Origin: a virus
IMG/VR virus record: IMGVR_UViG_3300020185_000086
Location: 1-44,915 of that record
Direction: 5' to 3' (one strand)
Length of the DNA stretch: 44,915 nucleotides
Positions 1 to 44,915 of this stretch are shown one piece after another. The position numbers and the translations under genes are program-made. Position 1 is the stretch's first letter; every line of letters starts with the position of its first letter. The notes below the pieces were generated by a model. That model was not told the origin of the DNA. It searched no databases and was given only the letters and a program-made list of their open reading frames with translations.

Positions 1-1
1 G

Positions 2-592
2 GGAGCTGGTCTAGGATTAGGTATAGCTGGGATGGGCTTAGATTATGCTAGAAGCACTATGGATGACCAAGAAAGTAGAGGTGCTAAGGCTTTAGGTGTT
101 GGTTCTTCTGCATTGACGGGCGCAGCATTTGGTATGATGTTAGGGCCTGTTGGTGCTTTAGTTGGTGGTTTAGCTGGAGCTGCTTATGGTGCTTTTAAGG
201 AATATGGTGGGGGCGATGGTTTTGAAGAAACAGATAATACTACTGCTGATATGAGTTCATTATATAGTAAAACTAGTGAAGTTAACGATGCTATTATAAA
301 GTTTAACCCAAGAGATAAGTTCACAACAGTTAACGATGCGATTATAGCTTCAACAAGTCAGAATCAATTAAATACTGCCACTAAAAAACTTACTGGAGGT
401 GATAGTAATAGTGAAACTAAAGTTAAGATTGATGATGTTAAGGCTGATTTTAACTTTAACTTTAACGGTATTGATAATGAAATAGGTAAAATGTTATTAG
501 CTAATAACCAATGGGTAAATAAATTAAATACAGTACTACATGAAGTTAGTAGGACTTCTTTATCATATAAAATAAGTCCACAACCTATATAA
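2..592 (+). CDS. Probable tail tape-measure protein, C-terminal fragment (5' end outside window)
   Basis: The reading frame is open from base 2, before the first ATG at 32, so this is the 3' part of a longer gene. The visible part starts with a Gly/Ala-rich hydrophobic stretch (about residues 30-65, with LGPVGALVGGLAGAAYG) of the kind found in tape-measure proteins. A motif with 'VNDAIIKFNPRDKF' and a second 'VNDAII' copy follows. I recall this motif from the C-terminal region of tail proteins in Bacteroidota phages, but I cannot check it here. The last 60 residues are polar. A tape-measure protein sets tail length inside the tube and leaves first during ejection. The baseplate genes directly downstream fit that role. 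It could instead be another long tail protein. The stop codon lies in the left arm of a perfect 13-bp inverted repeat. Confidence 0.5.
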   Translation, partial: GAGLGLGIAGMGLDYARSTMDDQESRGAKALGVGSSALTGAAFGMMLGPVGALVGGLAGAAYGAFKEYGGGDGFEETDNTTADMSSLYSKTSEVNDAIIKFNPRDKFTTVNDAIIASTSQNQLNTATKKLTGGDSNSETKVKIDDVKADFNFNFNGIDNEIGKMLLANNQWVNKLNTVLHEVSRTSLSYKISPQPI

Positions 593-622
593 TTTATTAT
601 TATTTAAAAAATAAATTATATA
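586..622 (+). terminator. A/T-only 13-bp perfect hairpin straddling the tape-measure stop codon
   Basis: TATATAATTTATT at 586-598 is the exact reverse complement of AATAAATTATATA at 610-622, with an 11-nt loop. The stop codon (590-592) is in the left arm. No good T-tract follows, so it may be a weak terminator, an mRNA 3'-end stabiliser, or simply AT-rich symmetry. The promoter at 626 begins three bases after it. Confidence 0.4.
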
Positions 623-625
623 AAT

Positions 626-657
626 CTTGACTTTATAATTTTAAAATAGTATTTTTG
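626..657 (+). promoter_or_regulatory. Bacteroidota-type promoter upstream of the first baseplate block
   Basis: CTTG at 626-629, a 20-bp spacer, then TATTTTTG at 650-657 match the Bacteroidota primary-sigma consensus (-33 TTG/TTTG, -7 TAnnTTTG). Transcription would start near 663 and give a leader of about 220 nt ahead of the ATG at 888. The match in sequence and spacing is seen directly; activity is inferred. Confidence 0.6.
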
Positions 658-687
658 ACTTATATATATAAACAGAGGATTGAAAGT

Positions 688-790
688 ATATTATATATTA
701 TATATTATATAATAAATATAAATATAATATCTATATAATAGATAAATATAATAGATAAATATAATATATAGATATTATATATAGTAATTT
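688..790. repeat. AT-only repeat region with a 16-bp inverted repeat and 13-bp tandem units
   Basis: This stretch is almost entirely A and T. ATATAATATCTATATA at 722-737 is the perfect inverse of TATATAGATATTATAT at 765-780. Between the arms the 13-mer ATAATAGATAAAT occurs at 735-747 and 748-760, with a decayed third copy starting at 761. The region lies in the non-coding leader 593-887, where I see no ORF worth calling. It could form a long hairpin in the transcript, be a DNA-unwinding element, or be neutral low-complexity sequence. Confidence 0.6.
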
Positions 791-860
791 TAGTAATTTA
801 CTTAATATTCCCCTAATTCCAAGACTACAAGTATTTATTTTATTATAATTTTGATTAGCA

Positions 861-870
861 TAGTATTTAT
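861..870 (+). promoter_or_regulatory. TAGTATTTAT motif, candidate phage late promoter
   Basis: TAGTATTTAT starts 27 bp before the ATG at 888. The identical decamer occurs before the genes at 33015 and 43701, and one-base variants occur before 22561 and 41926. No TTG lies at the -33 distance, so it would act as a -10-only element like T4 late promoters. Function is inferred from recurrence and position only. Confidence 0.35.
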
Positions 871-887
871 ATATAAAAAGAGTTACT

Positions 888-3800
888 ATGCCAAATTCTA
901 TAAATTCGTTATCACCAGATTTAAGAGATTATTTACTAAATAGAAATATTATTAGTGATACTATAACTTCTAGTGGTTTAGGTACTCTTCTTCAAGGTAT
1001 TGGTATACCTTCAGAAATTAGCCATTCCCCAGAATCTGTACAACCATCAGAGAATATTGAGGTTGATGGTGTATTCTATAAAGATTTAAATGTAATCATA
1101 AATAAATACCAAGGTTCTGATGATGATTATGAAAAAGTAAGTATAAATTATTTACCAGGTAACACTAACTCAACATGGGCTGGTATTCCTTTTAATCATG
1201 AGTCATATAAACCTGGTGTAGCACAGTTATTCGATTATACAGAGACTAATGTTCCAGCTAATGGACCATTCCAAGGTGGGAACATTAGAGAATTTAATAC
1301 AACTAAGAACAATTTTTTAGATGTAAGTAAACAAACTAAGATAGATTTTAATACTCAACCTGTTCCATCGTATCAAATTGGTTCTTATTTAGATGAATAT
1401 GGAGCACTTAATGTAGGTGGTGCTGATACTCAACCATTAGATGTTCTTGGTAGTCTTTTAACTGGTGGTGGTGTAGGTTTTGACCCTAATGGGGGTGGAG
1501 TTGTTCCAGATTTTGATGTTAGGTCTTCATTAGTTGGTAGAGCTCTTAACGCTGGTGGTGCAATCAATGATACAAAATTAGGTACATTAGCTGTTAAGTA
1601 TTTAGCAGCATCAATTGGTAATAGTGTCGCAATGAATCTTCAAGAGGAAACAATTGGTAGAATAAACCTTAATCCATTAAGTCTTTTAAAAGGAAATAAT
1701 ATTATAGTTCCAAATTATAATATTACGGTAGCTAAAGGTACACTAGGTAAGATTTTAGATTTAGGTGAAAGAATGCTTGGTTTTGAAACGCCAGTTAGTC
1801 TTTTAGGACCAGGCTCATCAATATTTAGTAAAGAAAACCCAGTAGGAAATATTGAGAGAGCTCAATCAATGATTTTAAATACTGGTAAAGGGCAAGTATT
1901 AGCTCTTATAGCTAGTCTTGACCAAAACTTATATAAACCACAAATATCAGATGATAGAAAGAAAGAAGGAACAGCACCAACTGGTGAAGATGGTACAAAC
2001 GGTACTCTTTATGCTTTTAACAATGGTGATGGTGGTGTAATTGACTTATTAAATAGTCCAGGTGTAGAAGGAGTTACCCCAGCATTTTTACCAAATGGAT
2101 TACCAGACCCTAATTTTATAGCTCAAGTTTCTAACGCTGGTGCTTTCGAATCTGAACATGGTAAGATAACAAGTGAATTAAATAGTGGATTTAATGATGA
2201 ATTTGGTGATTTAACGCATGCTAATTCAAGAAATGATAGTGAAGCTAAATTTATGTGGGCTGATAAAGGAAGTAATAAAACTAACTCTGAAGGTGCTAGT
2301 ACGGGTCTTAAATCATTTGAAGATTTAGGTGTTAAGAAAAGTTTACTAAGTAAAACAAAAGAATTATTTAATAGTAATAAAATGAGAACACTTACCTCTG
2401 GTCATTATGTTAAAGATGAGAAAATTAGTGAAATTCAAAGTGGTATGCATACCAAATTTATTGCTAATGGTAAACTATCAAAAGGTAGTGGTGTATTATC
2501 TAAAGGGGTATTAGACGGTACTGCAACTGATGGTGATAAAATATTTTGTAGAACATGGTCAACATATGATAAATACGCTAGTGTTAATGATTTAGTAAGA
2601 CATAGTGGTTTAAAAAAGAATTTAATGATAAATCCACACGCTAATGTTGATGCATCTGTTTTAGATAAACAAGGATTTCCTCAAATAGGACCATATAATG
2701 ATAGAGTTAATACATCAGTAGATGCTAACGGTAAAAAAGTAAACGTTGAGAATTATATGTTCTCAATTGAAAACTTAGCTTGGTATGGTTCAGATATGAT
2801 GAGCTTTTTACCAGATTGTGAAATAGGTCCTGGTGACCCAGTAACAGGTCGTAATGGTAGAATAATGTGGTTCCCACCATATGACATTTCATTTAATGAA
2901 ACAACATCAGTTAGTTTAGAAAGAAATAATTTTATAGGTAGAGGTGAGCCAATATATACATATAATAATACTGAAAGAATGGGAACACTTTCATGGAAGA
3001 TTATTATTGACCACCCTAATTATATGAATTTTTTCCCAGAAAATTGGGGTGATAATGAAATAGCTTCATTTTATGCTGGATGTTTAGAAGACGAAAAAAT
3101 AGTAAAAAAAGTATTTACTAGTAATGAAAGAAATGAAATTGAATTAGCCGAGAAACCAATTGTTAAAGAAGTTGTAGATGAAGCTGAACCTGGAGAACTC
3201 ACATTTATTGTATATTTTAAAAATGATACGACAGATATATCTACATTATATGAAAATGGTAAAAGAAATAATGCTCCAGACGGAGACCCAAATGGTTACA
3301 TTGAAGATACCGATATAATGGGTTGTTATAAATCAAAACTTAATGATGAAGGAACTGCTTTAGAATGTATTGCTGGATATGGTTTAGGTACAACAATAGG
3401 TGAAGGTATTGTTGGTTCAAAAGGTAAAGTATATAATGATTTAACTAATTTTGGTCTTAATGGTCAAGACCAACCAATATCATTTAAAGGTAAAACTCAC
3501 AGAGGTTGGATGGATGATGATTTTCTCCCAAACTTAAGTGACTATATTTCTAATGAATGTAAATATTGTAAAATAACAATTGAAGGTTATGCTAGTTCCC
3601 AAGGCGCTTCATCTAAGAATCAAAAACTTTCACAAAAAAGAGCTGATAATGTTAAATCTTGGTTAATTAGTAATGTAGTACCTAAAAATGATACTGTTAG
3701 TCCTGAAAAAAGAGTTGTAATTTCAGAACCAACTGGTAAAGGTGAAACTGAAACTGGATGTACTGGTGAAGGTGGTCAAGATAGAGGAGCTTGTAAATTA

Positions 3801-5102
3801 GGTAGAAAGACAATAGTTACAATTAAATATGATGCTGACTTAAAACCAGCACCACCACCACCAGTAGTAGATAAGAAAGTAGAACCCCCTATTCAAAGTA
3901 AACAAAATCTTGCGATGAACCCTAGTAGATTCTTTTCTGAATGTGATTATTTCACAAGATTAGAAGAAACATCACCAATAGTATATGATGAGATTAAAAG
4001 AAAAATTCCTTACTTTCACCCTAGTTTTCACTCTACAACACCAGAAGGATTTAATTCTAGACTTACATTCTTACAACAATGCACAAGGCAAGGACCAACA
4101 CTTTCATCTGATAAAAGTAACCCAAGTAATTTAGCATTTGGTAGACCACCAGTATGTATACTTAGAATTGGTGATTTTTATCACACAAAAATAATGATGG
4201 AGAGTCTTACAATAGATTATGACCCACTTGTATGGGATTTAAATCCAGAAGGTGTTGGTGTACAACCAATGATTGCTAATGTTACAGTTAGTTTTGTATT
4301 TATTGGTGGGTCAAGTCTTAAAGGTCCAATTAATAAATTACAAAATGCAGTATCATTCAATTACTTTGCTAATACCGAATTATATGATGTTAGAGCAGAC
4401 GTTGTTAAAGAAGATGGTACTGTCGGGAATTATATTATTGAAGATACTGAAAGTGAAAAACAAAAAGATAAAAATACAGAACCAATTGTTGAAGACCAAG
4501 AAGTGGTTGCTAAGGAAATAGTTGAAGAAGAACCACCAGAACCAGAAGAAAGTGAAGATAGAAAAACAATTTTAAATGCTAATGTTAATTTCTATAGTAG
4601 TGGTAGTTATAAAGAAGAACTTGTAGCTGTTTTGGTTACAGATTTAGATGGTTTAGGTGATGGTTGGAGTTACAACTTCGGTCAGTGGACTAGTACTGGA
4701 TTTATTAAACTCATGACAGCACCAATCAAACCATTTGAAGATATTGATGATAATGGTAAACTTAAGTTTACAACTGACTTTTCTAGAACAGATATCCAAC
4801 ATTCAGTAGTAGATTATGATACTGGAGATACATTAAAACGTATTTATGAACAAGAGAATAGTCCAGACCATTTAAAATGTTATAGTGCTGACACGGAAAA
4901 TACACTTCAAATTGATTCAATACTATTCGGTCTTCAATTCTGGAAGGATGGTGAAGAAACAATTAGTAAAAGTAAGTGGGATACTGGTAGAACATTCATA
5001 TATACATGTGATGCTGATATAGGTAATGATGAAATTAGACTTACTATAGCACCAAGTATCTACATGGCTAAAGTAAATAAGATAGGTTGTTTAAGATGTT
5101 AA
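888..5102 (+). CDS. Large baseplate/tail protein with embedded OmpA-like domain (1404 aa)
   Basis: This is a virion protein, probably at the tube-baseplate junction. Residues about 659-715 (IMWFPPYDISFNET, then FIGRGEPIYTYNNTERMG and SWKIIIDHP) and residues about 1011-1150 (HPSFHSTTPEGFNSR, then ILRIGDFYHTK) look like two halves of a tail-tube or baseplate-type beta domain. Between them, residues about 770-985 read as an OmpA C-terminal-like peptidoglycan-binding domain: a strand FIVYFKN, then ITIEGYASSQG, then N-x-x-LS-x-x-RA-x-x-V at about 912-923, ending GRKTIVTIKYD. A proline-rich linker (PAPPPPVV) closes the insert. An acidic stretch (about 1185-1220) precedes a C-terminal domain. The ATG at 888 has the long leader described above. 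The gene precedes gp53-like and hub-like genes with an 11-nt gap. The OmpA call is fairly firm; the exact baseplate role is inferred. Confidence 0.6.
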   Translation: MPNSINSLSPDLRDYLLNRNIISDTITSSGLGTLLQGIGIPSEISHSPESVQPSENIEVDGVFYKDLNVIINKYQGSDDDYEKVSINYLPGNTNSTWAGIPFNHESYKPGVAQLFDYTETNVPANGPFQGGNIREFNTTKNNFLDVSKQTKIDFNTQPVPSYQIGSYLDEYGALNVGGADTQPLDVLGSLLTGGGVGFDPNGGGVVPDFDVRSSLVGRALNAGGAINDTKLGTLAVKYLAASIGNSVAMNLQEETIGRINLNPLSLLKGNNIIVPNYNITVAKGTLGKILDLGERMLGFETPVSLLGPGSSIFSKENPVGNIERAQSMILNTGKGQVLALIASLDQNLYKPQISDDRKKEGTAPTGEDGTNGTLYAFNNGDGGVIDLLNSPGVEGVTPAFLPNGLPDPNFIAQVSNAGAFESEHGKITSELNSGFNDEFGDLTHANSRNDSEAKFMWADKGSNKTNSEGASTGLKSFEDLGVKKSLLSKTKELFNSNKMRTLTSGHYVKDEKISEIQSGMHTKFIANGKLSKGSGVLSKGVLDGTATDGDKIFCRTWSTYDKYASVNDLVRHSGLKKNLMINPHANVDASVLDKQGFPQIGPYNDRVNTSVDANGKKVNVENYMFSIENLAWYGSDMMSFLPDCEIGPGDPVTGRNGRIMWFPPYDISFNETTSVSLERNNFIGRGEPIYTYNNTERMGTLSWKIIIDHPNYMNFFPENWGDNEIASFYAGCLEDEKIVKKVFTSNERNEIELAEKPIVKEVVDEAEPGELTFIVYFKNDTTDISTLYENGKRNNAPDGDPNGYIEDTDIMGCYKSKLNDEGTALECIAGYGLGTTIGEGIVGSKGKVYNDLTNFGLNGQDQPISFKGKTHRGWMDDDFLPNLSDYISNECKYCKITIEGYASSQGASSKNQKLSQKRADNVKSWLISNVVPKNDTVSPEKRVVISEPTGKGETETGCTGEGGQDRGACKLGRKTIVTIKYDADLKPAPPPPVVDKKVEPPIQSKQNLAMNPSRFFSECDYFTRLEETSPIVYDEIKRKIPYFHPSFHSTTPEGFNSRLTFLQQCTRQGPTLSSDKSNPSNLAFGRPPVCILRIGDFYHTKIMMESLTIDYDPLVWDLNPEGVGVQPMIANVTVSFVFIGGSSLKGPINKLQNAVSFNYFANTELYDVRADVVKEDGTVGNYIIEDTESEKQKDKNTEPIVEDQEVVAKEIVEEEPPEPEESEDRKTILNANVNFYSSGSYKEELVAVLVTDLDGLGDGWSYNFGQWTSTGFIKLMTAPIKPFEDIDDNGKLKFTTDFSRTDIQHSVVDYDTGDTLKRIYEQENSPDHLKCYSADTENTLQIDSILFGLQFWKDGEETISKSKWDTGRTFIYTCDADIGNDEIRLTIAPSIYMAKVNKIGCLRC

Positions 5103-5113
5103 AAAAATAGATT

Positions 5114-5431
5114 ATGGCACAATACTTCGATAGATATGAAAAATTTAAAATTAATGGTGTAATGACACCAATTCCTGGATTAAAGATTCCAATAGACACA
5201 AGAGATAAAACTATTGTTTACAAATTAGGTGACACAAGACTTGACATTGTGAGTCAAAAGTATTATAATAGTCCATATTATGGGTTTTTAATTATGTTAG
5301 CAAATCCAGAATATGGTGGATTAGAATTTAACATTAAAGATAGAGATATTATTAGAATACCTTTCCCATATGAATCGGCAATTGAAAGGTACTTAAACCA
5401 GATAGAAATTTATAAAGCATTATATGGCTGA
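5114..5431 (+). CDS. 53: gp53-like baseplate wedge protein with LysM-like domain
   Basis: This 105-aa protein resembles the T4 gp53 / LysM-like baseplate family. Residues about 35-85 form the LysM-like core: a run with GDTRLDIVSQKYYNSPYYGF, then LIMLANPEYGG, then IKDRDIIRIPFP, the usual 'start, residue, exit' pattern. In contractile phages this protein clips the inner wedge to the hub and tube. The length is close to a single LysM module plus N- and C-terminal arms. It starts 11 nt after the upstream stop, and its last 8 bases overlap the next gene's ATG at 5424, so the two are probably translationally coupled. It ends with TGA, which shows that TGA is a stop in this genome. Confidence 0.7.
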   Translation: MAQYFDRYEKFKINGVMTPIPGLKIPIDTRDKTIVYKLGDTRLDIVSQKYYNSPYYGFLIMLANPEYGGLEFNIKDRDIIRIPFPYESAIERYLNQIEIYKALYG

Positions 5432-8400
5432 AGAAAAAAAAGACCAAGTTGAAAAGTTATTATTATTTGAACCAAACCCATACGATAATGCTTTAATTCC
5501 AAATGAGAATTTAACTATTTCAGTTGATTTAACAACAACTAGAAAGGGAAGAAGTGTAATTTCTATTCCAGCAACAGGTGTTGGTAAAATAACAAATAAT
5601 AATAACGGTAAAAGGTCTACTACTATAGGTTTTATTGACGGTACCCCAATTGGTAAAGATAAAAGAGCTTTAACAACTAATTATACTGAAGCTAATAGTA
5701 GCTTAACAGTTGAAGGTGAGAATGATTTAGAAAGTCTTGGTATTGAGAGTATTAATATTGAATTTGATACTGCTTATACACCAATGATTAAGATTAAATT
5801 TATTGATGTAAGAGGTCAATCTGTTTTTCAACAAGGGGTTAATTCAAAATATAAAATGTTTTTTGAATTACCTTACCCAATATTTGATTTAACTGTTAAA
5901 GGTTTTTTTGGTAAACCAGTTAAGTATTGCCTTCACTTAGTTAAGTGGAATTCTGCTTTTAATTCAAATACTGGTAATTTCGAGATTGAAGCTGAGTTTA
6001 TAGGGTATACATATGCCTTATTAACTGATTTACTAATGGGTCTTATAAGAGCTGTAGTTTATACACCAGAAGGAAAACCAATTTTCGATGAATTTAAAGA
6101 AGAATGGGCTAAAAATGGTAGGACATTAACAACAATTGATGATATGTTAACAAGTATTGGTCAATTGGGTGATGAATTCGACAAGATAAAAGAAACTGAT
6201 GAAAGTATACAACAAATAAATGATAGTACTGTAATATATGATTCAATAGACTTAATAGAAAGTAATTTAAATGAGTTAAATAAGAATATTGTCTCTGACC
6301 CAAGCACTTGGTTCGTACATGATAATGGCATTTTATGTACTGATAAAGCCAGAGCAGATACTAATTTCGTTGAAACAGCTTTAAAAACATTTAAAGAAAA
6401 AGTTAGAAGTGATTTAGAAAGACTAAATGAGACCATATCTATACAATATTCTAATTTAAAATTGGATGAACTTGAGATTAATGATATAAGAATTACTAGA
6501 GGTATTACTGTAGATGATTTAAAAAATAAATCTACTGGTGTAAAAGCAATGTTTGACGCATCTAAAGCAGTAACTTCCCCATCTTTATATGATGAAACGG
6601 CTGAAACTACAAGTGGGTCAAATAGCTTTGACTATGTTGGGGAAATGATAACTACAGTTATAGCTAATGTACCAAATATATCTACCCTTCCATCTAGCGA
6701 GGAAATTGTTATATATGACACAAGACCAGCCTTAATAGAATTAAATAGAGTTAAAAAGGAATTAAAAGATACTAATAGAACTTTAAGGAACGAAACTGGT
6801 GAAAAGTTAAGAAAAATTGCAAAAGAACAATTAAATTTCGACCCAACAATATATAATATATTCTCAATACTTACTGTTCATTGTGAAGTATTATTAAAAA
6901 CAATTAGTAAAGTATCTAAAGCTGCTGAAAATAGCAGTAGTAGATATGATGTATTAACTAAATTAACTAAGTATTTAAATAGTACAGACACTAATAATAC
7001 TATATTTGCTTGGCCAGAATATAGAAAAGCAGAAAAAAATGGTTACCAAGAAACATGGTTAGGTACTGATTTAACAGATGGTGAAGCATTAAAAGTTAAT
7101 GAAATAGTATTTATTGAACATTTATTAGAAGAATTAATGAAGCTTGTAGAAAGGGATGATGAACTTGGTGATGAAATTGGTAATGAAAAAGCACAGTTCT
7201 GGCCAATATCGACACTTGATATCCCCATGAGTGATAACTCATTTATCACTCAATCACCCTACACTGAAGCGTTAACTGGACCTACTTCGAAAACAACACC
7301 ACAAGAAGCAACTAGATGTCTATTAATGAGAGCGTTTCTAGGTCTTTCGGTAACCACAAACACCTTAACCAGAAATGTACGCAATGAGACTTTTTCCAAA
7401 ATAGCTGGAATGACTGACAATGATGTAAAGTTCAAAGGTATATTCGAGGCTGAAAATCTTTATCGTACTATTTTAGTAGACATTGATAGAATTCGTGCTA
7501 GAGATATTATAAATGGTATTATAGGATTAGGTTACGGAACAGAAGAAGGTAGTGAATTTGATGCTTCAATTGCTTCAAAGAAATTAATAGAAGAATGGGG
7601 TGTCGGTTACGAAACGGAAGTTATAAATCCGCACGAAGGTCTCGTACCCCTACTTTCTGACTACGGTGGGAGTGTCGGTTATAACTACATCTATAACACT
7701 AATGGTGATGGAAGGTCGTATCTACCAATTAGCGGTAATTTTAGCGGTCAAGGATTCTATGAATCACCAGGAATCCTTAAATCTCAAAAGGAGATTAGTT
7801 ACCTAGGTAATAAATATCTATTCACTGGTGGGGGATGTAATGATGCTCTGAATAGTGAAGCTAACGAAGAAGCTACTTATAAGTATCCAAATGATGGAGC
7901 TATTTATTTAAAAATATTATCAAAAGATGAATTTGAAAAAGGCTATAAAACCCAACCACAATACGGTGCTGATTCTCTAGCAATATATAGAACAGTAATT
8001 GCTGAAAATTCTCCTATATTACAGAATACTTTATCTAACCCACTATACAATGTAGTACCTGATTTAAGTAATGATACTGGTATAGGTACTATTGATAGAT
8101 ACGGTGATAGATTTTTAGCACCTACTTTCAAAAAAATACTTTATAATGGCCCTGGTGGTGACAAATTAACAGATACACTTCATTATTTACTGGATAATAG
8201 TAACGATGTTATTTTAGGTAATATATTATGTTCGTATTGGAATGGTGATATGAAAAGAGGAGTGGAAGAACCCCGACATTGGTCTGGTAATTATTTAGCT
8301 AAATCACCTGAACCAAGGACCTCCAATAATCAAGAAATTGATTGGGATGATGATGACCAATGGATTTATGGAAATAACTCAACATATAACGTCCTTAGAA

Positions 8401-10997
8401 GTGATATACCAGATTTATATGGTAATACTAGAGATTTAATAGGTCATTTATACGGTGATATTAAGGGTGGTTCTCAGAGTAAAGTATTTTTACCATATAT
8501 TGAATTTTCTGTTTCTAATGCTGAAGATTATGCCAACCATCATTTTAGTCTTTTTGGTAGTAAATGGTATTACCAACAAATAGAGCCAGAATCAAGAGCA
8601 TTTTTATTTCTACATTCTTTCCCATGGCAAGGGTATATAGGTGATATAGGTGGTATACAAACAAAATATGACCAGTTAAATTGTAGTTTGTTTGATATTT
8701 GGGAAAATATGTCCCCAGGTAGTGATGATACATATACAGTTAAAAGTTTATATAGAAATAATGGTGCATTTGTTAAAGCACCTAAGTTATGGGTTTTATT
8801 TATTGGGTCATTACTATATAGAGAACGATGGTTAAATGGATATGGTGGACCTAATGCAGAAATGCCTAATTTCGGAACATATTCTCCGTCAAGTACACCT
8901 AGCGCTTCTTCTAATTTTTCTTCTTCATTTGCTTGGCAAGATAGCGCATCCTACCTCCCAACAGGAAATAATATTGGTGGAAGAAATTACTGGAGAATGA
9001 TGTACGATACTAGAGCCCAATCTCCATGTGGAATGAATTTTGTAATGGATGGTAATGATGAGAGCTCTAGTGGTATTAGAGATGATGAAGTGGAGAATCA
9101 GCGTTATGCTATGGTAGAGTATACAATTTCTGGATTGCCGCAACAAGTAAAGGAGGAATTTATAAACCAATTTGAAGACTTTGTTTACGATGAAAATGGA
9201 TTCATTGCAATTCAAAAAAACTTTGAATTAGTTGACGATGCCCCTGAACTTGAAGAAAAATGGAATGAATTACACGCTTTACAAGAACCCGTATCGGAGA
9301 ATGTAAACAACTATGGGTTTGATGGACGTATTTTAGACAATATTCGAACTTTATTTTACCCACCAACTCAAAAAAGTTTAAGCCATGGATTTATGGATAC
9401 ATTAGAATATGAAAAAAATTGGGTAACCGTCAAGTCTTTAAAACAAGTGTTTCCAGATAAACTAGATGTATTAAAAAATTACGAGTTTGTGATGGCTGCT
9501 AGTGACTTTCCTTGGAATTCAGATTCGGAAGGAGTTAAAACAGGTAAAATATCGCAATTTAACTTAAAAAATAAATCTAGTGGCCCTGGTCAAAATTTAC
9601 TTAGAAAATTAATGAGTGAATATGTATATATTAATAATGCTAAACCTGAAGTATTTGATAGTTTCCTGAGATACGGTACTTTCGGACATAAAACAGACCC
9701 TGATGGTATTGGTGCTACTGGTAATGCCCCTAATACATTTAACGCTAATATTCTAGATGGCGAACCATTTAGGGAAATTAACGTTAAAAAAAGCGTGATG
9801 ATTTCGTTCTTAGATGAATTTTTTAAAAGATTTAAAAAATTAACAGATGATTGGAGTGCGAATAATGACACCAAGGATGATGAAATACAAAACCGTCTTT
9901 TTAATACTATTGATGATGATACTATAAAATTAAATCTTTACAGAACGATTGGTTCAATTCATAATAAATGGGTAGCTGGTACTGATAACCCATTTTATAA
10001 TTGTGGTTTTAGTAATGATTATGATAAAAAAGTAGCTAAAAATAAAAGAAGTTCGTCTAATACTCACTTAATCGATTCATTTAGATTCTTAGATAGAGCG
10101 TTCAATGATATAGGTGATGAATTCATAATAAACCCATTAGCTATATCAAATATGCTTGTTGGTAATTATAATCAAAGTTTTTTTGATATAGCTAATAAAA
10201 TACTTATTGATAATAACTTTAATTTCATCGCATTACCAACATATGTTAATTTTAAAGACGAAAATGAATTGGCTGACATGTTTAAACCATATGCATATAA
10301 AGACGTTAATTCAGCTTCTGGACCATCATTCGTATGTGTATATGTTGGTCAAACATCAAAACATTTAGATTTAGGTGTTGACTCAGACTATGATAATGAT
10401 GGTATTATAATTAATGTTGACAGTGAAGGTAAATATATTAATGGAGCGCCACCAGATTTTACTTTTAAAAAAAAGGATGACGGAAGCCTTAATATACCCT
10501 ACTTTTTGGTTAGTTACGGACATTCTAATCAAAGTTTTTTTAAAGATATTAAATTAGACCAAAAAGAATTCGTTGAAACGGCTGAATCACTTCAAATAAT
10601 TGAAGATATATCTCAGCAAGCAGATAATAGAAAACCTAATTCTAATGGTCAAAACCTTTTTAATGTTTATCAAACAAGGTCATATTCAGCTGAAGTTGAG
10701 ATGATGGGTAACGCCATGATTCAACCAATGATGTATTTCCAATTAAATAATATACCAATGTTTAGAGGTGCTTATATGATTATTAAAACATCACATAGTA
10801 TTACGGCACATAATATGGTTACTAAATTTACTGGTGTAAGAGTTAAAAGAACCAAAACACCACTAGTTGAGGCATCAACAATATTTATGAACATTCTAGG
10901 TTCTTTAACTAGCGGTGAAAGTGAAGAACAGTCTCGTGGCGGGAGAGATGTTCCGTTTGCATCACAACCAAACCCAGGTGGTATAGTAATAAGTTAA
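5424..10997 (+). CDS. Giant baseplate hub-like protein (1857 aa)
   Basis: This is a very large tail protein, likely the central hub (gp27/VgrG-type role). The N-terminal region (about residues 107-205, including SINIEFDTAYTP, KMFFELPYPIFDLTVKGFFG and NFEIEAEFIGYTYALL) looks like a hub beta-barrel. The C-terminal region (about 1750-1810: TRSYSAEVEMMGN, then IQPMMYFQLNNIPMFRGAY, then TSHSITAHNMVTKF) has the pattern of the hub domain that carries 'position, maximum reach, must-return' strands in gp27, gpD and VgrG proteins. About 1500 residues of unrecognised sequence lie between; this is several times the usual family length. The part around 7190-7800 looks less AT-rich than its surroundings and begins next to a 10-bp perfect inverted repeat (7228-7252). 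The ATG overlaps the upstream gene by 8 nt. The hub role is inferred from these ends and from the neighbours gp53 and the amidase. Confidence 0.5.
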   Translation: MAEEKKDQVEKLLLFEPNPYDNALIPNENLTISVDLTTTRKGRSVISIPATGVGKITNNNNGKRSTTIGFIDGTPIGKDKRALTTNYTEANSSLTVEGENDLESLGIESINIEFDTAYTPMIKIKFIDVRGQSVFQQGVNSKYKMFFELPYPIFDLTVKGFFGKPVKYCLHLVKWNSAFNSNTGNFEIEAEFIGYTYALLTDLLMGLIRAVVYTPEGKPIFDEFKEEWAKNGRTLTTIDDMLTSIGQLGDEFDKIKETDESIQQINDSTVIYDSIDLIESNLNELNKNIVSDPSTWFVHDNGILCTDKARADTNFVETALKTFKEKVRSDLERLNETISIQYSNLKLDELEINDIRITRGITVDDLKNKSTGVKAMFDASKAVTSPSLYDETAETTSGSNSFDYVGEMITTVIANVPNISTLPSSEEIVIYDTRPALIELNRVKKELKDTNRTLRNETGEKLRKIAKEQLNFDPTIYNIFSILTVHCEVLLKTISKVSKAAENSSSRYDVLTKLTKYLNSTDTNNTIFAWPEYRKAEKNGYQETWLGTDLTDGEALKVNEIVFIEHLLEELMKLVERDDELGDEIGNEKAQFWPISTLDIPMSDNSFITQSPYTEALTGPTSKTTPQEATRCLLMRAFLGLSVTTNTLTRNVRNETFSKIAGMTDNDVKFKGIFEAENLYRTILVDIDRIRARDIINGIIGLGYGTEEGSEFDASIASKKLIEEWGVGYETEVINPHEGLVPLLSDYGGSVGYNYIYNTNGDGRSYLPISGNFSGQGFYESPGILKSQKEISYLGNKYLFTGGGCNDALNSEANEEATYKYPNDGAIYLKILSKDEFEKGYKTQPQYGADSLAIYRTVIAENSPILQNTLSNPLYNVVPDLSNDTGIGTIDRYGDRFLAPTFKKILYNGPGGDKLTDTLHYLLDNSNDVILGNILCSYWNGDMKRGVEEPRHWSGNYLAKSPEPRTSNNQEIDWDDDDQWIYGNNSTYNVLRSDIPDLYGNTRDLIGHLYGDIKGGSQSKVFLPYIEFSVSNAEDYANHHFSLFGSKWYYQQIEPESRAFLFLHSFPWQGYIGDIGGIQTKYDQLNCSLFDIWENMSPGSDDTYTVKSLYRNNGAFVKAPKLWVLFIGSLLYRERWLNGYGGPNAEMPNFGTYSPSSTPSASSNFSSSFAWQDSASYLPTGNNIGGRNYWRMMYDTRAQSPCGMNFVMDGNDESSSGIRDDEVENQRYAMVEYTISGLPQQVKEEFINQFEDFVYDENGFIAIQKNFELVDDAPELEEKWNELHALQEPVSENVNNYGFDGRILDNIRTLFYPPTQKSLSHGFMDTLEYEKNWVTVKSLKQVFPDKLDVLKNYEFVMAASDFPWNSDSEGVKTGKISQFNLKNKSSGPGQNLLRKLMSEYVYINNAKPEVFDSFLRYGTFGHKTDPDGIGATGNAPNTFNANILDGEPFREINVKKSVMISFLDEFFKRFKKLTDDWSANNDTKDDEIQNRLFNTIDDDTIKLNLYRTIGSIHNKWVAGTDNPFYNCGFSNDYDKKVAKNKRSSSNTHLIDSFRFLDRAFNDIGDEFIINPLAISNMLVGNYNQSFFDIANKILIDNNFNFIALPTYVNFKDENELADMFKPYAYKDVNSASGPSFVCVYVGQTSKHLDLGVDSDYDNDGIIINVDSEGKYINGAPPDFTFKKKDDGSLNIPYFLVSYGHSNQSFFKDIKLDQKEFVETAESLQIIEDISQQADNRKPNSNGQNLFNVYQTRSYSAEVEMMGNAMIQPMMYFQLNNIPMFRGAYMIIKTSHSITAHNMVTKFTGVRVKRTKTPLVEASTIFMNILGSLTSGESEEQSRGGRDVPFASQPNPGGIVIS
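7228..7252 (+). repeat. 10-bp perfect inverted repeat inside the hub gene
   Basis: TGAGTGATAA at 7228-7237 and TTATCACTCA at 7243-7252 are exact inverse copies around a 5-nt loop (CTCAT). The repeat lies in coding sequence, and no T-tract follows, so it is not a typical terminator. It could be an RNA structure that slows translation between protein domains, or a chance palindrome. Confidence 0.45.
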
Positions 10998-11018
10998 TAA
11001 GTTAATAAAATAATAATT

Positions 11019-11765
11019 ATGGCAGAACAAAGTTTTATAAATGTTAAAGAGAAAAAATATCAAATATTAGTACCATGGTTCCAATACAAAAGAACACTGA
11101 GTCTTGATAAAATAACTACAGTAGTTTTACATTGGACTGCTGGAAGTAGTGTAGGAAGTGATTACAAAACACTTCAAAAAAAGGGTTATGGGTATCATTT
11201 TATAGTAGATAAAGAAGGTAATATATTCCAAGGAGCTCCACTAGACGCTAGGCTTAGTCATGCTGGTAATTCATATGGACCTAAAGGTACAGGTACTAAT
11301 AACTATAGTCTTGGTATTTCATTTTCAACACGAGGTGATGAAGATAAAGAAGTCGGTAGTACTAAATTTAATACGCAACAAATAGAATCAGTAGTAAGGA
11401 TTCTATCAGATTGTAAAGTTGCTTTACCTAATTTAAAATATATAAGTGGACATCACTGGGTTTCACCTGGAAGAAAGATTGACCCATGGACATTTCCATT
11501 TGACAGATTAATGAAGTATCCAATTAGTACGGTAGACTCAGTAGAGCAAAATCTAACAAGTTTAGGTTTTGAATTATGGAAAACTGGTTACCTACCATTT
11601 CCAGAAGGGTTAAGTGATTGTAAATGTATTGAAAAATATTCTGATGGTAATTGTAAAAAATCAACGGGTGACTGTATAGGTCAAGGTAAATATAGCTATT
11701 CTGAAAGAAAGTTATCAACTGTTGTTACTGATGCATCATTCCAATCAGATTTAGATTCAGCATAA
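11019..11765 (+). CDS. N-acetylmuramoyl-L-alanine amidase (Amidase_2/PGRP family), tail lysin or endolysin
   Basis: This 248-aa enzyme should cleave the amide bond between MurNAc and L-Ala of peptidoglycan. The Amidase_2 fold is visible at residues about 33-160. The likely zinc ligands are H38 (VVLHWTAGSS), H145 (SGHHWVSPG) and D155 (RKIDPW), and K153 sits where AmpD has its catalytic lysine. The family motif 'SHAG' is at 80-83 and a variant of 'NxxSIGIE' is at 95-101, with Ser in place of the usual acidic residue. The C-terminal 50 residues are Cys-rich (CKCIEKYSDGNCKKSTGDC) and may be a small binding domain. There is no signal peptide. Because it follows the hub gene in the baseplate block, I favour a tail-associated lysin that replaces the lysozyme of T4 gp5. 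A lysis endolysin that needs a holin is the alternative. Confidence 0.85.
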   Translation: MAEQSFINVKEKKYQILVPWFQYKRTLSLDKITTVVLHWTAGSSVGSDYKTLQKKGYGYHFIVDKEGNIFQGAPLDARLSHAGNSYGPKGTGTNNYSLGISFSTRGDEDKEVGSTKFNTQQIESVVRILSDCKVALPNLKYISGHHWVSPGRKIDPWTFPFDRLMKYPISTVDSVEQNLTSLGFELWKTGYLPFPEGLSDCKCIEKYSDGNCKKSTGDCIGQGKYSYSERKLSTVVTDASFQSDLDSA

Positions 11766-11766
11766 A

Positions 11767-11798
11767 TTAGAATAATTAATTTAATTACCGTATATTTG
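11767..11798 (+). promoter_or_regulatory. Bacteroidota-type promoter immediately before the gene at 11805
   Basis: TTAG at 11767-11770 (one mismatch to TTTG), a 20-bp spacer and a perfect -7 box TATATTTG at 11791-11798. The start point would fall near 11803-11805, which is the ATG itself, so the transcript may be almost leaderless. The TTG at 11796 is part of the -7 box and so is a poor start codon. Confidence 0.55.
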
Positions 11799-11804
11799 TA
11801 TTAT

Positions 11805-12404
11805 ATGCAAATAGGTAACATAATAATAGATGATTATATTAAACTTGATGATAAGTTTAATATAATCAATTCATTAGATGATATAGTATCTGATATTCCT
11901 ACATTAGTAATTGGTTTAGATAACGCTAAAAAACTAGGTGTAAATCTTAATTACTTAGATAGAAAGATTGATGATAATACATTCTGGACATTTAATAAAA
12001 AAGAAAAGAGAGTATTATTTGAGGAAGATTTATTTTATTTTATAGAACATTCTTATACCTTATTTAGAAAAAAAATATGTTTTAAATTTATAGACCTAAT
12101 ACTATCTACTTCACAAGAAGTTAATAATATTTTTAATGATATTAAAGAATCTGATAATGTTATATCGTTTATTCATATCGATATGGTTTATATTTTTATA
12201 GATAAAACCATATATGGTTTCGATTTAAGACAGATTAAATTCATAGGAAAGAATAAAATTACATTTATAGAGTTAATAAAGAATTTATCTGATGTCTTTT
12301 TGGATAATGATAAGATACTTATAGAATATAAGAATGAGTTAAGTATGTTTAATGATGAGATTAAATATACCCCTTTAATCTATTCTATAAGAAACAATGA
12401 CTAA
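11805..12404 (+). CDS. Conserved-context hypothetical protein (199 aa)
   Basis: I do not recognise this protein. It is Ile/Asn/Lys/Asp-rich and looks like a mixed alpha/beta cytoplasmic protein, without a signal peptide, membrane segment or Cys cluster. Visible stretches include SLDDIVSDIPTLVIGLDNAKKLG near residue 25-45 and HIDMVYIFIDKTIYGFDLRQIKF near 123-145. I chose the ATG at 11805 over the in-frame TTG at 11796 because the TTG overlaps the -7 promoter element. Its stop overlaps the next gene's start by 8 nt, which suggests a co-translated pair. It starts a new transcription unit between the lysin and the replication block. Confidence 0.6.
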   Translation: MQIGNIIIDDYIKLDDKFNIINSLDDIVSDIPTLVIGLDNAKKLGVNLNYLDRKIDDNTFWTFNKKEKRVLFEEDLFYFIEHSYTLFRKKICFKFIDLILSTSQEVNNIFNDIKESDNVISFIHIDMVYIFIDKTIYGFDLRQIKFIGKNKITFIELIKNLSDVFLDNDKILIEYKNELSMFNDEIKYTPLIYSIRNND

Positions 12405-12798
12405 AAACATATTATTAGCTTCATTTATCTTCCCAGAAAGACTAGACTGGTTTCTAGGACACCTAGAAGATAAATTTAATATACCTAAAGAAAAGGTATT
12501 TATATTCCAAAACTTAGATGACGAATCTAAAGTAATAGTAACATTCAAGTTTGTAATCTCAAAAGATAAGAGAGTAAACTTTAATAGTTTGTTTCCAAAT
12601 ACTATTCTTATTCACAAAAAAGGTAATGCAATATACACTATAAACGCATTAAATAAATTGATTGAAGAAATTTCAGATGGTTCAATAGGTAATATTGATT
12701 ATAAATCAGTAAAAATCAATTGGAAAGATTACCAAGATAAAATACTACTAATAAACAATAATAAGTTAAAGATATCTAATATAAAGCGTATTTTTTAA
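12397..12798 (+). CDS. Hypothetical protein (133 aa), coupled to the preceding gene
   Basis: This is an unrecognised small protein. The N-terminus (MTKNILLASFIFPERLDWFLGHLEDKF) and the central FIFQNLDDESKVIVTFKFVIS look like a compact alpha/beta fold; the C-terminus is basic (NNNKLKISNIKRIF). There is no membrane segment or signal peptide. It overlaps the upstream gene by 8 nt in another frame, the same spacing seen at 5424, so the two are likely translationally coupled and may act together. I cannot assign a role. Confidence 0.6.
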   Translation: MTKNILLASFIFPERLDWFLGHLEDKFNIPKEKVFIFQNLDDESKVIVTFKFVISKDKRVNFNSLFPNTILIHKKGNAIYTINALNKLIEEISDGSIGNIDYKSVKINWKDYQDKILLINNNKLKISNIKRIF

Positions 12799-12845
12799 CA
12801 ATTTCCGTATATTTATTAATATAATAAAGATAAAAAATAATCATT

Positions 12846-13031
12846 ATGAATAATAAAGATAATAAGTTACAAGATGGAATAAACAACTTTCTTAGTGATG
12901 ACGAAAAACAATCTGACCAAGCCAATATGGACTGTAGTTCTGGTGTTTGTGTTATAAAGGGTGATAAAAGCTTAGTTGAAAGAATCAACAAAAAAATAAT
13001 AACAGAAGATGGTAGAGAATTACTTACCTAA
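12846..13031 (+). CDS. Small hypothetical protein (61 aa)
   Basis: This is a short polar protein with a Cys pair (DCSSGVCVIKG, about residues 29-39) and a conserved-looking C-terminus (KKIITEDGRELLT). The ATG has the A/T-rich upstream context usual in this window. A GTATATTTAT element lies 38 bp upstream (12807-12816), related to the candidate late-promoter motif. It is followed after 15 nt by the acidic coiled-coil gene, so the two probably share a transcript. Function unknown; it is too short for a domain call. Confidence 0.55.
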   Translation: MNNKDNKLQDGINNFLSDDEKQSDQANMDCSSGVCVIKGDKSLVERINKKIITEDGRELLT

Positions 13032-13046
13032 TAAAATCATACAAAG

Positions 13047-13784
13047 ATGAATAAAAATAACAATAAAGATTTACTTAATGAAGAGATTAAGAAATTTAAT
13101 TTATTATCAGAATATGCTTTTTATACAGAAGATAGAGCTGGAGATAAATTAGATAATTCAGATTTAATACTTGGTGTTGCTGAAGCTGAAGAAGAAGAAC
13201 CAGCGTTTGGTGATGAAGAACCTTTAGATGAACCAGAAGGAGAATCTTCTCCAGAAGGTGGAGAGGAAGAACCAGCAGAAGGTGGTTTTGGTGATGAGGA
13301 AGTTGGAGATGAATTTGACTTCGGTAATGGGGAAGATTCAATGGAAGAACCAGACCCGATGGATGATGCGGTAGAATTAGATGTAACTGAATTAGTTAAA
13401 GGTTCTGAAGAAGCAAAAGCATCAGCTGATTCAGCTAATATGAAAATAGACCAATTATTAGGAATGGTTAATAAATTAGAAGGTCAATTAGATGGTATGT
13501 CAAAAATATCACAAAAGATTGATAGTCTTGAAACTGAAATTGAAAAGAGAAACCCAACTGAAGATGAAAAAATTGAGATGCGTTCTTTAGATTCTTATCC
13601 TTATAATCTTAAGTTAACTGATTTCTGGTCAACCCAAGAAGGACAATACGATATAATGGGTACAGGAAATGAAGAAGAAGAAGAGGAATATGAATTAAAT
13701 AAAGACTCAATTAATGGTGATTATGTTGAATCAGATATTAAACATTCATTTGATGAAGATGATTTTACTGAAGAAGAGATATAA
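13047..13784 (+). CDS. Highly acidic coiled-coil protein (245 aa), possible virion/scaffold-type protein
   Basis: Residues about 48-115 are a low-complexity Glu/Asp/Gly/Pro region (runs such as EAEEEEPAFGDEEPLDEPEG). Residues about 125-165 have a heptad-like pattern (MKIDQLLGMVNKLEGQLDGM, then IDSLETEIEKR) typical of a coiled coil. A Trp/Tyr-containing segment (LKLTDFWSTQEGQYDIMG) follows, and then a second acidic tail ends the protein (EEEEEYEL, DFTEEEI). The mix of acidic linker and coiled coil recalls prohead core or scaffold proteins and DNA-mimic proteins, but no sequence signature proves either. It is the last gene before a strong terminator. Confidence 0.55.
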   Translation: MNKNNNKDLLNEEIKKFNLLSEYAFYTEDRAGDKLDNSDLILGVAEAEEEEPAFGDEEPLDEPEGESSPEGGEEEPAEGGFGDEEVGDEFDFGNGEDSMEEPDPMDDAVELDVTELVKGSEEAKASADSANMKIDQLLGMVNKLEGQLDGMSKISQKIDSLETEIEKRNPTEDEKIEMRSLDSYPYNLKLTDFWSTQEGQYDIMGTGNEEEEEEYELNKDSINGDYVESDIKHSFDEDDFTEEEI

Positions 13785-13804
13785 GATATTATATAATTTT
13801 AATT

Positions 13805-13840
13805 AAAAATGAGACGGTTGAAAAATCTTCTCATTTTTTT
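13805..13840 (+). terminator. Rho-independent terminator ending the hypothetical-gene operon
   Basis: AAAAATGAGA at 13805-13814 pairs perfectly with TCTCATTTTT at 13829-13838 around a 14-nt loop, and the right arm runs into a T-tract (13834-13840). It separates the acidic-protein operon from the promoter of the replication block, which starts 11 bp later. Confidence 0.75.
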
Positions 13841-13850
13841 TGTTTAAAGG

Positions 13851-13882
13851 GTTGTGTAATTAAAAAAAATATAGTATATTTG
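13851..13882 (+). promoter_or_regulatory. Bacteroidota-type promoter of the replication block
   Basis: GTTG at 13851-13854, a 20-bp spacer and a perfect -7 box TATATTTG at 13875-13882. Transcription would start near 13888, giving a leader of about 140 nt before the ssDNA-binding gene. The leader is nearly all A/T; its last 40 bases are A-rich and would be unstructured (CAAATAACAAATAATAATAA-like). This resembles the kind of sequence to which T4 gp32 binds to repress its own mRNA; autoregulation here is an inference. Confidence 0.65.
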
Positions 13883-14030
13883 TAGAAATAATAGTTTAAA
13901 AAATAACTCAAAATAGTTTACTTTTTAATATTTTTCTTTATATATATTATAAACGAAATTACCTTTAAAAGTATTTTCTATACTATAGCAAATAACAAAT
14001 AATAATAACAATAGCAAATTAAAAACAATT

Positions 14031-14972
14031 ATGAGCGAACAAAAGAAGAATGACGAGTACGAAAAAATGATGAAAGCGTATGAAGAGTCACACCAGCCTA
14101 AGATGGCAACAGTAAAAAAGTACGAATTAAAGAATTATTTCAGTACTCACCTAGATAAAAATACCACCAAAGCTTCAAAAACAATTAGAATATTACCACC
14201 ACTAGAAGGTAGTAGTACTTTCTACGAAGTATTATGGGGTCATAAGATTGAATTAGATGGTTCTTGGAAAACATTCCCATGTCTTCAACATGAAGAAGAT
14301 AAACCATGTCCATTTTGTGAAGCTAAACAAGCCCTTTACGCAAGTGGTACTGATAGCGATAAAGAATTAGCGAAAAAATACAACGCTAAGAAAATGTATG
14401 TAGTTAGAGTTATTGAAAGAGGTAACGAAGAAGAAGGGGTTAAGTTTTGGAGATTTAACTACTCTTGGACTAAAGATGGTACTCTTGATAAGATAATGAC
14501 AGCAATGAAAGCAGTTGCTCACGACATCACTAACCCGAATACTGGTAGAGATTTAACACTTGAAATTAACAGGAACCAATTTGGTATTCCAGTTGTTAAT
14601 TCTATAACATATCCATTAGAATCTACTACATTAACTAGTAATGTGGAACAAGGTAAAGAATGGTTAGGTGACACTAGAACTTGGAGAGATGTTTACAGTA
14701 CCAGAGATTATGATTACTTGAAAATTGTTGTTAGAGGTGATGTTCCAGTATACGATAAAACACAAGAAAAATTCGTAGGTAGAAAAGAACAGGAAGCTGC
14801 TAAGGCAGCTGATACTGTTGAGGATAAATTTTATTCTGAATTAACTATGGAAAATCCAGTAGCTACAGAAACTACTAACCCAGTAACAGAAAGTACTCAA
14901 TTAGCTACAGAAACTGCTACCCCAGTATCAGAAACTGCAACAGCTGAAGAGGACGATGATTTACCATTTTAA
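14031..14972 (+). CDS. 32: gp32-like single-stranded DNA-binding protein
   Basis: This 313-aa protein coats ssDNA during replication and recombination. The central region has the gp32-type hallmarks: KTIRILPP (about 50-57), YEVLWGHKI, and a probable zinc site formed by C84, H87, C93 and C96 (CLQHEEDKPCPFC). The region after it has the expected aromatic residues (GVKFWRFNYSW, about 143-153). The last residues, EEDDDLPF, are an acidic tip like that of bacterial SSB, which binds partner proteins; the stretch before it is a Thr/Glu/Ala-rich linker. The length is close to T4 gp32 (301 aa). It has its own promoter and is followed by a hairpin terminator, so it can be expressed above the other replication genes. 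Next downstream is uvsX, its functional partner. Confidence 0.85.
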   Translation: MSEQKKNDEYEKMMKAYEESHQPKMATVKKYELKNYFSTHLDKNTTKASKTIRILPPLEGSSTFYEVLWGHKIELDGSWKTFPCLQHEEDKPCPFCEAKQALYASGTDSDKELAKKYNAKKMYVVRVIERGNEEEGVKFWRFNYSWTKDGTLDKIMTAMKAVAHDITNPNTGRDLTLEINRNQFGIPVVNSITYPLESTTLTSNVEQGKEWLGDTRTWRDVYSTRDYDYLKIVVRGDVPVYDKTQEKFVGRKEQEAAKAADTVEDKFYSELTMENPVATETTNPVTESTQLATETATPVSETATAEEDDDLPF

Positions 14973-14994
14973 AATAATTACAATATAATAAAAC

Positions 14995-15024
14995 AATGGG
15001 CGGTGGAAACTGCCCATTTGTTTC
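14995..15024 (+). terminator. GNRA-capped hairpin terminator/attenuator between the ssDNA-binding gene and uvsX
   Basis: AATGGGCGGT (14995-15004) pairs with ACTGCCCATT (15009-15018), with one G-T pair, around the tetraloop GGAA; TTGTTT follows. Since uvsX lacks an obvious promoter of its own in the remaining 30 bp, read-through is likely needed, so this probably acts as a partial terminator that sets gp32 above UvsX. Confidence 0.65.
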
Positions 15025-15051
15025 TAACAGTTTTAATAAATAAAAAGTAAT

Positions 15052-16152
15052 ATGGCAAAAACACCTAAAAAACCAATTAGTAAAAAGACATTCGATTTAA
15101 GTTCTTTTAAAAAGAAGAACGGGATGGATATAACAGTAAAAGACAAAGATTTAACTTGGATACCTTTATCAGATTCATTTCATGAAGCACTTAAGATTCC
15201 TGGATTAGCTAGAGGTTATTTCACTAGTTTTAGAGGTTACTCAAACACAGGAAAGTCAACCGCAATATATGAAGCGGCTGCTGGAGCTCAAAAGATTGGC
15301 GATTTGCCAGTTATAATTGAAACAGAAACAAACTGGTCATGGGAACACGCTAGAAATATTGGGTTACAATTCGAAGAAGTAGTTGACCCAGAAACTGGAG
15401 AGGTTATAGATTACGAAGGAGATTTTATTTTTCTTAGTGGTGATGACCTTTTAAGTAGATATGAGTGTGTAGATTATTCAAATGGTAAAGAAGGAACAAA
15501 GGTTTTAAGAAGTGAACCGATAATTGAAGACGTTGCAAGACTTATAACGGAATTACTTGACCAGCAAGCAGAAGGAGAATTAGATAGAAATTTATGTTTT
15601 CTTTGGGATTCAGTAGGTTCCTTAAATGGATTCCAATCAGTAATGTCTAAATCCAATAATAACCAATGGAATGCTGGTTCAATGGAAACGGCATTTAAAT
15701 CACTAGTTAATCATAGAATACCAGCATCTAGGAGAATGGGTAAACCATTTATTAATACTTTTGCTGTTGTTCAAAAGATTTGGTTAGATAATATGAATAC
15801 AGTTATCAAGCACAAAGGTGGAGAAGCATTCTTCTATTCACCAAGAGTTATTGTTCACTTCGGTGGTATATTAACTCACTCAACTGTTAAGTTGAAAGCA
15901 ACGTCTGGTGGTGAGACATACCAATTTGGTATTGAAACTAAAGTTAGATGTGAAAAGAATCAAGTTAACGGTGTTGAAGAACATGGTAAGTTAGCATCAA
16001 CTCCACATGGCTATTGGAATCCAGCAAAGATTGATGATTATAAAAAGAAACATAAGGATTATATCCTTGAAAGACTTAATACTAATATTGATGATTTCAT
16101 AATTGAAAGAGAAGTCGTAGAAGATTTAAGTCTTGACGATTCGAAAGCGTAG
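15052..16152 (+). CDS. uvsX: UvsX/RecA-type recombinase
   Basis: This 366-aa ATPase pairs homologous DNA and drives recombination-dependent replication. The Walker A motif is GYSNTGKST at residues 62-70 and the Walker B strand is LCFLWDSVG with D186. The segment after Walker A (PVIIETETNWSWEHARNIG) has the UvsX-type catalytic Glu region, and the region around FAVVQKIWLDNM, then VRCEKNQVNG, fits the RecA core. The length is slightly below T4 UvsX (about 390 aa). It lies between its usual partners, the ssDNA-binding protein upstream and the 5' nuclease downstream. I do not see a recognisable UvsY. Confidence 0.85.
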   Translation: MAKTPKKPISKKTFDLSSFKKKNGMDITVKDKDLTWIPLSDSFHEALKIPGLARGYFTSFRGYSNTGKSTAIYEAAAGAQKIGDLPVIIETETNWSWEHARNIGLQFEEVVDPETGEVIDYEGDFIFLSGDDLLSRYECVDYSNGKEGTKVLRSEPIIEDVARLITELLDQQAEGELDRNLCFLWDSVGSLNGFQSVMSKSNNNQWNAGSMETAFKSLVNHRIPASRRMGKPFINTFAVVQKIWLDNMNTVIKHKGGEAFFYSPRVIVHFGGILTHSTVKLKATSGGETYQFGIETKVRCEKNQVNGVEEHGKLASTPHGYWNPAKIDDYKKKHKDYILERLNTNIDDFIIEREVVEDLSLDDSKA

Positions 16153-16185
16153 TAATAGATTGTTTAACCCTTTAAATGGGCTTAT

Positions 16186-17238
16186 ATGAAAAGGACACCA
16201 CCTAGAAATGGAAATGCAACACATAAACAAAATACTTTACTAGTAGATGGTAATGCCCTTTATAAAAGGGGTTTTATCGGAGCTAGAAATGAGTATAATA
16301 GAGCTGGCCAACATATTGGCGGTGTTTATCAATTCTTAACCGTACTTAGAAAACTAATTAATGAGGACCTATATCATAAGGTCTTTGTTTTCTGGGATGG
16401 TGAATTTTCTGGTAAATTAAGATGGGATATATATAAAGATTATAAGAGTGGTAGAGGTAAAGATTATATAAATGGGACTAAACCAGATGACTTAGAGGAA
16501 GTTGCACAAAGAGGGGTAGTATTCAACTACCTTGAAGAATTATTTATTAGACAATTAGTTGACGATAAGGTTGAAAGTGACGATTTTATAGCGTACTATT
16601 GTAATGTGAAGAAGGATGTAGAAAATATTACAGTAGTTACTAGTGATAGAGACCTTACTCAATTAGTTGATGATAATGTCAGAATGTACATGCTTGATTT
16701 AAAAAAGTATATTAACAAGTCTAATTTTAAAGAACAATTTAAATACCATTATGAAAACGTAGCTATAATAAAAATACTTTGTGGAGATGCTAGTGATAGT
16801 ATAAAAGGTGTTAAAAGACTTGGTGATACAACACTAATAAAACACTTCCCACAATTAAAGGAAAGAAAGGTTAATTTAGATGAAATTCTTGAAGGAGCCA
16901 AAGTCCAACAACAAGAAAGATTAGATAGTGGTAAAAAGCCATTACAAGTTCTAACCAATATAGTTGATGGTATAACCGATGGTGTACAAGGTAATAACTT
17001 ATACGAAATCAATAAGAGGCTTGTAGACCTCACAATTCCATTATTAACTACAGAAGCTATAGAAGATGTAAATAGTCTCATAGATTCACCCTTAAGTGAT
17101 GACAGAACGATTAAGAACGCTTATAAGATGCTTAAAGATGATGGAATAGATATAATGCTAGGTGAAAGCCGATATAATGAATATCTTTTACCTTTCAAAA
17201 AATTAATGGAAAGAGAAAAGAAGAATAATATTTTATAA
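16186..17238 (+). CDS. rnh: 5'-3' exonuclease / RNase H of the FEN family (T4 Rnh-like)
   Basis: This 350-aa nuclease should remove RNA primers and flaps from lagging strands. The FEN family acidic active-site motifs are in order: LLVDGN (D21), FVFWDGEFSGKLRW, KVESDDFIAYY, VTSDRDLTQLV, and the helix-hairpin-helix-like region LCGDASDSIKGVKRLGDTT that binds duplex DNA. T4 Rnh is a close functional analogue (about 305 aa); the extra length lies in the C-terminus. The start ATG is 33 nt after the uvsX stop; a short near-palindrome (CCCTTTAAATGGG, 16168-16180) sits just before it. The gene belongs to the replication operon. Confidence 0.8.
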   Translation: MKRTPPRNGNATHKQNTLLVDGNALYKRGFIGARNEYNRAGQHIGGVYQFLTVLRKLINEDLYHKVFVFWDGEFSGKLRWDIYKDYKSGRGKDYINGTKPDDLEEVAQRGVVFNYLEELFIRQLVDDKVESDDFIAYYCNVKKDVENITVVTSDRDLTQLVDDNVRMYMLDLKKYINKSNFKEQFKYHYENVAIIKILCGDASDSIKGVKRLGDTTLIKHFPQLKERKVNLDEILEGAKVQQQERLDSGKKPLQVLTNIVDGITDGVQGNNLYEINKRLVDLTIPLLTTEAIEDVNSLIDSPLSDDRTIKNAYKMLKDDGIDIMLGESRYNEYLLPFKKLMEREKKNNIL

Positions 17239-17249
17239 AAAAAATAACT

Positions 17250-17807
17250 ATGAGTAATTACAAAGTAAAAAAGAAGAATTTTTGGGATAATTTCAGATTT
17301 GAATTTGTCCTTTATATTAATGAGCAAGTTAAAAGAGAAGATGGTAGAAACCGACCAATAATATGTCAAAGGTTATTTGATGTAAAGGGGTTTAATGAAG
17401 ATTCTTTAAACTCTATTGAGTTGAAAGAGTTAATGGATGAATTAACATCTATTACAAGTCCAGGAATGGGTGTTATACCGAAGTTTCTTAAGGCTACATC
17501 TAAAAAACATTGTTGGTCAACTTATAAACCATGGAGTGTTGTTGATAATAATGATACAACTAATATTTTTGAAGATGAAGATATATTCACGTTCGAAATT
17601 AAGGTTGATAAAAGAGTAGTGGCTAAAAGTCAATTCTCTGGTAATTGGTTTCAAAGAGATGTTAGATATAACGTAAATATTAGGGATATTATTCCAGCAG
17701 TTATAAGTGAAATTGAAGAATATCTTAGTAGAGATGAATATACAAGTACGTATGAAGGATATGATTTAAAAAATGTCATGGCAGACCATGATTTTGGTAG
17801 AGTGTAG
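17250..17807 (+). CDS. Unknown protein in the replication cluster (185 aa)
   Basis: I do not recognise this protein. It starts 11 nt after the 5' nuclease gene in a typical A-rich context and lies directly upstream of the replicative helicase. It is a soluble, mixed protein with a basic N-terminus (MSNYKVKKKNFWDNF), a Trp-containing middle (KKHCWSTYKPWSVVDNN, about residues 88-104), FSGNWFQRDVRYNV near 130, and an acidic C-terminus. Its location would suit a helicase loader (gp59 role), recombination mediator (UvsY role) or another replisome accessory factor, but nothing in the sequence identifies one of these. Confidence 0.6.
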   Translation: MSNYKVKKKNFWDNFRFEFVLYINEQVKREDGRNRPIICQRLFDVKGFNEDSLNSIELKELMDELTSITSPGMGVIPKFLKATSKKHCWSTYKPWSVVDNNDTTNIFEDEDIFTFEIKVDKRVVAKSQFSGNWFQRDVRYNVNIRDIIPAVISEIEEYLSRDEYTSTYEGYDLKNVMADHDFGRV

Positions 17808-17836
17808 TATATTTATTTAAAAGAGTTTCAATTATA

Positions 17837-19261
17837 ATGGGTAAAATTAGTAAAGATAGTTTAGGGTATTTAGGGTTAGATTTTCAGTATCGACTTATAC
17901 AACAAATGTTAGTTGACCGAAAGTTCGGTGAGTCAATAATGGATATTCTAAAACCTAATTACTTTGAAGATAGTTTCTTAAGGACTACTTCAGCGAAAAT
18001 AAAAGATAATTACGATAAATATGAGTCGATTCCAGATGTAAATAATCTAGAATCTACAATATTAGGTGCTGTATCTGACGATATTGATAAACAAATGTAT
18101 TTAGAACAGTTCAATAGAATAAAAAATGCTGAATTGAACAATGGATTGCAAATCCAAGATACAGCAATGAAATTTTGTAAACAACAAGAATTAAAAAAAT
18201 CAGTTAGAGACATTCAACAAATCATAGATAAAGGAGATTTAGAAGATTATCATATGTGTGAAGAAATCCTTAAAAAAGCCCTAGAAGTTGGTAATACAAA
18301 GGATGATGGTATTGATGTATTTCATGATATCGAGAATGTAATGTCTGAAGATTTCAGAAGCCCAATTCCTACTGGAATTAATGGGTTAGATGCCTATATG
18401 GATGGTGGTCTATCTAAGGGTGAGTTAGCTGTTATCTTAGCTCCTTTTGGGGTTGGTAAGACAACTATCATGACTAAGATAGGTAACAACGCTAAGAATG
18501 TAGGAAATAACGTCTTACAGATATTTTTCGAAGACAACCCAAAGGTAATCCAAAGAAAACATTTAACATGTTGGATGGATGGTAAATATTCACTTAATGA
18601 GTTATCTGAAAATAATGTAGAAATTCTTGCTAACGCCACAATTAAACAATCGCAACCAGGTAAGATTCAATTAAAGAAGTTTCCTAGTGATGGAACTACA
18701 ATACCAATGATAAAACAATATATAAAGAAATTAATATCTCAAGGTTTTAGACCAGATATAGTTTTATTAGATTATATTGATTGTGTAGTACCAACTAAAA
18801 CATTCAAAGATGAATATGCTGGTGAAGGAAATGTAATGAGACAATTCGAAACAATGCTTGATGAGTTAGATATTGCTGGTTGGACTGCCGTACAAGGTAA
18901 TAGAAGTTCTATTAACGCTGAAACAGTTGATGCAAGTATGATTGGTGGTTCTATTAAGAAAGGTCAAATTGGACACTTTATACTTTCAATAGCTAAATCA
19001 TTAGACCAAAAAGAAAATGGTCGTGCTAATATGGCAATTCTTAAATCTAGATTTGGTAAAGATGGGATTGTATTCGAAGATATAGTATTTGATAACGGCA
19101 CTTTAGTTATTGACATTACCGAGAATGAACAAAGAGGTAAAACATTCTTACAAGCTGAAGAAGTTAAGGTTGAGAGAAATCAAAACAGAGTTACTGAAGT
19201 TTTTGATGCAATGCAAAAAAAGAAAGATGAAGATTATCAAAGCGGTATAACTAATAATTAA
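17837..19261 (+). CDS. 41: DnaB/gp41-type replicative helicase
   Basis: This 474-aa ATPase should unwind DNA ahead of the fork as a hexamer on the lagging strand. The N-terminal 150 residues are helical. The RecA-like motor follows: the Walker A motif APFGVGKTT with K208, the catalytic Glu region VLQIFFEDNP, Walker B RPDIVLLDYIDCV, and the DnaB-specific segment QGNRSSINAETVD, then MIGGSIKKGQIGHFILSIAKS and MAILKSRFGKDG. The length agrees with T4 gp41 (about 475 aa). No primase is visible next to it. A GTATATTTAT element lies 30 bp before the ATG (17807-17816), but as the gap to the upstream gene is only 29 bp, the gene may simply be read from the upstream promoter. Confidence 0.85.
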   Translation: MGKISKDSLGYLGLDFQYRLIQQMLVDRKFGESIMDILKPNYFEDSFLRTTSAKIKDNYDKYESIPDVNNLESTILGAVSDDIDKQMYLEQFNRIKNAELNNGLQIQDTAMKFCKQQELKKSVRDIQQIIDKGDLEDYHMCEEILKKALEVGNTKDDGIDVFHDIENVMSEDFRSPIPTGINGLDAYMDGGLSKGELAVILAPFGVGKTTIMTKIGNNAKNVGNNVLQIFFEDNPKVIQRKHLTCWMDGKYSLNELSENNVEILANATIKQSQPGKIQLKKFPSDGTTIPMIKQYIKKLISQGFRPDIVLLDYIDCVVPTKTFKDEYAGEGNVMRQFETMLDELDIAGWTAVQGNRSSINAETVDASMIGGSIKKGQIGHFILSIAKSLDQKENGRANMAILKSRFGKDGIVFEDIVFDNGTLVIDITENEQRGKTFLQAEEVKVERNQNRVTEVFDAMQKKKDEDYQSGITNN

Positions 19262-19279
19262 GTAATTAAATAATTAAAT

Positions 19280-20239
19280 ATGTATTTAAAAAATTCAGAT
19301 ACGGAAAAGAGATATTCTATTTTTCCAATTAAAAATCAAGATTTATGGGATGCTTATAAAGCAGCTGAAAAACAAACTTGGGTAGCAGAGGAGATAGATT
19401 TAGCACAAGATAAATATGAGGATTTAAATGATAATGAAAAATTTTATTTAAAGAATATATTAGCCTTTTTTACTATTTCAGATGGTTTAGTTATAGATAA
19501 TCTTTGTGATAATGTAATCGACAATATAGATATTTCAGAAGCTAAATATTATTATAATCACCAAATGTTTATTGAACAAGTACATGCTAATGGATATTCT
19601 CTATTAATCGATACGTATATCAAAGACAATAAAGAGAAAGAAGATTTATTTAATTCTATGATAACTAACGATGCTGTAAGGGCTAAAGCGTCATGGGCTG
19701 AGAATTGGTTAAACAATGGAACATTTGTAGAAAAATTAATTGCTTTTGCTTGTGTTGAAGGTATTGCATTTTCATCAGTATTTGCTGGAGTTTTTTGGTT
19801 TAGAAGTAGAAATAAAATGCCAGGTTTAGGTGAAATGAACGAACTCATCTTAAGAGATGAATCTTTTCATTATGAATTTGCATTACAAATGTTTAATAAT
19901 TATGTTAAGGATGATTATAAACCTTCTAAAGAAAAAATTAAGGAAGTAATTTTATCTTGTTTTGAAACTGAGAGAAAGTTTGTTGAAGAGAGCTTACCAG
20001 ATGGTCTACAAGGAATGAGTAAAGATATGATGATGGAATATGTTGAGTTTGTTACTGATATTGTATTAAATGATTTTATAGGTGAAACTAAATTTAATAC
20101 TAAGAACCCCCTTGATTTTATGAAAAAGATAGGTCTATCATCTAAGAATAACTTTTTCGAAAGAAGAACTGGAGGTGGATACACCAGAGTTGACATACCA
20201 ACAACTAATGATGGAATTTTTGATGATGACGATTTTTAA
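19280..20239 (+). CDS. nrdB: Class I ribonucleotide reductase small subunit (NrdB/R2)
   Basis: This 319-aa subunit holds the diiron centre that makes the tyrosyl radical for dNTP synthesis. All six metal ligands are identifiable: D68, E99, H102, E160, E194 and H197 (FIEQVHANGY, FACVEGIAF, RDESFH). Y106, four residues after H102, matches the radical tyrosine of E. coli R2. The C-terminal end (GIFDDDDF) is the acidic, aromatic tail that docks on the large subunit. The gene starts 18 nt after the helicase stop and is 23 nt before nrdA. The B-before-A order differs from T4. I infer an active enzyme that increases dNTP supply during phage replication. Confidence 0.95.
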   Translation: MYLKNSDTEKRYSIFPIKNQDLWDAYKAAEKQTWVAEEIDLAQDKYEDLNDNEKFYLKNILAFFTISDGLVIDNLCDNVIDNIDISEAKYYYNHQMFIEQVHANGYSLLIDTYIKDNKEKEDLFNSMITNDAVRAKASWAENWLNNGTFVEKLIAFACVEGIAFSSVFAGVFWFRSRNKMPGLGEMNELILRDESFHYEFALQMFNNYVKDDYKPSKEKIKEVILSCFETERKFVEESLPDGLQGMSKDMMMEYVEFVTDIVLNDFIGETKFNTKNPLDFMKKIGLSSKNNFFERRTGGGYTRVDIPTTNDGIFDDDDF

Positions 20240-20262
20240 ATATAAAGATAAAAAAGAAAGAT

Positions 20263-22431
20263 ATGAAAATTATAAAAAGAGACGGAAGTAAACAATCTTT
20301 CATGCCAAATAAAATACTCGTTAGGTTAAGGCAACAATCTAAAGATTTAAATGTTAAACCCGATAAGTTATTTCAGAAAGTTATACCACATATAAAGGAT
20401 GGAATGACAGCTACTGATATAGATGAAATAATTGCATTTCAATCAGCTGATTTACAAATCGAACATCCAGATTACGCTATATTAGGTGGTAGAATTCTTA
20501 TATCTAGACAAGCTAAGATATTAGAAGTTGAAACTAAAGAAGTTGATGAGAAGTTTGATTCATTTGCCGCATCTACATTTTTAAAGAAATATTCTGAAAA
20601 GGATGATAAAGGGGTTCCAATTGAGATTCCATCTATGATGCATAACAGAGTAGCAAATCATCTTTACCCAGATTCATTTAAAGATAGAAGAAAACTTTTA
20701 AATGAACTATATGAAAAGAAAATTAATTTTGCTACACCGATATTAAGTAATTCTGGTATTGAGGGTAGAAACGGTCTTATTAGTTGTAATCTAACAACTC
20801 TTATGGATGATAGTATTGAAGGTATTAATGAGACACTAGATAAAATCTCACATGGTTCAAAAGAAGGTTCTGGAATAGGACTTTGTATTGATAGATTAAG
20901 AAGTTCTAGTAGTTTAGTTAGTAGCTTCAAAGGTTACGCTGGTGGTGTTATTAGATTTGCTGATATGGTACAGTCTCACATGAGATTTTATAAGCAAGGT
21001 AATAGGTCTGGTAGTTGTGCTTTATATTTATCTACTTGGCATAAGGATATATTATCATTTTTAGAATTAAGACTCCCAATTGGTGAAGAATTAAATAGAG
21101 CTAGGGATTTATTTACAGCTGTAACTATTGATGATGTATTTATGGATGCTTTAACAAATGAAACACCGTATTACTTATTTTGTCCTAACGATTTAAAGAA
21201 AGCTGGATTAAAACCATTATATGAGATACATGGTGAAGAATTTAAAGATGTTTACAATGAAGCTATTGAATTAGGTTTAGGTGATAAAGTTGAACCTAAG
21301 AAAATATGGGATGCCATTATACGTTCACAAGTTGAAAGTGGTACACCATATGTATTCTATAAGGATAACGCAAATAAGGTTAATATGCAAGATAATATCG
21401 GTATAATTAACCAGTCTAATTTATGTATAGAAATTATGCAAGCTAGTAAACCAACATACACACCACAATGTACTTTAGCTTCAGTTAATTTATCCGAACA
21501 TGAGACATTAAAGAGTATTGGTAAATCAACTAAGGTTTTAGTTAGAGCTCTAAACAAAGTTATTGATAATAATAAATGGTCTGACGATTGGAGTAAAAAT
21601 GCTGGGGTAGACCAAAGAGCTATTGCTATTGGTGTTGCTGGGTTAGCTGATTTCTTTGCTAAGAAGAAGATATCTTTTGAAAGTGATGAAGCGAAGAAAT
21701 GGAATGAAGACATTTTTGAAATAATGTATAAATCTGCACTTGAAGAAAGTAGTTTATTAGCTATTGAAGAAGATGAAAATTATCCAGCTTGGGAAGGTAG
21801 TAAATATAGTAGAGGTGAGACTTATATAGAAGGATGGTCACCAGTAGAACCTGGAGAACCAATTCCAATGCGTAACTCATTATTAATAGCTTTAATGCCT
21901 ACAGCTTCAAGCGCAATCTTATTAGGTGCTTTTGAATGTTTCGAACCAGTAACTTCTAACGTATTTACTAGGATGGTTGGTGATGGTGAGTTTATTGTCG
22001 TAAACAAATATCTAGTAAGAGAATTAGTTGAGTTAGATTTATGGAATGAAGAGATACGTGATGCTATTATTTCTAACGAAGGTAGTATTCAAGACATACA
22101 AATAATACCAGAAGATATTAGATATCGTTATAAAACTGTTTGGGAAGTACCTCAAAAAGTATTATTAGAATTAGCTATAATTAGAAATAAATTTGTAGAC
22201 CAATCACAAAGCATGAATGTATATCATAGAGATGCTAAATATAGTAAAATATCTAGTGCTTTAGTATTTGCTTGGAAGAATGGTTTAAAAACTGGTTCTT
22301 ATTATACCAGAACTGAATCTAAGTTAGGTAAAAACAAAAAATTATCCGCATCTGATAATATATCAGCTAATCTAGTTAAAAAGCCAGAGAACTCAATGTT
22401 TAGTTGTGAAGGTGGTGGTTGCGATGCTTAG
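20263..22431 (+). CDS. nrdA: Class I ribonucleotide reductase large subunit (NrdA/R1)
   Basis: This 722-aa catalytic subunit reduces ribonucleoside diphosphates. An ATP-cone is present at residues about 1-90 (KIIKRDGSKQSF, then YAILGGRILISR), so allosteric control by ATP/dATP is possible. The catalytic residues are all in place: C175 (NGLISCNL), N386, C388 and E390 (SNLCIEI), C403 (TPQCTLA), the radical-transfer pair Y680-Y681 (GSYYTR), and the redox-active C-terminal pair C715/C720 (CEGGGC). No glutaredoxin or thioredoxin gene is in the window, so the reductant must come from elsewhere in the phage or from the host. The gene ends at a strong terminator that closes the replication block. Confidence 0.95.
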   Translation: MKIIKRDGSKQSFMPNKILVRLRQQSKDLNVKPDKLFQKVIPHIKDGMTATDIDEIIAFQSADLQIEHPDYAILGGRILISRQAKILEVETKEVDEKFDSFAASTFLKKYSEKDDKGVPIEIPSMMHNRVANHLYPDSFKDRRKLLNELYEKKINFATPILSNSGIEGRNGLISCNLTTLMDDSIEGINETLDKISHGSKEGSGIGLCIDRLRSSSSLVSSFKGYAGGVIRFADMVQSHMRFYKQGNRSGSCALYLSTWHKDILSFLELRLPIGEELNRARDLFTAVTIDDVFMDALTNETPYYLFCPNDLKKAGLKPLYEIHGEEFKDVYNEAIELGLGDKVEPKKIWDAIIRSQVESGTPYVFYKDNANKVNMQDNIGIINQSNLCIEIMQASKPTYTPQCTLASVNLSEHETLKSIGKSTKVLVRALNKVIDNNKWSDDWSKNAGVDQRAIAIGVAGLADFFAKKKISFESDEAKKWNEDIFEIMYKSALEESSLLAIEEDENYPAWEGSKYSRGETYIEGWSPVEPGEPIPMRNSLLIALMPTASSAILLGAFECFEPVTSNVFTRMVGDGEFIVVNKYLVRELVELDLWNEEIRDAIISNEGSIQDIQIIPEDIRYRYKTVWEVPQKVLLELAIIRNKFVDQSQSMNVYHRDAKYSKISSALVFAWKNGLKTGSYYTRTESKLGKNKKLSASDNISANLVKKPENSMFSCEGGGCDA

Positions 22432-22464
22432 GGTGTGATACTTAAATAGAGAATTAATTTAAAT

Positions 22465-22499
22465 AAAAAAGGGGATTTCGAAAGATTTCCCCTTTTTTT
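22465..22499 (+). terminator. Strong Rho-independent terminator after nrdA
   Basis: AAAAAAGGGGA (22465-22475) pairs with TCCCCTTTTTT (22488-22498). Two T-T mismatches are followed by a TC/GA helix capped by a GAAA tetraloop, and a run of seven T's ends the structure. It separates the replication block from the second structural block. Confidence 0.85.
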
Positions 22500-22533
22500 A
22501 TTTACACTATTTATTTTCGAAAAAGATTTATTA

Positions 22534-22543
22534 TAATATTTAT
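22534..22543 (+). promoter_or_regulatory. TAATATTTAT motif, candidate late promoter of the gp25 block
   Basis: TAATATTTAT begins 27 bp before the ATG at 22561, the same distance as TAGTATTTAT before 888. It follows a strong terminator, so a promoter is needed in the 60-bp gap, and no TAnnTTTG box is present there. Its role is inferred. Confidence 0.35.
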
Positions 22544-22560
22544 CTAATAAATAAAGTAAT

Positions 22561-22950
22561 ATGGCTGGTAATGGTAAATTTATAAATATTGCGTTTCCGT
22601 TTAAGGAAAGTAGTAGAGGTGACTTCTTAGAACTTAATAATATCGATAAATACGCAATTAAATCTGATTTATTACATTTACTATTAACCAGGAAGGGTGA
22701 ACGACTATATTTACCAGATTTTGGTACAGACCTCATTAAATACATTTTTGAATTAAATGATGAAACTACTAAAAATAACATGAAAAAAGATATTAGCGCA
22801 ACTGTTATAAAATATTTACCTAATTTACAAATAGATGAAATAACTGTAAAAGAAAATGAACTAAGTGAATATGGTGTTACAGTTAAAATTGATTATACAA
22901 TAACAGAAGATGTGTTTAAAGAAACTGACTTCGTAATTATAGAATTATAA
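22561..22950 (+). CDS. 25: gp25-like baseplate wedge protein
   Basis: This 129-aa protein belongs to the GPW/gp25 family, a lysozyme-like fold that joins the inner baseplate wedge to the sheath. The family signature is at residues about 40-65: a helix with KSDLLHLLLTRKGERL, then YLPDFGTDLIKYIF, and the C-terminal half has the expected DEITVKENELSEYGVTVKID strands. The length matches T4 gp25 (132 aa). It is the first gene after the nrdA terminator and is followed after 10 nt by gp6, the order that is common to contractile tails. Confidence 0.9.
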   Translation: MAGNGKFINIAFPFKESSRGDFLELNNIDKYAIKSDLLHLLLTRKGERLYLPDFGTDLIKYIFELNDETTKNNMKKDISATVIKYLPNLQIDEITVKENELSEYGVTVKIDYTITEDVFKETDFVIIEL

Positions 22951-22960
22951 AAAAAATATT

Positions 22961-24778
22961 ATGGCACAAAAAATAAATTACTATTCTAGGAACTTTGCAG
23001 ATGTAAGGTCAGAATTAATTAATTACGTAAGAGAATATTATCCAGATATTTTTAACGATTTTAATGATGCCTCTGTTGGTATGATGCTTTTAGAACTTAA
23101 CGCTGCCGTTGGGGATATGCTTTCGTTTCAAACGGACAGAATGTTCCAAGAAACTCAAATTGATTTCGCACAAGAAAGAAGCTCCATCTTATCAATGGCT
23201 AGAACATTCGGACTTAAAATACCAGGTAAAAGACCTTCTGTTACGTTATGTGATTTTTCAGTTGTTGTACCAGTGTTTGGTGATACTTTTAATATTCTAT
23301 ACGCACCAATTATTAGAAGAGGAGCACAAGTTAGTGGTTCAGGGAAAGTATTTGAAGCTTTAGATGAAATTGATTTTTCATCACCATTTAATAATAGTGG
23401 AGTCCCAAATCAATTAGTAGTTCCAAATTTAGATTCTAATGGTACAATAATTAATTATACCCTAACTAAAAGGGAATTAGTTACTAACGGTACAACAAAA
23501 ATAATGAAAAGAATTACTAATAGTAGTGATGTTAGACCATTCTTAGAAGTATTACTCCCAGAAGATAATGTATTATCGATTAACTCAATAATCATGCTTG
23601 AGGGTACTAATTATTCAACAAATCCACCTACTGGTCAATTCTATAACGAAAACTTAAGGTGGTTTGAAGTTAATGCATTAGCTGATGACATTGTTTTTAT
23701 TAAAGATAATACCATAATTAGTGACGATTCAGCAGTAAGTCCAGGTAAATTTAAAAAAATAAATCAAAGGTTTATCAGAGAATATACAGATAAAGGGTTT
23801 ACTAAAATTATATTTGGTGGAGGTTCCCAAGATATAAGTGAGTTATGCGAATTTGACGTTAATAAATCACTTGTTAATCGAGTAGGTGATTTTATCAATA
23901 ACCTTTCATTAGGTATTACACCATCAGCCAATCAAACAATGTTTATTTCTTATAGAATTGGTGGTGGAGCTTCAACTAATATTGGTCCCAATGTAATTAA
24001 AACAGTTTCAACTGTTGACATGGTGGTTAATGGTCCTAATAACTTAGTAAATCAAAAAGTAATTAATTCTCTTTCAGTTAATAATCCAATACCAGCATTA
24101 GGCGGTAAAGATGAACCCTCTATTGAAGAATTAAGAAATCTTGTTAGATATAATTTTGCATCACAAGAAAGGTGTGTAACGATTGAAGATTATAAAGTTA
24201 GAATAGGACTTATGCCAGGTGAATTTGGTATTCCATTTAGAAATAATGTAATGGAGATTCAAAATAAGATTAAAATTTTCACACTTACACTTGATGAGAA
24301 TGGTCAACTAAGTACTAATACAACTACAACACTTAAAGATAATATAACAACATATTTATCTGACTACAGAATGCTTAATGATTATGTTGAAGTATCTAAC
24401 GGAAAAGTGTATAATTTAGGTTTTGAAGTAGATTTATTTACTGATTCACAGTTTTCAAAATCAGAAATTATGACACAAGTCATTACAACAATTACAAGTT
24501 ATTTTGATATTAATAAATGGGGTATGGGTGAAAATATATACATGGCCCAATTAATTGAATTAGTTAATAATGTACCAGGTGTATTAAATGTAACTGACTT
24601 AAGAATTTATAATAAGGTTGGTCAAGGTAAGTATTCATCTAATGAAATACCACAACCATATATCGATGAAGCAACAAGACAAATTGACTTATTAAGTGAC
24701 TATACACTTTTCGGTGACCCAGTAGGTATGTTTGAGATTAAGTTTCCAGATACAGATATTAAAGTAAGGGTGAAGTAA
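22961..24778 (+). CDS. 6: gp6-like baseplate wedge protein (Baseplate J family)
   Basis: This 605-aa protein is the core wedge subunit whose dimers form the baseplate's inner ring and drive its shape change. The N-terminal signature is clear (FADVRSELINYVREYYPDIF, then DASVGMMLLELNAAVGDMLSF, then QERSSILSMARTFG). The middle is beta-rich (about 90-330), and the C-terminal J-like region includes EELRNLVRYNFASQERCVT and TIEDYKVRIGLMPGEFG (about 390-425). The length is close to T4 gp6 (660 aa). It is preceded by gp25. Its stop codon lies in the loop of a small hairpin (24770-24785). Confidence 0.88.
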   Translation: MAQKINYYSRNFADVRSELINYVREYYPDIFNDFNDASVGMMLLELNAAVGDMLSFQTDRMFQETQIDFAQERSSILSMARTFGLKIPGKRPSVTLCDFSVVVPVFGDTFNILYAPIIRRGAQVSGSGKVFEALDEIDFSSPFNNSGVPNQLVVPNLDSNGTIINYTLTKRELVTNGTTKIMKRITNSSDVRPFLEVLLPEDNVLSINSIIMLEGTNYSTNPPTGQFYNENLRWFEVNALADDIVFIKDNTIISDDSAVSPGKFKKINQRFIREYTDKGFTKIIFGGGSQDISELCEFDVNKSLVNRVGDFINNLSLGITPSANQTMFISYRIGGGASTNIGPNVIKTVSTVDMVVNGPNNLVNQKVINSLSVNNPIPALGGKDEPSIEELRNLVRYNFASQERCVTIEDYKVRIGLMPGEFGIPFRNNVMEIQNKIKIFTLTLDENGQLSTNTTTTLKDNITTYLSDYRMLNDYVEVSNGKVYNLGFEVDLFTDSQFSKSEIMTQVITTITSYFDINKWGMGENIYMAQLIELVNNVPGVLNVTDLRIYNKVGQGKYSSNEIPQPYIDEATRQIDLLSDYTLFGDPVGMFEIKFPDTDIKVRVK

Positions 24779-24792
24779 CCTTCACTTTATCA
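24768..24792 (+). terminator. Possible weak terminator with the gp6 stop codon in its loop
   Basis: GTGAAG (24770-24775) pairs with CTTCAC (24780-24785) around TAAC, whose TAA is the gp6 stop; two G-T pairs extend the stem, and TTTATC follows. The T-tract is poor, so this may only be partly active. Confidence 0.35.
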
Positions 24793-24823
24793 TAAATTTT
24801 TATTATATTTAAATAAAAAAAAT

Positions 24824-25192
24824 ATGAGTTGTAATAGTTGTAAAAATAGTAGTAATGTTACTAATCTTGGTGGGCTCTCCATACCAACAGATAATAGTGA
24901 AAAAAGTGTTGGGGTTAAAATATTAATATTTACAGTTAAGATTATGTTATTCTTAATAGCTTCAGTTATCTTAATAATAACTGTAATCCCCTTTAGTATT
25001 TATTTATTAGTAAAGGTAATTTTCTTTGATGGTAGATTAGATATTGGAAGTTTTATAGGTATGATAAGTAATCATTTTAAAAATAAAAGAGAAGAAAAGA
25101 AATATAAAAAAGAGTCAATAAATGAAAATGATGATGAAGATGATGAAGACGATTATGAGGATGATTATAGTGATATTGATGAAATAAAATAG
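24824..25192 (+). CDS. Small membrane-anchored protein with acidic tail (122 aa)
   Basis: The N-terminus has two closely spaced cysteines (MSCNSCKNSS), followed by a hydrophobic segment at residues about 27-65 (ILIFTVKIMLFLIASVILII, then PFSIYLLVKVIFF), long enough for one or two membrane helices. The region after it is basic (NHFKNKREEKKYKKES), and the last 25 residues are almost all Asp/Glu. Basic-after-TM topology suggests that the tail faces the cytoplasm. The gene lies in the gp6 operon, so it may be a tail-assembly factor, a virion protein that contacts membranes, or a lysis-related protein; I do not recognise the family. Confidence 0.55.
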   Translation: MSCNSCKNSSNVTNLGGLSIPTDNSEKSVGVKILIFTVKIMLFLIASVILIITVIPFSIYLLVKVIFFDGRLDIGSFIGMISNHFKNKREEKKYKKESINENDDEDDEDDYEDDYSDIDEIK

Positions 25193-25212
25193 GAATAAAG
25201 ATAGTTATATGT

Positions 25213-28200
25213 ATGTCTGATAACATTAGAATAAGAACTACACCTGGTGATGGAATTAAGAGTGTAAATATTAATATAAATCAAAAATTTGATTTTATTG
25301 AGATTCTTTCACTTAAGATTTCGCAAGATGAAGCTTATAGAAGTTTTTGTTCTGATTATGGTGCAGTAGTAGGTAGAGTTATTGTTAATAACGGTGTAGG
25401 AGTACCAAACGCAAAGGTATCTATTTTCATACCTATTGATGATAACGATGCTATTGACCCAGAAATTCTTGGGTTATACCCATTTGAAGTAGTTACTGGA
25501 AAAGACTACAACGGAATAGGTTACAACTTATTACCAAGGAACGCAAGAGGTAAAGGTGATTGTTTTACACCTATCGGAACATTTCCATCAAAAAGAGAAA
25601 TACAAGATAACCCAGAAGTTAGTTATATATATTGTAAGTATTATAAATATTCGACAACAACAAATAACTCTGGTGATTTCATGTTATTTGGTGTTCCAGT
25701 AGGACCAAACTTTTTACATTGTGATGTTGATTTATCTGATATAGGCATACTTTCACAAAAACCTTATGAATTAATTAATGATGGTGCTAGTGAAAATTCA
25801 TTTGCATCTCCAACCGAGTTTAGAAGTCGTGATGAAACTGTAAATTTAAACCAATTAAAAACAATATCACCTATAAGTGTTGATGTAGTACCATTTTGGG
25901 GTGATAAAGAACAATGCCAAGTTGGAATTAGTAGGGTTGATGTTGACTTAAAAACACAAATTATATCTACCGCAATATTTATGGGTTCTATTTTTAGCGA
26001 TACTGAGAATGCCAGTATTAACAAGAGATGTAGACCTAAAAAAGCAATGGGTAATCAAGCTAAATTAGTTGCTGGCCCAGGTACAATTGAAATGATTCGT
26101 AAAAGTTCTACGGGTCAAATATCAAGATATGATATAAATGGAGGTCAAAATATTGACGATGACGGGACATGGAGTTATTTAATACCAATGAACTTAGATT
26201 ATAAGGTTACTTCTGAAGATGGTACAATGATACCATCAGATGACCCAACAATAGGTATTGCAACTAGAGCGAATGTTAGATTTAGAATTTCAATGGGTAG
26301 TAATGGTGCAGAAGGAAAACTAAGAAGTAGAGCAAAATATCTTGTACCTAATAACCCAGAACATCAAAATGATGTTGATTATAATTTTGATGGAAGTACT
26401 AAACCAGAAAGTTTTGTTGATTTTTATTGGAATAAAATTTATACAGTTAAGAATTATATAGCCAGAGTCCAACCAAATAAATCTGTTGAAAATAGAAACT
26501 TTATAGGTATAAAGGATGTAGATGAAGGAGCGAACTCTCCGTTCCCATTTAATAGAATGGATAATTCAGTAAACCCAATTATTGGGCTTTTGTGTCTTAT
26601 ATTTAGTATATTTTCGTTGATAATATGTGCAATTAATACTGTGATAGTAAATCTTCTTAATGTAGTTATTCTAATACTTAATGTAGTATTAGGGATTATT
26701 TGTGTTGTTTTAGCTGCTATTACTGTTCTAGTTTGTGGTTTAGCTCATTTATTTTCGGAAGCTAAACGAAAATCATGTAGGTGTAGATTGTGTCTTGGAC
26801 AACCCTGTACTAATGGTGATTGTTTTGGTGCCTGTTTAGATGGTATTCTACCCTATATACCATATATATCAGTAAGTTGCCCAGGTGACCCAGATGGGAT
26901 GAATTACGCACCTTGTGGTTGGAAACTTCCTGGTTCTTGGCAAGCTACGGAAGACCTTTCCCAACAAAATAATGGAACTAGCTTTCATTATCCAGGTGAT
27001 GGCCACCCTGGTCATAATAACTCTACGGCTGGATGGATAGATTGTATGATGCTTGGACTCATGGAAGCCTGGAACGCATTCAAGTTTGATTTTTATAATG
27101 ATTGGGTTAATGGTACACTATACTCCTTCTTATTTAAAGTTAAAAAAAGGAAGAAAGGTAAAGGTAAAATGAGATTCTGTGACACTGATTGTGAAGACAA
27201 TATTTTAGGTGTTGATAATAATGAAGATGGTCAAGCAGATACGACATGTCGTAAAAATTACGTTCTTGATTCTTGTACTAAAGCACAACCAGACTCTTAT
27301 ACTGATAGTAGTGGAGATAAAAAAGGGGTTAATACTAAAACATATTATCAACTTAGAGAAGGATATATAAAGTTATATAAGGGTGAATTTTATTATTCGG
27401 CCATTTCTAAAAAAACTGGCGTGAGACTTTTTGCTACAGATATAGTTAATCTTGGTTCAATGGTTGATTGTGATTGGCAAGGAATACCTAAGTTTCAACA
27501 ATATCTTATAGATACAACCCACAATAAACCACCATTACTTGCTGAGTATGATGGAGATGTAGTACCAACCGACCCAGCAAATATCGATGTGACTGGTTAT
27601 GATACTAAATTACCTGGTGGAACTGGTGATAATAAGTTAATTGGAAATGTATGGTGTATAATTATGAATGCATCTATAGGGACAACACCACAAACATGTA
27701 TTAATGTGAGAAGGTTTTCAGAACTAGGTGTTGGTTTAGATGAAAATAGAAGTGAGGATATTCCTGGTGATTACGTTGATAATAAAATTACAAATAATGA
27801 TGTTGATAATGCATTTGTTAGAGGTGCATTTCTTAATGCCAACACCCCCACCTCAACAAGTATACCTTTAGTTTATTTCGATGGTATGACACCACCAGCT
27901 AATTACCCTACTAATAATTTTGGTTATGATGATGAGATAAATTATTCAGAATTCAGAGACCGAAAAATTGTAAAAAATTTAAAAGAACATGAAAATTCAT
28001 TTTACTTTTATTTTGGTCTTAAACCTGGAAAAACTGCTTTAACAAAAATGAATAATCAATACTTTACGGAATGTATTCCATTTGATGATAGGGATTTCTT
28101 TATTAGTGGTACCATTGATACACCAGATAATGAAGACCCTCTAGGTCAAGGTCAATTAACTATTGAAATGATTAATGGTAAGCCACCATTCCAGATTGAA

Positions 28201-29520
28201 TGGGTAGGTCCAACAATTAGTGGAACCCTATATACAAACTCCCAATCTGGATATAATTCTATTACACAAACATTAAGTAATCTTTATGTTGGTAGTTATA
28301 ATGTAACGGTGGTAGATGATTTAGGTAATACAGCTCAGGGGGTGTTTTATGTTCCAGGTCCAGAACCTACAACATGTAATATACAACCAACACCAGCATC
28401 TGCTAATGGTGTTTCTGATGGAACAATAAGTGTAAATATAAGTGGTGGTCAAATTCCGTTCACGATAAATATATATGAATCTGACCCAGCTATACCAGGT
28501 GGTTTTGTTACAACTCCAACTGATACAGCTTCAATCACCTCAACTTCACATGTATTTAGTAATTTACCAGGTGATAATTATTATGTTGAGGTGATTGATT
28601 CTGGAACGCCAATAACAGAATGTACTAATGATGTAGAAATAACAGAACCAAATGCTTTAATTGTAAGTATTAGTGGTAGTTCATCACCATGTTACGGTGA
28701 GAATGCTGGTACTGCGACTTCATCAGTAAACGGTGGTACTACACCATATACAATAGAATGGATAGATTCAAATAATAATAATGTTAGTAGTAATTTTACT
28801 GCTAGTAATTTAGGACCAGGCACTTATACTGCCTCAGTTACTGACTCTAGTAATCAAACTGGTGGAGGAACTTGGGTTGTAACCGAACCAGGAGACTTGA
28901 CGTTTACTACTGGTTCTGATGATGTCACCTGTTTTAATCAAAATGATGGTATAATAGGTATTAGTTCCGTATTTTCAGATAATACTGTTGAAATTACTGT
29001 TGAGGGTGGTGGTACTAACACTTACCAGGCAATGTCACCTGGTACTGGTAGCGACCACCTTTTTTATAATTTAGTTGCTGACACTTACCAAATTAAACTT
29101 AGAGATATTATAACTGAATGTGAAAAGATAACTTCTATAGTAATTAATGAACCAACATCTGAACTAACAGTTAGTATTATAGAGACAGTTAACTCATTAA
29201 CCGCTACAATAGTTGGTGGTTGGGGAAATGAACCAGGTGGTGAATATATTACAGAATGGCAAGTAAGTAATACCCAATATGGAAGTTATAGCACACCAAA
29301 TCTATTAATGTTAGACCCCGCTGTTTATGCTTCCATAGCTGGGGAAGATGTACCCCCTTATAGTAATAAAGTAAATTTAAGTCCTACCGCTTACGTAGCA
29401 TTTTTGTATCCTAAATGGTGGAGACTTAAAGTAACTGCAAAAAATCAAACTCACGAGACTAATGAGGGATGTACTAAATATAGTAGTCCAGTTGAACTAG
29501 TTGGAGCTTATGTTCCATAA
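25213..29520 (+). CDS. Large virion protein with hydrophobic core segment and SprB-like adhesin repeats (1435 aa)
   Basis: This is a probable tail or baseplate appendage protein. The N-terminal region has a carboxypeptidase-regulatory-like beta domain (VVGRVIVNNGVGVPNAKVSI at about 52-70, closing with GDFMLFGVPVGPNFL near 156-170). At residues about 454-514 there is a 60-residue hydrophobic stretch (IIGLLCLIFSIFSLIICAIN and VVLGIICVVLAAITVLVCGL), directly followed by a Cys-rich patch (KSCRCRLCLGQPCTNGDC). The C-terminal 460 residues (about 977-1320) contain three to four SprB-type repeats: 'GGxxPYxIxW ... LxPGTYTxxVTDxxxxT ... VTEP', plus CYGENAG and CFNQNDG starts. SprB repeats are known from flavobacterial gliding adhesins. 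The start at 25213 is the only in-frame ATG near the 3'-end of the previous gene. Host contact is inferred. Confidence 0.6.
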   Translation: MSDNIRIRTTPGDGIKSVNININQKFDFIEILSLKISQDEAYRSFCSDYGAVVGRVIVNNGVGVPNAKVSIFIPIDDNDAIDPEILGLYPFEVVTGKDYNGIGYNLLPRNARGKGDCFTPIGTFPSKREIQDNPEVSYIYCKYYKYSTTTNNSGDFMLFGVPVGPNFLHCDVDLSDIGILSQKPYELINDGASENSFASPTEFRSRDETVNLNQLKTISPISVDVVPFWGDKEQCQVGISRVDVDLKTQIISTAIFMGSIFSDTENASINKRCRPKKAMGNQAKLVAGPGTIEMIRKSSTGQISRYDINGGQNIDDDGTWSYLIPMNLDYKVTSEDGTMIPSDDPTIGIATRANVRFRISMGSNGAEGKLRSRAKYLVPNNPEHQNDVDYNFDGSTKPESFVDFYWNKIYTVKNYIARVQPNKSVENRNFIGIKDVDEGANSPFPFNRMDNSVNPIIGLLCLIFSIFSLIICAINTVIVNLLNVVILILNVVLGIICVVLAAITVLVCGLAHLFSEAKRKSCRCRLCLGQPCTNGDCFGACLDGILPYIPYISVSCPGDPDGMNYAPCGWKLPGSWQATEDLSQQNNGTSFHYPGDGHPGHNNSTAGWIDCMMLGLMEAWNAFKFDFYNDWVNGTLYSFLFKVKKRKKGKGKMRFCDTDCEDNILGVDNNEDGQADTTCRKNYVLDSCTKAQPDSYTDSSGDKKGVNTKTYYQLREGYIKLYKGEFYYSAISKKTGVRLFATDIVNLGSMVDCDWQGIPKFQQYLIDTTHNKPPLLAEYDGDVVPTDPANIDVTGYDTKLPGGTGDNKLIGNVWCIIMNASIGTTPQTCINVRRFSELGVGLDENRSEDIPGDYVDNKITNNDVDNAFVRGAFLNANTPTSTSIPLVYFDGMTPPANYPTNNFGYDDEINYSEFRDRKIVKNLKEHENSFYFYFGLKPGKTALTKMNNQYFTECIPFDDRDFFISGTIDTPDNEDPLGQGQLTIEMINGKPPFQIEWVGPTISGTLYTNSQSGYNSITQTLSNLYVGSYNVTVVDDLGNTAQGVFYVPGPEPTTCNIQPTPASANGVSDGTISVNISGGQIPFTINIYESDPAIPGGFVTTPTDTASITSTSHVFSNLPGDNYYVEVIDSGTPITECTNDVEITEPNALIVSISGSSSPCYGENAGTATSSVNGGTTPYTIEWIDSNNNNVSSNFTASNLGPGTYTASVTDSSNQTGGGTWVVTEPGDLTFTTGSDDVTCFNQNDGIIGISSVFSDNTVEITVEGGGTNTYQAMSPGTGSDHLFYNLVADTYQIKLRDIITECEKITSIVINEPTSELTVSIIETVNSLTATIVGGWGNEPGGEYITEWQVSNTQYGSYSTPNLLMLDPAVYASIAGEDVPPYSNKVNLSPTAYVAFLYPKWWRLKVTAKNQTHETNEGCTKYSSPVELVGAYVP

Positions 29521-29527
29521 TAAAAAT

Positions 29528-31249
29528 ATGAAAAGGTTAAAACATAAATTAAATGAATTTAAATCAAAATCTGACGTAAATAAAGAAATTTTTACTAAGG
29601 TTGATTTTTTTGGTGAACAAATGCTTTTACCACCAGGAGAGATTAATCATATAGTAGACGTTGGTAAAGAATTCGAAAAGGAACGTAAGGAATCAAGTAT
29701 TTATAGGATTAAAGGTACGATAACACCCCTATTCAGTAATCCATTAATGAATATGAACACAGACCTAGAACCAACAGGCATCTTTGGTTCAAGTTTTATT
29801 TCTAATTCTGGAAATGGTTTAGATATTTTTAATAATGACTTATTTAAATTAGACCCAAATGATAATGACTTTGTTGGTAAACCAACCCTAACATATGCAG
29901 AATCTTATGAAAATAAATTAGCTGAATCTGACGGTTGGTTCGGATTTTATGAACCAGACATAACCAAGTTAGGTATATGTAGATTTTATGATATCGAACC
30001 AACTAGAGAAAGATTCGATTTAAGCTCATATAAAGAAAAGAATTGGGATATAACCATTACATACCCACACAGAAAAAATAATACCCATACGATAGTCCAA
30101 GATGGGTTATTAGTTATAGGTTCTGTTGAGGTCGAAGTTGGAGGTGTACCTATGACAGCAATTGCGACCTCAACATATCACGGTTTAAATAATGGTGATA
30201 AAGTCAGACTTACCAATATGCCAAATATACCTTATAATGGTGAATTCACAGTAGTTAGACGTGGATTAGATAATGGTGATTTAAAAGATAATTACTTTGT
30301 AATAAGACTTGACCCTTCAGTAGTTCCAATTGGTCCTTTGACTGGTAGAATGAAAAGAGTTGTAAATGGACAAGAATCTGAATATTATATAAGGATGTTT
30401 AAAAAGTTATTAGAAATAGATGGGGATTATGAGATGTACCAATTAGCATTTAGTAATAATGTATTTAATGACCCTAATTATCAATTTATAATTAATCAAG
30501 ATATAGATATTGAGGGGTTAGTTGATAATTTAGGTAGACCACTTAGTGAGTTATATCTTACACTTATTAAAACTGATAGTGGTGGGGTTTTCCATAAGAC
30601 TCAATCTGGATTTGATTTAGAATTTATTGCTGGAAATATTATTAATGATGTCTCAAATTCTAGACAAATAACATATGATACATCTACCACACAAACACCA
30701 CTAGAAAATAATATTATACCTGGTCCTGGTACGACTGAATTTTACGGTGATATTGTGGAGTATAATAAATTTGAATTAAGAGAAAAAATACTTTCAGACG
30801 TACTACATAGATTCAACACAACCAATAGAGAGATTAATTACATTAATGGTCTTGCAGATGGACCTAGAAGAGAAGGGTATTTATACAACCCACATCATAT
30901 AATTAAAATAAGAGAATTTTCATTATATATAGAACAAGGTGATATAAATACTATAGGTATTCCAGATTACGCTGAAGATTTAGGTGATGGTAGATGGCTT
31001 TGGAGAGATTTATTAGATATTGGTATATATGACGGAGAAGGTGACTTTTTAGATTACCCATTTACGAATGGGGTTCATTATTTGCACCAAAATTATTGTT
31101 TTAAAACAATGAGGCAAGACCCATTTACATCATATGACCTATATTATGGTGGGTCATCATTAAGTGACATCACATTTAACCCACGAGACCCAATAGGGGA
31201 CCCAATAACGGATAGGTTTACAGTAAAACGAAGCGATAATGTTTGTTAA
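29528..31249 (+). CDS. Virion structural protein, unknown (573 aa)
   Basis: The family is not recognised. I chose the ATG at 29528, 7 nt after the upstream stop, in the usual A-rich context, over the overlapping TTG (29501) and ATG (29510). The N-terminus is basic (MKRLKHKLNEFKSKS). The central part has ITITYPHRKNN, then a small beta motif with YHGLNNGDKVRLTN and YNGEFTVVRRG (about 210-240) that resembles the repeats seen in phage fibre and baseplate proteins. The C-terminus is rich in aromatic residues (WLWRDLLDIGIYDG, then YLHQNYCFKTMRQDPF). It overlaps the next gene by 11 nt, so it belongs to a coupled structural set. Confidence 0.55.
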   Translation: MKRLKHKLNEFKSKSDVNKEIFTKVDFFGEQMLLPPGEINHIVDVGKEFEKERKESSIYRIKGTITPLFSNPLMNMNTDLEPTGIFGSSFISNSGNGLDIFNNDLFKLDPNDNDFVGKPTLTYAESYENKLAESDGWFGFYEPDITKLGICRFYDIEPTRERFDLSSYKEKNWDITITYPHRKNNTHTIVQDGLLVIGSVEVEVGGVPMTAIATSTYHGLNNGDKVRLTNMPNIPYNGEFTVVRRGLDNGDLKDNYFVIRLDPSVVPIGPLTGRMKRVVNGQESEYYIRMFKKLLEIDGDYEMYQLAFSNNVFNDPNYQFIINQDIDIEGLVDNLGRPLSELYLTLIKTDSGGVFHKTQSGFDLEFIAGNIINDVSNSRQITYDTSTTQTPLENNIIPGPGTTEFYGDIVEYNKFELREKILSDVLHRFNTTNREINYINGLADGPRREGYLYNPHHIIKIREFSLYIEQGDINTIGIPDYAEDLGDGRWLWRDLLDIGIYDGEGDFLDYPFTNGVHYLHQNYCFKTMRQDPFTSYDLYYGGSSLSDITFNPRDPIGDPITDRFTVKRSDNVC

Positions 31250-32057
31250 TAATTATAAAATAAGAAGACCACATTTAAGTGGTACAACTGAGATAAGTAT
31301 TAATGTTCCATTTGGTCAAACACCATGGTTAGTTGACCAAACGGATATTATTAACAATAAATTTGTGAATGTTGAGGTTGAGAATTCTATTAACCCTATA
31401 CTTGATTATGAAAATGTTAGGTTTGTACCCATCATTACTATCAACAATAGTAACATACCTTGCGATACTGTTAACTATAAGTTAAACATGTTAAGTAATG
31501 GTAGTTACCCATCTAACACCTATTGGAGTGATGTTGACTTTACACTTAATGACCTTGCATTAAAGAAAAATTCATATGTTAAAACATTTTTAAGGTTAGA
31601 TTTTTATGACACTGATATCGGGACAAATCAAAGACTTTTATTTTTTAAAACTATTTTTCCAGAAATAGTAAATCTACCAAACCCCACTATCTTTAATTTG
31701 TCATTTAATACGGGTAATACTCTTATAGATAGAAATTTAAGAGGTGAAGGATTTTTCCTTTATTATTTTAAAGAAGATGTACTACCTACAGTACCTAAAT
31801 ATTTATATATGAAAGCTACATTTCTTAATGCTAAAAATGGTTCACAAACAAGCTTTATGTCATCAAACATAACGAATAACCCAATTGATGAATTAGTTCA
31901 AGAAGGTAGTGGTTTATTATATACTAGATATATATTAAAGAGAGAAGTTGAAGGGTATTATTATGAGATTGATGACACCTACTCACAGAACATAACTAAA
32001 TTAACTAGTAGTGAAATTAATTATACAGTTAATTTATATGAAATAAGTGTATTATAA
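31239..32057 (+). CDS. Virion structural protein, unknown (272 aa)
   Basis: I do not recognise this protein. It is beta-rich, with no signal peptide, Cys cluster or membrane segment. The N-terminus reads MFVNNYKIRRPHLSGTTEIS; a central segment has LRLDFYDTDIGTNQRLLFFK and the C-terminus LKREVEGYYYEIDDTYSQN. It starts with an 11-nt overlap with the previous gene and its stop overlaps the next start by 1 nt (TAATG), so these three genes are likely translationally coupled and act in the same complex, presumably an attachment or baseplate-periphery structure. Confidence 0.55.
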   Translation: MFVNNYKIRRPHLSGTTEISINVPFGQTPWLVDQTDIINNKFVNVEVENSINPILDYENVRFVPIITINNSNIPCDTVNYKLNMLSNGSYPSNTYWSDVDFTLNDLALKKNSYVKTFLRLDFYDTDIGTNQRLLFFKTIFPEIVNLPNPTIFNLSFNTGNTLIDRNLRGEGFFLYYFKEDVLPTVPKYLYMKATFLNAKNGSQTSFMSSNITNNPIDELVQEGSGLLYTRYILKREVEGYYYEIDDTYSQNITKLTSSEINYTVNLYEISVL

Positions 32058-32920
32058 TGGAGATAATAAAGAGAAAAATACTTTTAGAAGACTACACTAG
32101 TAGAGAGCAAGGTAGTTGGGGAGAACTAACCGCTTCAGCTTTCACTATGAATGTGTTCTTTACCCAAGATGCTGATGATATGGGTATTTCAACAAACCTA
32201 CCTTTCATAGCTAAAGATGGTACGTTACCAACATATCAACCACTACTTGATAAATTAAATTCTTCTGGATATTCATTTAATTTCATGGCTGGTGCCACAA
32301 CAAACATAATTGAAGATGGTACTTCACCAAACACAAGATATCCAGGTAAACTTAAGAATGCTTATTTTATAAATGGAATAAGGGTAACTGGTCTTACAGA
32401 AGATAAACTTTTTACGGTACAATCATATAATAATACAATGCCATATATCCCACTATTTAATATTACTGAAGGGAGTTATTTAGATTTTGAGGGTAATCCT
32501 TACCAGGGCGGTACAAGAGTAATACAAAATAGTAATGAAAACCCGATATCTTATATTATTGATGGTGATGTTACTGAAATTATTAATCTTAATAACCCAT
32601 ATCCAGATTTAGGTATTTTATATAAGAGCTATAGTGGTTTAACAAGAACGGATTATCTGTATGCATTAAACGGGTTTATGCCAATAACTGAATTATATTA
32701 CAAATCTCAAGGATTTAATAATACAAATACCATTCTATCAGCTGAAACAAAAGAGGAATATCTATTTGGTATAACCTCATCACCTACAGTTGAAAGTGAT
32801 TTATTCATTGATAGAGGTATAACCAGTGTTATTCAGAGTCATATGCAATTAGGTGAGGTAGTAACTATGAGGGAATTAATAAATTATGGTAATGGATATT
32901 ATGAAATACAAATTACTTAA
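32057..32920 (+). CDS. Virion structural protein, unknown (287 aa)
   Basis: I do not recognise this protein. It begins with MEIIKRKILLEDYTSREQGS and is otherwise Asn/Tyr/Thr-rich with a mixed beta pattern; the segment WGELTASAFTMNVFFTQDADDM follows the N-terminal arm, and the last residues are MRELINYGNGYYEIQIT. Its ATG overlaps the previous stop (TAATG). A 94-bp gap follows that carries a TAGTATTTAT motif, so a transcription unit may end or restart there. The structural role is inferred from the block only. Confidence 0.55.
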   Translation: MEIIKRKILLEDYTSREQGSWGELTASAFTMNVFFTQDADDMGISTNLPFIAKDGTLPTYQPLLDKLNSSGYSFNFMAGATTNIIEDGTSPNTRYPGKLKNAYFINGIRVTGLTEDKLFTVQSYNNTMPYIPLFNITEGSYLDFEGNPYQGGTRVIQNSNENPISYIIDGDVTEIINLNNPYPDLGILYKSYSGLTRTDYLYALNGFMPITELYYKSQGFNNTNTILSAETKEEYLFGITSSPTVESDLFIDRGITSVIQSHMQLGEVVTMRELINYGNGYYEIQIT

Positions 32921-32952
32921 TACTTATATAGAAAGAAAATTATATAAAATTA

Positions 32953-32962
32953 TAGTATTTAT
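32953..32962 (+). promoter_or_regulatory. TAGTATTTAT motif, candidate late promoter
   Basis: This is the exact decamer that precedes 888 and 43701, here 62 bp before the ATG at 33015 in the only sizeable gap in this part of the structural block. No TTG at the -33 distance. Role inferred. Confidence 0.35.
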
Positions 32963-33014
32963 AAAATAAGAATTAAATATTCTATAACAATAAAAGAATT
33001 AAAAAGAATTAATT

Positions 33015-33926
33015 ATGGCAAGTGGAACATACGGTACAGTAAGACCAGCAGATTTATCACCAAGTGATGTTGAGATAACAGTGTTTTATTCAAAAAATAG
33101 AGAAACTGAGAACACAAATGTATTTAAATTACCTTCATCTAATTTAACTTCAATTAACAACCCATCTAATACTAACGGATTTGAGACGTTTGGTGGTCTT
33201 TATACTCTTAGATTACCCATTACTGATTTTAGTTCTAAAGGAATTTACACTATTGTATTTAAACCACTTGAGATAAGAACTAAGGTCATTGATTGCGGTG
33301 TATTAGCTGCATATCCAGATATTAAGGGAATTCTTTTCGATACTTCAGACCCAGGACTAACCCTTGTTGCGGATAAATTCGAAAATAATAACCTTACAGG
33401 GTATAGAGTAGAGTATTTAGATACTAATAGTGGGGCCATTGATAAAAAGATGAAAAATCTTTTTAGACTTATCACATCTAACAATAGAGCTGAACCAGTT
33501 AGTCAAAATCTTACAAATACAAATCAAAAAGCTATTAGATATAGATTTAACGATAATTCTACACTTGTGTTTTGTACAATGACACCATCATCATCTACTA
33601 ATGTTAAACCAAATGTTTTACCATTTATTGGTGTACCAAATCAAGACGTAATTATAACAAATACGCTTTTCACACCATTCGTTATGGAGATTGAATTAGT
33701 TGAGTACGATATTGAAACACTTGCCATTGGTATGTTCGGTAATCAAGCGAAGGGTCTTGAAAATGGAGTTTACACAGTTTATAACTTTAACTCCGATATT
33801 TATAAACAATATAATCTTTATGAGATTAAAGATAGGTTTACTGGTAAACCATTATTTGAGATTAAAGAAAACAGGAATAATAATATTGACTTTTCACAAA
33901 ATTTTGATGGCATATCAAACGTATAA
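33015..33926 (+). CDS. Virion structural protein, unknown (303 aa)
   Basis: I do not recognise this protein. It is a beta-rich soluble protein that starts MASGTYGTVRPADLSPSDVE, with ITVFYSKNRETENTNVFKLP after it and SSKGIYTIVFKPLEIRTKV near residues 76-94. The second half includes PFVMEIELVEYDIETLAIGM (about 222-241) and ends in a polar tail. Its ATG has the 'aattaatt' upstream context. It is followed after 3 nt by the gp7/gpI-like wedge gene, so it may be a wedge partner protein. Confidence 0.55.
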   Translation: MASGTYGTVRPADLSPSDVEITVFYSKNRETENTNVFKLPSSNLTSINNPSNTNGFETFGGLYTLRLPITDFSSKGIYTIVFKPLEIRTKVIDCGVLAAYPDIKGILFDTSDPGLTLVADKFENNNLTGYRVEYLDTNSGAIDKKMKNLFRLITSNNRAEPVSQNLTNTNQKAIRYRFNDNSTLVFCTMTPSSSTNVKPNVLPFIGVPNQDVIITNTLFTPFVMEIELVEYDIETLAIGMFGNQAKGLENGVYTVYNFNSDIYKQYNLYEIKDRFTGKPLFEIKENRNNNIDFSQNFDGISNV

Positions 33927-33929
33927 TAA

Positions 33930-36674
33930 ATGGCTGAAAGTAATAAAATAAAGGTAATAGGTTATGCACAAAGAGTATTCTATAACGATGGTATCGAGTA
34001 TAGAAATTTTAGTGATGATTTAGTAGGTAATCAACAGACTAATAATGGAGATGGTGGTAGCTCTGTTTTTACCTTTGGTAATTTTGTTACAACAACAAAT
34101 TACGAAGGAAAAGTAAGTAGATTATATAGTACTAAAAAATTCGGTGATTTTTATTGTCTTGAAAACATGGAGCTAAATCTAGAAAGGGCTCAGTTGTTAC
34201 TTAATAATAATGTTAATGTAACATTAAACTTAGATAATACTAACTTATGTAATTTTGCTTATTTTGGTTCATCTACTGAATTCGTTAGAGTTAGTCTTGA
34301 AAATATAATTACTAATTGGCCAGCATCACTTTATCTAACCCCTACTAGAGAAACAGATTTAAATACTCTTGTTGGTGATACCGTAATAGATTATTCTTAC
34401 GACAATAACTTTAATAAAGGAACATTCAAAGTTGATACGGATTTTATTGATAATAAGTTCGACATTAATTATAAAAAAAATGGTGAAATAATTGATACAT
34501 TTAATGAGGGTAATGATTTAAGAAACCTTACAGTTAATTTTAGTAATTATGTTATATTATTTAATGAAACAGAATACCCAATAATTGGGTTCACTGCATC
34601 TACATACGAAAGAAATGATTTCATAAGCTTTGAAGTTATTGGTAATCCATTTACAAATATTAATAGTGGCTCAACTAAATCAATTTACCACATTAAACCC
34701 AAGAAGGAATTAGAAGAACAATTCTTCAATTCACTTGCCCCATTTGAAAATAACCTTTTAAGTAGAATTACTTCTCCTAAGTATACCTCTAAGTACGAAT
34801 ATAAACAAGAATCTGATAGTGGAGTAATTAATAATAAACGACAAGTACTTACCTGGCCAGTTACTGATGGTTATAATATTGATTTCGATACTACTAATTA
34901 CATTACCTACGTTACATCCTTACTTGATATAACTACAGCAAAGGATGGGACTGAAACTGACCTTATAACTAGATTCCTTACATCTGAATCTATATCCGAT
35001 TTTGATACAGTACCAATATGTGATGGAACAGAAGAAGAACATGCTGGACAGAAAATGAATAAAACTCTTAAGATTTATGGAAGGGAGTTTGATGAAATTA
35101 AAAAATACATTGATGGTATCTCATTTGCTAATGTAGTATCTTACGATAAGAAGGAAAACACACCAGACCAACTAGTTAAATACTTAGCTAGAATACTAGG
35201 TTGGGGGTTAACATCATCAATAGTTGATAATGGACTTATTAGCACATATTTAAATGTTAGCTCAAGAACGTATCCAGGTTATAGTAGAGGTCTCACATCA
35301 AATGAAGCTGAAATAGAGCTTTGGAGAAGGCTTATCCTTAATTCTGCGTGGATTTGGAAGTCTAAAGGTACTAGGAAGTCTATTGAGTTCTTTTTTAACC
35401 TTATAGGGACTCCAGATGGTCTTATTAACTTCCAGGAATATGTTTATGTGGCTGATGAACCTATTGATATGGATTTATTCTATAGTGTTTTAGAATATAA
35501 CCAACTTAAAGATGATTTAAATCTTTATAATGTGGATTCTGACGGATACCCTAAGTTTTTTAGAGACACCTCAGACATGTACTTTCAAAAAGGTGGTCAA
35601 TGGTATAGACAAACTGCTGGAAGTGGTGCAACACAATACGTTCTAGAAGGTAATAATCCACATGTTGGACCTTATGACGGTGGTAAAGAGTATATTGCAC
35701 AATTAGAAAATATTATCCCTAATTTTAGTGCTTTTACAATTACATCAACAACTATTACTACTGGAACAACACAAATTTTCACAAATTATAATAGTGGTTT
35801 ATTCAATCAATATACTGGTGATACATATGTTGATTTACAAAACGATAATGGTATTGATTTAACGGATATTGTATCACTTAATGTTAGCATAATAGATGAC
35901 CCATGCCCCATGGTCGAAAAAACAGAATGTGGATGTGATATTCCAGAAGATGATGAAGCACTTTTAATTGATGTAATTGCAGATGATTTATCACAATTGC
36001 AATTAGGAGAAAAATGTGATGATTTATTCTCTAATTATAGTTACAACGGTAAAAATGGTTTTTGGGTTTTTGATTATATATTATACGACCAATACGGTGT
36101 CGAATCTATTAATGTTAAAAAAACACCTTTCGTATCTCAAGAATGTTGCGATACACTTGTGGGTGGACATTCATATTACGCTGAAGATTACACCAGCATT
36201 CCACCAAAAGTTGAAGGTGAAGAGTCAACGTGGGAATTATATAATTCTGGTTATTTTTGTTGTGAATCACTAGGTATAACTAAAGATTTTAGAAAAGAAG
36301 GTTGTGGATGCTCAATATCATGTCAATGGATTTTAGCTGGGCCTAGTCTTGCTGATATGTGGATTGACACCGCAGATAACTACGCACCTTATTTAAAGTT
36401 TATTGACCCAGCTGGAAATGAAAGAGTAGTTAATAAAGCTGATTCCTGTTTCTGTCCATCAAATTATTCAGTACCATCTATTATTACAGACCCCTTTACT
36501 GGTGAAGAAGGTTATGGATGTAAAATGAATGATGAAGCTTTAGCGGTTATGGTAAATACCCCAGTAATTACTAATGAACTTTATCAAATATTTTTACAAA
36601 GAGCTTATGGACAGATTGATTGTAAATCAGATGTTGCACAGCCAGTCAGTGACCTAGTTTCAAGTGGAATATGA
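33930..36674 (+). CDS. gp7 / P2 gpI-like baseplate wedge protein with Cys-rich tail (914 aa)
   Basis: Residues about 385-520 resemble the tail protein I / gp7 wedge domain: VSYDKKENTPDQLVKYLARI, then NEAEIELWRRLILNSAWIW, then KSKGTRKSIEFFFNLIGTPD and NFQEYVYVADEP, the pattern 'helices, KGT, helix, short acidic segment' of wedge proteins that pair with gp6. The N-terminal half is beta-rich (NLERAQLLLNNNVNVTLNLD, then ITNWPASLYLTPTRE). The C-terminal 250 residues are Cys-rich with CC pairs (SQECCDTL, YFCCESLG, GCGCSISCQW) that recur in the next gene. The start is 3 nt after the previous stop. The assignment to a wedge role is moderately sure; the Cys-rich part is not in T4 gp7. Confidence 0.5.
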   Translation: MAESNKIKVIGYAQRVFYNDGIEYRNFSDDLVGNQQTNNGDGGSSVFTFGNFVTTTNYEGKVSRLYSTKKFGDFYCLENMELNLERAQLLLNNNVNVTLNLDNTNLCNFAYFGSSTEFVRVSLENIITNWPASLYLTPTRETDLNTLVGDTVIDYSYDNNFNKGTFKVDTDFIDNKFDINYKKNGEIIDTFNEGNDLRNLTVNFSNYVILFNETEYPIIGFTASTYERNDFISFEVIGNPFTNINSGSTKSIYHIKPKKELEEQFFNSLAPFENNLLSRITSPKYTSKYEYKQESDSGVINNKRQVLTWPVTDGYNIDFDTTNYITYVTSLLDITTAKDGTETDLITRFLTSESISDFDTVPICDGTEEEHAGQKMNKTLKIYGREFDEIKKYIDGISFANVVSYDKKENTPDQLVKYLARILGWGLTSSIVDNGLISTYLNVSSRTYPGYSRGLTSNEAEIELWRRLILNSAWIWKSKGTRKSIEFFFNLIGTPDGLINFQEYVYVADEPIDMDLFYSVLEYNQLKDDLNLYNVDSDGYPKFFRDTSDMYFQKGGQWYRQTAGSGATQYVLEGNNPHVGPYDGGKEYIAQLENIIPNFSAFTITSTTITTGTTQIFTNYNSGLFNQYTGDTYVDLQNDNGIDLTDIVSLNVSIIDDPCPMVEKTECGCDIPEDDEALLIDVIADDLSQLQLGEKCDDLFSNYSYNGKNGFWVFDYILYDQYGVESINVKKTPFVSQECCDTLVGGHSYYAEDYTSIPPKVEGEESTWELYNSGYFCCESLGITKDFRKEGCGCSISCQWILAGPSLADMWIDTADNYAPYLKFIDPAGNERVVNKADSCFCPSNYSVPSIITDPFTGEEGYGCKMNDEALAVMVNTPVITNELYQIFLQRAYGQIDCKSDVAQPVSDLVSSGI

Positions 36675-36748
36675 ATGATATAAATTAATAAATTATTGAC
36701 TATTAAATAAAATAAACTATATTAAAATAATTATAATAAAATAAATAA

Positions 36749-39700
36749 ATGTTAGTAGATTACGGAATAGGTTGTATGACCAAACAACAATACATTGATG
36801 ATGGGTTTCAAGTTTTTGAGAATCCTGATGGTACTATAAGTATATTTGACCAACATCAAAACCCGATTACAGCTCATGAAACTACGTCATGTTGTTCAGT
36901 TTTAGGTAATGGTGTTATTGGTACAACTGATAGTTTAGGTTATTTTTTTGATATTGAAACTCAAAAGTGTAGGTGGAGTAACCCTATTGTTTCTGATGAA
37001 TTATTTAGTATAATACTTAACCCTGAAGGTAATTCAAGTACTTTATTTGATGTAGAGGAAAACGAAACGTGTTGTATTGATATCTCATTCGATTATTTAT
37101 TCAAGTTTGATTGTGAATCACTTAACAATGTAATAAACCCAATTCATGATAGTGGTAGTGAAAGTTTGGTTGGAACAGAAGACACATCTTCATTACAACT
37201 AGAACTTTTAACAGAGCAATTAAATTCTCAACAAACAGAATGTATTGAAATACAAAATCAAATAAATAACTTACCCTTCGTACCCTATGTTTTATTATGT
37301 AAAGAAAATAACTTTTGTTTAACAGATGCTGGGTTAGCTGCCTGGAGATTAGAAATTGGTGACCAAGATTACAGTCAGTGGTTAACGAATAATGGTACAA
37401 ATACCAGTTTATATAGTTGTACAGATGTTGCAAATTTTGTAGCCCACGAACCAAATCCAGGTGATTGGTATAATTCACCTTGTAGCTATACTATTTGGGA
37501 TACTGAGATATACTATGAAACACTTTCAAGCCTTGAATCTCAGCTTGAGGAATGTGATAATAAATTGGAATCTATTCAAGCGGAAATTGATGCTATACCA
37601 CAAGAAGTAATTAAATGTGCATCTTTAATTGATATATTTGAAACTTTTAATGTATGTTTTACTCTTGAGGTATATAATCAAACTACTGGAGCATTAGAAA
37701 CTGTTTATGAGGAAACTCTTTTTAATATTGGTAGTGGTAATCTTTATGATTATATTGACGCTTCATCTGGAAATACTGGTATTATAATTAGTGGTGCCAC
37801 AAGTTCAGTGTCGGGTAATAAATCTTTACCCGAAAATCAACAAAACTTATGTGATAGGTTAATAAATACTATGTTAAATGAGCTGTATGCGGACCAATAT
37901 TTAATTGATAATGAACCCCCAGCAAGTAAATCTGAAGAAGAGGCTTTAGCAACACAACTTAAGGGGTGGTATAATTCATGTTGGTTACATTATGAACGTA
38001 AGATTTGTGACCCAGATATAATTTCGTTAATTGAAAATGAAAAAATTAATTTATCAATTTCAGTAAAAGATTCCTGTAGTGATTTCTCAATACTTCTTGA
38101 TAGAATTAAAATGTATAAGAATTGTGAGAAGGTAGATAATTTTGAAACATTTATATCTGAACCACCAAAGTTCACACTTAGGAAAGTAGCGGATAATAAA
38201 AAATCATGGCTTAGTAATACTTCTCCAGATAATAGAGATTTTGAATTAAAATATAGAGATACTGAATATAATACCAATCACCATAGATTAGTAATAAACA
38301 CAAAGGAAGTTGATTTAAATCTTTCACCAGCAAGAGCTGTTGAGCAAGATGTTTGGTGTTACATAAATGATAATAACTGTATACTTGAGGGGTGCTTAGG
38401 TGATGATAGTTTTAGTGCTTTTACGTGTCCATCTGGATACACAATGACAGCTGATGGTAATGTATGTCAAGAATTAATATTAACAGCGTCAACAAGTGCT
38501 GTTACACAATATACAGTTGGTACTGGAAATATAGTTAGAACTTCAGAAACGTTCAACTTAAGTAGAGGAACTATATTTGTTAATAATATTGATGGTAAAG
38601 ATTTACCAATATACTGGACTGGAACACCTAGCGAAAGTTGGGTTGGGCCTTACTATAATAGTGATTATTTAGTAGATTCATCTGGGCAATTTATAACTCA
38701 TAGTGGATTTGGTGAAAAATATAATATTGATGGTTCATTAAAATGGTCATCACCAGAAGCGTTTAGTGGTATTCATAGTGTATTTGGTACAAATAATAAT
38801 ACATTTATAGGTACTACATTAAACCCCAACATATTATGGGGTGGTAGTAATAGTGGTAACTCTGGTAGACTTAGAAAAACAGCTGTATGGGCTTCACCAT
38901 CAACATTAGCGGAACAAGAATGGATTGGGTTTGCTTCATGTTTCGAACTAGAAGAAACTAAAGTTTATAGAATTGGATTTGCTGCTGATAATATGATTAG
39001 ACTTAAACTTAATGGTGAATATATATTTAATAATGCAATTACACCAGAGTTTGATGAATTAACCAACGGTCAGTGGAGTCCTTCATTATCAAGAGATATA
39101 CAAGCATGGCTTGTAATTGCGATAACAATTCCATCTGGTAAGAACATTATTGAAATGGAAGGGTGGAATTCAGTATCAAATAGTGCTGTAGGTTTCGGTC
39201 TTGAAGTATACGATGCCACTGAAGAACAACTTAAAAATATGACAACTGAAAGTGAGTTAGCTTCAGTTACGTTATTTAATACAAATGATGAAGTAGGTAA
39301 TACTTTCCAATTAGGTGAAAATAGTGGTTTCTCATGCCCAACTGGATATGCTTTAGATACATGTATAACATCACCATATCAATGTGTTAAGATTGATAAA
39401 ATTCGAAGGGATGAAATACAAGATAATTGCTGTTGTGAAGGTTTCCCAATACAAGCAATAACTTATGATAACTCAACGGTAGAGTTACCACTTACAGGTT
39501 CAACTGGAACTACACTTGATTGTAATGAGATACAAACATTAATAAATAATTTTAACGGTACAACGATATTTGAATCAATTAAAACACGTAAATGTGGTAA
39601 TATAAACTCTATAGGTGCACCTATTAATACTAAAATATGTGATATAAATGGTCTTTCTTATACTAATATATTTACTGCGACAACAGAATGTTTCACAAGT

Positions 39701-41869
39701 AACGCTTTATCTGGCGCTTGCTTTAATAGTGTAACCTGGACAACTAATCTTTATGAAGATAATGTGTTAGTTGGTAGTGATTTATTTTACACTTCCACAA
39801 GTATGGGTGATGCGTTGCCAAGTAACATTGAACTTAGCGGTTCTGTTGTATCATTATTTGATTCCATGGGTTATGATTATGCATTTAATGGTACAGAATT
39901 TACAATAATAGAAAATGGGTTTAATGAAATAAGGTTAGATGTTAACACAAGTCTTAGTTATGATTCTAATTGTACAGTTACTGGTAATACTACAGGTGAT
40001 ACATTTTGTAGTTGCCCTATTGGTACAACAGCTACAACAGCTAATGATTCCTGTCAAGGATTTCTATATACAGCAGCTACTTTTAATGGTAGTGGTTCAA
40101 CTATCGTTGCTGGTACCATAAGCTCTTCTTACGGTGAGTTTGGTACTTTCTTTTACCCAGATATAACCGATATAACCGACTTACCACTTACAAGGACTAG
40201 TAATACATATCATATGGTTACTCAATCTGGAGGTACCGTAACTGCAACTAATATCTCTAATAATATGTTTTGGGATTCTAATGGTTCATCATCAAAAGGT
40301 AGACTTAATAATGTAGGTATTTCAGCTTCAACTACAGAATGGGTTGGTTTTTCGGAATGCATTGATATTCCTACTAGTGGCACATATTATATAGGTGTGG
40401 GTGCTGATAACTTCATTAGATTTAGTGTTGATGGTACCCTAGTTGTATCAATCGAACCACCTACCGCTTACGATAAAAACCATAAGATGTGGCATGTATT
40501 TCCATATTTTTTAACGTCTGGTAAACACGTCATAGAGATGGAGGGTCGAAATGATTTACCTGGTCCTACAGCATTCGGTGCGGAGATTTATTACCCAACC
40601 GATTTCGCAACGCTTACAGGTGCAACAACCACTGGTGATACTGGACTAATATTCTCTACAGTGAGTAAGGTAGGTTATACTTTTGATTTAGGTGATACTG
40701 CTGGTTACACATGCCCTAGTGATTATACATATGATTCATGTGGTACTAGTGGTACATGTGTTCAAATTATAAATGAAGATATTAGCTGTATTTACAGTGG
40801 CTCATGTACTGGCGGCACAACCGAAGAAATATGTGATATATCTTTTACTGGTCTTACAAGTGGTTCTACTTATCCGCTTAGTAGTTTTGATGGTTTCTGG
40901 TTTGTAGAAGAAAATGATGGAACAATTGGGGTTTACATGGTAGATTATATTTCTGGTCTAACTCAAACATATGAAAATGTATCAGACCAAGTAACTATTG
41001 AATGTTGCGAAATTATAAATGATTCATTTCAAACATATAGTGATATGTTTGAACAAGGTGTTAATACTTATGTAAACGTATCTTGGGACCCAAATAAAGA
41101 AAAGTGTGTTTATAGAAAATGTGGTGATGATGGTTGTATTAATATTGATACAATGCTTACCACTGAATTAAATACTATAGATACAGTTAAAGAATTTGAA
41201 GTGATATTAAGTTCTGAATTAATTGATGTTAAGAATAGACAAACTATAGGTTCTTACCCAACACTCAGAATGCTTTATGATAGGTATAATAATCATGCGT
41301 TAGATTATTGTGAAGTTGATAGCTCAAGATTTGATTATTTCGATATGGATAATTTTGGACAAACAGTAGGTAATTATTGGATTGACCTTATTGAACAAGT
41401 TGTTCCAGCTACAACAATATGGGCTTCAACATATACTTATAAGAATACTATATTTGATACCCAGAAATATAATTATAAGAGAAATAATTTATTTACTTGC
41501 GAAGACCCACCAAATGATTTCCCATGGTCACCAATAGGTAGTTATTATGGAGTTGATGTTATTTTAGAAACACTATTCAATCCAGACGAGAATGATGAAG
41601 TTATTATTTCTGGAAGTACTACGGGAAGTACTACGGGAAGTACTACGGGAAGTACTAATGAAGAGAAGGTCTCGTTAAAAAGGGGAAGACCACTCATAGT
41701 TACCGAACTAGATGATGGAACTAGAATCTGTAGTGGTGTTTGGGCTATGCAACACACTTGTGGTTCTGAATTCATAGGAACAGTAAAAACAATAGAGACG
41801 AATGCTTTAAGTGGTGACACCAGTGGCGTATTCGGACCAGGACATGGACTACCCCCATCTGGCCCATAA
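36749..41869 (+). CDS. Giant Cys-rich virion protein with two PA14-like adhesin modules (1706 aa)
   Basis: This is a probable receptor-contact or fibre-associated protein. Two copies of a ~270-residue module lie at about 560-880 and 1089-1341. Each begins with a 'CPxGxTxTAxxxxCQ' motif, contains 'W(I/V)GF(A/S)xC', a Y-x-IG-x-x-ADN-x-IR strand pair, and 'SGKxxIEMEGxN', and ends with 'FxLGxxxG(F/Y)xCPxxYxxDxC'. The inner part looks like a PA14-type carbohydrate-binding beta-sandwich; this is a fold guess. CC-containing motifs (TSCCSVL, NETCCID, IECCEII) resemble those in the preceding protein. A (GSTT)n linker encoded by a 12-bp tandem repeat lies near residue 1622-1637. The C-terminus has KRGRPLIVTELDDGTR and a Gly/Pro end. 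The 74-bp gap upstream has no convincing promoter. Confidence 0.55.
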   Translation: MLVDYGIGCMTKQQYIDDGFQVFENPDGTISIFDQHQNPITAHETTSCCSVLGNGVIGTTDSLGYFFDIETQKCRWSNPIVSDELFSIILNPEGNSSTLFDVEENETCCIDISFDYLFKFDCESLNNVINPIHDSGSESLVGTEDTSSLQLELLTEQLNSQQTECIEIQNQINNLPFVPYVLLCKENNFCLTDAGLAAWRLEIGDQDYSQWLTNNGTNTSLYSCTDVANFVAHEPNPGDWYNSPCSYTIWDTEIYYETLSSLESQLEECDNKLESIQAEIDAIPQEVIKCASLIDIFETFNVCFTLEVYNQTTGALETVYEETLFNIGSGNLYDYIDASSGNTGIIISGATSSVSGNKSLPENQQNLCDRLINTMLNELYADQYLIDNEPPASKSEEEALATQLKGWYNSCWLHYERKICDPDIISLIENEKINLSISVKDSCSDFSILLDRIKMYKNCEKVDNFETFISEPPKFTLRKVADNKKSWLSNTSPDNRDFELKYRDTEYNTNHHRLVINTKEVDLNLSPARAVEQDVWCYINDNNCILEGCLGDDSFSAFTCPSGYTMTADGNVCQELILTASTSAVTQYTVGTGNIVRTSETFNLSRGTIFVNNIDGKDLPIYWTGTPSESWVGPYYNSDYLVDSSGQFITHSGFGEKYNIDGSLKWSSPEAFSGIHSVFGTNNNTFIGTTLNPNILWGGSNSGNSGRLRKTAVWASPSTLAEQEWIGFASCFELEETKVYRIGFAADNMIRLKLNGEYIFNNAITPEFDELTNGQWSPSLSRDIQAWLVIAITIPSGKNIIEMEGWNSVSNSAVGFGLEVYDATEEQLKNMTTESELASVTLFNTNDEVGNTFQLGENSGFSCPTGYALDTCITSPYQCVKIDKIRRDEIQDNCCCEGFPIQAITYDNSTVELPLTGSTGTTLDCNEIQTLINNFNGTTIFESIKTRKCGNINSIGAPINTKICDINGLSYTNIFTATTECFTSNALSGACFNSVTWTTNLYEDNVLVGSDLFYTSTSMGDALPSNIELSGSVVSLFDSMGYDYAFNGTEFTIIENGFNEIRLDVNTSLSYDSNCTVTGNTTGDTFCSCPIGTTATTANDSCQGFLYTAATFNGSGSTIVAGTISSSYGEFGTFFYPDITDITDLPLTRTSNTYHMVTQSGGTVTATNISNNMFWDSNGSSSKGRLNNVGISASTTEWVGFSECIDIPTSGTYYIGVGADNFIRFSVDGTLVVSIEPPTAYDKNHKMWHVFPYFLTSGKHVIEMEGRNDLPGPTAFGAEIYYPTDFATLTGATTTGDTGLIFSTVSKVGYTFDLGDTAGYTCPSDYTYDSCGTSGTCVQIINEDISCIYSGSCTGGTTEEICDISFTGLTSGSTYPLSSFDGFWFVEENDGTIGVYMVDYISGLTQTYENVSDQVTIECCEIINDSFQTYSDMFEQGVNTYVNVSWDPNKEKCVYRKCGDDGCINIDTMLTTELNTIDTVKEFEVILSSELIDVKNRQTIGSYPTLRMLYDRYNNHALDYCEVDSSRFDYFDMDNFGQTVGNYWIDLIEQVVPATTIWASTYTYKNTIFDTQKYNYKRNNLFTCEDPPNDFPWSPIGSYYGVDVILETLFNPDENDEVIISGSTTGSTTGSTTGSTNEEKVSLKRGRPLIVTELDDGTRICSGVWAMQHTCGSEFIGTVKTIETNALSGDTSGVFGPGHGLPPSGP
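41612..41657 (+). repeat. 12-bp in-frame tandem repeat encoding a Gly-Ser-Thr-Thr linker
   Basis: The unit GGAAGTACTACG is repeated at 41612, 41624 and 41636 without change, with a partial fourth copy from 41648. Because the unit is 12 bp, gain or loss of copies would keep the reading frame and only change linker length. Confidence 0.9.
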
Positions 41870-41911
41870 TTAAACGAAAAAAAAATAAATAAAAATTAAA
41901 TAAAAATTGAA

Positions 41912-41921
41912 TACTATTTAT
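41912..41921 (+). promoter_or_regulatory. TACTATTTAT motif, candidate late promoter
   Basis: This is a one-base variant of TAGTATTTAT, ending 4 bp before the ATG at 41926. If it acts as a -10-type element, the mRNA would start at or next to the start codon. Role inferred. Confidence 0.3.
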
Positions 41922-41925
41922 ATAT

Positions 41926-42168
41926 ATGCCAATATTAATACAAAACATAACCGCAAGTTTATCAGATGACATCTCTAATGATGTTAGTGCTATTAAATTC
42001 ATTAAAGCTAATTTTGGGTATAAAGATTGGTTTAAGATTGGGTATTTAGAAGTTTTCTTACAAAACTATAAACAAGTAACCCAACTTACCGATTTAAATA
42101 AAATAAAAGACCTTGGGTTACTTGTAAATTATGGTAAACCATTCACTGAAATAAAGATATCATATTAA
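41926..42168 (+). CDS. Small virion-block protein, unknown (80 aa)
   Basis: This is a small soluble protein that reads MPILIQNITASLSDDISNDV, with a Lys/Phe/Tyr-rich middle (IKANFGYKDWFKIGYLEVFL). No domain is recognised. Its stop overlaps the next gene's ATG by 1 nt (TAATG), so the two are coupled; it may be a chaperone or a structural partner for the fibre-like protein at 42168. The start lies just downstream of a candidate late-promoter motif. Confidence 0.6.
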   Translation: MPILIQNITASLSDDISNDVSAIKFIKANFGYKDWFKIGYLEVFLQNYKQVTQLTDLNKIKDLGLLVNYGKPFTEIKISY

Positions 42169-43646
42169 TGAGTCACCAAGACCCAATATATAATCAAAAT
42201 GGTAACTGCGATAGAAATCAAACAGTACCAGTTGTAAACACTAGTTCTGACATCTGTGTGTTCACTATACCTTTCTTTACAATGAGTGGTGGAAGTAAAA
42301 TTAACTGTAGTGACCCTGGTCTTACAAGTGGCTCTACAAATGTTTACCCTCTTACTGGCCAAACCAACATTGATGTTGAATTTACTTTTACAGCTAACAC
42401 TTCAAATCTTAATAGTGATAGTATATTTAGGTTCGAAATATATAAATATAATAACACTATTGGTATATTTGAAGAACCGTACAGATACCAATCAAGTGGT
42501 TATACTTGGGATTCATTTAGTGGTACAAGTGCGTTTACAGCCACAATACCAGTTACTAATCTAAATGTAGATGGTGATTATTTAGTTAAAGGATATTACG
42601 TTCACGATGTTTGTACTGAATTTGGTGGTTTATTAGGTAATAAATTTAGTACTTCTTCATTTAAAACAGGTAATAATTACGGGCTTTACCAAGAAGATAG
42701 AGATTCATATTTTGTAGCATTTACTTCTGCTGACAAACCACTACTTAATATAGGTGATACTTTGCTTGAACCAGCTGGTACGTTACTTACAAATAGTATT
42801 CTATTAGATGGTACTGAGTTAACGTTTGTCTTACCAAGTTCAACTCTAGGTGGTAGTCACATGGTTGCATTAAATGGTTTAACACTTTCTGAAAATTATG
42901 ATTATAGTTTAACTTCTAAAGAGGTTACTACTATATTTACTGCCACATCAGAAACAGTAATACTTAAGTTAAGTGGCGAAACTTTTTCTGGTGATATACT
43001 CACATATGTTTATATCAACTCTACTACTGATTCAGCATTTAGGTATGATACTATCGACATAATTACTACTATCGCAAGTGGCTCTACTAACAGTCAAGGG
43101 TCGAATGACGTTTATTATAATACAACAGAAGGTAAATATGAAATTTACACTTCATTAATACCAGCCGAACTAAATAATATGGTGGTAACACTTAATGGTG
43201 CCACCCTAGCCAATAATATTGACTACTATCAGTCAATTACAAATCCAAAAAGAATTATTCTTGAAGGTGTTTTAGCTGTTGGTGATTTAATTACTATATA
43301 TTATGTAACAAGTGTTGCATTCCAAGGAAACATAACGACAACTAATATAAATTTTTCTTGGGGTATTACAAATCAACCACAAACAACAAATGGATTATTT
43401 ACTGTTGAAATTGCTTCTGATAATTTATTTACTACAATAGTTGGGACGGGTACAACAGAATATATAATTGGGGTAACTAATTATTCACTACAACTACCAA
43501 CTATTGGTGAAGTTGGTGATGTATTATATTATAGAATAAAGAATGATAAAAATTATGTAAATTTATGTGGTAGTATAATAAATACAACCGCATATAGTGA
43601 AATAATTGATATAAGAATACAAACAAATGCAACTAATTCATACTAA
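42168..43646 (+). CDS. Tail-fibre-like protein with LNG-type repeats (492 aa)
   Basis: Two copies of a tail-fibre repeat are visible at residues about 210-285 and 325-385: 'MVxLNGxxLxxNxDYxxx ... IxLxGxxxxGDxxTxxY' (seen as HMVALNGLTLSENYDYSL and NMVVTLNGATLANNIDYY, each followed by a GD and Y-containing strand). Repeats of this kind occur in many phage fibre and spike proteins. The C-terminal region has a fibronectin-like strand pattern (INFSWGITNQPQTTNGLFTV). The N-terminus carries three Cys residues in 40 residues. It probably helps in host recognition; the receptor is unknown. No intramolecular chaperone or tip domain is recognised. Confidence 0.6.
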   Translation: MSHQDPIYNQNGNCDRNQTVPVVNTSSDICVFTIPFFTMSGGSKINCSDPGLTSGSTNVYPLTGQTNIDVEFTFTANTSNLNSDSIFRFEIYKYNNTIGIFEEPYRYQSSGYTWDSFSGTSAFTATIPVTNLNVDGDYLVKGYYVHDVCTEFGGLLGNKFSTSSFKTGNNYGLYQEDRDSYFVAFTSADKPLLNIGDTLLEPAGTLLTNSILLDGTELTFVLPSSTLGGSHMVALNGLTLSENYDYSLTSKEVTTIFTATSETVILKLSGETFSGDILTYVYINSTTDSAFRYDTIDIITTIASGSTNSQGSNDVYYNTTEGKYEIYTSLIPAELNNMVVTLNGATLANNIDYYQSITNPKRIILEGVLAVGDLITIYYVTSVAFQGNITTTNINFSWGITNQPQTTNGLFTVEIASDNLFTTIVGTGTTEYIIGVTNYSLQLPTIGEVGDVLYYRIKNDKNYVNLCGSIINTTAYSEIIDIRIQTNATNSY

Positions 43647-43658
43647 TTATTTATTTTT

Positions 43659-43668
43659 TAGTATTTAT
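43659..43668 (+). promoter_or_regulatory. TAGTATTTAT motif, candidate late promoter
   Basis: This is the third exact copy of the decamer, in the 54-bp gap before the ATG at 43701. Weak inverted repeats (TACTAAT at 43641-43647 with ATTAGTA at 43667-43673) overlap it. Role inferred. Confidence 0.35.
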
Positions 43669-43700
43669 TAGTAATATAATAAGAAAAGATATTTTAAAAT

Positions 43701-44915
43701 ATGAGCTATTTAATTAACAGTACAGATGCTTTCGTTAATATTAAATTAACCCAAGCTGGAAGAGAAAAGTTAGCCCAAGGGCAATTAAACTTTACATCTT
43801 GGGGTATAGGTGATTCAGAAATCAACTATGATAGAGAAACCATACACAATAATAACATTACTGATGTAAGGTTGTCTGGTACTAGTAAAGTATTAAGGCC
43901 AGTAGATAATCAACCAGACATTAAGACTTTCATTACCGCTACAAGTAATGGTAATGTTAATTTAAACCCCCTTAATGCCTCTCAAATTACCACTATTAAA
44001 GCGATTGTAAATAATCAAGCTACTGAAAGAGGATTCTTTAGTGGTGATGGCACAACCTATATAACCTATACAGGTGATACTTATATTCAAGCTCAAGGTA
44101 CAGTTGTCGGTTCTTCAATTACTGGTGGAACGTCACTTGTAATTGGTACTGGTTATACATATAATAGCGGTGACTTTATTCTCCTTAAATTAGGTAATGA
44201 TACTATTGGTTCTTTAACTAACAACCAAAACACAATACCAGTACCTCAGTTATGGTATAAAATTAATTCAATAACAACGACTACCAACTTAAATGACACT
44301 ATAATAGTAGATAGAGATTTACCAAGTAATATTGCAACAACCGCAACAACACAATGGATTATTTACACTAGTGATGAAGTTTATGGTGGTTTTGGTTTTC
44401 AAGAAACAACACCTTATTGGAATACGAATACACTTGCTTTTGCTGGGTGTTGTGACATAACCTGTGGAGATGTTCCAGTTTGGAATATGAATAACGTGTG
44501 GTGTGAGAATATGGTAGGTATGAGCGGTACTGGTGTCAACAACATACCAGCAACTCCTTATCAAAGCTTCGAAAAATTTGGTTCTAACGCTTATTTAGGT
44601 CAAAAATATCCTTACTTTGATTATTCTTGTAATGAAGGTCTTATAACAGATATTGATATTTGTGGTAATCCAGGAGAATCAAGTCTTGATGGAACTAAGA
44701 AATCAATATCTATAATTCATTATACAAATAATACTATTTCTAATTTCTATGGAGAGTATTTCTTTATAGATGGAGCAAATAATAAAGAAGTTAGACTTAC
44801 ATTACCAGACCTTATGTATCATAGAAGAAACTATTCCACTGGAACAGGCACAACAATGGGTATGGATTTTATAGCTACGGGCACAACTAAACTTATAGGT
44901 ACGTCAGATATTCAG
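43701..44915 (+). CDS. Virion structural protein, N-terminal 405 residues (3' end outside window)
   Basis: The frame is open from the ATG at 43701 to the end of the window. It begins MSYLINSTDAFVNIKLTQAG, then REKLAQGQLNFTSWGIGDSE and INYDRE. I associate this 'LTxxGRxxLAxGxLNFxxWxIGDSEINY' type of N-terminus with conserved phage virion proteins near the baseplate, but I cannot check it. The middle is Thr/Asn/Gly-rich and beta-like; a Cys-rich stretch (AFAGCCDITCGDVPVW) is near residues 248-263. The start has an A-rich context and a candidate late promoter 33 bp upstream. The function and full length cannot be judged from this fragment. Confidence 0.7.
   Translation, partial: MSYLINSTDAFVNIKLTQAGREKLAQGQLNFTSWGIGDSEINYDRETIHNNNITDVRLSGTSKVLRPVDNQPDIKTFITATSNGNVNLNPLNASQITTIKAIVNNQATERGFFSGDGTTYITYTGDTYIQAQGTVVGSSITGGTSLVIGTGYTYNSGDFILLKLGNDTIGSLTNNQNTIPVPQLWYKINSITTTTNLNDTIIVDRDLPSNIATTATTQWIIYTSDEVYGGFGFQETTPYWNTNTLAFAGCCDITCGDVPVWNMNNVWCENMVGMSGTGVNNIPATPYQSFEKFGSNAYLGQKYPYFDYSCNEGLITDIDICGNPGESSLDGTKKSISIIHYTNNTISNFYGEYFFIDGANNKEVRLTLPDLMYHRRNYSTGTGTTMGMDFIATGTTKLIGTSDIQ

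What the first reader, a model, noticed from the sequence alone, without database searches (positions are those of the whole stretch)
1..44915. Complete absence of GATC in 45 kb
Reading every line, including across the spacing blocks, I found no GATC on this (palindromic) site. With about 30% GC, independent base frequencies predict on the order of 100 or more. The avoidance is visible at the codon level: Asp is mostly GAT here, but before codons that start with C it is always GAC (for example Asp-Pro at 2835, Asp-His at 3009, Asp-Gln at 3468), and many 'gat' codons occur next to non-C bases. Phages are known to lose target sites of restriction enzymes. This suggests long-term exposure to a GATC-specific system (MboI/Sau3AI/DpnII-like or methyl-directed DpnI-like) in the host range.
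Basis: partly seen in the sequence, partly recalled or inferred. Interest (0 to 1): 0.75.

Follow-up and report, generated by a model that had tools for sequence, protein, structure and literature searches.

The report
Phage family purged of GATC sites
This virus of bacteria, like nearly all of the relatives sampled here, has silently rid its genome of a few short DNA words that bacterial restriction enzymes commonly cut; the effect is a known one, but here it is unusually complete and shared across a group of large phages.

Summary
CCGG (0/16.1) and CGCG (0/7.8) are missing too. The window is about 99% identical to part of a 193,838-base phage contig that lacks all three. Among 123 non-redundant contigs of the same phage group, GATC is zero in 117, including records of 368,549 bases (0 of 1,113 expected) and 362,018 bases (0 of 867). 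The GATC-containing members are scattered tips of the tree; one of them lacks CTAG instead. In nine long records the near-absent tetramers are all palindromes (29 of 144 palindromic, 0 of 1,080 other cases). That is the mark of Type II restriction, most likely by the hosts (probably Bacteroidota; inferred). No GATC-type methylase or GATC nuclease family turned up in the phage records tested. A few non-palindromic words are also missing and are unexplained. Restriction-site avoidance is well known; what stands out is its completeness and its inheritance across a phage group. No host enzyme was identified.

The parts
1..44915 (.). Whole window (a virus record of exactly this length): no GATC, no CCGG, no CGCG on either strand (palindromes)
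2835..2840 (+).
3009..3014 (+). GACCAC, Asp-His written with GAC
3468..3473 (+). GACCAA, Asp-Gln written with GAC
15052..16152 (+). UvsX-like recombinase gene; places the window in a T4-like tailed phage
   Evidence: PHROGs E 2.1e-10
17837..19261 (+). DnaB-like replicative helicase gene
   Evidence: PHROGs E 3.7e-50
20263..22431 (+). Ribonucleotide reductase large subunit (nrdA): 0 GATC here, 4 to 8 per gene in four phage contigs with near-identical proteins; of those 23 sites 20 keep the same amino acids in the window
22961..24778 (+). Baseplate wedge gene used to define the phage group and build its tree
25213..29520 (+). Large structural-type protein with weak SprB-repeat matches (20.7 bits, below the curated cut-off of 28): a hint of a Bacteroidota host

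Best explanation
The window is part of a large T4-like phage (group members reach about 370 kb) whose whole group has lost GATC, and mostly CCGG and CGCG, because hosts in its range carry orthodox Type II restriction enzymes that cut these words. A site arising by mutation exposes the genome to cutting, so it is removed by synonymous change (for example GAT to GAC before C). Shown: the absence, its palindromic nature, its silent character, its inheritance and its sporadic loss. Inferred: that the cutting enzymes are host-encoded, that GATC and CCGG enzymes are common throughout the host range, and that the hosts are Bacteroidota.
For: Counts: G001 0/483 GATC, 0/66 CCGG, 0/36 CGCG; G052 (368,549 b) 0/1,113, 0/189, 0/120; G053 (362,018 b) 0/867 GATC, 0/140 CCGG, but CGCG 115/164. 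117 of 123 group loci have no GATC; CCGG zero in 52 of 55 loci with expectation of 5 or more. Near-absent tetramers in nine long (related) records: 29 of 144 palindromic, 0 of 1,080 non-palindromic; hexamers without the core words: 6 of 338 against 3 of 15,596; five-base words with a central N: 6 of 144 palindromic (all CGNCG), 0 of 1,080 others. The accessory set differs between records (GCGC, CGNCG, GCTAGC, TGGCCA, GACGTC, GTGCAC, CTGCAG), as different host ranges would give. GATC-containing members are scattered tips, at least 10 changes of state on the 158-row tree; L126 has GATC 77/84 but CTAG 0/22. Other phages show the same words: G012, which shares only four proteins with G001 in the comparison made, 0/235 GATC and 0/43 CCGG; isolated Tenacibaculum phages of two genera, pT24 0/719 and Larrie 1/153 GATC, with CCGG 0/81 and 0/50, whereas Cellulophaga phi19:2, in the same genus as Larrie, has 287/318 in the 50 kb read. 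Silent removal. Precedent.
Against: No host known and no cognate enzyme seen. It is odd for host pressure alone that GATC stays at zero over so much divergence (baseplate identity down to about 62%). Some words missing in part of the records are not palindromic: CCTGC, CCTGA, CCTCC (9 of 4,458 five-base cases) and GGATAC 2/91. One paper passage says that Polaribacter species have no known GATC restriction enzyme (PMC12570018). Flavobacterium phage immuto, a distant relative by baseplate with a Bacteroidota host, has normal GATC (506/577).
Confidence: 0.78

Rival explanations
1. The pressure comes from the phage itself: it encodes a nuclease cutting GATC (and perhaps CCGG) to destroy host DNA, and is immune because it has no sites.
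For: Would explain exact zeros kept through 117 of 123 loci. Nuclease-like core genes exist: a 103-aa GIY-YIG-type protein (G001:176947-177258, in G011, G020, G052, G053, G035, G010) and a RuvC-like one. Many genes have no assigned function.
Against: No MutH/Sau3AI (PF02976) or DpnII (PF04556) match in 32 phage records. Profiles of six conserved families gave no restriction enzyme among solved structures (best E 0.048, Csx28). 159 of 207 ORFs of G001 scanned by Pfam and PADLOC gave no clear Type II enzyme (the lists for the third set are cut at 25; one weak PADLOC Type IIG hit, E 0.0018). It would need several nucleases to explain the differing extra palindromes. G012, pT24 and Larrie show the same avoidance in other phages.
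Confidence: 0.08
2. GATC in particular is purged because hosts alternate between GATC-methylating strains and strains with methyl-directed DpnI-like enzymes, so no methylation state is safe; other words are lost to ordinary Type II enzymes.
For: GATC is the most consistently missing word (117 of 123) and can be hit in both methylation states. Rusinov et al. report GATC under-represented in all 46 phages whose hosts encode the methyl-directed type (PMC6286503, passage).
Against: CCGG is lost almost as regularly (52 of 55) and has no such dual pressure that I know of (recalled). Nothing here tells methyl-directed from ordinary enzymes.
Confidence: 0.12
3. Mutational or compositional bias, or an assembly artefact, gives the zero.
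For: The genomes are A+T-rich and C-containing words are rare.
Against: Markov and codon-shuffle controls; other tetramers of the same composition are normal; members of the same group with normal GATC exist; the records come from many separate metagenome contigs and from an isolate, pT24.
Confidence: 0.02

Closest known systems
Staphylococcus phage K lacking GATC (Sau3A) sites (PMC6532042, passage seen)
   Same: Large lytic phage genome (given there as 140 kb) with GATC eliminated, attributed to Sau3A restriction
   Different: One named word and a known host enzyme there; here several words together, records up to 368 kb, a whole group, host unknown
Haloviruses HF2, Hardycor2, Serpecor1 and Hardycor1 (PMC7911831, passages seen)
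   Same: Several palindromic tetramers completely absent together (GATC and CTAG in three of them), read as restriction avoidance; differences between viruses read as differing alternative hosts
   Different: Archaeal viruses; different set of words
General restriction-site avoidance in prokaryotic viruses (Rusinov et al., PMC6286503, abstract and passages seen)
   Same: Complete or nearly complete site loss in about one-tenth of viral genomes; orthodox Type II sites mainly
   Different: There matched to host enzymes; here host enzymes unknown and the trait is followed through one phage group
Tenacibaculum phage pT24 (LC168164, 234,670 b) and Microcystis phage Mel-JY01 (PP395634, 190,001 b)
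   Same: GATC 0/719 and 0/357; pT24 also CCGG 0/81
   Different: Not members of the group: pT24 found by nrdA at 35% identity, Mel-JY01 by baseplate at 27.6%; Mel-JY01 lacks CTAG (0/156) and has plenty of CCGG (948/796)

Membership tests
Type II restriction-site avoidance by a dsDNA phage | Specific short words far below expectation against Markov and codon-preserving controls | tested here: met
Type II restriction-site avoidance by a dsDNA phage | Avoided words are palindromes of the Type II kind rather than arbitrary words | tested here: met
   (29/144 against 0/1,080 tetramers; 6/338 against 3/15,596 hexamers); the non-palindromic CCTGC, CCTGA, CCTCC (9 cases) are an exception not explained
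Type II restriction-site avoidance by a dsDNA phage | Sites removed mainly by synonymous change | tested here: met
   (20 of 23 homologous sites keep the amino acids)
Type II restriction-site avoidance by a dsDNA phage | Host encodes the cognate restriction enzyme | not testable with these tools
   no host found:
Phage protecting itself with its own GATC methylase | Dam-type (D12) methyltransferase gene in the phage | tested here: not met
   PF02086: 0 of 17 and 0 of 32 records. Other methylase families: PF01555 1 of 40 (G037), PF00145 2 of 32 (G020 and Mel-JY01), specificities unknown
Phage-encoded GATC restriction nuclease | MutH/Sau3AI or DpnII family gene in the phage | tested here: not met
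   PF02976 and PF04556: 0 of 32 records each at E up to 1; unknown nuclease families are not excluded

The most novel reading that the evidence does not exclude
The GATC/CCGG taboo is intrinsic: this phage group carries its own site-specific nuclease, for instance the conserved 103-aa GIY-YIG-type protein, that shreds host DNA, and self-immunity is achieved by total loss of the sites instead of by a methylase.
Probability: 0.07. Interest if true: 0.8.

Novelty: new member of a known kind. Interest (0 to 1): 0.45.

Why it matters
It shows restriction-site avoidance as a stable inherited trait: GATC absent in 117 of 123 sampled members of a phage group, in records of up to 368 kb where over a thousand sites were expected, with several independent losses of the avoidance and one apparent swap to CTAG. 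Such a group is a natural experiment on how strong and how constant host restriction must be, and a phage's list of missing palindromes could be used to predict which restriction enzymes its unknown hosts carry.

Tried and rejected
First contrast seemed to show close relatives with and without GATC, but the contigs examined by gene content (G006, G007, G014) share with G001 mainly the ribonucleotide reductase genes plus a few scattered matches, so they are other phages; L009, L013 and L026 were not examined that way. I therefore used the baseplate gene.

An idea that exceptions avoid CATG instead (L148, CATG 1/10 in 4 kb) was dropped: its near-identical relative L340 has CATG 27/38. Avoidance of GATC by mutation bias was rejected by the controls.

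A Mom-like DNA-modification hit in G001 lies in a 536-aa protein that matches homing/HNH endonuclease families far better, so it is not taken as a modification gene. Six conserved families searched against solved structures gave nothing useful.

Host search: baseplate alignment and nrdA alignment in the bacterial genome collection found no confirmed relative. In papers (listings, with passages of nine papers) I saw no description of this phage group's missing words; the library holds only openly licensed papers, so this is weak evidence that it is unpublished. Passages in PMC8042965, PMC7440613 and PMC11267871 were irrelevant (company name or reference).

Rows dropped: redundant loci were removed by shared 300-base centres (139 to 98; 110 further loci gave 57 new, 155 in all, of which 32 form the sister clade). 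One of the 123, L020, has no baseplate gene on its piece. Each scan returned at most its best 80 loci, and two scans were aimed at GATC-containing members, so 117 of 123 is a sample, not a census.
Full report
Observation. The window has no GATC in 44,915 bases; 98.7 are expected from its trinucleotides and 105.6 ± 7.2 from shuffling synonymous codons within genes (200 shuffles, minimum 86). CCGG (0, expected 16.1) and CGCG (0, expected 7.8) are also absent; under codon shuffling CCGG is significant (0 against 18.6 ± 3.5) and CGCG is not (3.6 ± 2.0).

What it is. The window is a virus record of exactly this length with genes of a T4-like tailed phage: single-strand binding protein, UvsX-like recombinase, exonuclease, DnaB-like helicase, both ribonucleotide reductase subunits, amidase and baseplate wedge. 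It has no near match in the annotated phage collection for its first 25 kb (the rest was not searched that way). Three stretches covering nearly all of it match a 193,838-base record, G001, at 98.6 to 99.7% identity. G001 has 0 of 483 expected GATC, 0 of 66 CCGG and 0 of 36 CGCG.

The group. With the baseplate protein as probe I collected relatives and removed redundant pieces. Of 123 loci in the main group, 117 have no GATC; over all 123 there are 147 GATC against 4,437 expected. CCGG is zero in 52 of 55 loci where at least 5 are expected, CGCG in 18 of 29, GCGC in 6 of 47; GGCC, GTAC, CTAG, AGCT and TCGA are close to expectation overall, TGCA and ACGT slightly low, CATG at 0.70. A sister clade at 46 to 50% identity has zero GATC in 22 of 32 loci and lower CTAG and CATG. 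Long records confirm it: G011 187,484 b 0/389, G020 161,293 b 0/352, G035 136,575 b 0/311, G034 121,432 b 0/294, G041 121,116 b 0/290, G053 362,018 b 0/867, G052 368,549 b 0/1,113 with CCGG 0/189 and CGCG 0/120 in every 20-kb stretch. G004 (380,000 b read) is zero for its first 80 kb and then has 3 to 21 GATC per 20 kb; it holds Ns and looks composite, so only its first part was used.

Exceptions. Six of the 123 have GATC: L126 77/84, L340 26/42, L148 12/16, L362 22/50, L232 9/15, L113 1/22. On a tree of 158 rows (quick method, SH-aLRT support only) the zero label needs 11 changes and at least 10 on well-supported branches; in the main group the GATC-bearing rows sit at five separate places. 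The simplest reading is an ancestral taboo that was lost several times. L126 lacks CTAG (0/22) while keeping GATC, as a change of restriction pressure would give. These exceptions are short contigs, so their gene content cannot yet be compared.

Signature of the cause. In nine long, related records, every near-absent tetramer is a palindrome (29 of 144 palindromic cases, 0 of 1,080 others). Hexamers free of the core words: 6 of 338 palindromic, 3 of 15,596 others. Five-base words with a free centre: only CGNCG, 6 of 144 palindromic, 0 of 1,080 others. Against a purely palindromic rule, CCTGC, CCTGA and CCTCC are near-absent in some records (9 of 4,458 cases, beside 11 that are forms of CGNCG), and GGATAC is 2 of 91 in G052; asymmetric enzymes are a possible cause, not tested.

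Silent removal. The ribonucleotide reductase gene is shared at 76 to 78% nucleotide identity with four phage contigs that have normal GATC. Those copies carry 5, 4, 6 and 8 GATC; the window has none, and at 20 of these 23 sites the amino acids are unchanged, the words being mostly GACC, GTTC, GGTC or GATT.

Host or phage? For the host: other phages show overlapping sets. G012, which matched G001 in only four proteins, has 0/235 GATC, 0/43 CCGG and 1/16 CGCG. Two Tenacibaculum phages of different genera have 0/719 and 1/153 GATC, 0/81 and 0/50 CCGG, 1/42 and 3/52 GGCC, while a Cellulophaga phage of the same genus as one of them has 287/318 GATC in 50 kb. Against a phage cause: no MutH/Sau3AI or DpnII family gene in 32 records, no D12 methylase in 17 and 32 records; other methylases in 1 of 40 and 2 of 32. 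Pfam and PADLOC scans of 159 of the 207 predicted ORFs of G001 showed no clear Type II enzyme, with two of the lists cut at 25 families. Conserved small nucleases exist (GIY-YIG type, RuvC-like), so a phage-encoded cause is unlikely but not excluded.

Hosts. Weak SprB repeats in the window (below cut-off) and the nearest named phages (Tenacibaculum and Cellulophaga by nrdA; Flavobacterium and Microcystis by baseplate) suggest Bacteroidota; this is inference. Passages show a GATC restriction-modification pair in Prevotella intermedia (PMC5608340) and CCGG methylation in a Polaribacter genome bin, but also say that no Polaribacter GATC restriction enzyme is known (PMC12570018).

Verdict. A real and very strong case of a known phenomenon. 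Literature passages describe the same effect in phage K and haloviruses and in about one-tenth of viral genomes. What is uncommon is the number of words, the genome size and the near-constancy through a phage group.

Noticed in passing
L027 and L028 (G001:1-25000): About 25 kb of mostly minus-strand genes with glycosyltransferases, GDP-mannose dehydratase and four sulfotransferase matches among the 55 proteins scanned: a sugar-building cluster in a phage, little of it seen in the other records compared.
   Followed up: partly
   Followed up: partly
G010, G034, G041, G001, G011: Non-palindromic words CCTGC, CCTGA and (G034 only) CCTCC absent or nearly so while CCTGT and CCTGG are common.
   Followed up: no
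G014 (L093-L096): Several palindromic hexamers absent (GATATC 0/28, CATATG 0/24, GTATAC 0/13, CTATAG, ATCGAT, TGATCA) in a different phage sharing the ribonucleotide reductase genes.
   Followed up: no
G020:137699-139714: One 706-aa frame with repeated cytosine-C5 methylase matches, as in a fused or multi-specific methylase.
   Followed up: no
L271, PP395634 (Microcystis phage Mel-JY01): 190 kb isolate record with 0/357 GATC and 0/156 CTAG but CCGG 948/796.
   Followed up: partly
window:19280-22431: Ribonucleotide reductase genes 82-87% identical in protein to those of phages that otherwise share little: recent gene exchange.
   Followed up: partly
G004 beyond about 80 kb (L066-L080): Record looks composite: GATC-free first part joined to a part with different word use, with Ns.
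   Followed up: partly
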